Shown: positions 1 to 64,000 of the stretch, piece by piece
Position numbering within the stretch: position 1 is the first letter of the stretch
How the letters are laid out: each line of letters begins with the position of its first letter
NCBI GenBank assembly: GCA_009733575.1
Contig: ML769607.1
Span: forward strand, 1-64,000
Reading direction: 5' to 3'
From: Gymnopus androsaceus JB14
Lineage: Eukaryota; Basidiomycota; Agaricomycetes; Agaricales; Omphalotaceae
Length of the DNA: 64,000 nucleotides
Position numbers and translations under genes: made by a program
The notes under the pieces: generated by a model
The model's database searches: none
What the model saw: only the letters and a program-made list of their open reading frames with translations
What the model was told of the DNA's origin: nothing

Positions 1-770
1 CCAGCGTCGAGATTGCCGAGGAAGACATGCGCCAGCGCTGTGGGTGCTACAAGTCGCTGCCTGCTGGGATTGGCTTTGGCGGTGGCAGGCTAGCACCTGG
101 CACATACGCCAATACTTCTCACAATGCCGACGTTCTGGAGGCGGCTCTGGGGGACCCTGCCATGCAGCGAATGGCTCGATATGTTGACCGTGAGTGGCGC
201 TCTTTCTTTTAAGCCTGCTCTAACCGCAGCTTCTTTGGCCTAGAGGCCCTTTTGCAGTTCTTTCCCAAGCTTCATATGCTCTACACAAGACTCATGCAGA
301 AAATCATCGAAGAGGACAACCCTGGCTTGAAGAGGCTGTTTGCTGGCTGCTGCTATGCAGCCTGCCACTTCAATCTTGATCGGGCAAGCACGCTAATTCA
401 CGCCGATTACTGGAACGTCATATTTGGTATGTGCGGCGTATATAGCAGCGGGCCATACGACTACAAGCGAAGGGGGCATCTTATTATGTGGAGCCTGGGC
501 ATCGTTGTTGAGTTCCCTCCCGGATGCGCGATTTTACTTCCTTCTGCCCCAGTTGAGCACTCAAATACGCCGCTAGCTGAAGGTGAACGTCGATCATCTA
601 TTGCTTTTTTTGTTTCTGCGGGCCTTGCACGATGGTATCATAACGGCTACATGTCAGACAAGGAATACCTTGATCGCGCCAGTGAGCAACAGAAGAAGGC
701 ATGGATGGACTACCGGGATACCCTCTGGGAGTTGGGAATGGAGCTGTGGAAGCACCCGCCCAAGCAATAG
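1..770 (+). CDS. TET/JBP-like 2OG-Fe(II) oxygenase, 5' end outside window
   Basis: The C-terminal two thirds of a fungal TET/JBP-type dioxygenase. Members of this superfamily oxidise modified bases or other substrates using Fe(II) and 2-oxoglutarate; the substrate here is unknown. The upstream reading frame is open from the window edge. Exon 1 ends at 189, and an intron of 190-243 (GTGAGT...CCTAG) joins in frame to 244-770. The family core is visible: a CHFNL segment, a metal-binding HAD (HxD) motif at about 400, a glycine-rich sheet ending in RRGHLIMW, FPPG, and a distal EHSNTP...ERRSS block supplying the second His and the Arg expected to bind 2-oxoglutarate. All metal ligands are present. 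In basidiomycetes this family is expanded and often lies near KDZ transposons; one lies at 55418-58540. Family fairly sure, biochemical role inferred. Confidence 0.8.
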
Positions 771-1290
771 CGCGCTGATATACTATATACTATTTACGCT
801 TATCAGTTTATCCTTTGCAATATATGTGTCACGTTAGTTTCTCTCAATAGCTTGGCTTGAACGGTGATTTATATTTGAAGAAAGTTGAAATTGAGCCAAG
901 GTACATTGTGCGACGAACTCATAAAACAAGTGTTCCACAACTATTTTGTGTACCATAAGAGATATACATTGTAAAAAAACCTGGTAAAATGGCCAATACA
1001 TTCCTTGAATGGTATATTACACTTCAGTCACCCACTAAAAAGTACCTTGTTAGGCTCAACTTTTGACCCCATAGTTGGCCCTAAGAGGGGTCAAATCCCC
1101 GGGATATCCCAGATGAGATAACTGGGATATCCCATCTGGGATCACCCAAGTGTCCGGGGTCCTGGCATGGGAGACCCATGGGATATCCAGCTACCTTGTT
1201 AGTACCTGGGAATCCCACATACTCAGTAGTAATTGGATGTCTCAGGTGGGTGGGACATCCAATTACTAGCCTACTGTGGATATCCCACAC

Positions 1291-1510
1291 ACCTGAGTAT
1301 GTGGGATTTCCAGGTGGCAAGGTAACTGGATATCCTATCCACCTGAGTATGTGGGATTCCCAGATAACAGGGTAGCTGGATATCCCATTCACCTGAGTAT
1401 GTGGGATTCCCAGCTAACAGGGTAGCTGGATATCCCACCTACCTGAGTATGTGGGATTCCCATGTAACAGGTTAGCTGGATATCCCACTCAAGTGAGTAT
1501 GTGGGACTCC
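1291..1510. repeat. 50-bp tandem repeat, left arm
   Basis: The motif ACCTGAGTATGTGGGATTCC recurs exactly every 50 bp at 1291, 1341, 1391, 1441 and, degenerate, at 1491. Copies are joined by GGATATCC-rich linkers. The block is mirrored in the right arm at about 4636-4855. Confidence 0.9.
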
Positions 1511-2579
1511 ATTCCAGGCTACTACAATTTATATCATGTTAGATAGGCCAAAGTGTAACAATCCAGTATCTAATATGAAGTAAATCCACAGGAAATCCAG
1601 GGCCATGGATTCTAGGGTCCCAGGACCTCTGGCACCTCTGGATTCCAGATGTCCTGGATTCCATGACTCCTTAGTATTGGCTACCAAATAGCTATTGATA
1701 GTGATAGTGATGACTGCCTCATCAAGTCATCTGATAACCTATATCTACTGATCCATCAACATTCACATGACACTGTCACATAGTATGAATTAAATCTTTG
1801 AAATAGTGATTGATAGTTATTGTAATGACTTTCTCATCTATACCCAACAACCTACCTCTGCTGATCCCATCAGCACTCATGTGACACTGTCACACACACA
1901 CCATTGATTAAACTGTTCATTACTATGAGGATGCATTCCAGAAGGAGACCCAGGGATAAGGTGTACTGGATATGTAGTGTGACAGTGTGACATGTGTTAC
2001 ATTTAAAAAAAAAGTCGGGCATTAGGTGCCATAATTAGTGAAAAAATCATGAAAAATCATGAAAATGATAATAGGATGGGTTTGCAGCCTGCACATCACT
2101 TTTAAAGGTATATAGTATAGTAGTCTATGGAATCCATGAACTAGTAAATGTACTAGTCCATGGATTCCATGAAATAATCAATACACTACTCCATGGAATC
2201 CATGAACTAATGAATATGCTAGTCTATGGAATCCATGAACTAGTAAATGTACTAGTCCATGGAATCCATGAACAAACAAATATACTAGTCCATGGATTCC
2301 ATGAACTACAAAATAGACTATTCTGTGGAGTTCCTAAGTGCTGGGAGGTGGGAGAACAATGCCTAAATATTTCCATGATTTTTCATGATTTTTTCCAAAT
2401 TTATCAATCCCAATTCCCAATATTTGAACAAAATAAGTGCCCATAAGCACCGGGAGGGCGGGGCAGCACTGCCTAAATATTTTCATGATTTCTCATGATT
2501 TTTCCGAGATTTATCAAGCTCAATTCCCAAACTTTTTCGGTAAAATAAGCGCCCATAAGTGCTGGTAGATGTAGTTAGA

Positions 2580-3565
2580 TGTATATAAGTAATGCTGTAC
2601 TTTACTAGTACTGGTATTGGTAGCAGTAACATGTAGTACTAAGTCATACTAGTAGCTATTAGTACCAATACCAATAACTTGTGCTAGTAACTAATCTATT
2701 GGTTATAATAGTACCAATAAGTCACACTAGTAACTGATCTAATGGTTGTACTAGTAACTCGTCCTAGTCACTAATCTAATAGTTATAATAGTACCATTAA
2801 CTCATACTAGTAACTAATCTAATGGTTGTACTAGTACCAATAACTCAGACTAGTAACTACTCTAATGGTTAAAACAGTACCAATAAGTTGCACTAGTAAC
2901 AAATCTAACAGTTGTACTAGTACCAATAACCGGTACTAGTAACTAATCTAATGGTTATAATAGTAAATAAGTTGCACTAGTCACTAATCTAATGGTTATC
3001 ATAGTACAAAACCATTAGATTAGTTACTAGTGCGAGTTATTGGTACTGGTACAACCGTTAGATTAGTTACTAGTACGAGTTATTGATACTAGTATAAAAG
3101 TTAGATTAGTTACTAGTCTGCTAGTCTGACTTATGGGTACTATCATAACCATTACATTAGTGACTAGTACCAGTTATTGGTACTAGTACAACCATTGGAT
3201 TAGTTACTAGTACCGGTTATTGGTACTAGTACAAATGTTAGATTAGTTACTAGTCCGACTTATTGGCACTATTATAACCATTAGAGTAGTTACTAGTCTG
3301 AGTTATTGGTACTAGTACAACCATTAGATTAGTTACTAGTATGAGTTAATGGTACTATTATAACTATTAGATTAGTGACTAGGACGAGTTACTAGTACAA
3401 CCATTAGATCAGTTACTAGTGTGACTTATTGGTACTATTATAACCAATAGATTAGTTACTAGCACAAGTTATTGGTATTGGTACTAATAGCTACTAGTAT
3501 GACTTAGTACTACATGTTACTGCTACCAATACCAGTACTAGTAAAGTACAGCATTACTTATATAC
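2580..3565. repeat. ACTAGT-rich inverted minisatellite at palindrome centre
   Basis: Units of roughly 40-50 bp built on ACTAGTAACTAATCTAATGG and TACTAGTACCAATAACT run inward from both sides and meet near 3073. The arms stop matching exactly between about 2960 and 3180, so the centre is a diverged patch of the same repeat rather than a single-copy spacer. Confidence 0.8.
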
Positions 3566-4635
3566 ATCTAACTACATCTACCAGCACTTATGGGCGCTTA
3601 TTTTACCGAAAAAGTTTGGGAATTGAGCTTGATAAATCTCGGAAAAATCATGAGAAATCATGAAAATATTTAGGCAGTGCTGCCCCGCCCTCCCGGTGCT
3701 TATGGGCACTTATTTTGTTCAAATATTGGGAATTGGGATTGATAAATTTGGAAAAAATCATGAAAAATCATGGAAATATTTAGGCATTGTTCTCCCACCT
3801 CCCAGCACTTAGGAACTCCACAGAATAGTCTATTTTGTAGTTCATGGAATCCATGGACTAGTATATTTGTTTGTTCATGGATTCCATGGACTAGTACATT
3901 TACTAGTTCATGGATTCCATAGACTAGCATATTCATTAGTTCATGGATTCCATGGAGTAGTGTATTGATTATTTCATGGAATCCATGGACTAGTACATTT
4001 ACTAGTTCATGGATTCCATAGACTACTATACTATATACCTTTAAAAGTGATGTGCAGGCTGCAAACCCATCCTATTATCATTTTCATGATTTTTCATGAT
4101 TTTTTCACTAATTATGGCACCTAATGCCCGACTTTTTTTTTAAATGTAACACATGTCACACTGTCACACTACATATCCAGTACACCTTATCCCTGGGTCT
4201 CCTTCTGGAATGCATCCTCATAGTAATGAACAGTTTAATCAATGGTGTGTGTGTGACAGTGTCACATGAGTGCTGATGGGATCAGCAGAGGTAGGTTGTT
4301 GGGTATAGATGAGAAAGTCATTACAATAACTATCAATCACTATTTCAAAGATTTAATTCATACTATGTGACAGTGTCATGTGAATGTTGATGGATCAGTA
4401 GATATAGGTTATCAGATGACTTGATGAGGCAGTCATCACTATCACTATCAATAGCTATTTGGTAGCCAATACTAAGGAGTCATGGAATCCAGGACATCTG
4501 GAATCCAGAGGTGCCAGAGGTCCTGGGACCCTAGAATCCATGGCCCTGGATTTCCTGTGGATTTACTTCATATTAGATACTGGATTGTTACACTTTGGCC
4601 TATCTAACATGATATAAATTGTAGTAGCCTGGAAT

Positions 4636-4855
4636 GGAGTCCCACATACTCACTTGAGTGGGATATCCAGCTAACCTGTTACATGGGAATCCCACATACT
4701 CAGGTAGGTGGGATATCCAGCTACCCTGTTAGCTGGGAATCCCACATACTCAGGTGAATGGGATATCCAGCTACCCTGTTATCTGGGAATCCCACATACT
4801 CAGGTGGATAGGATATCCAGTTACCTTGCCACCTGGAAATCCCACATACTCAGGT
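4636..4855. repeat. 50-bp tandem repeat, right arm (mirror copy)
   Basis: Reverse-complement copy of the block at 1291-1510, with the same 50-bp period and nearly the same sequence. Confidence 0.88.
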
Positions 4856-5334
4856 GTGTGGGATATCCACAGTAGGCTAGTAATTGGATGTCCCACCCAC
4901 CTGAGACATCCAATTACTACTGAGTATGTGGGATTCCCAGGTACTAACAAGGTAGCTGGATATCCCATGGGTCTCCCATGCCAGGACCCCGGACACTTGG
5001 GTGATCCCAGATGGGATATCCCAGTTATCTCATCTGGGATATCCCGGGGATTTGACCCCTCTTAGGGCCAACTGGGGTCAAAAGTTGAGCCTAACAAGGT
5101 ACTTTTTAGTAGGTGACTGAAGTGTATATTACTGGCTGCTTAAATTCTATAAAGATCGGAACGATGGCCAACGGGCAATAAAAAGAAGAAGTAAGAAGTA
5201 CTAAATTACTAAACTTTTCGAAAGTTGCATGAATATCATGATGCAATCATAAGTTCTCTTCGTCTTACTTTCATCTACATTTCTCCGATCTTTTGAAAAT
5301 CCATCTCATCTTTGCTCTATATCACTCCTCTGCA

Positions 5335-5967
5335 ATGCCTCGAAGGGCAGCTAGCCCAACCAGGCGGCAGCTCAAGCTGAAAGCCATGTCTAAGGACGAA
5401 AAGGTCGCAGAGCGGAAAATACAAGCGGCTAAGGCTGCAAGGCTCCGTCGGCAAGAGTAAGTGTTATTTCTGTTTAAATTATGAGTGCTATCAGCTAATG
5501 TATTACTAGGAACAGCGTCAAGTATAATGCTGCTGCAAGGGAACGAATGGCAAAGTAGCTATGGTTCCATTGTCTCACAGACTGGCGCTGACCGTCTAGC
5601 TTAGGCAGCAGGCAGGGGTCTTAGATAGTGAGAAGAAGCCAGAGGCAGAGAACAGGAAGGCCTCGGCTACCAGATATTATCTGAAGTGCGCATGTTAAAC
5701 TTCACTCGTCGTATTGCTTGCTAATTTATCAATTATCTGCATAGAAATCGAGAGACCATCCTTGAAAAAGCCAAGTGGAAGCGGGCCAAGTAATTCCTAC
5801 AGTATCCCTCTTGTTTCAAACGCGCTAACGACATTTGGCTTGGACTCAGCAACGCTGGAGCAAAGCATGGAGAGGCTGCCTTTTGGAGCCATAGATTCCG
5901 CAAGGGAAAGCGCCATGTGGGGGTTCTGGATGGCAATATTCAGACCGACTCACTCTGCTCTACTTAG
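5335..5967 (+). CDS. Small basic protein, 136 aa, five exons
   Basis: Gene model by splice reading: exons 5335-5456, 5510-5554, 5605-5685, 5745-5789 and 5850-5967. All four introns are GT-AG, and every junction is phase 2 and stays in frame to the TAG at 5965-5967. The start (MPRRAASPTRRQ) is followed by Lys/Arg/Ala-rich helices and a NRETILEKAKWKRAK segment. This resembles the basic N-terminal helices of Agaricomycete transposon-associated proteins and suggests nucleic-acid binding. A paralogue with the same intron phases and an 81-nt third exon lies at 60375-60973. Function unknown; the final exon is the least certain part. Confidence 0.62.
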
Positions 5968-6246
5968 CAGGCGTTCTTTGTTAACATGCACACTTGCAAA
6001 CTTCTTTACCATGTCACGAACTTGAAAACCGTTATAATACAAATTCTCTTGAATGCTACTTTACAGCTGTGAGAGTTACAATGTCGATATATCATTCAAC
6101 CATGCTGTGCCAGAAACCACGCTTGAAACCTGGCGCATCCTAACCTCTTCGTTGCTTATCCTGGGGTCTGAAAGAAGCTCGTCAGCTTTCTCTCTGCAAA
6201 CATAGAAGTCAGGACGGGAAGCGCAAATAGCTAGAGAAGCAAAGGC
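5968..6246. other. Spacer with no feature seen
   Basis: Unremarkable sequence between two convergent genes; no long frame or repeat. Confidence 0.5.
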
Positions 6247-7146
6247 TCACGGAGAGACAATCTCGTTGACGCTATGGGTGTGAACGGCCCATAATTCACG
6301 CTTGGGAGTCAATGGGGCCCTGGTGGGCAGAGAGGATGGGCTAGAAGCTGTGGCAGGCAATTGGATTGCAACTCGCTTCTCCTTTACAGGAGTCTGGCTA
6401 TGAGGCTTGGGTTTTGAGGGTGCTGGCTCATAGATGCTGCCAGAGATGAAGTCATTCGGATGAGCATGCTGGGCAAGGCAGTAGACAGTCCATGCCTCCA
6501 AAGCCTCCTTCTTGGTCTTGTATTTGGGCGTCTTGGAGGAGGTTGACCTAAACAAACAATTCAAAAACGCAAAGAAGAACGGGTAAGCAAACGCACCAGC
6601 TCCGGTAGCACCCAGGTAGGTCTCCTCTATAATTGTTATAATAGCTGTCAAATTTTGCTCCTACAAGTCCCGGAGCGTCCATCATGTGAGGAATGCAGGT
6701 TGGCCTATCTCTGGCCATACGTAATTCTGGCATTACTGGGCTGTCTTCTACAGACAATCTCCAAGCTGCAACTTTAGCAGCAAGCTCTATGCCCGTCGCA
6801 GTTTGAGAAGGAGGTATGGGAGAGGAGAGCGATGCCAGCGGTAAGGAGGTCAAAGCATCGTTGTATGAAGCGCTGCCACTATGCTCGCTATCGCTGTCAG
6901 AAATAATTATCAGAGGGATCTTGCGGCTGAAGAAGTTAGAAAGCAGGTCAGTGCACATCTGTTGAGTTTTGAGCAACAGCTATACCTTGGGCTTCTGGTC
7001 TTTGCAATGCCCGGGGCCTGGCTATGCTTTGTCAAGTCGCTAACTGCATTGCCTGTGGCGTGGCTATCATTTCTCAAGTTACTATGTGCAAATTTTGAGC
7101 TTTCTGGGGACCGGGATTCAAAAAAAAGCTTCCTACATTGCAGCAT
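6247..7146 (-). CDS. Viroplasmin/RNase H1-N-like domain protein
   Basis: Exon 3 (6547-6247) and exon 2 (6926-6597) join across a 49-bp intron through a split Trp codon. Exon 1 ends at 6986, and the 59-bp intron 6985-6927 has a TTCTAAC branch-like site. The protein has an SDSDSE-rich stretch, then SYYNNYRGDLPGCYRSW and KYKTKKEALEAW. This is the pattern of the small caulimovirus-viroplasmin/RNase H1 N-terminal fold (YYVV..G..PGIY..W ... F.s..eA..aw), which binds RNA/DNA hybrids in RNase H1 and is common as a stand-alone module in mushroom genomes. The usual EA..QV-G linker between the halves is missing. A Ser/Pro-rich tail follows. The 5' end is uncertain; I used the Met at 7146. A second locus of this family lies at 61480-62180. 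Confidence 0.5.
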
Positions 7147-7259
7147 CTTCCAATGGAGTAGCGTCCTTTGGCTCACTATCAGAGTCGCTACAATTAGCCC
7201 ATAGAGCATCTGGAAAAATTCCCTAGTGCCCAGGAACATATAGGCTGCACTGAGGTACC

Positions 7260-7460
7260 CACAGGGTGACTAGGACACCCAGGACATCTAGGCACCCCAG
7301 GCACCCCAAAGAAACCCCCCAAATCCTGTGCATCCTGAGGATAGAAAAGTATCTCTGGGGTGTCCCTGAATATTCCTGGGGTGTCCCTAAATATCTCTGG
7401 GGTGTCCCTGATCATCCCTGGGTGTCCCTGGGGCGCCCTGGGGTGCCCTGGGAATCCATA
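7260..7460. repeat. CCCTGGGGTGTC tandem low-complexity block
   Basis: Short degenerate units of about 19 bp (TCTCTGGGGTGTCCCTGAA and variants) repeat six or more times, preceded by the complementary ACCCAGGACACC pattern at 7265-7310. The frames across it in both strands are repeat artefacts. Confidence 0.75.
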
Positions 7461-7499
7461 GAGAAAATATTTAAAATCATAAATTTTTTTACCATCTTA

Positions 7500-8080
7500 G
7501 CCTCTTATGCTCATATTTACCTTCTTTGTTTACTTATTCATTACTCATTATCCAAGTCTCAGTACTTAATACACTTATTATAGATGGTTGTTGCGCTTCC
7601 TGCTCACTGCTTACTATTGTCTTATTCATTTGGTGTTTCAGCGCTTAAATTCAAATGACTCATAAGAAACTTAAAGATTGACACCTCACAGGTTTGAACT
7701 CTCAGCCTCGCAGTCAACTGTATTATATAAGCAATAATGCGAGAGCTCAAAACCACTGAACTATCTTGATGTAAGGTATGCTAGAAACTTTATGCACTAT
7801 ATACACTAACTAGTGGGGTCAGCATCACCTATAAGAAAATTGGTGAGCACTTGGTCATAAGTGCACATGAGTCCATTTTCTCACCATAGTCTACCAAGAC
7901 TATCTACAGTGTGACCAGTAATTATTCTTAGGTAAAAAGGGCTTGAAATGCGAAAACTAGACTCAATTTTTTCTCTTTTGGTTAATTTAATTTTGTTGTG
8001 CATATAATACATTGTAGCTTTTGATTAAAATATAAAGTATGTAGCCAAAACGTCAGATGGGCGCTTAAATCACGTGCTCG
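7500..8080. other. AT-rich intergenic stretch
   Basis: No gene seen. It contains the tRNA-like patch at 7690-7775 (listed separately) and otherwise ordinary AT-rich sequence. Confidence 0.4.
7690..7775 (-). other. tRNA-like patch with A- and B-box motifs (SINE head or relic)
   Basis: Read on the minus strand, TAGTTCAGTGG fits a Pol III A box and AGTTCAAACC fits a B box 63 nt downstream, with a CTCGCA...TGCGAG stem between them. The acceptor and T stems do not pair well, so this is not a functional tRNA by eye. It may be a tRNA-derived SINE or a decayed tRNA. Confidence 0.3.
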
Positions 8081-8084
8081 TAAG

Positions 8085-8420
8085 CACGAGCACATGACCG
8101 CTCTCCCAGGGTGTCCCAGGGCTTCCCAGAGCTTCCCAGGAACCCCAGGAATTTGCCCATTTCCCAGGCAGCCCAAGCAACCTGGGCAGCCTAAAATTTT
8201 AGCCAAATCCTGAAGGTCTTTGGGCTTGCTTGAGGCTAATTCCTGATTAACTTCAGAGATACTCAAGGATCCCTAGAATTTGGCCAAAATCCTGGGCTAC
8301 CTGGGGTGCTTGGGTTGCCTAGTGTTGCCTAGTGTTGCCTAGAAATTGGCCAAATTCCTGGGCATCCCTGAGAGTGACCAAGCACATCTGGACTTGCCTG
8401 GGCTTTAGGTAGTTTTCCAG
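8085..8420. repeat. CCCAGG/CCTGGG low-complexity block
   Basis: Degenerate runs of CCCAGG, GCCTGGG and TTGCCTAG, similar in style to 7260-7460 but inverted. GTGCTCGTAAGCACGAGCAC at 8071-8090 is a short perfect palindrome next to it. Confidence 0.55.
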
Positions 8421-8669
8421 ATGAGGTTGAAATTCCCTGAGGATGGTTTGTTAAATTGTTATTAGATTTAATGAAATGCGAGCTAACTTACCCATGAGGT
8501 TTAATATTCTTCTTGCGCTTGGTTTTGGCGGGCATGGATGTCAAGATTGAGTCGAAATTCACAGTCAAAATTCACAGTCCGACTTGAGCTCACATGTGGT
8601 GAGCCATACTCAGTCGCTTGCCACTTCTCTCTTTTCTTTGTGTTTATTAAAAAGTTTTCATCGTTTTCA

Positions 8670-11082
8670 ATGCCTCAGCCAATTACTTGGACCCCAATTA
8701 CAGTCAACCACTCTGTGGATGCGTTGCAGCTTGCAGCCCACAAACGGCAGGAAGCCATAGTCGTCTCAACTCAAACTGCAGCTCTCGTTGGTAAGCGATT
8801 TCTTAGCTTCATTTATTCTTTATTTCTTCTATGGGGATTTCTGATTAAACATATCTACAGCAGCAGCTTCTGTCCCATCGAGACCAAAGCCCAGCTACCG
8901 TCCTGCTAAGAGCTCTGTTGCCTCTGCTTTGAACTTTGGCGACCCAGTCGAACAAGGCAGTTTACCCAGCCCTGCCATGCCAGCTCCCATATGTGTTCCT
9001 GAAAATATAGCTCCATCCCCGGGTCCAACTCTAGAGCCTGCTGCTCCTGTACTGAAGCCTGCAGGTCCTGTTTTAGATGCTACGCCATCAGATCCAGCTT
9101 TGACAGCTATAGCGCCAGCTTTGACTCCAACGCCTGTATCTCCAGCTTCACCTGATTCGCCGCCAACTTCTCCAATGCACATAGCGCCTGCTTCAGCTTC
9201 GACCCCTCCAATGCCTGCACCATCAGCCTCAGCTTCAGTATCTTCGACGCCTGCAGCTCCGGCATCGCCAACTTCTCCAATGCACATAGCGCCTGCTTCA
9301 GCTTCGACCCCTCCAATGCCTGCACCGTCAGCTTCAGCTTCAGTATCTTCGACGCCTGCAGCTCCGGCATCTTCCATGGCTTCCGCTAATGCCCCAGCTG
9401 CTAAACGAAAACGAAAACGAAATGAAATGGGAGCTGCTGAGAAAGCGTTTGCTAGGAAGGCTGCATTGGAGAAATCGGAGAAGCTTACAGCCGCGCTGGA
9501 AAATCTCAAGCAGGAGCATGAGGAGGCCATTGAAACACTTGCAAAAGAGCACCAAGTTACAGCACAGCGTATTCGAAAGCTTCTGAACGAGGCTCCTGCT
9601 TTGAAAGAGAAGAAAGCTGTCAGCAACTACAATTTAGTCGTAAATTTCAAAATGACTGAGCTTAATGAAGGTATGTCGGTTCCTAACATAGTCCAGTTCA
9701 AAAAGCTGATTTTTTTTCTTATTCCAAAGGCAAAGCTCCAGGTCAATGCGTCAAGATCAGGGATATTCACAAGATTATTCACAATGACGAAGAAATGCAA
9801 GAGCTCTTAAATGATCCAGAGGAGCTCTTGAATCTCCGTAAGCAGCATGAGGAGGAGAAAGGGATGGAGAAGAAAGGGCTACGGGTTTCGTGGAAAGGTG
9901 CAGCCAAGACGGTTGCAAGCTCCGTGAGCCTGATTCAGAGCCAGGCAAGTGCTAGGAGGTTGACGCCTCTCCTCCTTTGGCTAACGGTTTATTTAGATGG
10001 ACTATATCTCCGATAGTGCTGGTGCTGTTAGCTTTAGTATTGCTGTGCGTGGTAGCTTTGAATCAACAGTTTCGCCGAGCTTCATGGGTCGGGGCCCAAT
10101 CGACGCGTTCTTGCGGAAGTATTATAATGTGGGTGTTACGGACTTCATAAATCTTCTCGAAAGCTATGTGTGCACTGTCGAGAAAAGTAAGTGAAGGAAT
10201 TTATAGTCATTGCTTTGCTTGCTGACCAATTTTGCTACAGTGGGCACTCGTAAGCTAACGGCACCTGAAAAGATCAGGGAGACATCACGTATGATTGTCC
10301 AAGGCCTTCGTAAGTCACATCTGTATTCTGCCCGTTAATTTTTCTAACAGAAATCGATGGTTGAAACAGGCAAATGCACTAAGCTTTCTGACGTTGATAT
10401 GGCGTATGCCAATTATCCTACACGGATTGTTATTCCTCATCATGTCCACATCATTGGCTGGCCCGAAGAATGCGAGTTCACCAGCCCTCAGCACCTCAAA
10501 GCCGCTGATCTCAAAGCAGTCTATCAAGCTTGGTTTGACGGCCAGGCATGCTGGAAAGAGTTCAAGGGCTTAGAGTACACAGCCTTCTGTGAGGAGCATG
10601 AGAAGAGTATTCAGCCTAGAGGTAAGAGGAGCGATGCCGGAGGAACACACAAGACACAGGGTCAGAAGAAGAAGAAGAAGGGCGGCAAAAATAGCTTCGT
10701 AGTCTCAGACGATGAGGAAGATGAGCCAGAAGGAGATGATTCAGAGGATGACGCCCCGCCTCGCAAGAAGTCCAAGGTGAAGGAGAGCGCTGTTCTTCCC
10801 ATGGATCTTGTTGGCCCTCCAGGAAAGGCTAAGGCTGCTTGGACGCTGGCAAAATCTGGAAAGAAAGGGATCTCTCCAGCAATGAAGCGACCTGAGCAGA
10901 AGAAGAAGGCTGAACGGGAGAAAGCAAGGAAGACTGCTGAGAAGAAGGTGAACGCAGCAGAAAAGAAAGCGGCTGCAGCTAAGAAGAAGGCAGATAAGAT
11001 TGCAGGTAAGAAAGGAGGAAAGCAGGCAAAGGCGTCGAAGGTGTCAAAGAAAGCCATTGTGGATTCTGATGATGATGCTTAG
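8670..11082 (+). CDS. Hypothetical protein, 705 aa, intact, six exons
   Basis: Exons 8670-8790, 8861-9670, 9730-9944, 9997-10186, 10241-10309 and 10370-11082 join in frame with no stop (2118 nt). The fourth exon is reached through a GC-AG intron (GCAAGT...TTTAG, 9945-9996). Residues 60-230 are Pro/Ala/Ser-rich with a 35-residue duplicated block; AKRKRKRNE is a likely nuclear signal, followed by a coiled coil. The middle exons form the most domain-like part (MDYISDSAGAV ... YYNVGVTDFINLLE ... VHIIGWPEECEF). The tail is acidic, then Lys-rich with AEKK repeats. A nuclear, perhaps chromatin-associated, protein is likely from composition alone. The style, with HHVHIIGWP, resembles a repeated Agaricomycete hypothetical family, but I cannot name a function. 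The open frame argues it is a real gene. Confidence 0.78.
9163..9372 (+). repeat. 105-bp in-frame tandem duplication
   Basis: Two nearly identical 105-bp units (9163-9267 and 9268-9372) encode a 35-residue Pro/Ala/Ser block that contains PMHIAPASASTPPMPAPS twice. Confidence 0.92.
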
Positions 11083-11400
11083 TTGTACTTGCCAATTACT
11101 TTTTTCCTTCCTTCCTTGCTCCCTGCTGCATAGCTTTCATACTGTCTATAAAGTGTTACTGTATATTTATCAACATAGGCTTTTTTGTTGTCTCTGTCCT
11201 CTATGTGTTCTTCTGAGAGTGGTAATGATTATTCATACCTCTATGAAAGGCTCTTAAAGCATGCTACAGGTGCAATATAACATCCTATGCCACCTAACAT
11301 GAAAAATATCCAAAGTCATGCTAAAAGTTAAGAAAATTTCTTGTATTTAGTCAGTGGGTGATAGATAGTCCTAATGCTATGTCTACATAGCAGGTATCAA
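11083..11400. other. 3' flank of the 705-aa gene; junction with retroelement
   Basis: AT-rich sequence containing pyrimidine runs and possible poly(A) context. No 5' LTR or gag is found here, so the Ty3/Gypsy copy starts abruptly within its protease region near 11400-11450. Confidence 0.5.
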
Positions 11401-11439
11401 ATGGTAAAGCCTTTATCTACATACTGATATTGGGGCTTT

Positions 11440-14400
11440 ACAGGTGAATTCTTAACACTTGTTGACTCTGGTTCTACAGACTGTTTCATTGATTTCCGAT
11501 GTGTTGCGCAAAATGATATTCCTACCTCTCCAATTCCGCCAATCAATTTATGACTTTTCAATGGTTCACTTTCGCCGACACCAATATCGCAGATCGCGAA
11601 CTTAGATGTTCGGTTCCCTTCCGGCGAGCTTATTTCGCTCACCTTCTTCGTCACATCGTTAGACTCGACCTGCAAAGCCGTTCTAGGTTATAGTTTCTTG
11701 ACCCACTACAATCCGTTGATTGACTGGGAATCCAGAAACATTACATTCCGAAAACCCTCTAAAGTCGACGTCTTGCCGACAAATTCGGTCAATTGTTTCG
11801 ATCGGTCTGAAACAGATTCTTCCCCTTCAGGAAAATCATCTATTCCAAAAGTCGCTCGGTCCGAAACAGATTCTTCCCCTTCAGGAAAATCATCTATTCC
11901 AAAAGTCGCTCCTGTTACAGGATCGCCTTGCAGAAATCACTCTCGAACTATCCCTCGACCTTTATCCGAGAAGTTCCCTTACGAACCAATCTACTCCTAT
12001 CCATCGGTGATTCATCAACGAGCTTCGAAACTCGATTCCAACCACATCGACATCGCTTTCGTCAGCGCTGCAGCTTTCCACCGGATCTGTAAGGATTCCG
12101 GGGAAGAACCATTGCTTCTGCGGGCTATCCGTTCGGAAACAATTGCACGCGCGGCGACCACAGATCAGCCGCACAAAGAAGACCTGGGTGTTCCTAGGGA
12201 ATACCATGATTTTCTAGACGTCTTCGATGAAATCAAAGCCAATGTGCTTGCTGAACACCGACCATACGACCTCAAAATTGAATTGGAGGAAGGTGCTGAA
12301 CCTCCACTCGGCCGCATCATTCCGCTTTCGCCGAGAGAACAAGAAGCCCTTTGTGAATTCCTGGATACGCATCTAAAAACTGGTTTTATCGCACCATCGA
12401 ACTTGCCGCACAGCGCTCCCGTCCTCTTCGCACCGAAGAAAGACGGAAAGCTTCAACTTTGCGTCGATTTCAGAGGTTTGAACAAAATCACGAAGAAGGA
12501 TCGCTATCCGTTACCGCTAATATCAGATCTCCTTGACGCGCCTAAAAAAGCGCGCATCTACACCAAAATTGACCTCAAACACGCTTATCACCTCGTGCGC
12601 ATTAACAAGGGAGACGAATGGAAAACTACCTTTCGTACCCGCTGGGGTTCCTACGAATGGAATGTTATGCCTTTCGGGCTCACCAATGCTCCCGCCGCCT
12701 GGCAGCGATTTATCAACGACGTTCTCGCCGACATGATAGACGTCAACGTCATTGTGTACCTCGACGACATCCTCATCTATTCCGAACAATGAGGAAAGTC
12801 ATCGAGACCATGTCCGCGAAGTTCTCCACCAACTCCGCAAACATCGATTATTCGCTAACGCCAGCAAATGCGAATGGAGCATTGACACGGTTGAATATCT
12901 GGGTTACATTATGTCGCCAGCCGGTCTTACCATGGCCGCCGACAAAGTACGAGCAATCATCGACTGGCCGACACCTAGAAAGGTTAAAGATGTTCAGTCA
13001 TTTCTTGGCTTCGCAAATTTCTATCGTCGTTTTATTTATAATTATTCCGACATTGTCGTGCCATTGACTCGCCTCACTCGAAAGAGTGTCAATTGGGTCT
13101 GGTCAATCGAATGTCAAGAAGCTTTTGAAAAGCTTAAATGGGCTTTTACCCATGCTCCGATCTTAGCTCACTGGGAGCCCGATCGTCCACTCATCGTCGA
13201 AACCGACACCTCCGATTATGCTCTTGCAGCAATTCTTTTGATCGTCCTCGCCGATGGCGAAATCCATCCAATCGCTTTTCTCTCCCGCACATTCCAAGCT
13301 GCAGAACTCAACTATGACACCCACAACAAAGAACTTTTAGCAATCTTTGAGGCTTTTAAAGCCTGGCGACACTACCTCGAAGGTTCCGGCAATCCGATCG
13401 ACGTCGTTACCGACCACAAAAACCTCGAATATTTTTCAACAACAAAAATTCTTACGAGGCGACAAGTTTGATGGTCGGAATACCTTCACCAGTTCAACAT
13501 GGTAATACGCTTCCGCCCAGGTAAATTAGGAGAGAAACTGGATTCGATCACTAGACAGTGGGACGTCTATCCGAAAGAGGGGGATATCGGCTACGTGCAA
13601 GTTAATCCTCACAATTTCAGACCCATATTCACTAACGAGCAATTAACTGTTTCACTTCAAGCGACCTTTCTCAAAGGTCCCGCCCTTCGCGTGTCGATTG
13701 TCCTAGACATCGATGCTTTGCACCAAGCAATTCGACTTGCTCTTCCGCTCGATCCCGAATCCGCCGCCGGTCTCGAACTAGCGAAGGATCCCTCCAAACC
13801 TCGATGGGAACTGAAACCAGATGGATTACTACGCTTAGATGAGCGGATCTATGTTCCAAATCATTCCGATCTCTTTCTTCAAGTTCTTCGTTATTTTCAT
13901 GATCATCCACTTTCCGGTCATTTCGGCCAAAACCACACTCTCGAAGCTATTAGACGATCGTACACTTGGCCGAAAGTCCGCGAATTCGTTCGCGACTATG
14001 TCGGTTCATGTACCACCTGCGGTCGAAACAAACCGCGTCGTCATTGCCCTTACAGTCTTCTTAAACCTCTTCCTGTTCCAGTCCAACCTTGGGATTCCAT
14101 CTCAATGGACTTCATCGAACAACTTCCGAAATCTGGTATTTATACCGCCATCTTAGTGGTTGTTGATCGCGCATCAAAACAAGCAATATTCATCCCTTGC
14201 GACGACAAAATCACTTCCGAACAGCTAGCCAATCTATTCGTGATTCATGTGTTCTCCAAACATGGAGTCCCAAGTCACGTAACTTCAGATCGCGGCACCG
14301 AATTCGTTTCCGCTTTCTTCCGAGCACTTGGTCAATCTCTATCGATGAACCTCCACTATACTTCTGGGTATCATCCGGAAGCGGACGGACAAACCGAAAG

Positions 14401-15295
14401 AGTTAACCAAACGTTGGAACAGTACATTCGGATCTATTGCTCCTACCAGCAAGATGACTGGTCGGACTTGCTTCCGATCGCAGAATTCACTTACAACAAT
14501 GCTCCTAATGCATCTACTGGTCTTTCGCCGTTTTTCGCTAATAAGGGTTATCATCCGAGTATCACTATCCGACCTGAGATTGATATACGCTCAGACCTTG
14601 CTCGCGACTTTGTCATTAATCTCGATGAAGTTCATAAATTCCTTCGCGATGCAATCACCGATGCACAAGTTCGTTATAAAGAACAAGCGGATCGCAAACG
14701 AATTCCTGCGTCAGAATTTGCGATTGATTCCGAAGTTTTTGTTCTGGCTAAACATATCAAATCCACTCGTCCTACCGACAAATTCGCCGAAAAGTATCTT
14801 GGACCTTTTCGAGTTATCTCTCGTCCGAGTTCATTGGCATACGAACTCAAACTTCCGAAATATCTCAGCCGCATTCACCCAGTTTTCCATGTATCTCAAT
14901 TGGAGCCAGTAATCCCAAATCCAATCCCTGGACATGTTCAAGCAGCACCTCCCCCGATCGAAGTCGATGGCGAAGAAGTTTACGAAATCGCCGAAGTACT
15001 CGATTCGAAAATCAATCATCGTTACCGCCGCTGTCCACTTTGCTACTACGTACGCTGGTATGGGTATGAAGGCACTGATGATGAATTCGCATGGGTCGCC
15101 GCCGATGAACTTCAAGCCAATGAGATGGTCGAAGTGTTCCATCGCCGATACCCAGTGAAACCCAATCCTCAAACTCCGATTTCTTATTATCAATTATATA
15201 CCAAAGATCGTTTTTATATGTACAAGGTGGGCGAAGAAGCAAGCGCCGCCGATTCAGCCGCCAAATTCACTGTCCCTTTTTCTTTCCTTCCCTAA
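11440..15295 (+). pseudogene. pol: Ty3/Gypsy pol polyprotein (broken)
   Basis: Domains in order: aspartic protease (LVDSGST near 11458) with a conserved YNPLIDW tail; reverse transcriptase (YLDD at 12757-12768); RNase H (ETDTSDYALAA near 13200, DHKNLEYF near 13412); integrase with an H-H-C-C finger (13890-14030), a D,D,E core (MDF near 14105, SDRGTEF near 14287, QTERVN near 14390) and a C-terminal chromodomain (about 14970-15150). It is not functional: there are TGA stops at 11551-11553 and 13469-13471 and a 1-nt frameshift at about 12785-12790, just after the YLDD box. Both stops look like CGA to TGA changes. The catalytic residues themselves are kept, so the decay is fairly recent. Confidence 0.92.
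11803..11910 (+). repeat. 54-bp tandem duplication in pol
   Basis: Two copies (11803-11856 and 11857-11910) differing at one base, between protease and reverse transcriptase. Each encodes RSETDSSPSGKSSIPKVA. The frame is kept. Confidence 0.95.
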
Positions 15296-16516
15296 TCTTC
15301 TTCTTCTTCTTATCCTCGTCCTCTTCCTGGTTCGTCGGAGTCTCATCGCTCGCATCTTCTCGAGAAATGAGGATCTTCAACATTTCCTCCAGTGCGTCGA
15401 TGCGGTCGTGCAATCGACAGAACTCCGTGCCACTGTCTTCCGCTGTGTCCTGTCGTCCTCGATGTCAACCGCCGCCTATAGGTGCCCAACTACAATGTTT
15501 CTTTGACAACCTGCAGGCGTTGCAGGTGCTCGAATCGCTCCGAGGTTGGCATACCACCTGCCGTTCGACACAGTGCTCGCACCGCTCGTTGCCGTCAACC
15601 GGATCACCCAATTCGAAGGACCTCACGAACGGATGCCTTTTCTTCTTGCTCGGCGAAGCATCATCATCATCATCTTCGTCGTCGTCGTCATCATTGTCGC
15701 CGCCGCCGCCGCCATCACTTGGATCGCCACCAGTCATTTCCTACTCAGAAGAATCAAAACGAAATGGAAGGTCATCATAAAATAAATAAACTCACCCTTT
15801 TGCATTTGCGGCCGACCTTCGAACTTCCAGCCTTCGAACTTTCGGCCTTCTGACCTTCCACCACCGTATCTTCGTCGTCAGACTGGACGACCGCTTTGGA
15901 CTTCGGCTGTAAAAGAAATCAGAAAAAGTGGAAAAAGGATAAAGGAATACTCACCTTCGACTTCGCTTTCGCATCGCCCTTTTTCGGCGAAGAAGGTGTG
16001 GGAGAAGTCTGTTGTGAAGGGTCGTGTGAGAACTTCCACAATCGCTTAAGACGAGTCTCCTCACGAACCTTATCATCCGCTGCCTTCTTAGCGGCAGCCG
16101 CTTCCTTTTCCTCTTGCACCCGTTTCTTCTCCTCCTTCTCCCTTTTTTCCTTCGCCACCTGTTTTTGACGTGCGGCCTTGGCCGCCTCCTCGTCGGCCTT
16201 GCGCTTGCGCAGCTTCCTCGGCCTTACGTCGAGCTTCTTCGGCTTCATGGCGAGCCCGCTCCTCTTCCTCTCTCTTCTTCTCCTCTTCCCTCTTCCTCTT
16301 CCTAGCGGCCAACATCTGTTCGAGTTCTTCATCGTCCAGATCGTTGAGCGAACGAGCGGGTGGAGCCGCCGACGACTCTCTTGACTTTTCACTCTCTTCA
16401 GCCTCTGCGGCCTGTTTAGATCCAGACGCCGTTTTTGAATTGTCCGCTACCTTCACGCCGCCAGCCTTACGTTTGGTTTTCGTCTCGGTAGTGGTGGCAG
16501 TAGAGGAGTTGGTCAT
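15267..16516 (-). pseudogene. Antisense gene inside the retroelement, Zn2Cys6-like cysteine motif
   Basis: Runs opposite to pol, between integrase and the 3' LTR. The start is MTNSSTATTTETKTKRK at 16516. A long Glu/Lys/Arg/Ala coiled coil follows (frameshifted by 1 nt near 16200), then KSK, a GTGAGT...ACAG intron (to about 15908), a Ser/Lys exon, a second phase-0 intron (GTGAGT...GAGTAG, to about 15743), a poly-Asp run, and CEHC-x6-C-x8-CNAC-x6-C. The spacing C-x2-C-x6-C-x8-C-x2-C-x6-C equals that of fungal Zn(II)2Cys6 DNA-binding clusters. A TGA at 15465-15467 interrupts a frame that otherwise continues through a leucine-rich coil (DRIDALEEMLKILI) to 15267, overlapping the last 29 bp of pol tail to tail. 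The role is unknown; antisense ORFs in gypsy elements are sometimes regulatory or structural. Confidence 0.68.
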
Positions 16517-16750
16517 GATGGGGGAAAAAATGAAAAAATGGTTAAGTCAAATTTATCGTTTGACTTATAAAGAAGAGGGAAACGATGCAGGGTCAGAAAT
16601 CTAGAATTTTCTAGCCGCTGATGGCCGGTCAGGTGATGGACTTAGAAAGAGGAAATCGATTTTCTTTTCTTTCACTATTACCTAATTATTAACCGACGGA
16701 TTTCCGACATCAATAGCATATCCGCTTAGGCCTTCAAGGGCTCAGGCCTA

Positions 16751-16762
16751 AGAGGGGGATAC
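16751..16762 (+). promoter_or_regulatory. Polypurine tract of the Ty3/Gypsy element
   Basis: AGAGGGGGATAC lies directly before the TG of the LTR, the expected position of the plus-strand primer. Confidence 0.85.
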
Positions 16763-17234
16763 TGTTATATCCATGCGACTTCCAATACTTACAACTGACA
16801 TTACCGCGATCGCCGCTAGCGAGCATCGGATAATCTTCGCAAGTTTCTATTCATTCTTATTGTTTATCCTTTCTATTACTTATTGTTCTTCTACTGAATT
16901 AACTGTCGATACTTATTATACTTCTACTGAATACTTACTTACTTCGGCCCGATAGCTCTTTGGGTATATAAGCTAGAGTATCCTGTTTAGTAGTCTTCAG
17001 TTTAAATATCAACTTGGATAACTACTTCTCCGAAAGATTACCTTCGTCATTGTCTCTATCGTTTGTCGGCTTTCCGCCGACAACGATTATTCTCTTCATC
17101 GGACTACGCGACGTAGCGAGGGTGTTGTTAATAACTTCACTATTAGTCCACCATCTCGAGCGGCAGTCGCTATCGATCGCCAACAATCCGTCGGCGATAC
17201 TTTCCCGCCGCTTGCTTGTAGCACGCTCCTAACA
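16763..17234 (+). repeat. 3' LTR of the Ty3/Gypsy element (472 bp)
   Basis: Begins TGTTA and ends TAACA, the short inverted ends of an LTR, directly after the polypurine tract. A TATATAAG box lies at about 16965, the likely U3 promoter. Confidence 0.88.
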
Positions 17235-18420
17235 GCATCAAGCTTATTCGAGCACACTTAAATTCAAGATTGTGTAAACTGTAGTGAACATATAGATGTG
17301 GTGAGAAAAGCTCACCAAATCGCCAGAGTAAAGGAGATTATGACGAGCCTAAAGATAATTAATCCTCCATTTTTAAATCCTGTGGGATCTTACCAGAACT
17401 GCACGACTTGATCGAAATTATCAGAGACGGGTGAGAGTGGACTTGAACCTACACTACTTGAACCTGATACACACAGTCTCATTATCAGATGATCTCGAGT
17501 TTAATTCTATATGTATTATAAGACATACCTGCCCCGAATAAAGAAATATCTACTAGCACGGAGAGTATCATCATTAGAATAGCCCCTGGAGCTTTTTGAG
17601 AAAGTGGTGCTTTGTGAGATTGAACTAAGACCTACAGCAATCATCCCACCATAGACGCTGCTTGCGATATCGGATACATAATCTCGCTGCAGTGGAAACA
17701 TCCGCAATCGTAAAAAATGTAATGCAAACCACTGACAAGACTTGTGTAAAAACCGCATCAACCTAAGCAATGTAGAACCTCACCTAGATTTGTAGTTGGA
17801 CTTGGCATGCGTTCTTCCTTGGAAGCGGAGTCACTCGAGGGCTGGAGTTTGAAAGAAGGAGGAATGGAATGTGTTGTACTTCACCTGGGCAGCTTTTAAG
17901 TATGATGTGACACTTACCTCATGACGTCCCAGTTGAATCTGGATGCAGGGTTGAGGAGGAAGTGAACAAGTGTGAAGGTTTTAAAGTTTTCATGTCACAG
18001 AAAGCTCGCGTGAGGACATACCAAGTATACTGTACCTCCCATTGGCGCAGAGAATGGTATGACGGTATTTTTCATCGTAAAAAGGTACTGGATAAGCTTA
18101 CATTGTACTTTGGGTATTCCATGGTTTGTGTAGCAATATTGTACTCAAAGGGTCAAATATTCTAGTCGATCAACTTATTTCTTGTTGAGTGTGAGTTGTG
18201 AAAGTACTTGGGGAAGCTACTGATCCTGTGAGTCCCGGTGAATCTGGTTGACACCGGTTGAGCATTGGTTGAGACCTGTTGACATTCACTGACCCCAGGA
18301 TCATGTACTTCTTGGACCCATGAACGTGTCACTGACTTCATCATCTACTACTGTCTTTTTACCACCATTGCTTTGTCTTCAAGTTGTTCATATGAGTTTC
18401 GAGTTTCTTTTGTGCAAATG
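17235..18420. other. Intergenic, no gene supported
   Basis: Mixed sequence with short frames only. A GGTTCAAGTCC (Pol III B-box-like) sits on the minus strand near 17446 but has no A box or tRNA fold. TTGA-rich short repeats lie at 18225-18290. Confidence 0.45.
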
Positions 18421-18432
18421 ATGAGCCAAGCA

Positions 18433-18496
18433 TGGGAATGTGCAGGAAAAGCTGCTGCAACTTTGACATTGCAGCAGCTTTTCCTGCACATTCCCA
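18433..18496. repeat. Perfect 28-bp hairpin with 8-nt loop
   Basis: Arms 18433-18460 and 18469-18496 are exact reverse complements (TGGGAATGTGCAGGAAAAGC ...) around CTTTGACA. It could form a strong RNA hairpin or a cruciform. Confidence 0.93.
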
Positions 18497-18529
18497 CGCT
18501 CTTGCCTGAAATTCTCTCAGATGTAGATC

Positions 18530-18685
18530 AGAGAAGCTCAAGAGTATGCCACAGGAGCTCAAGAGTACACCACAGGAGCTCAAGAGTATGCCACAGGAGC
18601 TCAAGAGTATGCCACTGGAGCTCAAGAGTATGCTACCAAAAGCTCAAGAGTATGCTGGTGAAGCTCAAGAGTACACTGGGAAGGT
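18530..18685. repeat. 21-bp minisatellite AGCTCAAGAGTATGCCACAGG
   Basis: Seven to eight direct copies, the last ones degenerate, starting 35 bp after the hairpin. Direct and contiguous without spacers, so not CRISPR-like. The heptapeptide frame RSSRVCH is an artefact. Confidence 0.9.
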
Positions 18686-18689
18686 ATGC

Positions 18690-19526
18690 AAGTAAAATCA
18701 ATAGTTTCAGATATACACAACTGAGTGGCCAGAGCAGAGATACCTATAAGTGGAACCTAGCAGCATATCAAATTCAATGCTGGTAAAGTACACATTGGAA
18801 TTAACAATTATCATCAAGTACCCACAAGTAGTAAAAATATGTGCTAAAAGTATGTCCATGGAGTAAAAACAGCCAATTTTGAGTAAGATGTACATTAAAT
18901 GATAAAAAAATCCTTCATAGAATGGGTTCCGTCTTCAATCCGTCCAACAAATCATCCTGTCTGGAGACAGAGATCCAGCAGAGATCCTAGGTTTCAGTGA
19001 CAGGTATTGACACATTTAGATGTGACCTGTGGGATGGAATGAAGTAGGATAGATACTGTCCAAAGTCCGTTTCACGAATAACCTGCATACATATATAGAT
19101 GCTATGCCTAATTGTGCAGCTCTGAAACAGACATACCTGCTGCAGGATCAAGCAACATACACCTTGTACACTGCTTCAGCCATTAATCACAATTTCAGGC
19201 GGATAGATGACCTTCTGTGACTTCAAATCATCATCATAGCTTCACAGATTTGAGAGTAGTAGTGATTTGCAGTCTTGAATCATGCCGTTGCATACAAGTC
19301 GCATACCAAATGTAGCTTTCTTCCCGTGTAAGGATGTATGAATCAGACAGGTGACTATACCCTCTGCTCTGCCAATAATTAATTCCAATGAACATTGGCA
19401 GTGGAAAATTTTCGAAACCCAATCCTATATTCATCCATTGGCATTTCAATATTGGGTAGGCAGTCCAGGAGGCATAACAGCATGGGAAGAATGGGAGGCA
19501 TTCCCAATTAAAGTTAGTCGCATATG
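18690..19526. other. Intergenic, nothing recognised
   Basis: AT-rich, only short unsupported frames. It forms the left flank of the element at 19533. Confidence 0.45.
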
Positions 19527-19720
19527 CCATACTATGGCGGCCCAAAGGGTGAAAAAATAAAATGCCCCCCTTCCCACTATTGTTGCACGCGCGCCAATTA
19601 TTTGTCGCGCGCATTATTTGTCGCGTGCGCGGATTTCATTCTTCCAAGTCCGCACGTTACAAAGGTCGCCGCTATACTTATATATAGATTTGATTTCCAG
19701 GCCGTTCCGAATGGTCCAAA

Positions 19721-19985
19721 TAACCACGTGACTACCATACGGAACGGCAGCCGTACCCTCCGAAGTGCGCACGCTGATAACGATAACGGTAATCGGTTGC
19801 GAGTTGTCACGATGGTCAGAAAATAACCACGTGATGACCGTACGGAATGACAGCCGTACCCTCCGAAGTGCGCATGCTGATAACGATAACGGTAATTGGT
19901 TGCGAGTTGTCACACTGTTGTCACGCTGGCCATTCCGAATGATCCAAGATAACCACGTGATGACAATACGGAACGGCCGAACCCT
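19721..19985. repeat. Subterminal direct repeats around CACGTG
   Basis: Three starts of TAACCACGTG at 19721, 19824 and 19950. The first two units (about 103 bp) are nearly identical and include CCGTACCCTCCGAAGTGCGC and GATAACGATAACGGTAAT. Repeated palindromic CACGTG sites near one end could be binding sites for a transposase or a host factor. Confidence 0.8.
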
Positions 19986-20071
19986 CAATGTAAGTATCGG
20001 AGCATTGAAGCTTCAAGAATTTGAAAAGATGCCACGTCCATTTTTTAAATCTCAAGACATGTATGTAGCCA

Positions 20072-20437
20072 TTGGAAAATTCCCACTCCCTTGAGGCTGA
20101 GGCTTGGACTCCAGTCCAGAATGCTTTCAGTGTGAAATTGCCCTTCAAGTGGGTGATGATGCAGTCCAAGCTGACAATTGGGACATCAGAAGATGATGTG
20201 TGTAGTGACATGGATGAGGGCATTCAACCTGTATACAAGACTGTTGCTATTCAAAAACAGAAACACAGTTGCATAAAATATGAGGAAGATTTGGATGAGT
20301 CTGAAGATGAAGTTGAAACTCATCTGACCAATTCCACTCCCTCTCTGAGACACCTTGTAAGAAGTGCAGGCTTCAATCACAATATGGTGAGGATATCTTT
20401 ATCTCAAGATGTTGTTCCATCACTGATGCTTAAATAA
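20072..20437 (+). CDS. Possible ORF inside the 2.8-kb element, 121 aa
   Basis: An open frame with an acidic centre (EEDLDESEDEVET) and TPSLRHLVRSAGFNHNMVRI after it, which looks more protein-like than the neighbouring frames. No family is recognised. It may be an exon of a decayed element protein. Confidence 0.3.
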   Translation: MENSHSLEAEAWTPVQNAFSVKLPFKWVMMQSKLTIGTSEDDVCSDMDEGIQPVYKTVAIQKQKHSCIKYEEDLDESEDEVETHLTNSTPSLRHLVRSAGFNHNMVRISLSQDVVPSLMLK

Positions 20438-20946
20438 AGTTGAATCACCTCTTGATACCAATGAAGCTCACCAGTTGACAAGTCAGAGCAGAACTAACTG
20501 ATTCACTACTCCTGAACTCTTTGTTGAGCAAACTACTCTGAATGTGAACTGATGCTTTGACTTCCCTTTTCCTTCATACTTTTTTTTTTCCATTCACAAT
20601 GTTTCAACTTACCTACACTGATCTAGCAATTGACTTACATATCAATGCACCAGGTTTTTACTCCTTCAGTTATACCACTACTTCATGGCAAACTGAGGTG
20701 AGCTTTATTTTACTTATTTCATCCTGATACTTATAATCCTATAGTTATATCTCATTCTACAGGTAGTATATTAGTTGTACCACTACTTCATGGTCAACTG
20801 AGTTACATTTCATTTTACACTCTTGCCTCCTGCACCCTTAAAGCAATGGATTCCAGACTGGGGTGTGTATATGCTCCAACACTTGACTTGGGGACTCAAA
20901 TGTCAAGCTTGACTTCTGACCAAATGCTTTCTGTGACTCCTTTTTT

Positions 20947-21122
20947 TGGTTGGGTAAATACCCTGCCGTCGGTTGTCCGGCCGCTCCGCACACCATGCAT
21001 ACCCCTATCTGCTTCTGTATATAAAGTAGATAGATACAAATGACCAATTAATCGTTCTTTCCCCCATCCGTCGATGCTCGATTCCCGAGGTTGTACCGAC
21101 TGAGCTCGCTCGTTTCTCAACA
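20947..21122. mobile_element. Solo-LTR-like insertion, 176 bp
   Basis: Starts TGGTTGGG and ends CTCAACA (TG...CA), flanked by TTTTT on both sides (20942-20946 and 21123-21127). A TATATAAAG box lies near 21020. The paralogous segment at about 21820-21845 lacks it, which supplies an empty site. Confidence 0.65.
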
Positions 21123-21428
21123 TTTTTTGCCCTGTAGTTGCTCATTAAATCTCTGATTGAACTACTTTCATTTATGCCAAAAGCTTACCTTTGACTTGCA
21201 CTGTGCCTCTGTCCTTCTACTTTAGATGATCCACTGATATCCTTTAGTGTTTCCCCTCTAACTCACTGCTGAGATCTGGCATGTGGATACAATACATCCT
21301 TCTAATTATCTATCCAGTCATTTACTTTAGATATATATTATAACATACATACCACCTGGTTTTCTTGGTCATGATCTATGCGCAAACTTAACATATAGCA
21401 TAAGCAATTTACTGATATTGTACTGATA

Positions 21429-21611
21429 ATCATCAGCAAAACCTGTATTTTCGCTGGAGGTCTCCAGAGATCTATGGAGCTTGACAGCTGTCAAAAAAAC
21501 TGTCAATTTTCTCCAGAGATCTCCAGAGGTCTCTGGAATAGGGTACCTTGCTCCGGAGATGTCCCAAATGAATGGGTTTTCTCCAGCGAAAATACGGGTT
21601 TTGCTGATGAT
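21429..21611. mobile_element. 183-bp MITE with TA duplication
   Basis: About 31-bp inverted ends (ATCATCAGCAAAACC ... CTCCAGCG) with one mismatch and TA on each side (21427-21428 and 21612-21613), as in Tc1/mariner-derived MITEs. The interior is rich in CTCCAGAGATCT-type repeats. Confidence 0.85.
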
Positions 21612-22315
21612 TACTTCAATGATACAGGTTCTGGCAATCTCAACAAGGCTACTCCCATGGATGGCAGCAACAAAGCTGGTCCGAGTGGACTAAACCAATC
21701 TACTTCTATTGAACTCTTGACTTCTACTGTGCCTGCACTGAAGGAATGGCGCCCAAACTGGGGTGTGTATATGCTCCAGCATACAACCTGGGGCTCCAAT
21801 GTCGATTTCGAATTCTAGCTGCATGTGGTTTTGTTTTGCCTTGTATTGCCTATACCTAATACCCAAGGCTTATCTTTGACTCACGTAGTGCCTCTTTCCT
21901 TATACTCTACCAACCAATATATGTTTTTAATGTTTCTTCCCTAATTTGCTGCAGCCTTGACACCCGGAGACTGGTATGCAGATATGATATGCTCTTCTAA
22001 TCCAGTTGCTCATTCTAGTATATACTATACACTATGGCATACAAAAGTATCACTCTGGTTTTTACTTGGGTCGTGATCCACTTGCTTGATAAATGCACTG
22101 ACTTCTAAGTTGGATTGCATATCATATCTGGATTGAATTGGGCAATGTCTGGAATGGAGATGAATATTTAACGCGCACGCGCAACGAATAACTTTTAATG
22201 CGCACACGCAATGAATAATAAACGCGCACGCGCAATGAACCAAAAGCGCGCATGCGCGATAATTAGTGCCGGGGGGGTATTTTATTTTTTCACCCTTTGG
22301 GCCGCCATACCATAC

Positions 22316-22728
22316 AGACTCGATTCAATTGATCATTTCACTTTCGCTCATTATGGGTTGACTTGAGCAAGACATTATTGGTTGGTGGTCGCCGTTGATT
22401 TTACAATGGGCTTACCCTGAGCGGCATTTCGCTTGACCTGGTTAAATCACTGGACTCCTCTTCAGGCTCTATAATTACCTCTTATATAGAACACGTCGAG
22501 GATTAAGGGAATTTTTCCACGCTGGGCAGGGGGCGCAAGCTTGTCGCTAATTTCCAAACGATAGGAAGGTGACAATGACATATCGCTGAAAAATCACCAG
22601 TGAATAAATATCCAATGCGAAAATTCAGAACTTACTGGTAAATATCCATGTAAGTAGTACTGTCAATCGTCTCAAGCGCAGGAAGATTCAAGTTCTTTCT
22701 CTTCTATTAGCCCGCGACATCCGCGACA
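22316..22728. other. Intergenic, no feature seen
   Basis: Ordinary sequence with pyrimidine runs; may contain the promoter of the ORF at 22729. Confidence 0.4.
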
Positions 22729-22923
22729 ATGCCTCACCGCTATCACAGCTCTCCCTCAGTTAGTAACTTTGCGGCGGCTCATAAGCCCAAAAGACTGGTA
22801 TACAGATCCCAAGACTGTGTACGGCGAGTAGAGGCTCCGGCGAAGTTAATCGAATCCATCGAAAGATACGGTGGCGTATTCTTTGATCTAGCAGCTGTTG
22901 GAGTACTGTATCGAGGTGAGTAG
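22729..22923 (+). CDS. Hypothetical short ORF, 64 aa
   Basis: MPHRYHSSPSVSNFAAAHKP... starts in a CGACA-ATG context after a pyrimidine-rich leader. The donor-like GTGAGT at 22915 suggests it may be only a first exon, but I found no convincing next exon. Family not recognised. Confidence 0.35.
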   Translation: MPHRYHSSPSVSNFAAAHKPKRLVYRSQDCVRRVEAPAKLIESIERYGGVFFDLAAVGVLYRGE

Positions 22924-23582
22924 GAGTCAGATCTAGACCAGAGAAGGTGTTATAAGGATGGACTGTATTTCCTCTATGCGCGTATCTGAAAATCGATAAG
23001 TATAAGCCGATCCAGCTTAGTGGGGATAACCCAAGTCGAAATGCCAGAATTTGCACATTTCGCTCAAGGTACAAACCGAGCGCTCAGTTTCGTTGGCTCG
23101 ATGATCCATACGTACCACCTCCTATTTGATTAGCTGGCCAAATTCTGGGTGGCTGGACCGTCGGGTCCGCATTAAAGTAGATCGAATGTCACAGAGCTTG
23201 CTATAGTACTAGTACCATGATAATAGTAAATACGCCTCTAGATAGTTTCTTGTACTTTGGATTAGTGTCAAATCATAATAAAAATGACTTGCCGTCACTG
23301 TTTAGGTTTTAGATGCCATAGTCTATCATAATTCATCGTTGTATTAGTCTCGCGATTAAAATAGTAACCAACGATTGAACAAGCCTCAAGGTGCTCATGT
23401 CTAAATTGGGTCGGTCAAAGCGAGGAATATCGTTGATCGTATGAAACCCTCAGTATAACGCAATGTAAATTAGAAGTACCTGAGAGAAGTACATCGATTA
23501 AGCGTATGAATAAATGTGACTTAGGTCTATGGTATCTACTTTTGGGTATTTCTCCTTCTAAACACCTGGATAAGGAACCTTC
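22924..23582. other. Intergenic, nothing recognised
   Basis: No long frame with protein-like character; scattered AT-rich sequence. Confidence 0.4.
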
Positions 23583-23921
23583 CTATTCTACTCGACTTGA
23601 ATAGATTCTTCGTGTGTTGAGATATCCCAGAGCCTGTATAAGATTATTTTGCGAAGTTAGACCGATACATTCGAGATTCGTACGAAGTAACTGACCGGAT
23701 TTTTCAACAGGTTGACCAGAAGCTGGTTCTTCATTTGAGATATGACTCCCTTCCTCGAGTACGTCAGCAAGTTCGCCCTTCACCTTAGCGTCCCCAGCAG
23801 CAATAGTGGGAAGATGTATCGGTGGACCTTCACGGCACTGTTTGACAAGCCTAGAGAGAAAGAGAGAGATGCGTATGAGAAAAAAATGCAAGCAAAGAAA
23901 CTTGGTTGAGGAATGCTTACG
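23583..23921 (-). pseudogene. C-terminal part of host gene split by the 22-kb element
   Basis: An open frame of 111 codons with no start of its own. It begins right at the ACG/CGT target duplication, runs through a pyrimidine-rich stretch ending TCTCTCTAG (likely an intron end), and continues as an acidic tail (LVKQCREGPPIHLP ... ADVLEEG) to a stop at 23583. It is the missing end of the frame at 46250-47336 and is in the same phase when the element and one CGT are removed. Function unknown. Confidence 0.7.
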
Positions 23922-24310
23922 CACACCGCCAATCATTATGCTTCAGCCAGGCTGAAGCATAATGTGAAATGGTTAATTTCAATACATATATGAAATGTGA
24001 TTTTTCAGAGTACTACGGAAATAATATACTCCATTAAACAAACGAAATAAAAATTTTCAGACCATCTGAAGTGGGAAGCTTCAGCCAGGGTCCGAAACCT
24101 ATTGTTTCGGACAGAAGCCGAAACAATTACCTTTAACCGGGCTGAAAGTCTACCCGAAAAGGTATATTTCACCAACTAGGCAAAGCATTCCATTTCAGCA
24201 GCCTTTTCAGGGCAATGCTGAAATGACAAAGTTCATCTACGTGGCGGCCAAGCGGCAGCGTAGCGTACTCCGTAGCATACACCGAAGTGTGTAGCGGAAG
24301 CTGGTGGAAA
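23922..24310 (+). repeat. Left terminal inverted repeat with hairpin end
   Basis: TTATGCTTCAGCC-AGGCTGAAGCATAA forms a near-perfect palindrome 12 bp inside the end. Many TTTCAGC/GCTGAAA and CCGAAAC motifs follow. Inverted partner of 45880-46249. Confidence 0.85.
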
Positions 24311-24599
24311 TACTTCATATATAAACATTTAGAAGTACTACATTATACATACACCAAATGTTTTATTAGATTCAAATATCTACACGGAAAGCCTATTGAA
24401 AAAATGCTGGAATCTTCTATTCTCAAAACGGAATAGGAGCTGCTAGTCACGGTTTCGATCCATCTTCCACCAGACATCAAGGCCACTTTTTAATAAAGGT
24501 TGATCGATGCGTGTTCGTCAGATCTGCTACGAGAGTCAGCAAAGGCTTGAAACGAAGAACAGACACGGATGGGTGTGGAGCAGACACTCACATAGTAGA

Positions 24600-27500
24600 C
24601 ATGTTACTCGTCAATTTTATTGACACCTCGGTTGGTGGGACTGACAAACACCATGGCATATTTTTTTGAAGAGCTGCCGCATATCCTTGCCCAAATCGGT
24701 GGCTATGATCATGCGAGCGCGACGAGAGACCAACACCCTGCACGGAGTCGAGGACACCCAGCCAGAGCCAGAGCCCAATCGCAAGGTACAGCCCTCCATA
24801 CGCAATACCCGAAGTACCCCAAAGGATCTGTAACAAGAACGATTCGTAAGAGCGTTCATTAGATGGGCGGTCGCCGCAATACGCACATGGCACCATCTTG
24901 GCGCACCCAGTCCCACCGCAAATATAGGCAGAAGCCACGTGTGTGTTTTACTGAAATGGGTCAAAACGAAGAGCATGAGGGACCAGACACCAATAAAGAA
25001 GGCGAGAACAAGAAGTAGGATTTGCCATGTCGGAAGTTCAGAGTTCCACAAGAAGTGCCAGTTCTGACCGTAGGGCTAAACATATGAATCTATCAGTTAG
25101 AGCTGCAACGAATACTGCTGAAAGTACTTACACCACTGAGCCAGTAGCTTTGCAAAACGACCGAAACGAGGAACCAAATGACAATCCTTCGGCGGAAAAG
25201 TGTTCTCAGGAAATTGGGGACCTTGGGAGGGGTTTGTCGGTAATAATCTACAGTGATACAGTGTTATAGAGTTGGCGAAATCAGGGAACAAGTGAATGGC
25301 ATACCAGGAAGGCCATAAAGAAGAAGGAAGAAGAATAGAAGCATAGAATGGACAACGACCACACGGCAACACAGATCCAAGGTGGTGTATAGTTAACAGC
25401 TTCGGTATTGAGCTTATAACCCCAATACCAAAGAGCCGCGACCCAAAGCTGCTGAGATCCTTGCACAATACACGCCCGCAGCATCCAAACTTCCGTCCCA
25501 GCACCCTGAAATTTATTTCAGTTTCTTTTACCTGGAAAGCGTTTGCATTAGCAGCTTACTGCTTCTTCACCGAAGTTGAGACCAAAAACCATGAAGGCAG
25601 CCGCAGAAGCAACCGTGTAACACCACGTCGCAATGTTGGACAAAATCTTATATGATGGATTTAGAGCGGTAGAAACCGAGTAGAAACAGAGGGCAATCCG
25701 ATGAGGAAAAACGCGACACCGAAGAAGATCCATGGGGCAGAAAGAACATAGCGTTGATACTGCGTCAATGGAAGTCTTCCATGCGCTGCCGCCATTCAAC
25801 AACCGGGAACCTTTGCACAGCAGAGCGAGCACGGAGATTTGCGCGCTCCTCAGTAGACTTGAGAGCCATTTTGATGGTTTTCGTCAATTGTGATAACATA
25901 TGAGCCGTCGAACTGGATTCCATGGGGAACCACTAGAACATGCGTGTGTAAGAAATAAACCAATGAAAAGGGTATACAAAACTTTTCCAAGCCGGCATAA
26001 GACCTAATCCTCCAAGACGAGAACCCACACCCAGAGCACCCTTGCGAACAAATTCAACTGCCACCAAACTGAATGGCTCATCATGAGAAGGAATGAGTGC
26101 AAAGTCTGCACTGCTGAACAAGAACTGAGGAAGAGCAGTGAACTCTGCTTTCGAGAACACGGGATCAGGATACAATTCCAATCAAGCGAGCCAGCTTCTC
26201 CGACGCGAAACAACCATATAAAACAATAACAGGTCCAACAGTAATGAGCTGGATAGAGGGGCGCTTCTCCAATCTATCCAAAGAGAGGTAAGAGCATGGA
26301 ACACGCAGTGAAACAGACGACTTACAACAAGGGCATAACATCAGCAATAAGATTAACACCTTTCTGCTTGGACCAATGACTAACGAACACAAATAGATCA
26401 GACTTAGGATCCTGCTTCAGTCCTGCCCATTCCTGAGCTTGTCGCTTGTTTTCAGGGCGAGCGGATTTGGCGACATGATCAACTTCGACTTCCTTTCGTC
26501 CAAGGCAGCGATATCAGTAGGATCAGGGTTGGGAAGCGAGTCCACATGCTTCAAAGTCCATAGAGCAGGATAACGGGCCCAACTACGTTTTCCATACTTG
26601 TCAGAAACACAGGCGACACCGATACTCTTTTGGTGCACACTAATGAAACAGGCAGCGGCATGCAACAGATTGAACGTGTTCCCGAATTGGACGTATTTTG
26701 TGCAATGTTCCTTGCTGATATTGAATGCCAAGCAGATCTCTTTCATCTCCTCCTTGGTACGCAGAGGCCAGAGACCTTGGAACTCAGCATTATGCGAAAA
26801 AAGACAGACTGGGAGGACTTGAGGAAGGAGATGGGAGCTAGTGCACCGTGGTAGTCATTGACGTGATATATATTGACGGTGGGGTTTCGGCAAACTGTGG
26901 CAGCAATTGCTTAGTTCCATGTCGAATAGAAGATGGCGGAGCTAAGATCGTCCATGCGAGCGGGATAGGGATCCGCCTTGGTCTGAGCACGGAAGACAGG
27001 ACTATTGAGGATCACATAGGTGATGTTATCCAAGACGTGCGTCTCAACCTCGATCAGGTATGGCTCTCCAAATATAATGACTTCGATAGGTTCGGCGGGA
27101 TCACTTGCAGGGTATTCAATGTCCTTGACCTTGGGCACGACCCATAACAAGTCGACATCCGACATCGCTTTACCGATCAGACTCGACATGACACCAAGCC
27201 CACCAATCTTGACCTTCAGTTTCCAATCGATGATCTCGTACTCCAGGGTGGCAATAAGGACTTTTCTACGCTTGCTTTTATCCTCAGGCCAGCTTATAAT
27301 ATCGCTATGATGTTTATGACTGAAGAACTTCTTCTCAGACTTCTTCTCGGATATGGCGGCGCCGTCTTTGGAGTCGGATGATTTCCTCCAAAGATTGGGA
27401 AATAGTTGGTTTTGGCTTTAACACCATATTAATTGTACCTGATGCCGTAGAAGGACCACATGAAGATGAGAACAGCGAGAGTTCCGGTAATGAGGGGGAT

Positions 27501-30500
27501 GGAGACAAGCAGCGCGTACGTGGTAGCGCCAATGCCTTCTCAACCCCAAGGTGCAAGGTACCAGGTTATGGTACTGCCATTGACGTACACCATCCACGAG
27601 AGATGGGGCTTGGGAGGGGCTGACATGTTCAGGTAATTGGTGGCTTCAGTGTTTGGCGGCAAACAATCAAGAACACCATCACTATTGACGTCGCCATAAT
27701 AGAAGTCGTCCGATTCATCCCATACGTGGACTTGGAAGTATGGTGGGCCAGTAGTACATGAACAACCATCCCCGACCTGCGAGAATGTGTTTGCTATGCC
27801 TTGATTGTCGCCCCATTCGTTGAAAACACCAGTGGCAATAAATTGAGGGACGCGACGGGTAAACCCAGACCAGCCATAGTCAGCATGCACTGCATGTGTA
27901 CTGGATAGCGCAAGCGCACTCCAATCTATGAAATAGTAAGCAATCAGAAAGAAGACCATTGGCAAAAACATACATTGCACCATGATATGATCTCCATCCC
28001 GGAACAGATCCGCGTCTGCAAAGAATGTTGTTTTGACCATCGTCGTGTCTTCCCAAGTAGTCCAGCTGGTCCAATTCTGGCCGAAATTCCACGAATATCG
28101 GAACATATCAGTGCCAATGGCTGTATGGGTGAAGATGTAGTCGTCTCCACTTTTAGTGAGGGAGGAGCTGTTGTAGTCACTCTCGGGGAATACCATGACG
28201 TTAGTCAAGAGTCCCTTGCGTAGCAGCACCGTGTCAACAGCCTAAAAGATGGTCAGTACAATTTTGGATTATCTCGGGAGACAACATACTCCAGTAGAAA
28301 TACCACCAGTTGAGGAAGGCTTGTTCAGCGTTATAGTCAAGATACCATCTGGGAAATTGGTGAGCGTCGCGTTCCAGACCCACGTCGTATGGGAGACTCC
28401 TTGTACTATGACATTGGCCGAGCTGGTCATATTTCCACAGCTGACATTGCTAATTGTCGGCACAGATCCAGTACTCGAAGTTGACATGTTCATCGAAATG
28501 CTGTTGGTTACACCACTACAGTCCATTTCTGTATTGAATTCGAAAGAAATGTCAACGCTGGTGCCACTAGTCTCACTGTTTGGCCAGGGGTGAAAGCGGT
28601 GAGAGCAGGAAGGGGAGCAATCCAGTTGGCCACCGGAACCAAGGCTTTGAATCCGTAGCCATCCATAGTGACGCTGCCCAAACATCCAGCGTATGGAGGT
28701 GCATTATCATCAAAGAAAGATTTTCCGGATTCCTCAAGAATGTAAGTCTCGTAAGGATAGAAAAGATTCTGGACGATAACTTCAGCTTGATAAGGAGACG
28801 AAATCCAGGAGCCATTATCACAGGGTAGGTCCAAGTAATGGTCGAATTTTCATTGCTGTAAAGCATCCAGACCACACTGGTGTCGCTCCCCGTCAGGTTT
28901 TGTGCTCCCGTCATCTCGGAGCGAGAAACAGACCAGAGACCCATTTCCATCACAGTACCATTGGAACCTTCACGCTGTATATATTCGGTCCAATTTCCAA
29001 GCTGAGTCAAAAGATAGCTATCCTGAAGAGCAGCATACTGAGTCCGCAGGTAGTTATATTGAGCGAATAAATGACGAGAGTCTGCGGTTGGATCAAAATG
29101 GTCAAGAGTGCTCCAGTCATCGTAGCAGCCAAGTGCTGACTTGTCGAGGGGCATATTGAAGTACTGGTCTGATCCTAGCTGGTAGCATCCATGACGTTTC
29201 CATGCCTGGTTTGCAACCATAGATTGACGTCTATCTCGAATATTAGTTCTTGAAGGTCATGACTAGGAAGAAACCCCTCACCCATAGAGATAATTGTTTG
29301 CAGTGTCATCATATGCATAAGAAGGCTTGCTCCTCTCCATAGTAGTACTGCGAAGAGACATGAGCAAGTTGAGGGCTTGAAAAAAAAAGAAGAAAAAAAA
29401 GGAGCGTACCATGACCAGACCAGGCATTACTAACAATGTTATGAATGTTTCGAGGGCAGAACGCTGAGTACCATTGGCCAAGCTAGGCCATCTGAACAAG
29501 TCGAAATTGCTGGTACCGTACATATGACGAGGGTCCAATTCATTGGTTTGAGAATTGATAAAGTCGTTATCCACGAAGATCTTGCTCCAGGCAGTGATGA
29601 AGTTGGTGTCAACCTCGTAGGCTACCGCGAGATTACCGTCCATTCCCAAGAACCGAGTGAGAGCTCGATATATGGAATAATGGAAGGCACAACCATCCAG
29701 CGCCACATTGCCTTCATCTCGCAAAAAGAATGAAGACTCGGAAGAAGTCAGATTGCCTGCAGCGTTAATGTTGGTTGGCCATTGGGTGGGAGAAAGACCT
29801 CAACCACTGGAAAAAAGAAATGAGAAATATATATTTAGACTTAATCCAAGACTGCTCACAGGTAGATTGAACCAAAGGTGTCTCCCCCTGTAACTTCACC
29901 AGGAATGTAGAAATTATCCTTCCCGAGATTAGATGCACATTTACAAGTAGCGGTCGCCCACGATAGCGAACAGTAACTAACCAAACCTAAGTGGCCTTAT
30001 TGATACAGATAGCGTCAATATCCAGCGTGGTGATAACCATGCAGGAGAAGGTGGACAGCCTGTCCAGGACTGACGTTTTCCACTCGCGAAGTCGATCCTG
30101 AATGGAGGCAAACTTTGATAGCTCACGCTGCCAGTCCGGGTGGCACCAACAATAAATTTGGGAATAATGGTGCCATCATTGTCCCAGAAGGTTGGATAAA
30201 CACATGAATTGTTTTGGGTGTTGATAATCTGAGTACATAGGACATGTTCATCAACAAGATAAGAAAGGTGAAGTGAATAGCCTTACTTCAAAATCCTTGT
30301 ATGCAGTAAAATTCCAAGGCATGTAGGACGGAAGTACCCATTCTGTGTCGTACTCATTGATAGAGAAGGGAGCACTCATGTTCAGGAATCTTGAGAGACG
30401 TCCGAAGCACGTACAAGAAAAACGGTAGACTGACTAACCCTGTGAAACCCAAGAGGTCGGACATTGTACCCACTGTCAAGTCGGCCATAAAGTACATTCC

Positions 30501-30845
30501 GCAAGCATGAATTTCATCAATAGTTGCGACCCAGTCATCCCATGTTCCCCAATGCAGATCGAGGACGGTCATGTCGAGAGGGGAATAACCTGCATAGATA
30601 TAAGAAAACACCATAGGAGTCTCGTTCAAAAACTCACTGTCAGCTTGCCATATCATGTTGAGGAAAGGAGTACCAGCCACGTAAATTACTTTGATACCCA
30701 TGCCTTGAAGGTAGTCGAAGCGAGAAACGAGACCTTTGAGATCACCCCCAAAGCGAAGCTGAGTTTCCCTATATTCCCATTCGTAGATAGTGCCAAAAAA
30801 GTCATTGTTGGAGGGGTCACCGTCTGCCCACTTGTCAAGGAGGAT
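24600..30845 (-). pseudogene. ags1: Alpha-1,3-glucan synthase relic (5'-truncated)
   Basis: Ags-type enzymes make cell-wall alpha-1,3-glucan at the plasma membrane. Order on the minus strand: GH13 amylase-like part (DGDPSNND, GGDLKGL, FDYLQGMGIK near 30700; DGCAFHYSIYRALTRFLGMDG near 29650; HFDPTADSR near 29090), beta-rich linker, TM segment near 27500, GT5 glycogen-synthase-like part (KYGKRSWARYP near 26580, [16 protein letters not shown] near 26090), then multi-spanning C-terminus (FSKTHTWLLPIFAVGLGAPRW near 24930). Introns are retained. It is broken: the signal peptide and first residues are missing, there is a 1-nt frameshift near 26505, a TGA at 25767-25769 in DFH-R-RS (CGA to TGA), and the 3' end after GVLDSVQGVG is lost. 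It joins directly to an Spt6 piece at its 5' end. Confidence 0.9.
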
Positions 30846-31235
30846 GCTCGTCCATGTAATACGAGTCATCAACCCCAAGACGATTGTAGGAAGCGGTCAG
30901 AGAGTTTCGTCTTTCAAGGAGAGAGCGGTACTTCTGTCCAAGAGCATAGATGCGCCATAAATCTGGGAGGGAGAGGAGTTCTTGCCGGGGAGAGTGGGTG
31001 TCGTTGATATCAAAGTGGGATATGTAATCACGCCTGTGCGTCCAGATATAGGGAACCTCATACTCATCGACGAACATGGACTGGAGTGCAAAAGTGACTG
31101 CCATTACAAGCTCTCCTTGGAGATGCTAACATGAGCCATCAGCACTGAAGAACTGTTTGTTTGTCGGTTGATAGACGGAGGGCAACCCATCGAGCTCCAT
31201 CTTTGTTGATATCTTCGGTGGTTAGAGTTTGATGA
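30838..31235 (-). pseudogene. spt6: SPT6 transcription elongation factor fragment
   Basis: Encodes MFVDEYEVPYIWTHRRDYI, then ELLSLPDLWRIYALGQKYRSL and SYNRLGVDDSYY, the hallmark segment of Spt6 (histone chaperone/elongation factor) just before its helix-hairpin-helix core. Only about 120 residues are present. The piece ends at about 30845 and the next bases encode alpha-glucan synthase in the same strand, a chimeric junction. Upstream TAG/TGA interruptions show that it is not a gene. Confidence 0.85.
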
Positions 31236-31399
31236 AGGGATATGCTTGCAGCGTAGGGGAAGGAAGAGGTTGACACCTCATACGTTCCGGTGTGTCCTGA
31301 GCTCGAATGAGATTGTCATCCTCGGTCAGCAGATGTTCGCTGGTTCAAAGACCTAAGGGGACGTTAAAAGAGAAAAACAAAATTAGCGTAGAGATATAC

Positions 31400-32242
31400 G
31401 AACGTTATGAAAGGACATGTCTCTCTTGTTCGAATTCTTCATCGTCAGCGACTAGAGCCCAGCAATCTCGTCAAAAACTTGTTGTCGCCCGAATTAAGCT
31501 GATAGTTCCCGAGCCAGTAATCATGTGTAAAACCATGAAGGAAGTCGGGATCTTTGAGGATGATGGTTCGATACACTGCAGTTCGTCCAGAGAGACAGGG
31601 TAGCCTGCTGTCGATGTGTGTCGCACATGCAATCTCAATGTTCCAGATGGAAAGTCTGAACATGGCGAACATTTCCCATATCGTCATCATTTCCCCTACA
31701 GAGTATACACGCTGGCTGGTACTGACTCTACAGACCTTCTGGTCCTCGAAGCAGGCCAAAATGTAAGTAAGTAACGTGGGTGGTGGCCAAATAGCATCGT
31801 CATCAGCGAACACGATAATGTTGGTCGTCATGTTTCTAATCCCATGGCTCATTTATAGTCTTGTGTTGGCAAATGGCACCGTCAAAACGCGTAGTCGCTC
31901 TGGATCAACAGCATTGGTCCGAGCATCGATAATAAGAACTTCCTTTGGTTCCCCGACTGGCCCTCGCCTGCATCTTGGGACCATAATAGTCACGTCTTCC
32001 TCGGCGATATAAGTCGGAATTTCTGGTAATGGGACTGGGCGATACGTGAACGAGGCTGCCAGACGAATGCAGTACCAAAGGTAGCAATAAAATCTCAAGG
32101 AAATCGTGAACTTTCGCGTAAAAAATAGCAAGGCAATTACACCAAATGATATAACTGAAAAACATCATTAGAAATGGAAATATCGGCTGTTGACTTCAGG
32201 AAAACTCACAAACAGGAAAGTTATCAGAGGTCAAGTAGAGCA
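31400..32242 (-). pseudogene. GT2 polysaccharide synthase (Cps1/hyaluronan-synthase-like) relic
   Basis: The start is at about 32242 (MLYLTSDNFPV), then a GTGAGT...TTTCAG intron, a TM helix (ISFGVIALLFF) and RPVPLPE. DVTIMVP follows, with about 25 residues missing before PKEVLIID, then ADDDAIWPP (the donor-binding DxD), SQRV, CLSGRTAVYRT and GFTHDYWLG. The frame has a TAA between FANTRL and GIRN, and it stops before the QxxRW motif. Such enzymes polymerise surface polysaccharide at the membrane. This copy is non-functional. Confidence 0.85.
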
Positions 32243-33261
32243 TCCCGAGTTTTAGGCAGACGGAGACCGCCGGCAACGGTTGGATAGAGAAAGGCTACAA
32301 CTTGGGATGGGGTGAAGGAAGAAAGCAAGAAAGAAGCGTAAAGTGGATTATGCGATCAGTTTGGCCCTGCTGGTAGAGAAAGTTGCAGCTGAGGGCAATT
32401 GGATGACATGAGTCGAGGCAGATGGAGGCAGCAGAACAACAATGAAGATCGTCGTAAAGCCGCTACATCTCCTCATGCTGTAAATGAATGTATTTTGTTA
32501 GTTTAACTATAACGAAAGGCAGTGCGCATGGGCTCACCTGAGAGCTCAATCCTCAGCACACCCTCCGAGAGAATAGAATGAATGGTTGGAAGCTCGCTAG
32601 CGTTGAACGCGAGCGAGAGATAAGGGGAGTAACAATCTTTCTGGTAGCCTTTTTGAAGGACTTTGGAGCCAAGAAGAAGCAATCTTTTTGTTTAAAAAGA
32701 TAATAAGCTATAATAATAAGTCGATCATGGGAGCTATACATTTTGACAATATAGTGACCTTATCTAGCTGACTTTAGCGCTCAAGTGTCAACTCTATCAT
32801 CTTCCCTTCTTTCTGGCATCAGTCATCCCCACCTTCCTTCCGCCCACTAGCTGCAAAACAAACCTTTTTCGCACTCGAATTATGTCGATTAGACATTCAA
32901 ACTTTGTATCGTACATGCTTGTAATCTTTTTCTCCATTTATAGTTGCGCTAACTTTCTTGCATTGTCTAGGAGAAACTCGAATGCCACAGAAATCATCAT
33001 ATTTCAGTCAAGTCTCTCCCTCTAAGTACTTGAACGATGTAACAAATACTTCCTACGGCACTCAGTGGTGCTTGACCAACGCACGTCATCTCCCTTTGTA
33101 TTCCTTGCAGTAATTCAAGCTTGGTATACCGCGGCGTACTTGGCAACACCGTGCTTCAAGCCACGTCTCTTACGTGTCATCATCCTAAAGGATAGGTGCT
33201 ACAGAGGCTCAGTGTAGTACGTATGCTTTTTTGGCTTCCATCCAATAAAATTTTTATATGA
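32243..33261. other. Non-coding stretch inside the 22-kb element
   Basis: No gene recognised; perhaps the former 5' flank of the GT2 piece, plus AT-rich sequence. Confidence 0.4.
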
Positions 33262-34160
33262 GTGGTTTTTATAGCTCAGCTACTCAGTTGGACTACGACT
33301 GCACGATGTAGAGACCTAAATTGGCCTCAAAACCCCGTCTCCTTGACCCAGTCATTGTCTTTGTTGCCGACTCTCTCTCACACCGACTCCGCTGCAGTCA
33401 TAATCCTTGTGTTTGGGTTCTGGGCTCAGCTTTCACTGCTCAACCTGTTGAAGCGCGGAGTCTCGACGACTGGAGAAGTGGAAGCTTGTAGGTTGAATAG
33501 TCTGCAGAAGTCGAGTTGGGATAACTTGCCTATCCATTCCTTCGTGCTACATGCAGGATTGGAGGTCCTCGGTAGCTCATATACTGCAGTTGGAATCACT
33601 CACATTGACGGCTGACCTCGACATTACAAATACATTCCGTTTCCTGTCATTGATCAGCATCTTCGAAACAACTTTGTCTCCCTACACCGCATCCACATCC
33701 CTCTCGTGCGCCCGCATGCTCTTCTAACCTACAATTTCACAACCCGCGCCCACATTCTCACTCACCCCAACACCCTGGTTCGCTCCGCCGCCCCCAGACA
33801 CACATCGTGTACTTGATCAGATTACACAGGAGAACAGGCTTGTTCTTGAACATGGTAATAGGATGTCTGGGAGGGACTAGATGTACAAGGAGCGCGCGCC
33901 TGCTTTTTGATGTCATCTGAGTCGCTATCCGCAATGATGCCCAGGATCAAACTCGGACGCAGTGGGGCTATACGTTCCCTCCTCATCGGATCCTGCATCC
34001 TTGCCGCACTTCTCTCTCAAGTCCAATTGCAATTCGTAGTCTCCAACGTTAACCCTACCTACGTCTCTCAGCCAGGTGAACTAGCCCCAACCAGCTATAA
34101 TCTCCAGCTCCAATCCCCACCCGATCGCAGAAAGTCTGGACTACGGTTGAGGTAGCCGAA
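33262..34160 (+). pseudogene. Unidentified decayed coding sequence
   Basis: Several frames with protein-like character follow one another with stops between them: ILVFGFWAQLSLLNLL near 33400, FRFLSLISIFETTLSPYT near 33645, and MPRIKLGRSGAIRS with a hydrophobic helix near 33940. This may be a membrane-protein relic. Source family not recognised. Confidence 0.35.
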
Positions 34161-34832
34161 ACCTGTCAAAGATGATTCAGTTTCAACCAGCGTCATTGAC
34201 TCTCTTGATGGGTAATTTGGATGCGGATAATGGAATATTAGGCGCAGGCATTACGGACGACCATGGTGTATGACCTGAATCTGTAATCGAGGAGTCGTTC
34301 TCCGTTTGCATCATCCTCGTCATCCTCGTCACTATCATTACCTCCTCAACCCGAATCACGATCCAAGTCTTTCAGATTGAATCCTTGTATACCATGTTTA
34401 TTCAATATACGACATTTACAAGGAGTCGGCCTTTCTCTGATTGACGACTTACGGGCCTCATTCAGCGTTCCCAGATCGTTCCCTTTCAGACGTTCGACCT
34501 TTGCCCAGGATGTTTTTGGGTACCCCAAGATGCTCTAACAATGATGAAGTCGGTATCGTACACGCATGCGGACGAACTTTGATTTGAGAACTGTCGGTTG
34601 ACTTTTTGGCTTTTTCGAGTTGTTCGTTCGCGGAGTATAATGTACGTCCACTGCAGTATTTCATTTCTGTCTTCACGAATACTGACCATCCTCTTTACAA
34701 AGGTCGTGCTATGATTTTAATACCACTGTGGAGTCCTGATTGTGTTTTACTGTGGCCACGACACTTCCACGACTTGATGCCATCTAGTATTTATACTGCA
34801 GCTACCCATATACATCTCTATCTCTCACAACA
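34161..34832. other. Unassigned sequence, possible minus-strand relic
   Basis: A minus-strand frame near 34440-34690 reads SLLEHLGVPKNILGKG and shifts frame soon after. It looks once-coding but I cannot name it. Confidence 0.3.
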
Positions 34833-35417
34833 ATGACTAGCATCAATCTATATCCAACCCTAGGCGGTTCTGACCCCATTTTCAACAGCATCTACAAAGA
34901 CAGCCAAGGAAAAGTGCAATATGTTGTTCGCACACCGACTAATCTCACAGGCATTGGTTGCATTACTACGATCTACAAATCAAAGGGAGCTCAAGTAGCC
35001 CCGAGTCAGTCTACTACTTCTCAGCAAGTTGATTATTGCAAGGATGAAGAACCAGCTAAAGAGAACGATAACGATAATGACCGCGGTAGTATCAACTTGG
35101 ACGAAACACCTGTTGTTACTGACACAACGGAGGAGGTCGTCCAACTTGAGGATTCTAGTATGGTCAAAGTTGGAGAGATTGCATGGAGTTTATTCAAAAG
35201 CTCGATGATAACCTTTGGAAATAAACCCGCACAGGAAGTAGATCGGTATTTTTCGAAAGGAGTCTTGGGGGTGGTGGGGAAGGCATCGAGCCTTTACCGG
35301 TCCCGACGGGAAAGAATACAGATGGGTTTTGGGATTTTATTAGTTATTGTAGCACTCCTGCTCACTCTACTTTACAGCTTATCATCAACAGCGGTACCAG
35401 TACCGGTACCGTCATAG
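34833..35417 (+). CDS. Hypothetical single-pass membrane protein, 194 aa
   Basis: MTSINLYPTLGGSDPIFN... with a polar acidic middle (KENDNDNDRG) and one C-terminal membrane helix (GFGILLVIVALLLTLLYSL), ending at 35417. The first 50 residues loosely recall DUF6593-type N-termini of basidiomycete small proteins. Downstream frames (FHCRKLILSNTPPGYLEIVPP) may be a lost C-terminus, so the ORF may be truncated. It lies inside the fragment-collecting element. Confidence 0.4.
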   Translation: MTSINLYPTLGGSDPIFNSIYKDSQGKVQYVVRTPTNLTGIGCITTIYKSKGAQVAPSQSTTSQQVDYCKDEEPAKENDNDNDRGSINLDETPVVTDTTEEVVQLEDSSMVKVGEIAWSLFKSSMITFGNKPAQEVDRYFSKGVLGVVGKASSLYRSRRERIQMGFGILLVIVALLLTLLYSLSSTAVPVPVPS

Positions 35418-35904
35418 CGCGCTTCCACTGTCGAAAACTCATTTTGTCGAATACGCCTCCGGGGTATCTCGAGATTGTTCCTCCTTCCTCGGGTATTGTA
35501 GATGATGTGCCGCTTGACATCGACACCATACTCACCACATTCATCTACATCGAGAAGCTGAGGAGAGACAAGGAACGGTCTGTCTCCAAGACAAATGGGG
35601 CGTTTTGAGGGCAGTGATAAAGGTCCTCTGGACTCAGATGATCCTACATTTCATCTCCCCTCACCGCCCAAAATGCAAATCCAACATCCACACTTGCTCC
35701 GTAACCCATACACTGATACTCCTTGCAATACCCCACTCCCAGCGACATATATCCCTCAAACATCTCCATCGGTGAGTTACACAGTATTTGACTTTCCAGT
35801 CTGTTGAAAATTACCCAGATAAATCCTCGGTGCCATCAAGATCATGTTCAAGAGCATGGGAAAAAGTACGTTAGCAACAAGTATTATTCTTTCTAGTTTC
35901 TCAT
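35418..35904. other. Short frames between relics
   Basis: Possible remains of the preceding protein (RLRRDKERSVSKTNGAF near 35560). No clear feature. Confidence 0.3.
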
Positions 35905-36475
35905 TGACGTTTGCAGCTGCGCGAGGAAAGTCTATCGAGATGGAAGATGTCGTTTATCTGGCGCGGTTCGAGAACGACCGTACAATCTCTTTCATCCCTC
36001 CCGACGGCGAGTTTGAGCTTGATGAGCTACCGAATCTCTACTCCTGTGAAGCTTCTTACAGTATATGGGTCGAAGCCGCGATTGAGAGTCTTCGAGGTTC
36101 AAGAGTAAGCTATTTTTACTTTAATCTATTATTCATCGCTTTCAGAGGTCAAAGTTGTTGCTCAGTCAACAACGCTCAACTTCAAACAATGTTGAAATAC
36201 ACGTTCCCGTCCCTGACGACGCCGACTCTTCGAAATTCCGGGTATGTTTGCTCCTATATGTCATGCATTTCTTATGCTAAAATCTAGTAGGCATCAACAG
36301 GTTCCATCCTATATACGGAAGGTGGCAACAAGGCAGTAGGGGCGATGATGCAGCCAGCATGGGCAGCTGGCGTCGCTCTGGCAAACGATGACAATGGGTC
36401 TCCGAGTGAGGAAAGAGCGGTTTACTTTGAATGTGCATTTTCTGCCAGTCGTTCCAACGGTTTTAGCTAAATTGT
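35905..36475 (+). pseudogene. apm1: AP-1 adaptor mu-chain (mu-homology domain) fragment
   Basis: Segments in order: DVVYLARFEND and RTISFIPPDGEFEL near 35985, MSYRISTPVK in the next frame, IWVEA near 36066, NNVEIHVPVPDDAD near 36195, and GSILYTEGGNKAVGAMMQ near 36300. These are cargo-binding mu-domain signatures of the clathrin AP-1/AP-2 mu subunit. A GTAAGC...TTTCAG intron is retained at about 36103-36146. Frame changes and missing ends show it is a relic. Confidence 0.82.
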
Positions 36476-37500
36476 CAACAACAGTATTCAATGTTATTCT
36501 GATCCTCTTCCCGCTCACCTACCTCCTTACACTCAACATCACCTCTCTTGTTGTATGACCTATCCTCCTCATTCTCGTCGCTATATTTGAATCTGCTCTT
36601 GCCCGTTCCCGAGCCACCAATAGGAGATACTTCAGCCCGCGCGCGTCTTCATAAGCATGAATGTATGTACCTCTAAATGGTCAAGCTCAGACTAATCAGT
36701 GTCCGCATGTTTCCTCGCCACTCCGCATAAAACTGTTCGTTGCGAAAAGTGACGGGATGTCAGATTGCAGGAGAATAACAAATGTATTGCAGGAGGCGGG
36801 CCAGCCATTGAGTTGATCGAGTAAAGGTGGTTAATTTGAGTCTCCGGGGTGGACAGACTTACTTAGAGCTGATAGTCAGAAAAGGGTGCATCAGAAGTTA
36901 AAAGGCTTAACATACCTTCTTTCCTGCCAGATTATTACGATGTGCGATGTGCATGATTTTCTGTAGGATAAGAAGAGCTCGTGATTCACTGAAATAATAC
37001 TAACCGAGAGCCCATAGCTTCTCCATCCAGTGGTTTTCCTACAGCATGTATTAGTGAGGATAACAATGAGATCGTTGAACGTTGTAAGCGTGCGATTCAA
37101 TTGCGACTCTGACTTTAGCGCCGGCCGCTACCTTTTTGTTCCTTACTGTATTACTTACTTATCTTATTATCTTTTTGAACAAAAAGCGACCATTATTGCT
37201 TCTTCTTCTCGGCTCCAGAGTCCTTCAAAAGGGTACCGGAATCTGACTGCAATGATCCATGCCCCATCTCTTCCTTCACCTCTCGCTGACGTTCAACGCT
37301 AGTGAGATTCCGATTGGGTGGAAACCAAATTATGTTCGACCAAGATGCAAACTTTCATACTTTCGAGGTGAGCTGTGATTTTATTTGCAGTTTATAATCT
37401 ATCCATGTTCTCGGCGTACAGACTCACTGGCCACAATAAACTCTATCTCAACCACGCTGATCTTATTCTTCCTGCGATCTTGTTCTTCCTTCTTATTCTT
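36476..37500. other. No gene recognised
   Basis: Short frames only; includes a pyrimidine-rich part near 36530-36620. Confidence 0.35.
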
Positions 37501-37695
37501 CCTGCTTGCTTCCTCTACCCAGCATCAATCTTGCTCAACAAAAAGGCATCCCAGACCCAGACCTTCCTTTCCTTGTTGCCATTGCAGAGGTGTCGACGCT
37601 GCAATTCAAGTTCAGATATCTCAGTTACTTGACGGAAGAAGAAACATACTGGGAAAAGGCGGTGCGTTCATTGCGATGCAAGTTCATTGTGTGGG
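37500..37695 (+). pseudogene. GH47 class I alpha-mannosidase fragment
   Basis: SINLAQQKGIPDPDLPF followed by EVSTLQFKFRYLSYLT and YWEKAVR matches the GH47 ER mannosidase segment that includes the LQLEF..L..LT...YW.K signature. Only about 65 residues remain and no catalytic core is present. Confidence 0.65.
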
Positions 37696-38020
37696 AGACT
37701 GACCAAAATTCAAAACCATCAGACATCATACTACTAATATAGCGTGCCTCCGCCTTCAAAGCTTCATTGTAATTCTAAACCGTCCCTGAACCGTCCACTT
37801 TCTACACTTTGACTTGCTCCATTCGCGCTTGTCTAAAGATTATCCTACATTACATGTCCTATCTAGAGATTATTATTATTATTATTATTATTATTATTTT
37901 GGTGGAGCATTGACAGCTTGGGTCAAGATGACATTGTTGCTCTCCCTTGCCTGCTAACCTAGAGATTATCCTCCATTACGCGTCCTGATATCTTCCTAAG
38001 CGCGACAAAGCGGTCAAAGC
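37696..38020. other. Spacer with (ATT)n microsatellite
   Basis: An uninterrupted ATT run lies at about 37869-37899; otherwise nothing. Confidence 0.6.
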
Positions 38021-41000
38021 ATGGGGTACACTCCACTCCAGCTTCGATACGCGATAAACCATATCTTTCTGCCACTCAAATTACCGCAGGTGCGAAAAAT
38101 CGCGTTTATTTCATTCTCTACAAGTTTTACTGAGTATTCTGCAATGTAGGAAAACGATCAAAGGGGAGAACACGATGCGGTAATCTCAAGTCTATGTCTC
38201 GATGCGTCAAAACCATTCAGACAACGCTTGGATCAGGAGAGCAATGTCAAGTGGGGTGCTGTAAACGTCCAGAAGCTGCTGAGAGACTTTCATAGTCTCC
38301 AGCCCACAAATTTTCTAGCTGCCAAAGATGTCGCGAAAGCTTTGAGGAACATGAACGCTGGAGGTTTGTGAACACCCCCTTTTCGATATGCCTGTAGCTA
38401 ACTGATTATTTGGATTATTAGACTCTCTTGCGCTGTTGGTACGCGCTCAGAATACTGGCATTATCCTTCGACGCGACTGGGGCGATGGTATCGATGAAAA
38501 AATCATTTACGAGTGCTTCGAAGTCACTCTGCCAGTATCCGACGTTATGTCCACCAAAAACAAACTCGTCACGTCTTTTCCTGGCCCCGTGATCCATTTT
38601 CCGGCCGAAACCTTCGATAGCAAGTACTTTCAGAACGAATTTGCCACGTTTCTTGCGGAAATGAACGACGAAGACAATGATGAGGATTCGGAAGACGAGG
38701 GCAGGAGAAGAAAGTCGGGGCTTCCCGCTGCGCATCCAGGAGAAACCCAGGATCCAGTGTTCATTACCTCCCTTCTTGCTGGCATCATGCATGGTTTAGA
38801 AGGACGCGGGGAGAACGTGACGCGCATTAACATGAGAGTTGCCGATGATGTGTTGCTCAAAGGATTGGATAAAACCCCGTGGAGAAGATCCGCGTTATGG
38901 TTAGCTATAGTTCTCCGAGTCGCGATTCAGACGACTTTACTTCGCGAGGATCCTACCTTGCAATTGTACAAGCAGTTCATGGTCTTTCTACACAGATTCG
39001 TTCTCTCGCTCACTCTCGGAGAGAAATTCGATTCGGATATCCTCTTTACGATGCAGGCGAAAATGTGTCGAAGGTTGGCGAAGCTCGGAGATGATGTTGC
39101 CGAGTTCCTCGTCAACTATACGAACAACGTTAGTGAACGGGTTGGAGACAACCTGCAGCGGAGGTGGACCGAAATCCAGCAATTAGAGGTCAAACCGCTT
39201 AGTGTCCTTGACTCACCTTGGGCTTCTGATCAGCTAAACGTTGCAGCTGACACCACTTTACGCCTCACCAACTCAACAGCCCGAATCTCACTGTCCCTCG
39301 GTAATTCTTCAGTGAATTTAGCCGCTATAAGCTACGATCCTCATGAAACTAACCGCCTTCAAAACGTTTCTCATTTTGGAGATCTGACTGCTTCAAAATT
39401 TGAAGCTGCATTCCAAGCAATCTCGCCGATTTCGAATTCGTCGTCGGGCGTGGCTCGTTGGCTAGTTGGGTTGGAAAGACGAATTGCTCCTGGTGCAACA
39501 TCTCGTGCACAGGAGAGTGCTACGAACCTTGGTTGTATGAGGAAATATGAAAAGTTTGCCTCCCCGTAACATAGGGATAACCCAGAAGATTTGAGCTTGA
39601 TGGTGTTGACTATGTTCGAGCTCTGGGTTGCCATCGACAAAATCGCTGTAGTGGCATGTCCTCTCCTTGGAAACTATTCCCCGGAGGTTCCCATCGACCA
39701 TTCGCTCACTACTTCCAACGCTGCTCTACTCCACCCGATCCTTCTGCAAAATCCATTGATCTCAAGCGATTGCTGGCTGTCAATGAGTATGTACGTTTGC
39801 GACACCAAAATGCAATGTACATGGACGCTTTGGTCTTTTCAGAGAGTATCGGCTCTTCGTCATTTGCAGTCAAATACTTTAATCAGGATGCTACGAGGGA
39901 GCTCCAAAATCTAAAAGCTCAGATTGAGTGGGATGCTCAAGAGATTCGTGACTGTATTCATCGGGACTTGGAAATGAAGACACGAGAGCGCAACCGAATT
40001 CGCACTCGTTGGGTAAACATACCTATGATTGCGAGAAGCATCGATTGCAGACTTAGCTGGATGGATTTAGTGTTCCTGTCCATGAATGGCCGTTACCGGA
40101 GGTCGATGATCATGCGAAAAGGGTGGTCTTTGAGCTACGCTTATCTTGAACATTTACGCAGTGGAGAGCAGCGACGGCTCTACTGCTATGGGATGTCTGT
40201 ACGCCCATGGATAAAAGGAATGAGTTCGATCAGAGCAGGCCTTCTGTCATCCTCAATTCCCGCAAATATCTTTTCGAGTACCTGCTGCAGATTATGACCT
40301 TGGCATCCGCTTCTAGTTCTGCAAAGTTATTTGGCTCAAAGAAACTTCTGACCACTCACCAAGAAATTTTTCTTCCTGGTGAAATGAAATGGCGGTTGTA
40401 TGAACCGAGAAGTAGATTTGGGTACGGGGCTCCTCGCCAACTTCAGGCGTGAACGGGACTATGTTCCGAGAGGCAGATACAACGCAAAAGGCGACGTTAC
40501 CAATCAGCACTAACCCATCCTCAATTTACTTAAGAGCTCAACTGCAGTATGCGGTTTCTGCAACTTGCCATACCTCCAATCAAATTATCGCTTCCCAAGA
40601 TCTCTGTCCTCCCCAGCTTCCCCTCCATGAATACATGTCCTTTGCTAGTCTAAGGAGTGGTGCTTGCATCCAGTGGATATCTCTTCTTAGTGAACTTCGC
40701 AAAGGTGCTCTCTCGTGGCAAACAGAGGAGGTTGGGGACTTTGGTGTTGATGCTGATGTGGCAGGTTATGTGTATCATTGAGGAGGAGGGAACGAGGGAC
40801 CTGGAATGGCATGTTGACCTCAAGGATCTTCAATTCGGGCAGGCTCTCCTATGGGAAATGGGGAAACTCCTTTGCCGAGTTAAAGGAAACTGGAAAGAAG
40901 TCGTGACAGTCCGGACAATCATCCTTCTGACCTCCCAATTGCTGGCTTCGACGCGACATGTAGAGGTTAAAGAGCTTGGCTACGCGCTGATGAGAGAGTG

Positions 41001-41200
41001 TAGAGAGGTGACATGGGAATGGGTTGGGCAATTGGAAGAGAAGCTGGTGATTGTATGGCGCACTTATCTGACGATCCTTCTTGATCCGCATCTCACGAAT
41101 CCCCTCTCATCAGGCTTGATAGAGAAATCAAAGACTTCTCTTAAGATGCTAACGAGACCGAGTCTAGCATCGCAACTGGGTCGCCTACGCCTTTAAAAAG
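38021..41200 (+). pseudogene. Giant DUF6606/DUF3638-type protein, N-terminal third, broken
   Basis: Clean 5' exons: 38021-38089 (LQLRYAINHIFLPLKLPQ), 38150-38363 and 38422 onward join in frame. They show the N-terminal domain of a fungal family of about 3000 residues (SLALLVRAQNTGII, SFPGPVI, RRSALWL, MCRRLAKLG). The family is widespread, with P-loop and protease-like parts further on; its role is poorly known. Decay: a stop at 39567-39569 inside FASP/NPEDLSLMVLT, a frameshift near 39700, another near 40050, and a TGA at 40147-40149 before FTQWRAATALLLWDV. Later pieces (QLPLHEYMSFASLRSG, TVRTIILLTSQLLASTRH) reach about 41190. The rest of the protein is absent. Confidence 0.82.
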
Positions 41201-41209
41201 TGCCATTGA

Positions 41210-42300
41210 TAAAGGAAAAGGCAGCAGTCCGAACCACTGCTACGAAACCCTCCGTCAGAACGTTTACACAACCGATCCTACACAGGCAATCTCTCCTCTA
41301 CCTATTTCCAAAGATCTCAACCCGTTCTTACCTCCTGGGACTAACCCTTCGAAATGGAATGGTCTTGTTGATCTTCGAAAGGCATCTGTGGTGACTCCAC
41401 AACATTCTCGTCGATTCAGGGAGCCAACTTCTTACCGGAAACCCACGACTCTGATAAACTTCGACGACATGTATGATTCTGACAAGTCTTTCATTGATGG
41501 TATCCCACCTGGCATGTCTCCTCCAATGTTGATGTCACCCGTCCGTCCAAAGCCTTCTGTGAAGCTTGGCCAAAATCTCAAGAAGGCTGCAGCTGCTTGT
41601 ATAATGGACGATATCGTCGCAGATATACAGGGTCGCCCTAGGCCATCGTCATCATTCCGACCTCGACCAAGCATTTTCAAGAGCACGATGATATCAGATT
41701 CGAGTATGAGCACCATACCAACACTGCCTTCGTTATTGTGATGTAACATGAGTAGCGGAATGGACACTGATTCGAGTTTGGAGAGTATGATGCGGCAGGT
41801 TGGACTTCGGGACCCTATTCCTGAACAGCAGCAACAGCAGCGAGGCTAGTCAAGCTCAAGCGCCGTGTCCAACTATTCCTCTCTTGCCCAATCTGGACAT
41901 GCAGGCCCTTCTTACGACACTGGTAACGTCAATGTTAACACAAACGACGACTTCCTTGCTCCTCCACATCAATACCAAGGTATGGGTGGTGTAGTAGGGC
42001 TCCAGAACAATTCCTACTACGATGACAATGATGATATTGTCAACAACACCGCTCATCCCTCTGCTGCATTCCTCGTGGCATCACAGACTAGACGTCCAAT
42101 GGACAACGACAACTCGTTTGATGATTCCATGGTTCTGGATCAAGGCGGTGATAATTCTTTTGACACCGATAACCTTCTTGGAGTCGGTGGAGGTGGAGCC
42201 GACGACCCAAACATGAACATGATGCACATTCCTGGTGCGTGGTGTTTCTGGTCCAAGCCATCACCCTTGCTGGACTTGTTATAGGCATGTCCTACGAACT
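41210..42300 (+). pseudogene. Possible DASH-complex Ask1-like fragment
   Basis: Segments GIPPGMSPPMLMSPVRP, KAAAACIMDDIVADIQG, STIPTLPSLL, SLESMMRQVGL and DNDNSFDDSMVLDQGG occur in order in more than one frame. The SPP.-M, DDI and SLESMM motifs recall the C-terminal half of the kinetochore DASH subunit Ask1 in basidiomycetes. Frames change around 41745 and 41850. Identity tentative. Confidence 0.35.
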
Positions 42301-42799
42301 CTTCTTCCTGGGCGCCATGGGCGTATGATTATCCCCATCAGGAGCAGCTCTCTCCTAGAGAGTTTGTTACCCACAAGGTGAGTACTGACATATCTGAAGG
42401 AAATCGTTCATTTCTATGTAGGAAGCTGCTACCAAACGTCACCTTGTTGCTCGGAAAGCATTGCTACATTCAACGTAAAGCACAAGGCGAAGCAAAGCTC
42501 CCCTCTGGGTACATTCTCAAGGACTCAATTACACGTGTCTTTTTGGGGAGTAATTGAAACCGTTCGCTTATTGGAACCCATCACATCATCATTGTCAGAA
42601 ATTAGTAGCAAAATCCGATGTTGGAGAGGATTGGCTGGTAGCTGGGGTGCAGAGACAACAGCCAATCCTGTTCCCATTCCATTCCCTAGGACTAACCAAC
42701 CAATATACTTCTACTTTCTCCATGTACGACTTCCCAAGATATCCCTACCCCTACCGTGTATCATATGATATGCAATTTTCAAGTTTTTCAAGACTCTCG
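42301..42799. other. Unassigned sequence between relics
   Basis: May hold a further decayed exon (LLLGKHCYIQRKAQGEAKLPSG near 42440 region); no family recognised. Confidence 0.3.
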
Positions 42800-43445
42800 T
42801 GTGCAGTGTTTTTTTAGACAAAAACTATCCAACTTGCAGTTTCTCCAATTGGCCCGAGGAACCAGTTCCTCCTGCAATGCTTGTTCTGATGACGCATGAC
42901 AATGCCAAACTCAGAGAGTGGGCTATGAAGCAAGCCTCGAGATCTACGACTGTTCCTATCTCTCAGAATGATGCATCGTCTCTTCCATTAAAGTGCATTG
43001 GAGATAATCCTGCTTTTACTTCCGGTCTGCAATCACCTAGCGGAACCAGTTCAGTCTGTCTAAGAACCTGCAACGCTATGGTCTTCATTTCACGCTGTCC
43101 TGTGCTTATTGCATCCAGCGCACCTTACATTTTTTACTTCAAAAGGGGTGGATGCTTGGCATGTGGTCAATGGCCACCTTCACGACCATGGTCTCGGTTC
43201 ATTTAGGTCTCTAAATTCAATCCGGTAGCTTATGTACTATAGAATTTAAGACCATTCTACAATGCTTCAATCGTATTTTGAAGCGCTTGGGAAAGATTAT
43301 TTGGCTTGGTGAAGGCCCAGAATATCCCCAAGTGGTCTTTGACGCTTTCAAAGATAATCCATCATTGAATACTCTCCTAAGTTGCGAAAAGGATCTTTCG
43401 GCCAATGGTTTTTCAACTGGCTACCGGAATTTAGCTGACCTTTTT
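42800..43445 (+). pseudogene. sen1: Sen1 helicase N-terminal region fragment
   Basis: MLVLMTHDNAKLREWAMKQ near 42880 and LGEGPEYPQVVFDAFKDN near 43307 match the large helical N-terminal region of Sen1-type RNA/DNA helicases, which act in transcription termination. The pieces lie in different frames with stops between them, and the helicase core is absent. Confidence 0.6.
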
Positions 43446-43960
43446 TGATAGCCACCAATTATGAGCAACAGGTGTTCAGTAGCAAGTCGGACTGGCGTGT
43501 GCGTGCGATCTCAGCCACCCATCTTCCTCTGCGTCTCCAGCACATCTAGGTGTCCAATGATCATGATGTCAAGGATGATGCTGCTTCGTATACCTATGTC
43601 CTTCCCAAGAATGTTCTGCCATTTATCACAGCATCCAATCTTCGTACCCAAGTTGCTGCATTCCTTTGCGGTGTTTCTCCCCAGATAACAAACAAGTGAA
43701 GGAAGTCAAGGTATGTTTGACGCTACTTGTGTATTGCATTTTTACTGAATTTGCGATAGGCTGTAGTCTGGGTGCCCCAGCGTGGCAGTAACAACAGTGT
43801 AGAGCTACCTCTCAACTGCCGAACGACGACTTTTTGTTAAAAGATCTCGAACCTCTCGGTTGGATCAAAACCGAAATATCCAAGACAAACTTTACGCGGG
43901 GATGACCTGCCAGTCCCCGAGATGCTGTTACGATTTCCAGGACAATGCACAATGCCATGA
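43446..43960 (+). pseudogene. prp8: Prp8 splicing factor C-terminal fragment
   Basis: [18 protein letters not shown], then [38 protein letters not shown], and VVWVPQRGSNNSVELP in three frames. The SPPDN, VPQRG and LPKN signatures belong to the Jab1/MPN-proximal C-terminal region of spliceosomal Prp8. Several stops and frame changes make it a relic. Confidence 0.78.
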
Positions 43961-44076
43961 CCGTTATTGACATTTCCACCTCCTTACCAAGGTCTCCTGA
44001 TGAGCCTGCCTACCTCCGTCCTTCTCCTCCCTATGTCAGATCACACATATCATGTACGTTTCATATTCTTTAAACA
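43961..44076. other. Short spacer
   Basis: Nothing recognised between the Prp8 and START relics. Confidence 0.3.
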
Positions 44077-45775
44077 TTGACCAAGATTAACTCCCTTCCA
44101 GTACTTACTTGGTCTCAAACCTCCGCAGCCACCCTCAGAGTCCAAACGCAAGACTGGAAGACTACATATTACTTGCTTCTGGCAGCACGACCTCCGGGCA
44201 ATACGGAATATCGGATCTTCATCATCAAACAGTCTTGGGTCTGCTCAAAACAACAACCAAACATGCTACTTGAATCCCTACACTCATCAGATATGGGAAT
44301 GGTGTCACTATTGAAAAGAATCGGTTCCAAATTGATCGAGAGGCGTTGACTATTGAATATTCAGTATTCTCTTACGGACCACCACAGCTCGCAAGGGCTG
44401 CAAGCTCTTCGAGATCAACGTCGTCGTCTTACTCATGCCATTGAGTGTTTTACTGTCTGTTGAAAGATGGGATGTACAGCTCTCTGCAAGAGCTTCATCC
44501 GAAGAGGTTGAGAAACTCCCGTAGATTGTACATGCCACACGAAGCACCTTATACCTCCTATCATCATCTCCTCCAACAACCACCGCCTCTCTACCTTTGG
44601 ATCATTGTCCTCCGCTTGGCGCATGCACCACTCATCGATGATCACTCTTTACTTAAAGTAAAAGTGGTGATTGAGATTTCGGGTCCTTCCAGTGGGCTGC
44701 GCTTGAATGGAGTTCTGCAGGTTATTAGAGAGCTCAAGGAAGGGCAGGATCTGTCTTCGCATGTTGTTTCCGCCGAGTCTATTCTGCCTGATGTTGGGAG
44801 CGCTACGGATATTAGTGTTCCTTCATCGTCATCCATACATGGGTCTGCTGCTACAAGCATTGCTTCGTTGTCCTCTACACCTCCGTTGATTTGTATCACC
44901 GCAGAGAGGAGTACCGAAAAGACGATTTTGTCAAGAGTTAAGAGGAATTATTTTCATTTTTCTTCGTACTTTTAAGAAACTGAAGCTAAATGGAACGCAG
45001 TAAGTTTTTTTTTTGATTTACCTAATGTGACTCTCGCCGCTGACCTTTGTCCTCACAGCTACCGAGGCTCGCGGCATCACTATAACTCAGGTTGATTCGA
45101 TAGACCCCACTTTGGTGGTATATCGAGCCGAAGCTACATTTGTTGGTGTAGGACTCTGGGATATGTATGGCGCTGTCGTTTCTCCCGGTGCAAGGAACTA
45201 TTGGGACAAGCCACATGACGCGGTGCTTTTGGAAGATGTCAACGAGCTGATGGAACTGTGGCACCTGAAAACTAAACCTGTGTGGCCTATAAAGTAGGCA
45301 TAGTCATTCTATTGCCTAGTACTGATTTACTTTTTACATAGTGGACGAGACTCTGTTGTACTCAAGACGGTCTGCAAATCCCCAACTACTACTATCCATG
45401 TCTTTTCCTTTTCTGCCGACGACCCACATTTGTTTCCCCATATCCCTCCACTAGATCCCAATATTATCAGAACCCAAGTGGATCTACGAGGCTGGGCTAT
45501 CGAAGCTTTGTCACCAAACACCACACTCCTAACACTCCTCGAACAATCCGATCCCAAAGGTTGGTTGAACAAAACCTCCATCCCAACACAAATGATCAAC
45601 GCGTTGGCTAGTATAGGTGAATTCGCTATCAAATGCGGTGGACCGCCGATTGTTACGAGGCTTACGGGTGCGAAAGCGATGATCTGAGGTATGATCACGA
45701 GAGGTTGAATTTTAGGTCGGAGTATGAGCCTTCGGCTAGTCGAAGAGTGGTTACGGATAATAGCAATCTTACAAG
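44077..45775 (+). pseudogene. START-domain (lipid-binding) protein relic
   Basis: The lipid-transfer START domain is clear: VYRAEATFVGVGLWDMYGAV near 45115, DAVLLEDVNELMELWHLKTK near 45215, then across a GTAGGC...CATAG intron NGRDSVVLKTVCKSP, HVFSFSADDPHLFP, DPNIIRTQVDLRGWAIEAL, LLEQSDPKGW and a CGGPPIVTRL tail. Introns are retained and join correctly (exon starting at about 45059, and the junction at 45294/45342). A 1-nt loss near 45678 shifts the C-terminal tail, and the N-terminal part (44077-44640) is in mixed frames. Such proteins carry lipids between membranes. Confidence 0.72.
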
Positions 45776-45879
45776 TAGTGTCTCTTGCTTAGCTTTTTTT
45801 GTGTACGTACCACATGCTTTTGAATGTTACCTGGTTTGCCTGTTTCGTAAAATCCAGTGTAAGCCTCCGCTTTCCGCTT

Positions 45880-46249
45880 TGCAGTTCAGTGTACGCTACG
45901 GTGTATGCTATGCTGCCGCTTGGCCGCCGCGTGGATGAAGTTTGTCATTTCAGCATTTCCCTGAAATGGCTGCTGAAATGGAACGATTCGCCTGGCTTAT
46001 GTAAGATACCTTTTTGGGTAGCCTTTCAGCCTGGTTGAAGGTGATCGTTTCAGCTTCCACCCGAAACAATAGATTTCGGACCCTGGCTTAAGGTTCCCAC
46101 TTCGGATAGTTTGAAAGTTTTTATTTCGTTTGTTCAATGAAATGTATTTTTTCTACGTTAGTCTGAAATTTTACATTTTGCTCATGCATCGAAAGTAACT
46201 ATTTCACATTATGCTTCAGCATGGCTGAAGCATAATGATTGGCCGTGTG
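45880..46249 (-). repeat. Right terminal inverted repeat with hairpin end
   Basis: Reverse-complement partner of 23922-24310, with the same palindrome (TTATGCTTCAGC-ATG-GCTGAAGCATAA) and the same order of subterminal motifs. Confidence 0.85.
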
Positions 46250-47336
46250 ACGCTTCCAAGGCGTCAAAGTCTTTATAAAACTCCTGAACGCTGTGAAGGA
46301 ACGGAATTCCGGATAAAATTGAACCACAGGCAGGAAACTTCCGTCGTCCGTGTCACCGCTAAAAGGCAACAGGGCTTCGAGGATGGTGTTCATTCGTGGA
46401 ATTGAAATCATGTCGTCCTGAGAATTATCGATAGCACTAGGTTCTTCCTCCTCGCCTTCTGAAAACCAGCGGTCGCTCTCTGATTGCGCATCGGAGCACT
46501 GGTGTTCATTGAGAGATTCAGAATACGGTTCATCGTCATCGAACTCGGCAAGCCAGTCAATTTCGCCGTCTTCGTAATACTTGTGCTGCTTCACGTCCTG
46601 AGCGGCCAATTGCAGAGAAGGGGACGAATCAGAATCGATGTACACATCCACCTCTGACTCGGAATAGCCCAAGTTCTGTTTACGTTCCCTTCCTGATCCA
46701 TGAGAACGTATGCTAGGCTCTAGCAGTCCACTATTCTCGCCTTGCTCCACTGGACTGGCTTTCGCTTGATTAGCACGTACAAGACCTATATCCTGACGAC
46801 AATAGACATTTGTTCGCAACCAATCGTCATGATCCATTTTAACCGCGTTGACATAATCTAGATGGCTCTGAGGAAGACAAACTGTCGCATCCAAGCAGCT
46901 CAAATGATAATATCCTTCCCAAGGGAGCTGCTTGTCGGTTTTGACGGGAGGACAATTGAGAGGATGAGATTTTTCCGGAAAAACGGGGAAGCACATGTGA
47001 GGTTCGACGCAAAGTTCGGGAATTGGGTCAGGAATGCCTTGTTGAAGCAACCGGAGGCCTGTACGATGGTATGAACGTTCGGGAAGAGGGAGATCCAGCA
47101 ACTGGTACGAAGAAGGTACGTAAATCAGAAGAAAGAAAAAAAATGCTGTTCAAGTCACGTACATCCTGAATGAGTGCCACATATTTCTTAACCGAAAAGG
47201 TTTGCATAACTTCTTCTGTCTCGTCGTTGATATCGAGGGAAAAAGAGATATAACTCCCCACCTGTGGCACAAAACGGTAGCAGGGACCAGAATTTCTGGA
47301 AGCTTCGGTAAGGGAAATCGGTTTGGTTGTAGACAT
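46250..47336 (-). pseudogene. N-terminal part of host gene split by the 22-kb element
   Basis: Exon 1 is 47336-47163 (MSTTKPISLTEASRN...), joined in phase 0 over a 61-bp GTACGT...ACCAG intron to exon 2, 47101-46250. The frame includes KQLPWEGYYHLSCLD and a Ser/Asp/Glu-rich middle, and ends TPWKR at the target duplication; beyond it the frame stops inside the transposon end. Together with 23583-23921 it would make a protein of about 450 aa. The WE-YYH motif resembles a basidiomycete hypothetical family; function unknown. It starts 560 bp from, and divergent to, the intact gene at 47897. Confidence 0.75.
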
Positions 47337-47896
47337 TAGGATGAGCGTAAAATAACAGGAAATAAATCTGGGGCTTGACTTGCAACGGAGGCGTATGTGG
47401 ACATTTTAAAAACAGCCTCGAAAAAGTACAAAAGACAAGAGAACAAAAAATTCGTCCACGTGCGGTGCTGATCGCAGATTCTCAGCTTTGACCACCCAAA
47501 CGAACTCGTGAACTGCATCCTCAACAACCTCTACTTTGATAAAGCTACTCTTCTTGAATGCTTGCTAGCTGGCCGAGCTTGGGCTCGCTCTTCGCAGCGT
47601 GGCATCTTCCACCGAATAATTCGGACGCCTGGTTTCGCTCCGCGATGTTGTTTTCTGTCTCAAATGCTTCCAGGCTCCGTATTTATTATTATTTGCAATG
47701 CATACAAGATCGTCTGGAAGCATCTCTCTCTGAGGTCAAAACACACAACAAAAAGAAGACCCGATAGATAAATCCAAGTTCGATTACTAGCTAGTTGCAC
47801 TCTTCCCAAGTTTCTCGCTGCAGAAAACATCTATCCTTACCCCAAGCTGGTCTCAAAATACGCCTTCCATCCCTCACGAACCATTAATATCCACAG
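47337..47896. promoter_or_regulatory. Shared upstream region of two divergent genes
   Basis: 560 bp between the starts at 47336 (minus) and 47897 (plus). It contains short pyrimidine runs; no clear TATA box. Likely holds both promoters, by position only. Confidence 0.4.
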
Positions 47897-48742
47897 ATGG
47901 CTGGAGCTCACGTTTGCGCAATCCGCGACTCTATCTTCCGACCCATGTTTCGATGTTTCTCCCACTGCATACTAGACGATTTGGACGCCGAGGCCTCGTT
48001 GAACAAGCGCACGGCAGAGATCGAGAGGGCCATCCAAAATGGACGAGCCAAACTACGACCTTGCCTCGTCATTCCCAATAGTTTGGAAAGCGCTCGAGAA
48101 ACTAACTCGGGTCAACGCAGAATCTGCCTTATGGCCACCTTTAATGATGCAGCTATTGCGGAACTCCCACGTATGGTTAGACACTTTGTTGTCCCAGTGG
48201 TAACGGATTCTGTTGGCTGGGATATCAAGACTTTTCACCCCGATAGTCGTATACACACTATTCCCCGATGGAAGCATGGAAAGGACAACGTGAAAAGCCA
48301 ATGGGTGATTTGTTTCTCGTACGAAGTAAAGGAAACTGCCCTATTGGAATGGAGAGGGGGGTATCGTCTGAATGCAGAGCAGGAGACGCGCCTGTTTAAT
48401 CTTTGCACTTTGAAGCGAGACCGGTGGATCGCAAGAGCAGAGAGTAAAACCTTTCGCTCCACAATGTTGAAGAGCATTATGGTTTGTGATTTTTTCTTGA
48501 CTTTGCACGATTGCGCTGAGATAGTCGGAACAGGATTACGCAGCAAGTTCTCGCTGTGAAGACAGAAATATGGTGAGTACAACCACATTCATGCTCCGTA
48601 TAAGAATGTTTCTAAAAGACTGCCGTTACAGTTCCCGTCAAAGATGACTATTATCGAGGCCGGGCGATCAAGCGCGAGCGCAAGCAACGTCCAGAACGCA
48701 CCGACGTTCGAGACTCCAGCAATCACATACCTCACCTACTAA
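47897..48742 (+). CDS. Hypothetical protein, 247 aa, intact
   Basis: Exons 47897-48481, 48525-48572 and 48632-48742. Both introns are phase 0 GT-AG (GTTTGT...ATAG and GTGAGT...ACAG), and the joined 744-nt frame ends at TAA 48740-48742. Features: a helix with ILDDLDAEASLNKRTAEIER, then RPCLVIP, RRICLMATFND, LPRMVRHFVVPVV and a basic C-terminal half, ending with a Ser/Thr-rich tail. It resembles an Agaricomycete-specific family of unknown function often seen as tandem or repeated genes. Cytosolic or nuclear is likely, as no signal peptide or TM helix is visible. Confidence 0.75.
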
Positions 48743-49048
48743 GGAAAATTTTTCGCCACTCGTAATGACATCTTTGAACTTGAAGAAGGCTAGACGAACT
48801 TCAAAATATTCGGAGTTAACGCAAGGATTGCAGAATATTTCCATTCGGTCGTAGATTACTATACCAACCAAGCTCTGCTCAGCGTTTTGGCTACTCCCAT
48901 TCTAGGCCGTAGACATGTAATTGAAGGTCTGCCGTGCAGATTGCCTACCTTACTTTCTCTACTAATCAATATGTACTTATAATTTACTTGCGTAAAATGT
49001 TTAGCGCGTTTCATTAGCGCTCACGGGCTTCTTAACATCCTGACCATC
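48743..49048. other. Intergenic
   Basis: Nothing recognised. Confidence 0.4.
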
Positions 49049-49697
49049 ATGTTCTCCGCTCCTGAAGAGCTCTTTCAAGCTGTAGTGGAATGTATCGCAT
49101 ACGATACTGTCTTCCAGATACCCCTACTTCGTTGGAAATATTCGAGAACTGAACTTCTCTCGCTATCTAGAGCAAACCAGCAATTCCGGCGAATATGCAT
49201 GCCATTGGTTCGGACACATCAGTGTCCGAGCTGATGAAGACCTGGAGAGACTCATAGAGCATTGTGCTGCCAATGAAGCTTTGGCAAGTTGTGTTAGGTA
49301 TGCTGGATTCTCACAGATCGGTCACAGATTATCATTGACCAGAGGATGAACGCAGGACACTTAATGTTTCGAGTTCATATTCCTCAGGTCCAGAATGGTC
49401 TCTACCAAAAGACCTAATGTCCAATCTTCTTCCCATTTTGCGAAATCTCTCCCAAATCAATCTCCGCAATGTTCGTCTTGAAGGGTCATTCCTCGCTGTC
49501 CTGAACAGCCACTCTGTCCCGACCCTCTTCCTAGACTCAAAATTAGGATTGAGAGCGCTCTCAGCCGAGCTCCGCACCTCAGTTATACTCGATGAATTAG
49601 GCCCTTCGGACCTAGCGGAAATCGACCTTCTGCAGACAACAGTATATGATATGAGCGCGATAAATGATGTCGAAAAGCACATTACCAGTATGGCATG
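49049..49697 (+). pseudogene. F-box/LRR-like protein fragment
   Basis: MFSAPEELFQAVVECI with LLSLSRANQQFRRICMPLV has the shape of an F-box (binding Skp1 in ubiquitin ligases). A later frame has leucine-rich LLPILRNLSQINLRNVRLEG. Stops lie between them at 49232 and 49255-49260, and the 3' end runs into the dispersed repeat at 49720. Family likely but not certain. Confidence 0.45.
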
Positions 49698-49719
49698 AGG
49701 GTGAGACATTTATGTACTA

Positions 49720-49945
49720 TGGCAACAAGTGGAGCATCACTGGATTGTCCTTATATATCTCACAGTGGCTGGAGCTGAGGAGGACTCAGCGCCTCGCGCA
49801 TGCTTATTTCCCTCAGATCTCTACATTGTGTTTTCAATTTAGCCATAATGTATGCAGCGTCTCATCTGTATGTTGTTTTCTTTGCTTAATGTCTCTTCAT
49901 GCTGACCCAAAGGCTTCTTTGTAGGATGAATTCATTGTCTCACTT
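49720..49945 (+). repeat. Dispersed repeat, copy A
   Basis: Matches 52545-52765 at roughly 90% (CATCACTGGATTGTCCTTAT ... GTAGGATGAATTCATTG). It directly abuts the aldo-keto reductase fragment at 49950. Confidence 0.85.
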
Positions 49946-49949
49946 TGTG

Positions 49950-50210
49950 GTGAAGCGGGAGCGGAGATCACCCGCTGTTCAACGCACAACATCAATGGAT
50001 GATCATGAGCGAATAGACAAACTGAAAACATACCAGGAAGGTCATTCGAAGACTTGAATGCACCTGTAAAATAGCCTCTTCCAAAGGCGAGTACGCGAGG
50101 ACAGAAATATTGAATTCTTGCGCCGTAGAAATCAACGCCTGCTGATTACCGTCGTAGGACCAAAAGCTGACTTCAATTTCGGCTACGGTGCCGGGGTAGC
50201 GATATATTAT
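49950..50210 (-). pseudogene. Aldo-keto reductase fragment (duplicate of 53540-53790)
   Basis: Nearly identical to the exon 5/intron/exon 6 region of the intact gene at 53185-54531, including the intron. It has a 1-2-nt loss in the run encoding SPLGRGYF and is cut at both sides. It is a segmental duplication at the DNA level. Confidence 0.85.
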
Positions 50211-50714
50211 TGACTTGGACTTCCTTCCTGCCGATGACTTGTTGGGATTGGCAATGTAGCATCATATCGGTATGAATCTACTTAAAAGCTCGCAGCTCCA
50301 TGAGTGTGGTACAGTTCCTCCTCCGAACCATTATTCATCAAGTCTGCTGGTCGAAAAAGTCGCTGTTTCATCTCTCCCCCGTGCTAGTAGTACCATCATT
50401 CACATTCAAATTAATTAATATCCTCTGGATTACCGGCATTCAGCCGAACCGTGTGGTGATGATACTTCCATCCTTCCATCCTTCCATCCTTAGCCGTGTC
50501 CATTTGATATAAAGCAGGGGCACAGCGTGCCAACAAGAATCGCAGTCCTTATTCTTTCTTTGCTGGTCAAAAGTCACCCCGAATAGTGGGCTACGCTGTT
50601 CTTCGCTTCGTCGCCGTTACTGTATACGCGCATTTTTGCAGGTCAAAAGTCGCCGTATTCAAGGTTCAAGTTCTCTCTTCACTCACGCCATCACTCTCGC
50701 ATCTGTTCCAAGCT
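50211..50714. other. Upstream region of the secreted-protein gene
   Basis: Includes a CATCCTTC triplication near 50470 and a repeated CAAAAGTC(G/A)CC motif near 50568 and 50645. Possible promoter; no gene. Confidence 0.4.
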
Positions 50715-51459
50715 ATGCATTTCTACTTTTTGGCCTATCTGGCTCTCAGTCTCGTCTCCATTACATGTGCGGTACCAGCACCACCTGTCCAGGTATGTGA
50801 TCTATGCATTGGCCATTTTTTTACTTACCGCACTATCTTCCTCTTCCCCAGCCCAGGGCAACCCCATCAAAGTTCGTCTTTAGATGGGATGAACAACTCG
50901 GTGAACCTTGGGTGCGAGGTGATCATAAAGATTGGGATCCGACGCCACTGGCACTACTTTTGATGAGATGGGTGGTGAACCAAGAGCAGGTATGGAAAAA
51001 AATTGGCTTCACAACTCCTTTGCGGAGAGGCACTGTGTATCAGATTGAAGGGGACAAGCCGTTTCCCTACATCGAGGTTCTACCCAACCAGAAGTTTCGC
51101 TTCTCCTTCCAAGGTGGCGGTGGGTCGAGCCACTGTAGAAAGTTGCAATGGTGTGAGGGGTCGGTGGGGATAGAGTTTCCCAAGGATTACAGTGCAACAT
51201 CCCCGGCATTTTATGTTGCTGAAGCACTCGGAGTTTCATTAAGAGTTGCCGTCCCCTTTGATGGTATGCCAACTTTTAATTTTAATTCGTGTCTTATTAT
51301 TTAACGATCTCTGTGTCTTCAACAGCTCAAGGCCTAGAAAAACTGGAATGGCAGAGATTGCATGAACAGATTGCATACCAACATGAACTTTACAATAGGC
51401 TGGTTGCAATAGAGCAGGGGAAGGAACCACCGAAAGTGAATCCTAATATCCTTCATTGA
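50715..51459 (+). CDS. Secreted protein of unknown function, 207 aa
   Basis: Exons 50715-50792, 50852-51262 plus one base (to 51263), and 51326-51459 join in frame (624 nt). The N-terminus MHFYFLAYLALSLVSITCAVP is a clear signal peptide with a likely cleavage after TCA-VP. The mature part is aromatic-rich and probably a small beta-sheet domain (FVFRWDEQLGE, GSSHCRKLQWCEGS with two cysteines), followed by a C-terminal helix (LEKLEWQRLHEQIAYQHELYNRLV). No family recognised. It may be a secreted effector-like or wall protein, judged only from the signal peptide and size. Confidence 0.72.
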
Positions 51460-51907
51460 GGACGAAGGCGGATGTAACTTGGACGTTAGGTACTATAAAT
51501 ATATAGTACATCTTTATGTTGGTGTATTACTTGGAATCTCATGATTCCTTCGAGCGGTATTCATTTATCTTCCAGACTTCCTTGATTATGCGGAAAAGTT
51601 TCGCCATCTGGGGGCCGGAGTGCCTCATATTAATGATATACGGTTTCGCCCCCGGTCGGGAATCAGCGCTCAATACCAAGATTCAAACGTTATTGAACGC
51701 CATCGTATGAGTGAGTGCTACTCAGAGGAACTTCCCCCCGCCGAAGCTATATAATTCAGGTTCAATGTGGTAGATCCAGAACGCTACGTTTCTATGATTA
51801 ATGGCCTAGTATTATCTCATTCATATCCTGAATCATATTTATCTCTGGCGAGTTTCAGAGCTTGAAGGACAAAGAAAGGAGGAAGCACAGAAGAAGAAAG
51901 CTTGCAG
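51460..51907. other. Intergenic
   Basis: 3' flank of the secreted-protein gene; only short frames. Confidence 0.4.
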
Positions 51908-52218
51908 TGTTGGAATTTACAGAAAATCTATTTTAGCCCACATTACAACATACTTATGAATTTATGATATCACAGGAGATATTTGCGCATACACCCACAG
52001 TATCCATGCATATACTCACAGTAGCCACTTTACTGTATGCATAGTAGCCACTGATATTCACATAGTACCCACTTTCCCGATATGTTTACTATGACATAGT
52101 CATTCTTAAAGGTATAAATACAGTATGTAGTTACTCATGTACCTTACCCGTTTGCCTCAGGGCCCAGTCGAGGTCAAACGGCTACACAATCATTAAACTC
52201 CATTTTTTATTTCTAACA
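51908..52218. mobile_element. Solo LTR, 311 bp, TSD TGCAG
   Basis: Starts TGTTGGAATT and ends TTCTAACA, flanked by TGCAG on both sides (51903-51907 and 52219-52223). A TATAAATA box lies near 52113. The TGTTG start resembles Ty1/Copia LTRs. Confidence 0.9.
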
Positions 52219-52319
52219 TGCAGTCCGGATGGAACTGCATTAATGAATCATTTTTGCCTTCAGGAGTGTACTATACTCCCTACCATTATTTTTATTGATT
52301 GTAGTCAAATCAGGTGAAT

Positions 52320-52765
52320 CGTTTTGACAAGACAGTACTTACAATAATTTACTATATGAGTCCCAGACTGCCTGTTCCTTGCAAATTAAATCGCTTCGCA
52401 TCATCAGCACGCTTGGAGCCGGTATCCCTACTGTTCTCCTCCCAAGAGATAATAATTCATATACTCACACTTTACAGTTTGGAATTGCTCGGGTGGACCC
52501 AGCAGCAGCTTCAGCCTCTCCGGGGTCAGATCCAGGGCCTTTTGGCAGCAAGTGGTGCATCACTGGATTGTCCTTATATATCTCACAGTGGCTGGGGCTG
52601 GGGAGGACTTTGCGCCTTGCGCACTCTTATTTCCTTCAGATCTCTACATTGGGTTTTCAATTTAGCCATAATGTATGCAGCGTCTCATCTGTATGTTGTT
52701 CTCTTTGCTCAATGTCTCTCCGTACTAACCCAAAGGCTTATTTGTAGGATGAATTCATTGCCTCA
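52320..52765 (+). repeat. Dispersed repeat, copy B (composite)
   Basis: The left part (52355-52480, TGCCTGTTCCTTGCAAATTA...) matches the inverted segment at 54920-55045. The right part (52545-52765) matches copy A at 49720-49945. The repeat bounds the aldo-keto reductase region on both sides. Confidence 0.75.
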
Positions 52766-53184
52766 CTTTGTCATTTTTCTTCACTTCAGATAGTAGGCTT
52801 GGCTGGCCGATTCGACCCTCTGGATCTTGGAAACGAGGTATATTCAGAAATGAAGGCTTCTATCATTTGGTATACATCCCACGTTGCACAAACAGATACC
52901 CACCATTGAAACCCTTCTTCGTTGAACTGTATAATGGAAATGAATACTTCAATGGACGGCTCGAAGTGCAGAAGTTGGGTACTAAGGGAAGACACGCCGT
53001 AATATCCGAGTCTTATTAGGTATGTAGACAGGAAGGTTGGATTTATTTAGAGATCCAATGCTTCCTCATCGTTGCATTATTTTTGAGCCCTATCAGGCAA
53101 ATAAAACTATGTCGTCCAAGAAAAAGTCATCGTTATTATTTTTGAATCAATTGTACACTCTGAAAACTATTCACAGCACTGTTT
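52766..53184. other. Intergenic with a short unassigned frame
   Basis: A frame near 52790-53019 (WPIRPSGSWKRGIFRNEGF) has some protein character but no recognised family. Confidence 0.3.
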
Positions 53185-54531
53185 TCAACCCCAAAGGTGA
53201 ACATCTACATCTGCACCAAAGTATCTATCACCAGCAACAGGATTTGCAGCGAGGATATCATTAATAGCCTTCGATTCCTCCGGAGTAAGCACAATGTCCC
53301 CACCCTGCAGATTCTCTAAGGTACGAGAGGCTTTCCTGCAAACAAACGCAAGGTGAACACAGTGGAAGCAGTTTGAAAGAAGTGCACCTACGAAGATCCT
53401 GGAAGAGGTATCATATGTGGCCCAAGCGAAGATACCCAAGCAATGCACAGTTGTGAGGGAGTAACACCTTTCTTCTCGGCAATGGCTGAAACGCCCTCAA
53501 CGATAGCATAGTTTGCCTTGAAGTTCTCTTCCTTGAAACGGGTGAAGCGAGAGCGGGGATCACCCGCTGTTCAACGCACAACATTAATGGATAATCATGA
53601 GCGAATAGACAAACTGAAAACATACCAGGAAGGTCGTTCGGAGACTTGAATGCACCTGTAAAATAGCCTCTTCCCAAGGGCGAGTACGCGAGGACAGAAA
53701 CATTGAGTTCTCGCGCCGTGGAAATCAACGCCTGCTGATTATCGTCGTAGGACCAAAAGCTGACTTCAATTTCGGCTGCAGTGACGGGGTATACCTGCGG
53801 AAGAGTGTGAATTAAAAGCTGTAGCTATGGTTAATACAAAACTCACAGCATGGGCTTTGCGCAAGGTGTTGGCATTGCACTCCGACAGACCGATGTGAGA
53901 GAATTTACCTTCCTTGAGGAGGGTAACGAGATTGTTCATTATGGTCTCGATGGGCGTTTTACGATCGATTCGAGCAGGTTCAAAGAGATCAAGCTTCTTG
54001 TTGGGTCCAAGGGCGCGCTGGATGTTGTCGACACTTGCCCTAAGGCATTCTATGCTATGAATGAGTTAGGAGTGATTGTGAAATGCAAGAACAATTCTTC
54101 GTACGAGCCATCCGGAGCCATGTTACGGATTCCTCCTTTGACTGACAAGAACGTCTTGTCCGCATACTCTGGGTACTTTGCATAAAATCTAGACAGTAAT
54201 TCCAGGTTGCCGGTGCCATGATCCATTGCGTAGAACTCGCCTAGTTGAAATGGTACTGATCAGGGATGATATGAAGGCTATAGAGTGTGACGCACCACTG
54301 TTCAGAAAAGCCTTCGTGCCGGATGGTAGGGCGTCAACACCAGCCTTTATAGACGCGAAACATTGCTCTTCATCTGGAGGATTTGGCGTCCAGGTCATCG
54401 CCATCAAACCGTGCTGCAAGATATAATTAGAGAGGCATAACTTTGAGATCCGCGAAAAATGTGCTCACCGCAACTGGCGCAACAGTGATATCAGAGGCAG
54501 TCCCACCGAGTTTGACTGTTCGAGAAACCAT
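53185..54531 (-). CDS. Aldo-keto reductase, pyridoxal-reductase-like, 343 aa, intact
   Basis: Seven exons on the minus strand: 54531-54469, 54413-54296, 54240-54093, 54054-53847, 53794-53626, 53566-53392 and 53335-53185. Total 1032 nt, with all six GT-AG introns phase-consistent. The product has the (beta/alpha)8 AKR pattern: KLGGTASDITVAP, HGLMAMTWTP, the catalytic Tyr in FLNSGEFY, FLSVKGG with the active-site Lys, HIGLSECNA, VSVLAYSPLGRGYFTG, and the NADP-binding PLPGSS..RTLEN near the C-terminus. The family reduces aldehydes/ketones with NADPH; the closest type is yeast-like pyridoxal reductase, but substrate specificity cannot be read. A truncated duplicate lies at 49950-50210. Confidence 0.88.
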
Positions 54532-54689
54532 TATGCTGACTTGTTTGTAGATGATGGTTTCGATTTGAGTTGGAGGAAGTTGAATCGATCTCAGTTATAT
54601 AGTGGTTTTCGGCTCCCATGACGCGTATAGTGGAAAATTCCGTCAGCCGAGAGACGCAACGTTGTGACCCATAATTCAGGAATTCGAGT

Positions 54690-55050
54690 AACTAGATTCT
54701 TCCTTGCAAGTCACTGGCAAGACAGATTCGTAATATCTCATAGAATTGGTCGGGCGATCCCCGGTGTGCTGACGCGTTCGGCAAGGTAAGTATGAGGGCG
54801 TAATCTTGCTGAGCGCAATGAGAATTGAGACGGCGGAAGCTCAACGGAGGAGAAAGGAGGCCAGGAACAAGCGCCAAATAAGCGCTTGATTTTCTGCAAG
54901 CGTAATTTTCCAGTCCAAACTGAAAAGTATATGAATTAATTATTATCTCTTGGGAGGAGAACAGTAGGAATACCGGCTCTGAGCGTGCTGATGTTGCGAA
55001 GCGACTTAATCTGCAAGGAACAGACAATCTGGGATTTGAGTATACAGGAA
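54690..55050 (-). repeat. Dispersed repeat, inverted copy C
   Basis: 54920-55045 is the reverse complement of 52355-52480 at roughly 90%. The remaining part differs, so the copies share only this module. Confidence 0.75.
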
Positions 55051-55417
55051 ATTGTAACATTAGGAAAACCTACATATGCAAAAGTTGCTAGAAATAGTCA
55101 AAAAATGCGAAACATTTGCAAAATTCACCTGTAAAGCCCCAAGTACAGTATGTATACAAGGTGTTACCCCGTTGGTACACCGCTATGTAGATAAGGGGTT
55201 TAGACTAGTCCGCCCTATAGTGAATATATACCGTTAGCCAGAGAGACTTTGGGCGTGATTTTAGTACTCTTAGGAACTGGTGACCTCAGCGACATTGCGT
55301 AAGCATCAGAGGGCGGTGTCAGGCGACGTTTGGCCGACGTTCAGGAGGCGCATATCTGACAACTACATATCTTAGCACTGTACAAAGCAAATACAAGGAA
55401 ATCTAGACTATAAGAAG
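55051..55417. other. Intergenic
   Basis: AT-rich 3' flank of the KDZ gene; nothing recognised. Confidence 0.4.
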
Positions 55418-58400
55418 CTAATTGTCATCGAAAGTGGCGTCCAACACTGCCGCAACACGGCTCTCGGACTCGTGCACATTGTCCTCATCATCATCTTCTT
55501 CCTCCCAGTCCTTCGCTTGTTCTACCGTAGCTTTGCTGGCATTGTTGTTGCTTGTTTGATGAGCAACATGAGTGCCAGCGGACCAGTAGTGTCGATTCGC
55601 ATGGTCAAAGCCTCTCAGCTTGGTGATGGCAAACAGCTGTGATCGATGGAGGGAGTCAAAGCGAGACCGCTCTCTCCAGTGGAGACGCAGCTGCAAGGCG
55701 AGAGCGGGATTGTCAGGCTCAAGCTCTGTGGCTGTTCTGCGTATCGTAAGCTCCTCATCATCCATGTAGGTCAGAAGTCTCTTCACCTCTACATGGATGC
55801 GGGCAAGCTCCTCCTCTGCTCGTATGAACTTGAAGAACTGCGTCATGAGCAGGCGATTTTGAGGAGTTGCCCATTGCTTCTCGCGAATGTCTTCACGAGT
55901 GTCACGGAGGATGTCGAACTCGGAGAGGTAGGAGAAGTCAACCACCTCATCCCAAGAGATCTTCCGGCAAGGAGGTTTGAGTGCAGCTGCCGCTTCATTG
56001 TAAGTATTGATTGCGTTTTGAACTGACTTAGAGCAATTTTTGAGCGATTGTCTGATGTGCTTGCGCATCTTATAACCTGAGAAATACAAAGTCAGAGCGG
56101 AACAACATAGATGCATTACAACCTACCAGTGCCGGAGACATTCAGCCTCACCATCTCAAACATCCGAGCCACTAATAGACTCTCCAGCTTGTCCAGTGCC
56201 TTCCGATAGGCAGCCTCTCTGACCACTTTCTTTGCAGCCTCCCATTCATCACTGCCCTCGACCCATCTAACCTCAATCGCGAGCGATCTCTCCAGAGCCT
56301 GGACATCGGATATCAGCTTCCACTCGTTCTCCTCCTCGTGCCGACATTTCGTCTCATAAATATTCGTTGCCTTCCCGGAGACATACGCAACGTAGTTGGA
56401 GCGAAGCTTCAACAAACGTGACTGGCAGTTCTTCAATGCCTCGAGCTTCAGATAGTATTCCGACTCCACAGCCTCTTGAGGTGGGACGCTAAAGAGATTC
56501 CGCAGGTACTCCCCCTCCTCCACCAACCACTTGTAGAATACCTGAGGCGACGCGATCCCCGCAACCTTCATGCTCGCACTCAACGCATTGCGAGCAGAGG
56601 TGATGCTGAGAGCCTGTTTGTAGTTCCCAGAGAGAAACCGGCTGATGTTTGCATATGTTTCGACATCCTTGTAGTAGAGGAATTCAGAAATCGCCTGACG
56701 GTGATGAAAGGCAGATTGATGGCGGGTAATGGGGGCAAGGGAGTTTGACACGCTGTAGAAACGCTCATCGCCCTCGCCATCCTCAAGACCACAGCCGACA
56801 ATGTAGAGCATGAGAAAAAGAAGCTGGCAGAGACGTTCATGGGCATACCCGTGCATAGTACCAACAACTGGGAGAAGATTCGACCACTGGGCAAGACCTT
56901 TGAGCGGGCTGCGAGCAATGGTCTTCAATAACTTGCAGAAGATATCATACGCTATGGCTAGACAACCTTTTGGTCTTCCTTCACCAGTGCATTCACGCTC
57001 TTCCTTTTCAGTGGCCATGAAGAGGTGCAGTAAGGCCAGAGGGTATCGGGCACTGTGAATATCAATGTCAGGCAGAGTAAAGGCTAAAGACTTGGGGCAT
57101 TTACAGCTCGCCGCTTTGCACCATATCACAGACGCACAGGATCATCATATGCCTGCAGAGCATAACGAACCAGCCGTTCTCTCGAAACTTTGCAGCTGAT
57201 TTCACTGTGTTCGACTCCTTCATATTGTGCCATCTTTCTTCGCACCGCCCCTCAGCCCAAACATGCTTAAGCAGTCCATCAGCGGCAGGAGCCGGCTCGT
57301 CTATATTCTCCCAGTTGCTCTCATCCCAGACCTTTGTCTCCTCCAAAGACATAAAGTAATCTTGGCCAGCAACGCGACGGTCGATTCTCTCCCTGCTGGC
57401 AGGCGGCAGCTCTACACCCGCTTCTTCCTTATCAACCAAGCAATCTTCCTTTCGCTCGACCCTCTTCAAAGAATTGTTCCCGTCCATTGTCGCTATCATC
57501 CGCACATCAAGATCGTCGTCCTCTTTCAGACGATACTGACAAGCTGGGCATGCGTTGAGCATACGCCAACTTCTTCCTTCTTGACCCAGCGTAGCTCTCA
57601 CGCGTCTTCGAACACCATTCAGCAGAGACACATAGATGTCAAAAGCGGCGTAGATTTGAGAGGATAGGTAGGGACGGAATGCTACGCCTTCCAAATCACA
57701 TAGAGCTTTTGCGAAAGGTTGAACGCCTAGCCTTGGGCAGCGTACAAACAGCCTGTGGTAAAGGCTGATGGTCCGGATAGTGATCCCATAGGAATGTCGG
57801 AGCGGCGCTGTAGGAAGAATGCCTGAGAAAATCAAACTGGCGCTGTCAAAGCCGTCGTCTGTTCGGGGACTTCTCTGTATTCGGTGCCTAAGTAAAATGG
57901 TTAGATCTGCCACAGCGTGAGGTGTTCGTTGAGGTTCATACCAAAGATGTCAACCACATCAACCCACATTGAAGCCTTATCGCATGGAGGTAAGGCCTCT
58001 CCAGTAGTTTGACGTAAGGACCAGTCCATGTACGCGTCAACCATGCCCTCCGTTTGGCTGGCCCAGTATTTGTTGCTGGAATCAGTGCGCTCTCGCCTAG
58101 TACGGAAGTCCCGGTATTCAACCCGGACCTTCCAAGCGGTCTTCTCAACCTCGGTTTCCTCCGCCTCATCATCCTCGCAATCAGAGTCATCATCCACCCA
58201 GCCGCTGTCAAAAACATTGTTGAAGCCGGACGTAGGCTCATAGTGAGGCATAGGATTGTCAAAGTCTGGTGTAAAGTCCGGTGAGTGATGATCTTGAGCA
58301 AGGAGAAGTTCTGGAAGCTCATGTTCCAAGATTTGGATCTGGGCAGCAGCTCCCTTCTCCTTCATCTTTAGAACTTGAGAATGGCGAAGAGCTGTCGTTG

Positions 58401-58540
58401 CCCGAGCTCCAGATTCGCTGAGAGCTAGCATCCCCCTGTAGGCCATGGGCAGGGCCACGTTGTCGACGAGTAGAGGAGGCGCTTGATCGCCTAGAGACTT
58501 GTAGGGCTTGCACACGCCGGTTGAATCGCCCGGTATTAGA
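55418..58540 (-). CDS. KDZ-superfamily transposase
   Basis: KDZ transposases move large DNA transposons in fungi. Exons: about 58540-57940 (N-terminal, SLRQTTGEAL...MWVDVVDIF), 57887-57105, 57052-56127 and 56076-55418. The last two introns (52 and 50 bp) are in phase. Signatures: CPAC zinc-ribbon-like pair near 57545, first catalytic Asp in MDGNNSLKRV near 57480, YDIFCK (second Asp) near 56945, HGYAHERLCQL near 56845, and GLEDGEGDERF with the catalytic Glu near 56765. The C-terminal coiled part (GYKMRKHIRQSLKN) and acidic tail are complete. Exon 1 to exon 2 is off by one base with the GTATGA donor, so it may carry a frameshift or use another site. TET/JBP-like genes at both ends of the window fit their known association with KDZ. 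Confidence 0.85.
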
Positions 58541-58856
58541 ACCCATGGTGACTGTTGTGTGCAATATTGAACGGCTGACTCACGATCTTGTGACTGTCAG
58601 CTGCAGTAAAGCGCTTAACTCCTACGGCAGAACTTCCAAGCTAGACAGCGGTGAGCATTCTCGTTTACAACCCTCTTACTCCTCTCTAGCCACTCGCCAT
58701 CCCCAGAGCCAATGGTCACCCAGAATTCTGTCCGAAGGATTTGTCGTAGGCTCCGGGGCTGGACGGAGGCTATAGAGGGGTAAGGGGGCTTTCGTTTTTA
58801 AGGTAGAGGCTAACGGCTTTGCACTTTGTTACAGTCCCAATTTCCAGGCAAAACAA
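58541..58856. other. Region between KDZ and a divergent gene
   Basis: About 300 bp that may hold the missing first KDZ exon and two promoters; nothing certain. Confidence 0.35.
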
Positions 58857-59520
58857 TGGATTATTTTTCACGATCTGTGAGTAAGGAGGTACCCTTTATC
58901 CGCCATCTCCTTACCTTTCTCAAGAGGGCCCAAGAACCTCTGGATAGCTTTGTGGTTCCATCTGTACACGTCCAAGCAAAGGAGGTCCCTTCAGATTTCA
59001 ATTTCTTTACGCTAATTCGGCGATCCGTTAAAGCCTCCGCAAACATACGCCTAGAGGATGAAGACCTCGGTATCGACTTGGGTGGTGAGGAAGACGATAT
59101 GGGGAAGGGGAAACACCGAGGTACGCTTCTTTATGGGGCTCTATTCTTTCACTCTAACCTTGCATTACCACTTTCCTTACTCCCTTTCCACTTTGTCTGA
59201 CCTCTGCCTCTAGATCCCCTAAGCACTGGTCCAGCCCCTTTCATTGCGATTCCAGAATGCTCTTCTGAAACCCCTCCTATCTCTCCAACCAGCTCTTCCT
59301 TGGTGAAACCTTCGCTCCCGGGCAGAAACGACTGGGACAATCGCGTTCGAATGGTAAGCGCCGTAAACGTCGTAAAATTGAGGAGGCAAAGGCTGGGCCT
59401 GGGCCGTCGTCTGATGCATTACGCCCATGTCCTATCTCATGGAACGGCGATTGAGGCGGACGCAGATGCGACGGATTCCCCTTCTGCTGTCAGGAGGGGT
59501 TCGAGCACATTGCCTGGGAT
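58857..59520 (+). pseudogene. Basic N-terminal region resembling TET/JBP-associated proteins, broken
   Basis: The start is MDYFSRSVSKEVPF, then an acidic stretch (EDLGIDLGGEEDD), a GTACGC...CTCTAG intron (about 59119-59213), and a Pro/Ser-rich exon. After that, KRRKRRK appears in a different frame from the upstream part, so a 1-nt shift lies near 59350; a TGA follows near 59450. The basic KRRKRR block followed by a low-complexity linker resembles N-termini of fungal TET/JBP-family proteins. The catalytic part is not here. Tentative. Confidence 0.4.
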
Positions 59521-59700
59521 GGGAAGTGAGTGTTTCATCTCCGTTTTTATTGTAGATCGTGCTAAACACGCTGTTATAGAACTCGCTACCCCATTATCGA
59601 CCGAGTGGGTCGAATCATTGCCGATTCTTGCTGGCCAACCAAAAGGGAACTATGCTGAAGATCTCATGAAGGCACATGATGTGATCTCGCTGACAGGCAC

Positions 59701-60026
59701 TTATCCTCATTCCCAACTCTCACTGCCTCCCGATTACATCCTCGTCATACCGCCGATATCTCTCAGGTTAATGCATGGAAGCCAGGCGAAGCTCTGGCAA
59801 ATTGGGCTGGAGCTGCTACAGTACTCTTACATAGACTCAGACATATATAATTGCAATGCAAATTGAACTTATCCAACTCTCACCCTTGCCCGATTACATC
59901 CTTGTCATATTTCACCGCCGATATCTCTCAGGTTAATGCATGGAAGCCGGGCAAAGCTCTGGCAAGTTGGGTTGGAGCTGCTACGGTACTCTTAGATAGA
60001 CCCAGACGTATATAACTGCAATGTAG
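59701..60026 (+). repeat. About 160-bp tandem duplication
   Basis: Copies 59701-59864 and 59868-60026 share CGCCGATATCTCTCAGGTTA and ATGGAAGCC-GGC-AAGCTCTGGC, diverged by about 12% with small indels. Confidence 0.88.
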
Positions 60027-60374
60027 CGATGTTCAATGTGAAATGAGTGCAAGGTACAATTTGATGATGGGTCAGAAAACAAGCCTTTGTGCTTTAGAAT
60101 GCAATTTATGAGCGAGCAAGACAACGCAAAAATGTAGAAATAATATATGTTGGTCTCCTGGCTCCAACAATCAGATAGGTATCGTATTCTGTACCTCCCA
60201 GACTAATATACCTTGCAGTATTAAATCTCAAAGAATATTGGTGCGATCAAAGAATACTAAGCGAAACGACTTTCATTTCCCACATGTGCTTCTACCCTTC
60301 CTTTCACTTACTTCGAGCACCAACTACGCAAAAACCACTCAGCAGCCTCTGAATTGTACACACCTCATCCCATT
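60027..60374. other. Intergenic, promoter side of the 60375 gene
   Basis: No feature beyond a pyrimidine-rich leader before the ATG. Confidence 0.4.
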
Positions 60375-60973
60375 ATGCCTCGCTCGCACACAGTATCCAC
60401 CATCTGTAAATTGGAGCGCAGCAACAGGCGCAAAAAAGAGATCCGTCAGTACGGCGCCCAGTGTGCTTCCAGGAAATATTGTCTCAGGTAAGTCTCTATG
60501 GGAGTTTCCATTTGGTGGTTTTTAAATTTCCATTGACCTACTGCCTATCTTCTTGGTTATTGCTCACTATCTCATTGCATAGGAACGAAAGCCAGGTGAA
60601 GGAAGCAGCCAGCCAGTAAGTGCTTTCCGACTCAATCTCTGACTCGATCTCTTATGCACTTTGCACGGTATCTTTAGGAAGAGTTCTCAAATGACAGAGG
60701 TGGAGCTTGAGGCGTTTAAGGAGCGTAAAAGGGCAGCATTGAAGAGACACTATCTCAAGTATGTCAAGCCTCTCATTCTCATTTTCCTTCTACTCGTTTT
60801 CTGTGAGTTATATTGTCAGGTCAATAGTATTGACCGACAATATAACTCACAGAAAACGAGAAGATATTCTTAGGAAATCCATGGATAAGCGTTGGAGGCA
60901 AGTCATGTGGCCTGTCAATTCACTATTCCCTGATCATAGTTTGTCACAGTGCGCACATTCAGGTTCACGGTGA
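60375..60973 (+). CDS. Small basic protein, 115 aa, paralogue of the 5335 gene
   Basis: Exons 60375-60487, 60583-60615, 60678-60758 and 60853-60973; all introns are GT-AG in phase 2, total 348 nt, stop TGA at 60971-60973. MPRSHTVSTI..., then ELEAFKERKRAALKRHYLK and KREDILRKSMDKRWRQ parallel the protein at 5335 (RYYLK, NRETILEKAKWKR). The third exon is 81 nt in both. A long hairpin covers the end of the last intron and its acceptor. Function unknown; the basic helices suggest nucleic-acid binding. Confidence 0.6.
60793..60860. repeat. 68-bp near-perfect palindrome over a 3' splice site
   Basis: Arms 60793-60817 and 60836-60860 are exact 25-bp reverse complements, continued inward by GGTCAATA/TATTGACC with one bulged A at 60818. 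The right arm contains the acceptor CAG at 60850-60852 and the first bases of exon 4. Confidence 0.93.
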
Positions 60974-61479
60974 AATAGGTGCCTGGACTTATCGCCCTTG
61001 TCAAATGAAGCTTCGAGTTGGCGTTTTCAGTGAACCAGACAAACAAGAATGAGGGTGGCAACAAGTAGCTTGTGTTTTGAAGGTTGTCTACTTACAATTA
61101 ATGTATTGCGGCTCATAGTCTTCCTTGAGCTATTATATAGCGCTTTCGACATCAGACTCGATTGTTTTTTTGACCAAGAAAATGAACTAAATTTGACAAC
61201 CAGTGCGTATACACGGCGAGTACATACATACATGAAAAAGCTACTACTTGTACTTGAGATCATCAACACGAATCAATTCAAAAATCGCGAGCAGGTCCAT
61301 TGGCGCACAGGACCTCAGTTTGGCCAGCAGTTTGCCACTGTCGGAACTGCACCTCAGCTTGGCGGCGAGTGCCAGTCCCTACCATGACTACACCCCCACG
61401 CCACGCGAGTCCATCAATGAGGAGCGTGAGCCTACGCAAAATTCAGCGATTGTGAAGCGTTGCTCATGAGGTTGCTTAC
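60974..61479. other. Intergenic, nothing recognised
   Basis: Only short frames; lies beyond the truncated 3' end of the minus-strand gene at 61480. Confidence 0.35.
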
Positions 61480-62180
61480 CTTTTGGTGTAAACGCCCGGC
61501 TCACCTCCCTTGACAATGATAAAGACTTCGCTCTCGGTTGGGGGGCCACGAAGGAGGTCAAGGACGCCAGAGTCGAGGCACTCCTGGTAGAAAGTCTGAG
61601 CCTGCTTGAGGCTAGAGAATTTCCGGTTAAGACGATGTTCATAACCGTCGCAGAGAGAGTCGGGGCCATCATGGCCTTCCCTACCCTTCCAGCTATCAAA
61701 GAGGCCTTGCCCTCCATCTCTACCGTGGTAGACTATATAGAACGATCTCGGTGCTGGTGACTGGTGAGCCGCCTTGGTAGGAGATGTGCCGGTGATGACA
61801 ATTTTAGACAAATCGACCTGACCTCCAGGGACCACCACAACGACGGTTGAATTCCCTCCACGAGAGCGTTGGGGCTTGCTAGGTGTAGCAGGAGGAGAGA
61901 AATTCTGAACTAGTTTCTCTGTAGAAAGGTGTAGCGGACTTTTCATAGCTGAAGGTTGCAGGACTTACCAAGGGTCGCGCCGGCCTTTCCATACTCTTCC
62001 TGAAGGTCCTCCTCCGCATCTTCGAAGGCATACTGAGCCTTGGCACGAGCTTCCTCGAGTAGTTTGAGTGCTGCAGAAAGTTTTGTAAGTTTTGAACAAA
62101 GATTAAGCTGTGAACGTTTGTACCAGAGGCATGTTTTTCAACACTCTGGAGCTGTGTACAGCTGATTCTGCCAGCTTAAT
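61480..62180 (-). pseudogene. Viroplasmin/RNase H1-N-like protein, truncated
   Basis: Minus-strand exons from about 62180 to 62124, then 62070-61969 and 61918-61480, all in phase. They give a coiled coil (LLEEARAKAQYAFEDAEEDL), a linker, then SFYIVYHGRDGGQGLFDSWKG ... LNRKFSSLKQAQTFYQEC and the start of a second module, VFIIVKGGEPGVYTK. This is the Y.VV..G..PGIY..W...F.s...A..Y pattern of the viroplasmin/RNase H1 N-terminal fold. The last exon ends at a good donor (GTAAGC) inside the second module, but no continuation is found downstream. The 5' end runs into AT-rich repeats at about 62200, so both ends are probably lost. Confidence 0.6.
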
Positions 62181-62279
62181 GCAAAAAATCACGATAAGTG
62201 TCGTAGCCCGTTTTGCAAAAGATCACGATAACTTATAAGACTTATTGGGAATGGCTTCGGGGTGCTGCTGCCGGATTTT

Positions 62280-62620
62280 CGGCATTGCGGCAGTGTAGTT
62301 CTTTTGCCAAATATTTGTTAAATGCTTTTCGCACCAATGAAATCAGCATTATTAATTCACAAAATATTTCTTAAATATGTTTGCTTTATAATATTGCAAT
62401 AAAAGCCATTATTATTTTGCCAAATATTTGTTAAATCCATTTTGTACTCAAATATTAAAATTAAATTGATTACTTGGGCGCCTATGGTCCTTCCGAGGTT
62501 CATTTACCAAATATTTGGTAATAGCCAAATGAAATCAATTGTCTGGGCGCCTACAATCCTTTGTAGATTGATTTGGCAAATATTTGGTATTAAATCATTG
62601 TGAAAAGAAATGGCTGTGGG
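62280..62620. repeat. Dispersed CCAAATATTTG palindromes
   Basis: CCAAATATTTG or CAAATATTTGT occurs at least five times, with GGGCGCCTA linkers near 62480 and 62545. Looks like the edge of a transposon-derived AT-rich region. Confidence 0.7.
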
Positions 62621-62628
62621 GTGCTTGT

Positions 62629-63060
62629 GGGCGCTTATTCTGTGGGAAAAAAAAAGATCAATCATGGGGTCCCATAAATCCCCATAAAATGCTCAAAATA
62701 ATGAAAATATATTAATCATGAGGTCCCATAAATCCTGAAAAATACTGAAAAATAATAAAAATATTCAGGAGGCAGGGTTAGGTGCACTGGCACATGATTC
62801 ATACTGTTGGGCGCTTATTTAACAAAAAAAAAAAAAGTTGACCATGGGGTCCCGTAAATCCCAAAAATGCTTGAAATAATGAAAATATGTTGATCATGGG
62901 GTCCAATAAATGCCGAAAAAATACTGAAAAATAATAAAAATATTCAGGGGGCAGGGATAGGAGCACTGGCACATGATTCATATTGTTGGGCACTTATGGG
63001 GGCTTATTTTCCAAAACAAAAAACAGTCCCATAAATCCCAAAAAAATGCTGAAAAAGAAT
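62629..63060. repeat. 180-bp tandem repeat
   Basis: Units start GGGCGCTTATT at about 62629 and 62809 and GGGCACTTATG at about 62988. Each contains ATCATGGGGTCCCATAAATC-like and AATAATAAAAATATTCAGG blocks. The style (GCGCTTATT, short CATGA runs) recalls the inner arms of the palindrome at 1020-5124. Confidence 0.85.
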
Positions 63061-63377
63061 CATGGTTTTGCTGTAAAGCAGAGCCTCAGGGGAGCAATAA
63101 ACAGGTACATGATCCGGATTCTCGCAACGTATACCTCTTGAATAAGAATGACTTGTAAAAATTTCATTTTTTCAAAAAGTTCAATTTTTCAAAGACTCTG
63201 GATTGGGCAAGTAAAATGCAATTTCTGAGAGCATTTTCAACCCAAATAAGGAAATTCTGGTATGAGTCAGGTAACAATGAAGGGCGCTACCAGTTTAGTA
63301 TTTCTACTGACCGTGGGAATTTTCTTGGTTCATTAAAATTTATTGAATTTAGCTATGAGTATTCCGGGTAATGTGTA
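63061..63377. other. AT-rich non-coding sequence
   Basis: Nothing recognised. Confidence 0.4.
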
Positions 63378-63578
63378 CAGAGGCAACAGTCATGGTCACA
63401 GAGGCCTCATTGTGTCACCTATTTACCATGATGTCACAGTCAAATTTAGCCCCGTTGCCTAACTTTCAACCTAAAAAAAATCAAATCAAATAAAATAAAA
63501 TTCATCACATATGTCATGGCTACAACCGGGTCCGTCGCCTAAGTTCAGACTGTGATGCACATGTGACCATTGCCTCTG
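63378..63578. mobile_element. 201-bp MITE with TA duplication
   Basis: Ends CAGAGGCAACAGTCA / TGACCATTGCCTCTG (imperfect inverted repeats), flanked by TA at 63376-63377 and 63579-63580, as in Tc1/mariner-type MITEs. Confidence 0.75.
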
Positions 63579-63880
63579 TACATAGAAGTACAGTATATTG
63601 CCAGGTCTTGGGTCTGCAGAGCTAAACCTGACCCAACCTGGCACAGCCACCCAGCTTATCCAGCATACCAACACATTATTTGCACCCCACTTTTGGGTAC
63701 TTATTAAGTACATTATTGGGTTTCTTGATCCCCAAAATATGATGTCATATCACAAAAATTTCGAGTTTTTTTTCGGTTATGATCTCATCATTGGTTTGTA
63801 TAGATGCCTAAGCACTGAGGGTTCTATATGGGATTCTCAGTGAATCAACTGTCACTCACCTGGTGGTTGGGTCAAGGAGA
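63579..63880. other. Non-coding sequence
   Basis: No supported gene or repeat. Confidence 0.35.
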
Positions 63881-63889
63881 AACTTAAAC

Positions 63890-64000
63890 CATTACCCAGA
63901 GAAACTCGTGCCAAGTTAACTCCAAGTTACTACTATAGTAGTACTGATAACTCGGAGCTACTGATACTAGCTTTCAGTACTAGTAATTAACACTACTGGT
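63890..64000. repeat. ACTAGT/TAGTACT-rich sequence at window edge
   Basis: TAGTAGTACTGATAACT and GATACTAGC...CAGTACTAGTAATTAAC resemble the ACTAGT minisatellite in the centre of the 1020-5124 palindrome. It may be the start of another such element that continues outside the window. Confidence 0.5.

Follow-up and report, generated by a model that had tools for sequence, protein, structure and literature searches.

Host gene fragments gathered in a 22.3-kb unit of Gymnopus androsaceus, probably a giant non-autonomous CACTA/EnSpm-type element

Introduction

On contig C225 of Gymnopus androsaceus JB14, pieces of unrelated host genes lie side by side between long inverted ends. This raises the question of whether they were collected by a single transposon and, if so, of what kind, by what route and with which transposase. 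A sequence-only reading of the window (the whole 64-kb stretch analysed) had proposed a large fungal gene-capturing, CACTA-like element, and the paired ends, donor loci and duplications described below support that proposal. The unit is very probably a member of a giant (20.5-24 kb), non-autonomous, gene-capturing family of CACTA/EnSpm type. In the literature compared, multi-gene capture by inverted-repeat transposons is a habit of plants and, on a smaller scale, of animals; the fungal cases compared have a single captured gene, or are Helitrons without host fragments.

Results

The unit and its insertion site

Positions 23922-46249 (22,328 bp) represent one insertion. The ends form an inverted repeat of 378 nt, 83% complementary and running CACAC...GTGTG, in agreement with the ends of about 370 bp noticed earlier, and the claimed ACG duplication is present on both sides (Table 1). 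When the joined flanks with one ACG were used as query, a full-length match of 89% was obtained at C31:284474-284762. The alignment crosses the junction unbroken, with ACA instead of ACG, and by this alignment the locus is a related uninterrupted site. The duplication and the related empty site together indicate that the element was mobile as a unit, as is required of Pack-TYPE elements. Matches to the element ends inside the unit were found at its two ends only, and Rfam and tRNA scans of the 64-kb window gave none.

Thirty ends from the genome were fetched and aligned. All 30 terminate in CACAC or CACAT, so that the CAC...GTG terminal inverted repeats of CACTA/EnSpm elements are present and the strict CACTA pentamer is not. 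The subterminal repeats expected of this superfamily, TTTCAG/CTGAAA, occur on average 5.6 times per end versus 0.3 times in Markov resamples, and 3-bp target duplications were seen in five of five pairs and at the related empty site. CAC...GTG ends with 3-bp duplications are the published fungal EnSpm signature (PMC12730594), and the duplications of CACTA elements in rice and maize are given as 5 nt (PMC8903248).

Table 1. Positions of features in the window, with the best genome matches of the captured pieces (C numbers are contigs).
Feature	Position	Strand	Basis
Target-site duplication ACG, left copy	23919..23921	.	Related empty site
Left terminal inverted repeat, 378 bp, start CACACCGCC, TTTCAG/CTGAAA subterminal repeats	23922..24299	+	Alignment of 30 ends; motif count
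Block common to right ends of C309 and C485 elements (92-99%); presumably 3' end of AGS gene	24300..25750	-	No Pfam match
Alpha-glucan synthase-type gene fragment; C2:868944-863766, 93-95%	25751..30844	-	Alpha-amylase
SPT6 fragment; C5:542453-541813, 91%	30847..31462	-	PF14641 in donor
GT2 synthase fragment; C76:200013-201001, 83%	31459..32365	-	PF13641
Module common to C309 element (83%); contains palindromic core 32586-32705	32567..33184	.	Sequence match
DUF6593-gene fragment; donor C7:500876-503459, 84%	33178..35769	+	PF20236 in donor
AP-1 mu fragment; C91:178633-179281, 80-86%; two introns kept	35772..36313	+	Pfam/PDB; adaptor mu in donor
Fragment of C191:98026-97708, 91%; gene without identification	36306..36623	-	Sequence match
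Palindromic core, second copy (inverted)	37163..37311	.	Sequence match
GH47 mannosidase fragment; nearest genome matches only 72-75%	37461..37742	+	Pfam E 2e-7; PDB mannosidase
DUF6606 giant-gene fragment; C228:96627-99938, 82-91%	37743..41046	+	PF20255; decayed
Public gene model BT96DRAFT_1000768, 842 aa; spans parts of four captured genes	39612..43696	+	Public annotation
Fragment of C69:39023-40224, 79%	41043..42232	+	Earlier Ask1 reading not confirmed
SEN1 fragment; C74:75970-76682, 91%	42738..43431	+	PF12726 in donor
Prp8 fragment; C159:142712-142264, 91%	43433..43872	+	JAB/Prp8 in donor
START-protein fragment; C27:264286-262501, 88%; C305 equally close	43875..45603	+	PF01852 in donor
Right terminal inverted repeat, 378 bp, terminus GGCCGTGTG	45872..46249	-	Inverted repeat
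Target-site duplication ACG, right copy	46250..46252	.	Related empty site

The interior is a mosaic of captured gene fragments

To eleven other loci, 17,506 of the 22,328 bp could be aligned at 79-95% identity, in a donor search that covered the unit except 24330-25899 and 45401-45850. Where the best match reaches only 79-84% (C69, C76 and C7), the locus may be related to the true donor instead of being the donor itself. Eleven parent loci were found for the unit, and no family tip was found in the eleven fetched donor stretches (0.5-5.9 kb each); host coding DNA was taken from donors without transposon ends, as in Pack-TYPE elements. The copied genes are still present elsewhere, therefore capture was duplicative.

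Most identifications made from the sequence were borne out. Within the window, GT2, AP-1 mu, GH47, DUF6606 and the alpha-amylase part of the synthase matched Pfam or PDB entries, and in the donor genes domains were matched for SPT6, DUF6606, adaptor mu, SEN1_N, JAB/Prp8, START, GT2 and DUF6593. For the alpha-glucan synthase, the alpha-amylase part stood and Glyco_transf_5 scored under the Pfam cut-off; its full name, AGS, is our assumption, as is the assignment of 24617-25075 to the membrane end of AGS, a segment for which Pfam and protein searches gave no match and no family name. The START protein, claimed in both orientations, was seen in one only. The possible Ask1 relic was not confirmed: Pfam, NCBIfam and protein searches gave no match for the C69 piece. 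The C7 (DUF6593) and C191 loci are two donors beyond those listed before, and for the C191 piece no gene identity was obtained by Pfam and protein search.

The fragments abut closely. At nine of the 12 boundaries between successive blocks, the neighbours come within 8 bp of each other, with four overlaps of 4-8 bp and five gaps of 1-2 bp, and two of these nine fall inside one donor; in the alpha-glucan synthase-type fragment, 50 bp of the donor are skipped at a 7-bp overlap. In AP-1 mu, the one gene checked for introns, the donor has two GT...AG inserts and both are retained in the captured copy. Retro-copy capture was rejected because these introns are kept, and the AP-1 mu piece was copied from genomic DNA. 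Frameshifting gaps (two to seven) were found in each of five captured stretches, with new stops in four of them, and an ordinary functional gene cluster was rejected because the frames are decayed.

Sister elements and the mode of capture

Using the inner segment of the ~370-bp end, 47 genome matches were obtained (21 forward, 26 reverse) and none with the reversed control. The search for ends as pairs gave five same-contig pairs of full facing ends, all 20.5-24.0 kb apart, with identical outer triplets in all five. Among the 30 fetched ends, 21 had no partner on their own contig, and in 19 of these cases the contig extends no more than 25 kb into the interior. Three sister elements were sampled and, among the matches listed, their interiors are also patchworks; for C183, from which the palindromic core motif is absent, at least eight abutments were judged near-exact when the sample was read by hand. 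Sister elements have the ends and some modules in common and carry different cargo. C305, which also carries a family end, is as close to the START piece as C27. Since sister units with the same ends hold other gene pieces, this looks like a gene-shuffling transposon family.

We propose that cargo would be gained stepwise: when a copy is excised or broken, repair of an internal gap would move from the original template to other chromosomal loci. The junctions suggest that such switches would use microhomology of 4-8 bp or near-blunt joins, and captured cargo would later be trimmed through internal deletions. For animal Pack-TIRs, microhomology at one or both breakpoints is reported in 190 (67.6%) cases (PMC8277862). 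An element of the same kind could instead have captured its cargo when adjacent copies fused following aberrant excision, as proposed for Arabidopsis Pack-CACTA according to the summary in PMC13317346. The modules common to related elements occur in different contexts, as recombination between copies would give, but end homology is confined to the unit's ends and the copied loci are spread over many different contigs, and fusion is considered possible though rather unlikely.

The transposase

No transposase had been seen in the unit, and this was confirmed within the searches made: Plavaka, KDZ or Tnp2 were not found at C225:23922-46249 among the matches listed, the proteins of eight Plavaka loci gave no match to the window, and the subset of frames of the unit scanned with Pfam contained no transposase. 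Within these matches and frames the unit is non-autonomous, as Pack-TYPE elements are.

A DDE transposase sharing the ends had been suggested as a search target. The DNA of the C792 Tnp2 gene occurs at six places (C792, C782, C429, C867, C122 and C75). Four of these (C792, C782, C429 and C867) have a family end on the downstream side of the gene, oriented the same way; for C122 and C75 no family end was found among the matches listed. On C429 and C867 the match covers the query only from about bases 1073 and 1247 onward, downstream of Transposase_21, and both are absent from the domain search, therefore only C792 and C782 pair the domain with an end. In the sequence compared, to which the Tnp2-to-end stretches of C782, C429 and C867 do not belong, no unit combined a transposase with both ends; C792 is truncated by its contig start. 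Tnp2 could itself be cargo. We suggest that Tnp2 transposase from relatives with the same ends would bind the TTTCAG-rich ends and move the unit in trans.

Alternatively, Plavaka or KDZ might mobilise the units, the association with Tnp2 being accidental. The genome gave 150 Plavaka and at least 161 KDZ matches versus 33 for Tnp2, and among the matches listed the C311 unit contains one KDZ frame and Plavaka frames occur 12 kb inward of the C437 end, facing away. This alternative gains weight from the absence of the domain at two of the four places where Tnp2 lies next to an end. Against these single Plavaka and KDZ coincidences, again among the matches listed, stand four that involve a single Tnp2 subfamily and have one orientation, and PlavakaB ends are CATCA...TGATG, not CAC...GTG (PMC12730594). 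Mobilisation by another family is thus judged improbable. A C123 candidate for Plavaka as the evident partner turned out to be a 568-bp MITE.

Short units with the same tips

The possibility that the ends are mostly independent MITEs applies in part to the outermost 26 bp, with 442 genome matches and MITE-like short units among those examined; the full ~370-bp end belongs to the large family. Two nearby MITEs of this end family could have moved the host DNA between them as a composite transposon, and 568-bp units with their own 3-bp duplications are indeed present (C183:80793-81360 and C123:158092-158659). If so, both ends should hold a whole MITE, including a tip that faces inward. With up to 4 mismatches allowed, none of the 30 fetched ends showed such a tip on its inner side, and this origin was rejected; moreover, the C123 unit has only the outer ~50-100 bp in common with the giant elements, the interior is a patchwork of many loci and not a single flanked stretch, and a composite is very improbable. 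Contigs misjoined within repeats, which would fit the many family ends close to contig ends and the C536 copy, in which left flank and end are riddled with small indels like a poor consensus, are hardly credible as a source of the mosaics, given five independent pairs with matching outer triplets, the related empty site, junctions inside single contigs and adjoining blocks that keep the same order between elements.

Discussion

On the best reading, a fungus here harbours giant non-autonomous Pack-CACTA elements that grew through successive captures and are moved in trans. Such elements are already known from plants and animals; the host, the size and the number of donors are unusual. Counted against this reading were the CACAC termini in place of CACTA and the 5-nt duplications of rice and maize, and also the KDZ and Plavaka frames in C311 and C437, the C305 match to START and the missing core motif in C183.

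Plant Pack-CACTA and other Pack-TYPE elements are likewise non-autonomous, with CACTA-type ends around host gene pieces, often from more than one donor (PMC8903248, PMC13317346); those described are from plants, whereas here 20.5-24 kb units occur in a mushroom and eleven donors were located for one unit. In soybean Tgm-Express1, CACTA ends similarly enclose pieces of unrelated host genes with exons and introns kept, but it has 5.7 kb and five genes versus 22.3 kb and eleven donors, and chimeric splicing was demonstrated for the soybean element (PMC1947982). Rice Pack-MULEs and animal Pack-TIRs are also inverted-repeat elements full of copied DNA, from other superfamilies; the Pack-MULEs reported in 2004 were mostly 1-2 kb and none exceeded 7 kb (PMC6431247). 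Comparably large are CACTA elements of 16-20 kb in the enlarged En/Spm families of the red alga Chondrus crispus, but these have 4-5 ORFs of their own and no host-gene-fragment mosaic in that account (PMC6431247). Fungal and maize Helitrons also capture other sequence, and those of maize reach 39 kb with as many as nine gene fragments (PMC6431247), but Helitrons make no target duplications, and intact Pleurotus Helitrons are described without host gene fragments (PMC4289320); by its long inverted ends and 3-bp duplication, the unit does not fit a Helitron.

Among fungi, EnSpm/CACTA elements of rusts and Agaricus have the same type of ends and duplications, but the members discussed carry TET/JBP genes, with no multi-gene mosaics in that account (PMC12730594). 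Host gene transduplication by a fungal DNA transposon is described for a hAT with captured histone H3 in Pseudocercospora and relatives, which concerns one gene in ascomycetes and not a multi-donor mosaic (PMC6710886). In searches of the open-licence PMC literature no fungal Pack-CACTA or Pack-TIR was found; the papers retrieved (PMC8277862, PMC10853768) are, by title and abstract, not on fungal Pack-CACTA. Other fungal capture literature includes PMC5148889 (Fusarium Helitrons) and PMC3538342, and Gymnopus androsaceus appears in transposon-related literature in PMC8480192.

The size of 20.5-24 kb is unexpected because cargo above 6 kb is reported to make DNA transposition less effective (PMC6431247). 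With five complete units, donors that could be located and dozens of ends, a single fungal genome makes the age, order and mechanism of capture tractable. A wider proposal, which we regard as doubtful, is a genome-wide gene-shuffling system in which CACTA units, built around an inherited palindromic internal module, enlarge through successive template-switch captures until they reach a preferred 20-24 kb, share, trade and delete modules, and supply expressed multi-gene chimeras such as BT96DRAFT_1000768. Any function of this model would be putative. The family lets one ask directly whether transposon-made chimeras become genes, and gene models in the public annotation of such genomes may be chimeras made by transposons. 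BT96DRAFT_1000768 joins pieces of the DUF6606 giant, the C69 gene, Sen1 and Prp8.

Ends and insertion of the window unit

The window unit ends in inverted repeats whose outer tips read CACACCGCC... on the left and ...GGCCGTGTG on the right, and ACG borders it at both sides. When the joined flanks with a single ACG were used as query, a full-length match (89%) was found at C31:284474-284762 (C plus a number denotes a contig of the same genome), and the alignment crossed the junction unbroken (joined flanks GCTTACGCTTCC, C31 GCTTACACTTCC). The inverted ends and ACG duplication described in the sequence-only reading are joined by a related empty site, and it is concluded that the window unit is one insertion with exact ends and a 3-bp duplication. 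On C536 the left flank occurs again (83%), with a family end after it; this stretch (L069, C536:14800-15400) has many small indels and resembles a badly polished consensus, either of this insertion or of a related one.

Features of the window unit and paired units of the same family
Feature	Location	Size	Details
Left/right inverted repeat	window 23922-24299 / 45872-46249	378 nt	83% complementary; self-comparison of window
C2 blocks (alpha-glucan synthase-type donor)	window 25751-30147 and 30141-30844		local alignment
C5 block	window 30847-31462		local alignment
C76 block	window 31459-32365		local alignment
C7 block	window 33178-35769		local alignment
C91 block	window 35772-36313		local alignment
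C191 block	window 36306-36623		local alignment
C228 block (DUF6606 donor)	window 37743-41046		three pieces; local alignment
C69 block	window 41043-42232		local alignment
C74 block	window 42738-43431		local alignment
C159 block	window 43433-43872		local alignment
C27 block (START piece)	window 43875-45603		local alignment
Palindromic core copies	window 32586-32705 and 37165-37311 (about)		opposite orientations
BT96DRAFT_1000768	window 39612-43696		gene model, 13 exact stretches, pieces of four captured genes
Pair of full facing ends	C225 (window unit)	22.3 kb	outer triplet ACG both sides
Pair of full facing ends	C309	21.3 kb	outer triplet AAG both sides
Pair of full facing ends	C485	21.2 kb	outer triplet ACT both sides
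Pair of full facing ends	C366	24.0 kb	outer triplet ATT both sides
Pair of full facing ends	C183	20.5 kb	outer triplet ACT both sides

A family of units with the same ends

Searching the assembly (83.3 Mb, 934 contigs) with the left end gave at least 40 end matches at ≥78% identity plus short tip matches, the best 40 of 253 candidates being scored. When the ends were sought as pairs, five contigs carried facing full ends, with identical outer triplets in all five and a narrow size range of 20.5-24 kb. An inner end segment conserved across 30 aligned ends had 47 genome matches with ≤3 mismatches, and its reversed control had none. The five pairs account for nine of the 30 fetched ends; the other 21 lack a partner on their own contig, and for 19 of these 21 (exceptions C340 and C283) the contig stops <25 kb away on the interior side. 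TTTCAG/CTGAAA motifs occur on average 5.6 times per end in the 30 ends, versus 0.3 in Markov resamples.

The outermost 26 bp alone had 442 genome matches (control 0), and the short units inspected, C183:80793-81360 (568 bp, TAT at both sides) and C123:158092-158659, are MITE-like, which indicates that the tip also occurs in a population of MITEs and that the ~370-bp end is the marker of the large family. At C263:84912-85972 a tip faces a full-type end at a distance of ~1.06 kb (left tip position computed), perhaps marking a short deletion derivative. By hand count, 28 of the 30 fetched ends have an outer triplet that starts with A on the contig plus strand, the nine from the five pairs being non-independent; the insertion target may be non-random.

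The interior is a mosaic of genomic copies

With window 25900-45400 as query, 39 of 57 candidate loci were scored and local alignments were made to 11 fetched stretches. The blocks from these eleven loci are 79-95% identical and, with two short extra pieces, cover 17,506 of the 22,328 bp of the unit. Consecutive blocks meet within 8 bp at nine of twelve boundaries (four overlaps, of 7, 4, 8 and 4 bp, and five gaps, of 2, 2, 1, 1 and 2 bp); two of these boundaries fall inside one donor. No family tip was found in the eleven donor stretches. For the pieces matched at 79-84% (C69, C76, C7) the true donors may be other, related loci; for the START piece C305, which bears a family end, is as close as C27, and the best genome matches of the GH47 piece reach just 72-75%. 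Pieces were named from Pfam, NCBIfam or PDB matches in window or donor. The suggestion of Ask1 for the C69 piece was not borne out, as Pfam, NCBIfam and protein searches gave no name, nor did Pfam and protein searches name the C191 piece.

The AP-1 mu donor, the sole gene checked for introns, has two in-frame stretches without counterpart in the solved protein. Their DNA runs GTACG...GCAG and GTAAGC...TTTCAG, and both are present in the captured copy, as expected of retained introns. The DUF6606 donor has an open frame of 963 aa, whereas of the two stretches captured from it one shows 4 frameshifting gaps and 1 new stop and the other 2 such gaps and 2 new stops. Over the five captured stretches tested, 2-7 frameshifting gaps were counted in each, some of which may fall in introns since the donor frames ran from stop to stop with introns unmapped; new stops occurred in four, and third-position changes exceeded those at other positions in all five. 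This is in line with constraint acting only on the donors.

All but one of the 842 residues of the public gene model BT96DRAFT_1000768 (P0125) come from thirteen exact window stretches; this predicted chimera of four captured genes illustrates what such units could offer the host.

Sister units and a palindromic core

Samples of 8.6-10 kb from the C183, C366 and C309 interiors (candidates scored: 20 of 20, 39 of 202 and 40 of 76, respectively) were patchworks too. Their pieces match other loci at 67-100% identity, many of them meet within a few bases, and some modules are common to several units. C485 was assessed from shared blocks and frames alone. Judged by eye, sister frames of ≥190 aa resemble pieces of host genes.

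The left block and part of the alpha-glucan synthase-type (AGS) piece are common to the window unit and C485 in the same order. Identities of 93% (donor-window), 93% (donor-C485) and 91% (window-C485) are compatible with a single old capture passed on to both units, which three sequences cannot prove. C311 has the AGS and GT2 pieces in common with the window unit without the stretch between them. From the shared order in C485 and the missing stretch in C311, unit growth appears to include inheritance and deletion beside new capture.

Four units (C225, C309, C485 and C366) hold a palindromic core, CTCGCTAGCGTTGAACGCGAGCGAGAG, in both orientations, and C311 holds it once; it was not found in the C183 unit. 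Among the matches listed, DNA covering the core also lies on C340, C389 and C455, all with family ends.

Transposase

The absence of a transposase noted earlier for the window unit held in the searches for two families: Transposase_21 (Tnp2) had 33 matches in the genome and none in the window, and the proteins of 8 Plavaka loci showed no homology to the five elements, two partial ones or the window. On C792 a Tnp2 gene (PF02992, E 4.9e-12) lies 7.6 kb from a family end. Its DNA recurs at C782, C429, C867, C122 and C75 (79-87% over aligned pieces; best 40 of 82 candidates), and a family end lies downstream in one geometry at four of the six places (C792, C782, C429, C867). Since 40 ends of 12 kb each amount by hand to 0.6% of the genome, far less than one of six places is expected by chance. 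Domain and end occur together at C792 and C782 only, C429 and C867 matching the gene part downstream of the domain. Two points count against the association: no Tnp2 copy with both ends was seen among the six places, and besides Tnp2 the C792 cargo holds a dehydrogenase piece that looks captured. The C792 frame has its best outside match at 89% identity, on a single contig from the source labelled jgi.

Just past the Tnp2 frames, a 28-bp core match (L067:3261-3288, L067 being the fetched C792 stretch) scored 33.7 versus ≤27.4 in 60 Markov resamples, the scores at seven donor loci being 16.6-20.2; it may be a relic of an ancestral unit. A T5orf172-like stretch at L067:5561-6154, below Pfam's cut-off, has relatives adjoining family ends on C782, C357, C369 and C179, and on C428 one lies downstream of a match to Tnp2; it is possibly a second CACTA gene.

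Mechanism and comparison with known systems

The units inserted as wholes and have their ends in common, their cargo was copied duplicatively from the genomic DNA of many loci, and the copies decayed later. Fusion, the rival model, would, as it is understood, leave end remnants between cargo pieces, whereas end homology in the window unit was found only at its two ends; such fusion is proposed for Arabidopsis Pack-CACTA in one account (PMC13317346). In the more likely mechanism, established CACTA knowledge suggests that a Tnp2-type transposase would act in trans on the TTTCAG-rich ends, and the junctions point to cargo gained through template switching while gaps are repaired, a route also argued for Pack-TIRs of animals (PMC8277862).

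The CACTA features tested were found, with two exceptions: the ends lack the strict CACTA pentamer, and no complete copy bearing a transposase was seen. Duplications of 5 nt are described for rice and maize CACTA (PMC8903248), and CAC..GTG ends with 3-nt duplications for fungal EnSpm (PMC12730594). The fungal family works like plant Pack-CACTA and is a variant by host, size and donor number. The soybean CACTA element Tgm-Express1 is given as 5.7 kb with five genes (PMC1947982), compared with 22.3 kb and eleven donors here, and an account of the Pack-MULEs reported in 2004 lists none >7 kb (PMC6431247), compared with 20.5-24 kb. A described fungal hAT capture involves one gene (PMC6710886) and intact Pleurotus Helitrons are described without host fragments (PMC4289320), in contrast to the many-donor mosaic of host genes found here.

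Other features of the window

A near-perfect palindrome at 1073-5073 has arms of 1893 nt (1073-2965 and 3181-5073; 99% complementary) and a 215-nt spacer; it consists mostly of minisatellite repeats, and by eye the complementarity extends slightly beyond both arms. Right of the window unit, direct repeats of 118-229 nt with 92-95% identity lie at 49720-50198 and 52543-53791, and 52361-52460 / 54935-55034 form an inverted pair. KDZ transposase matches were found outside the unit at 56668-57502 on the minus strand.
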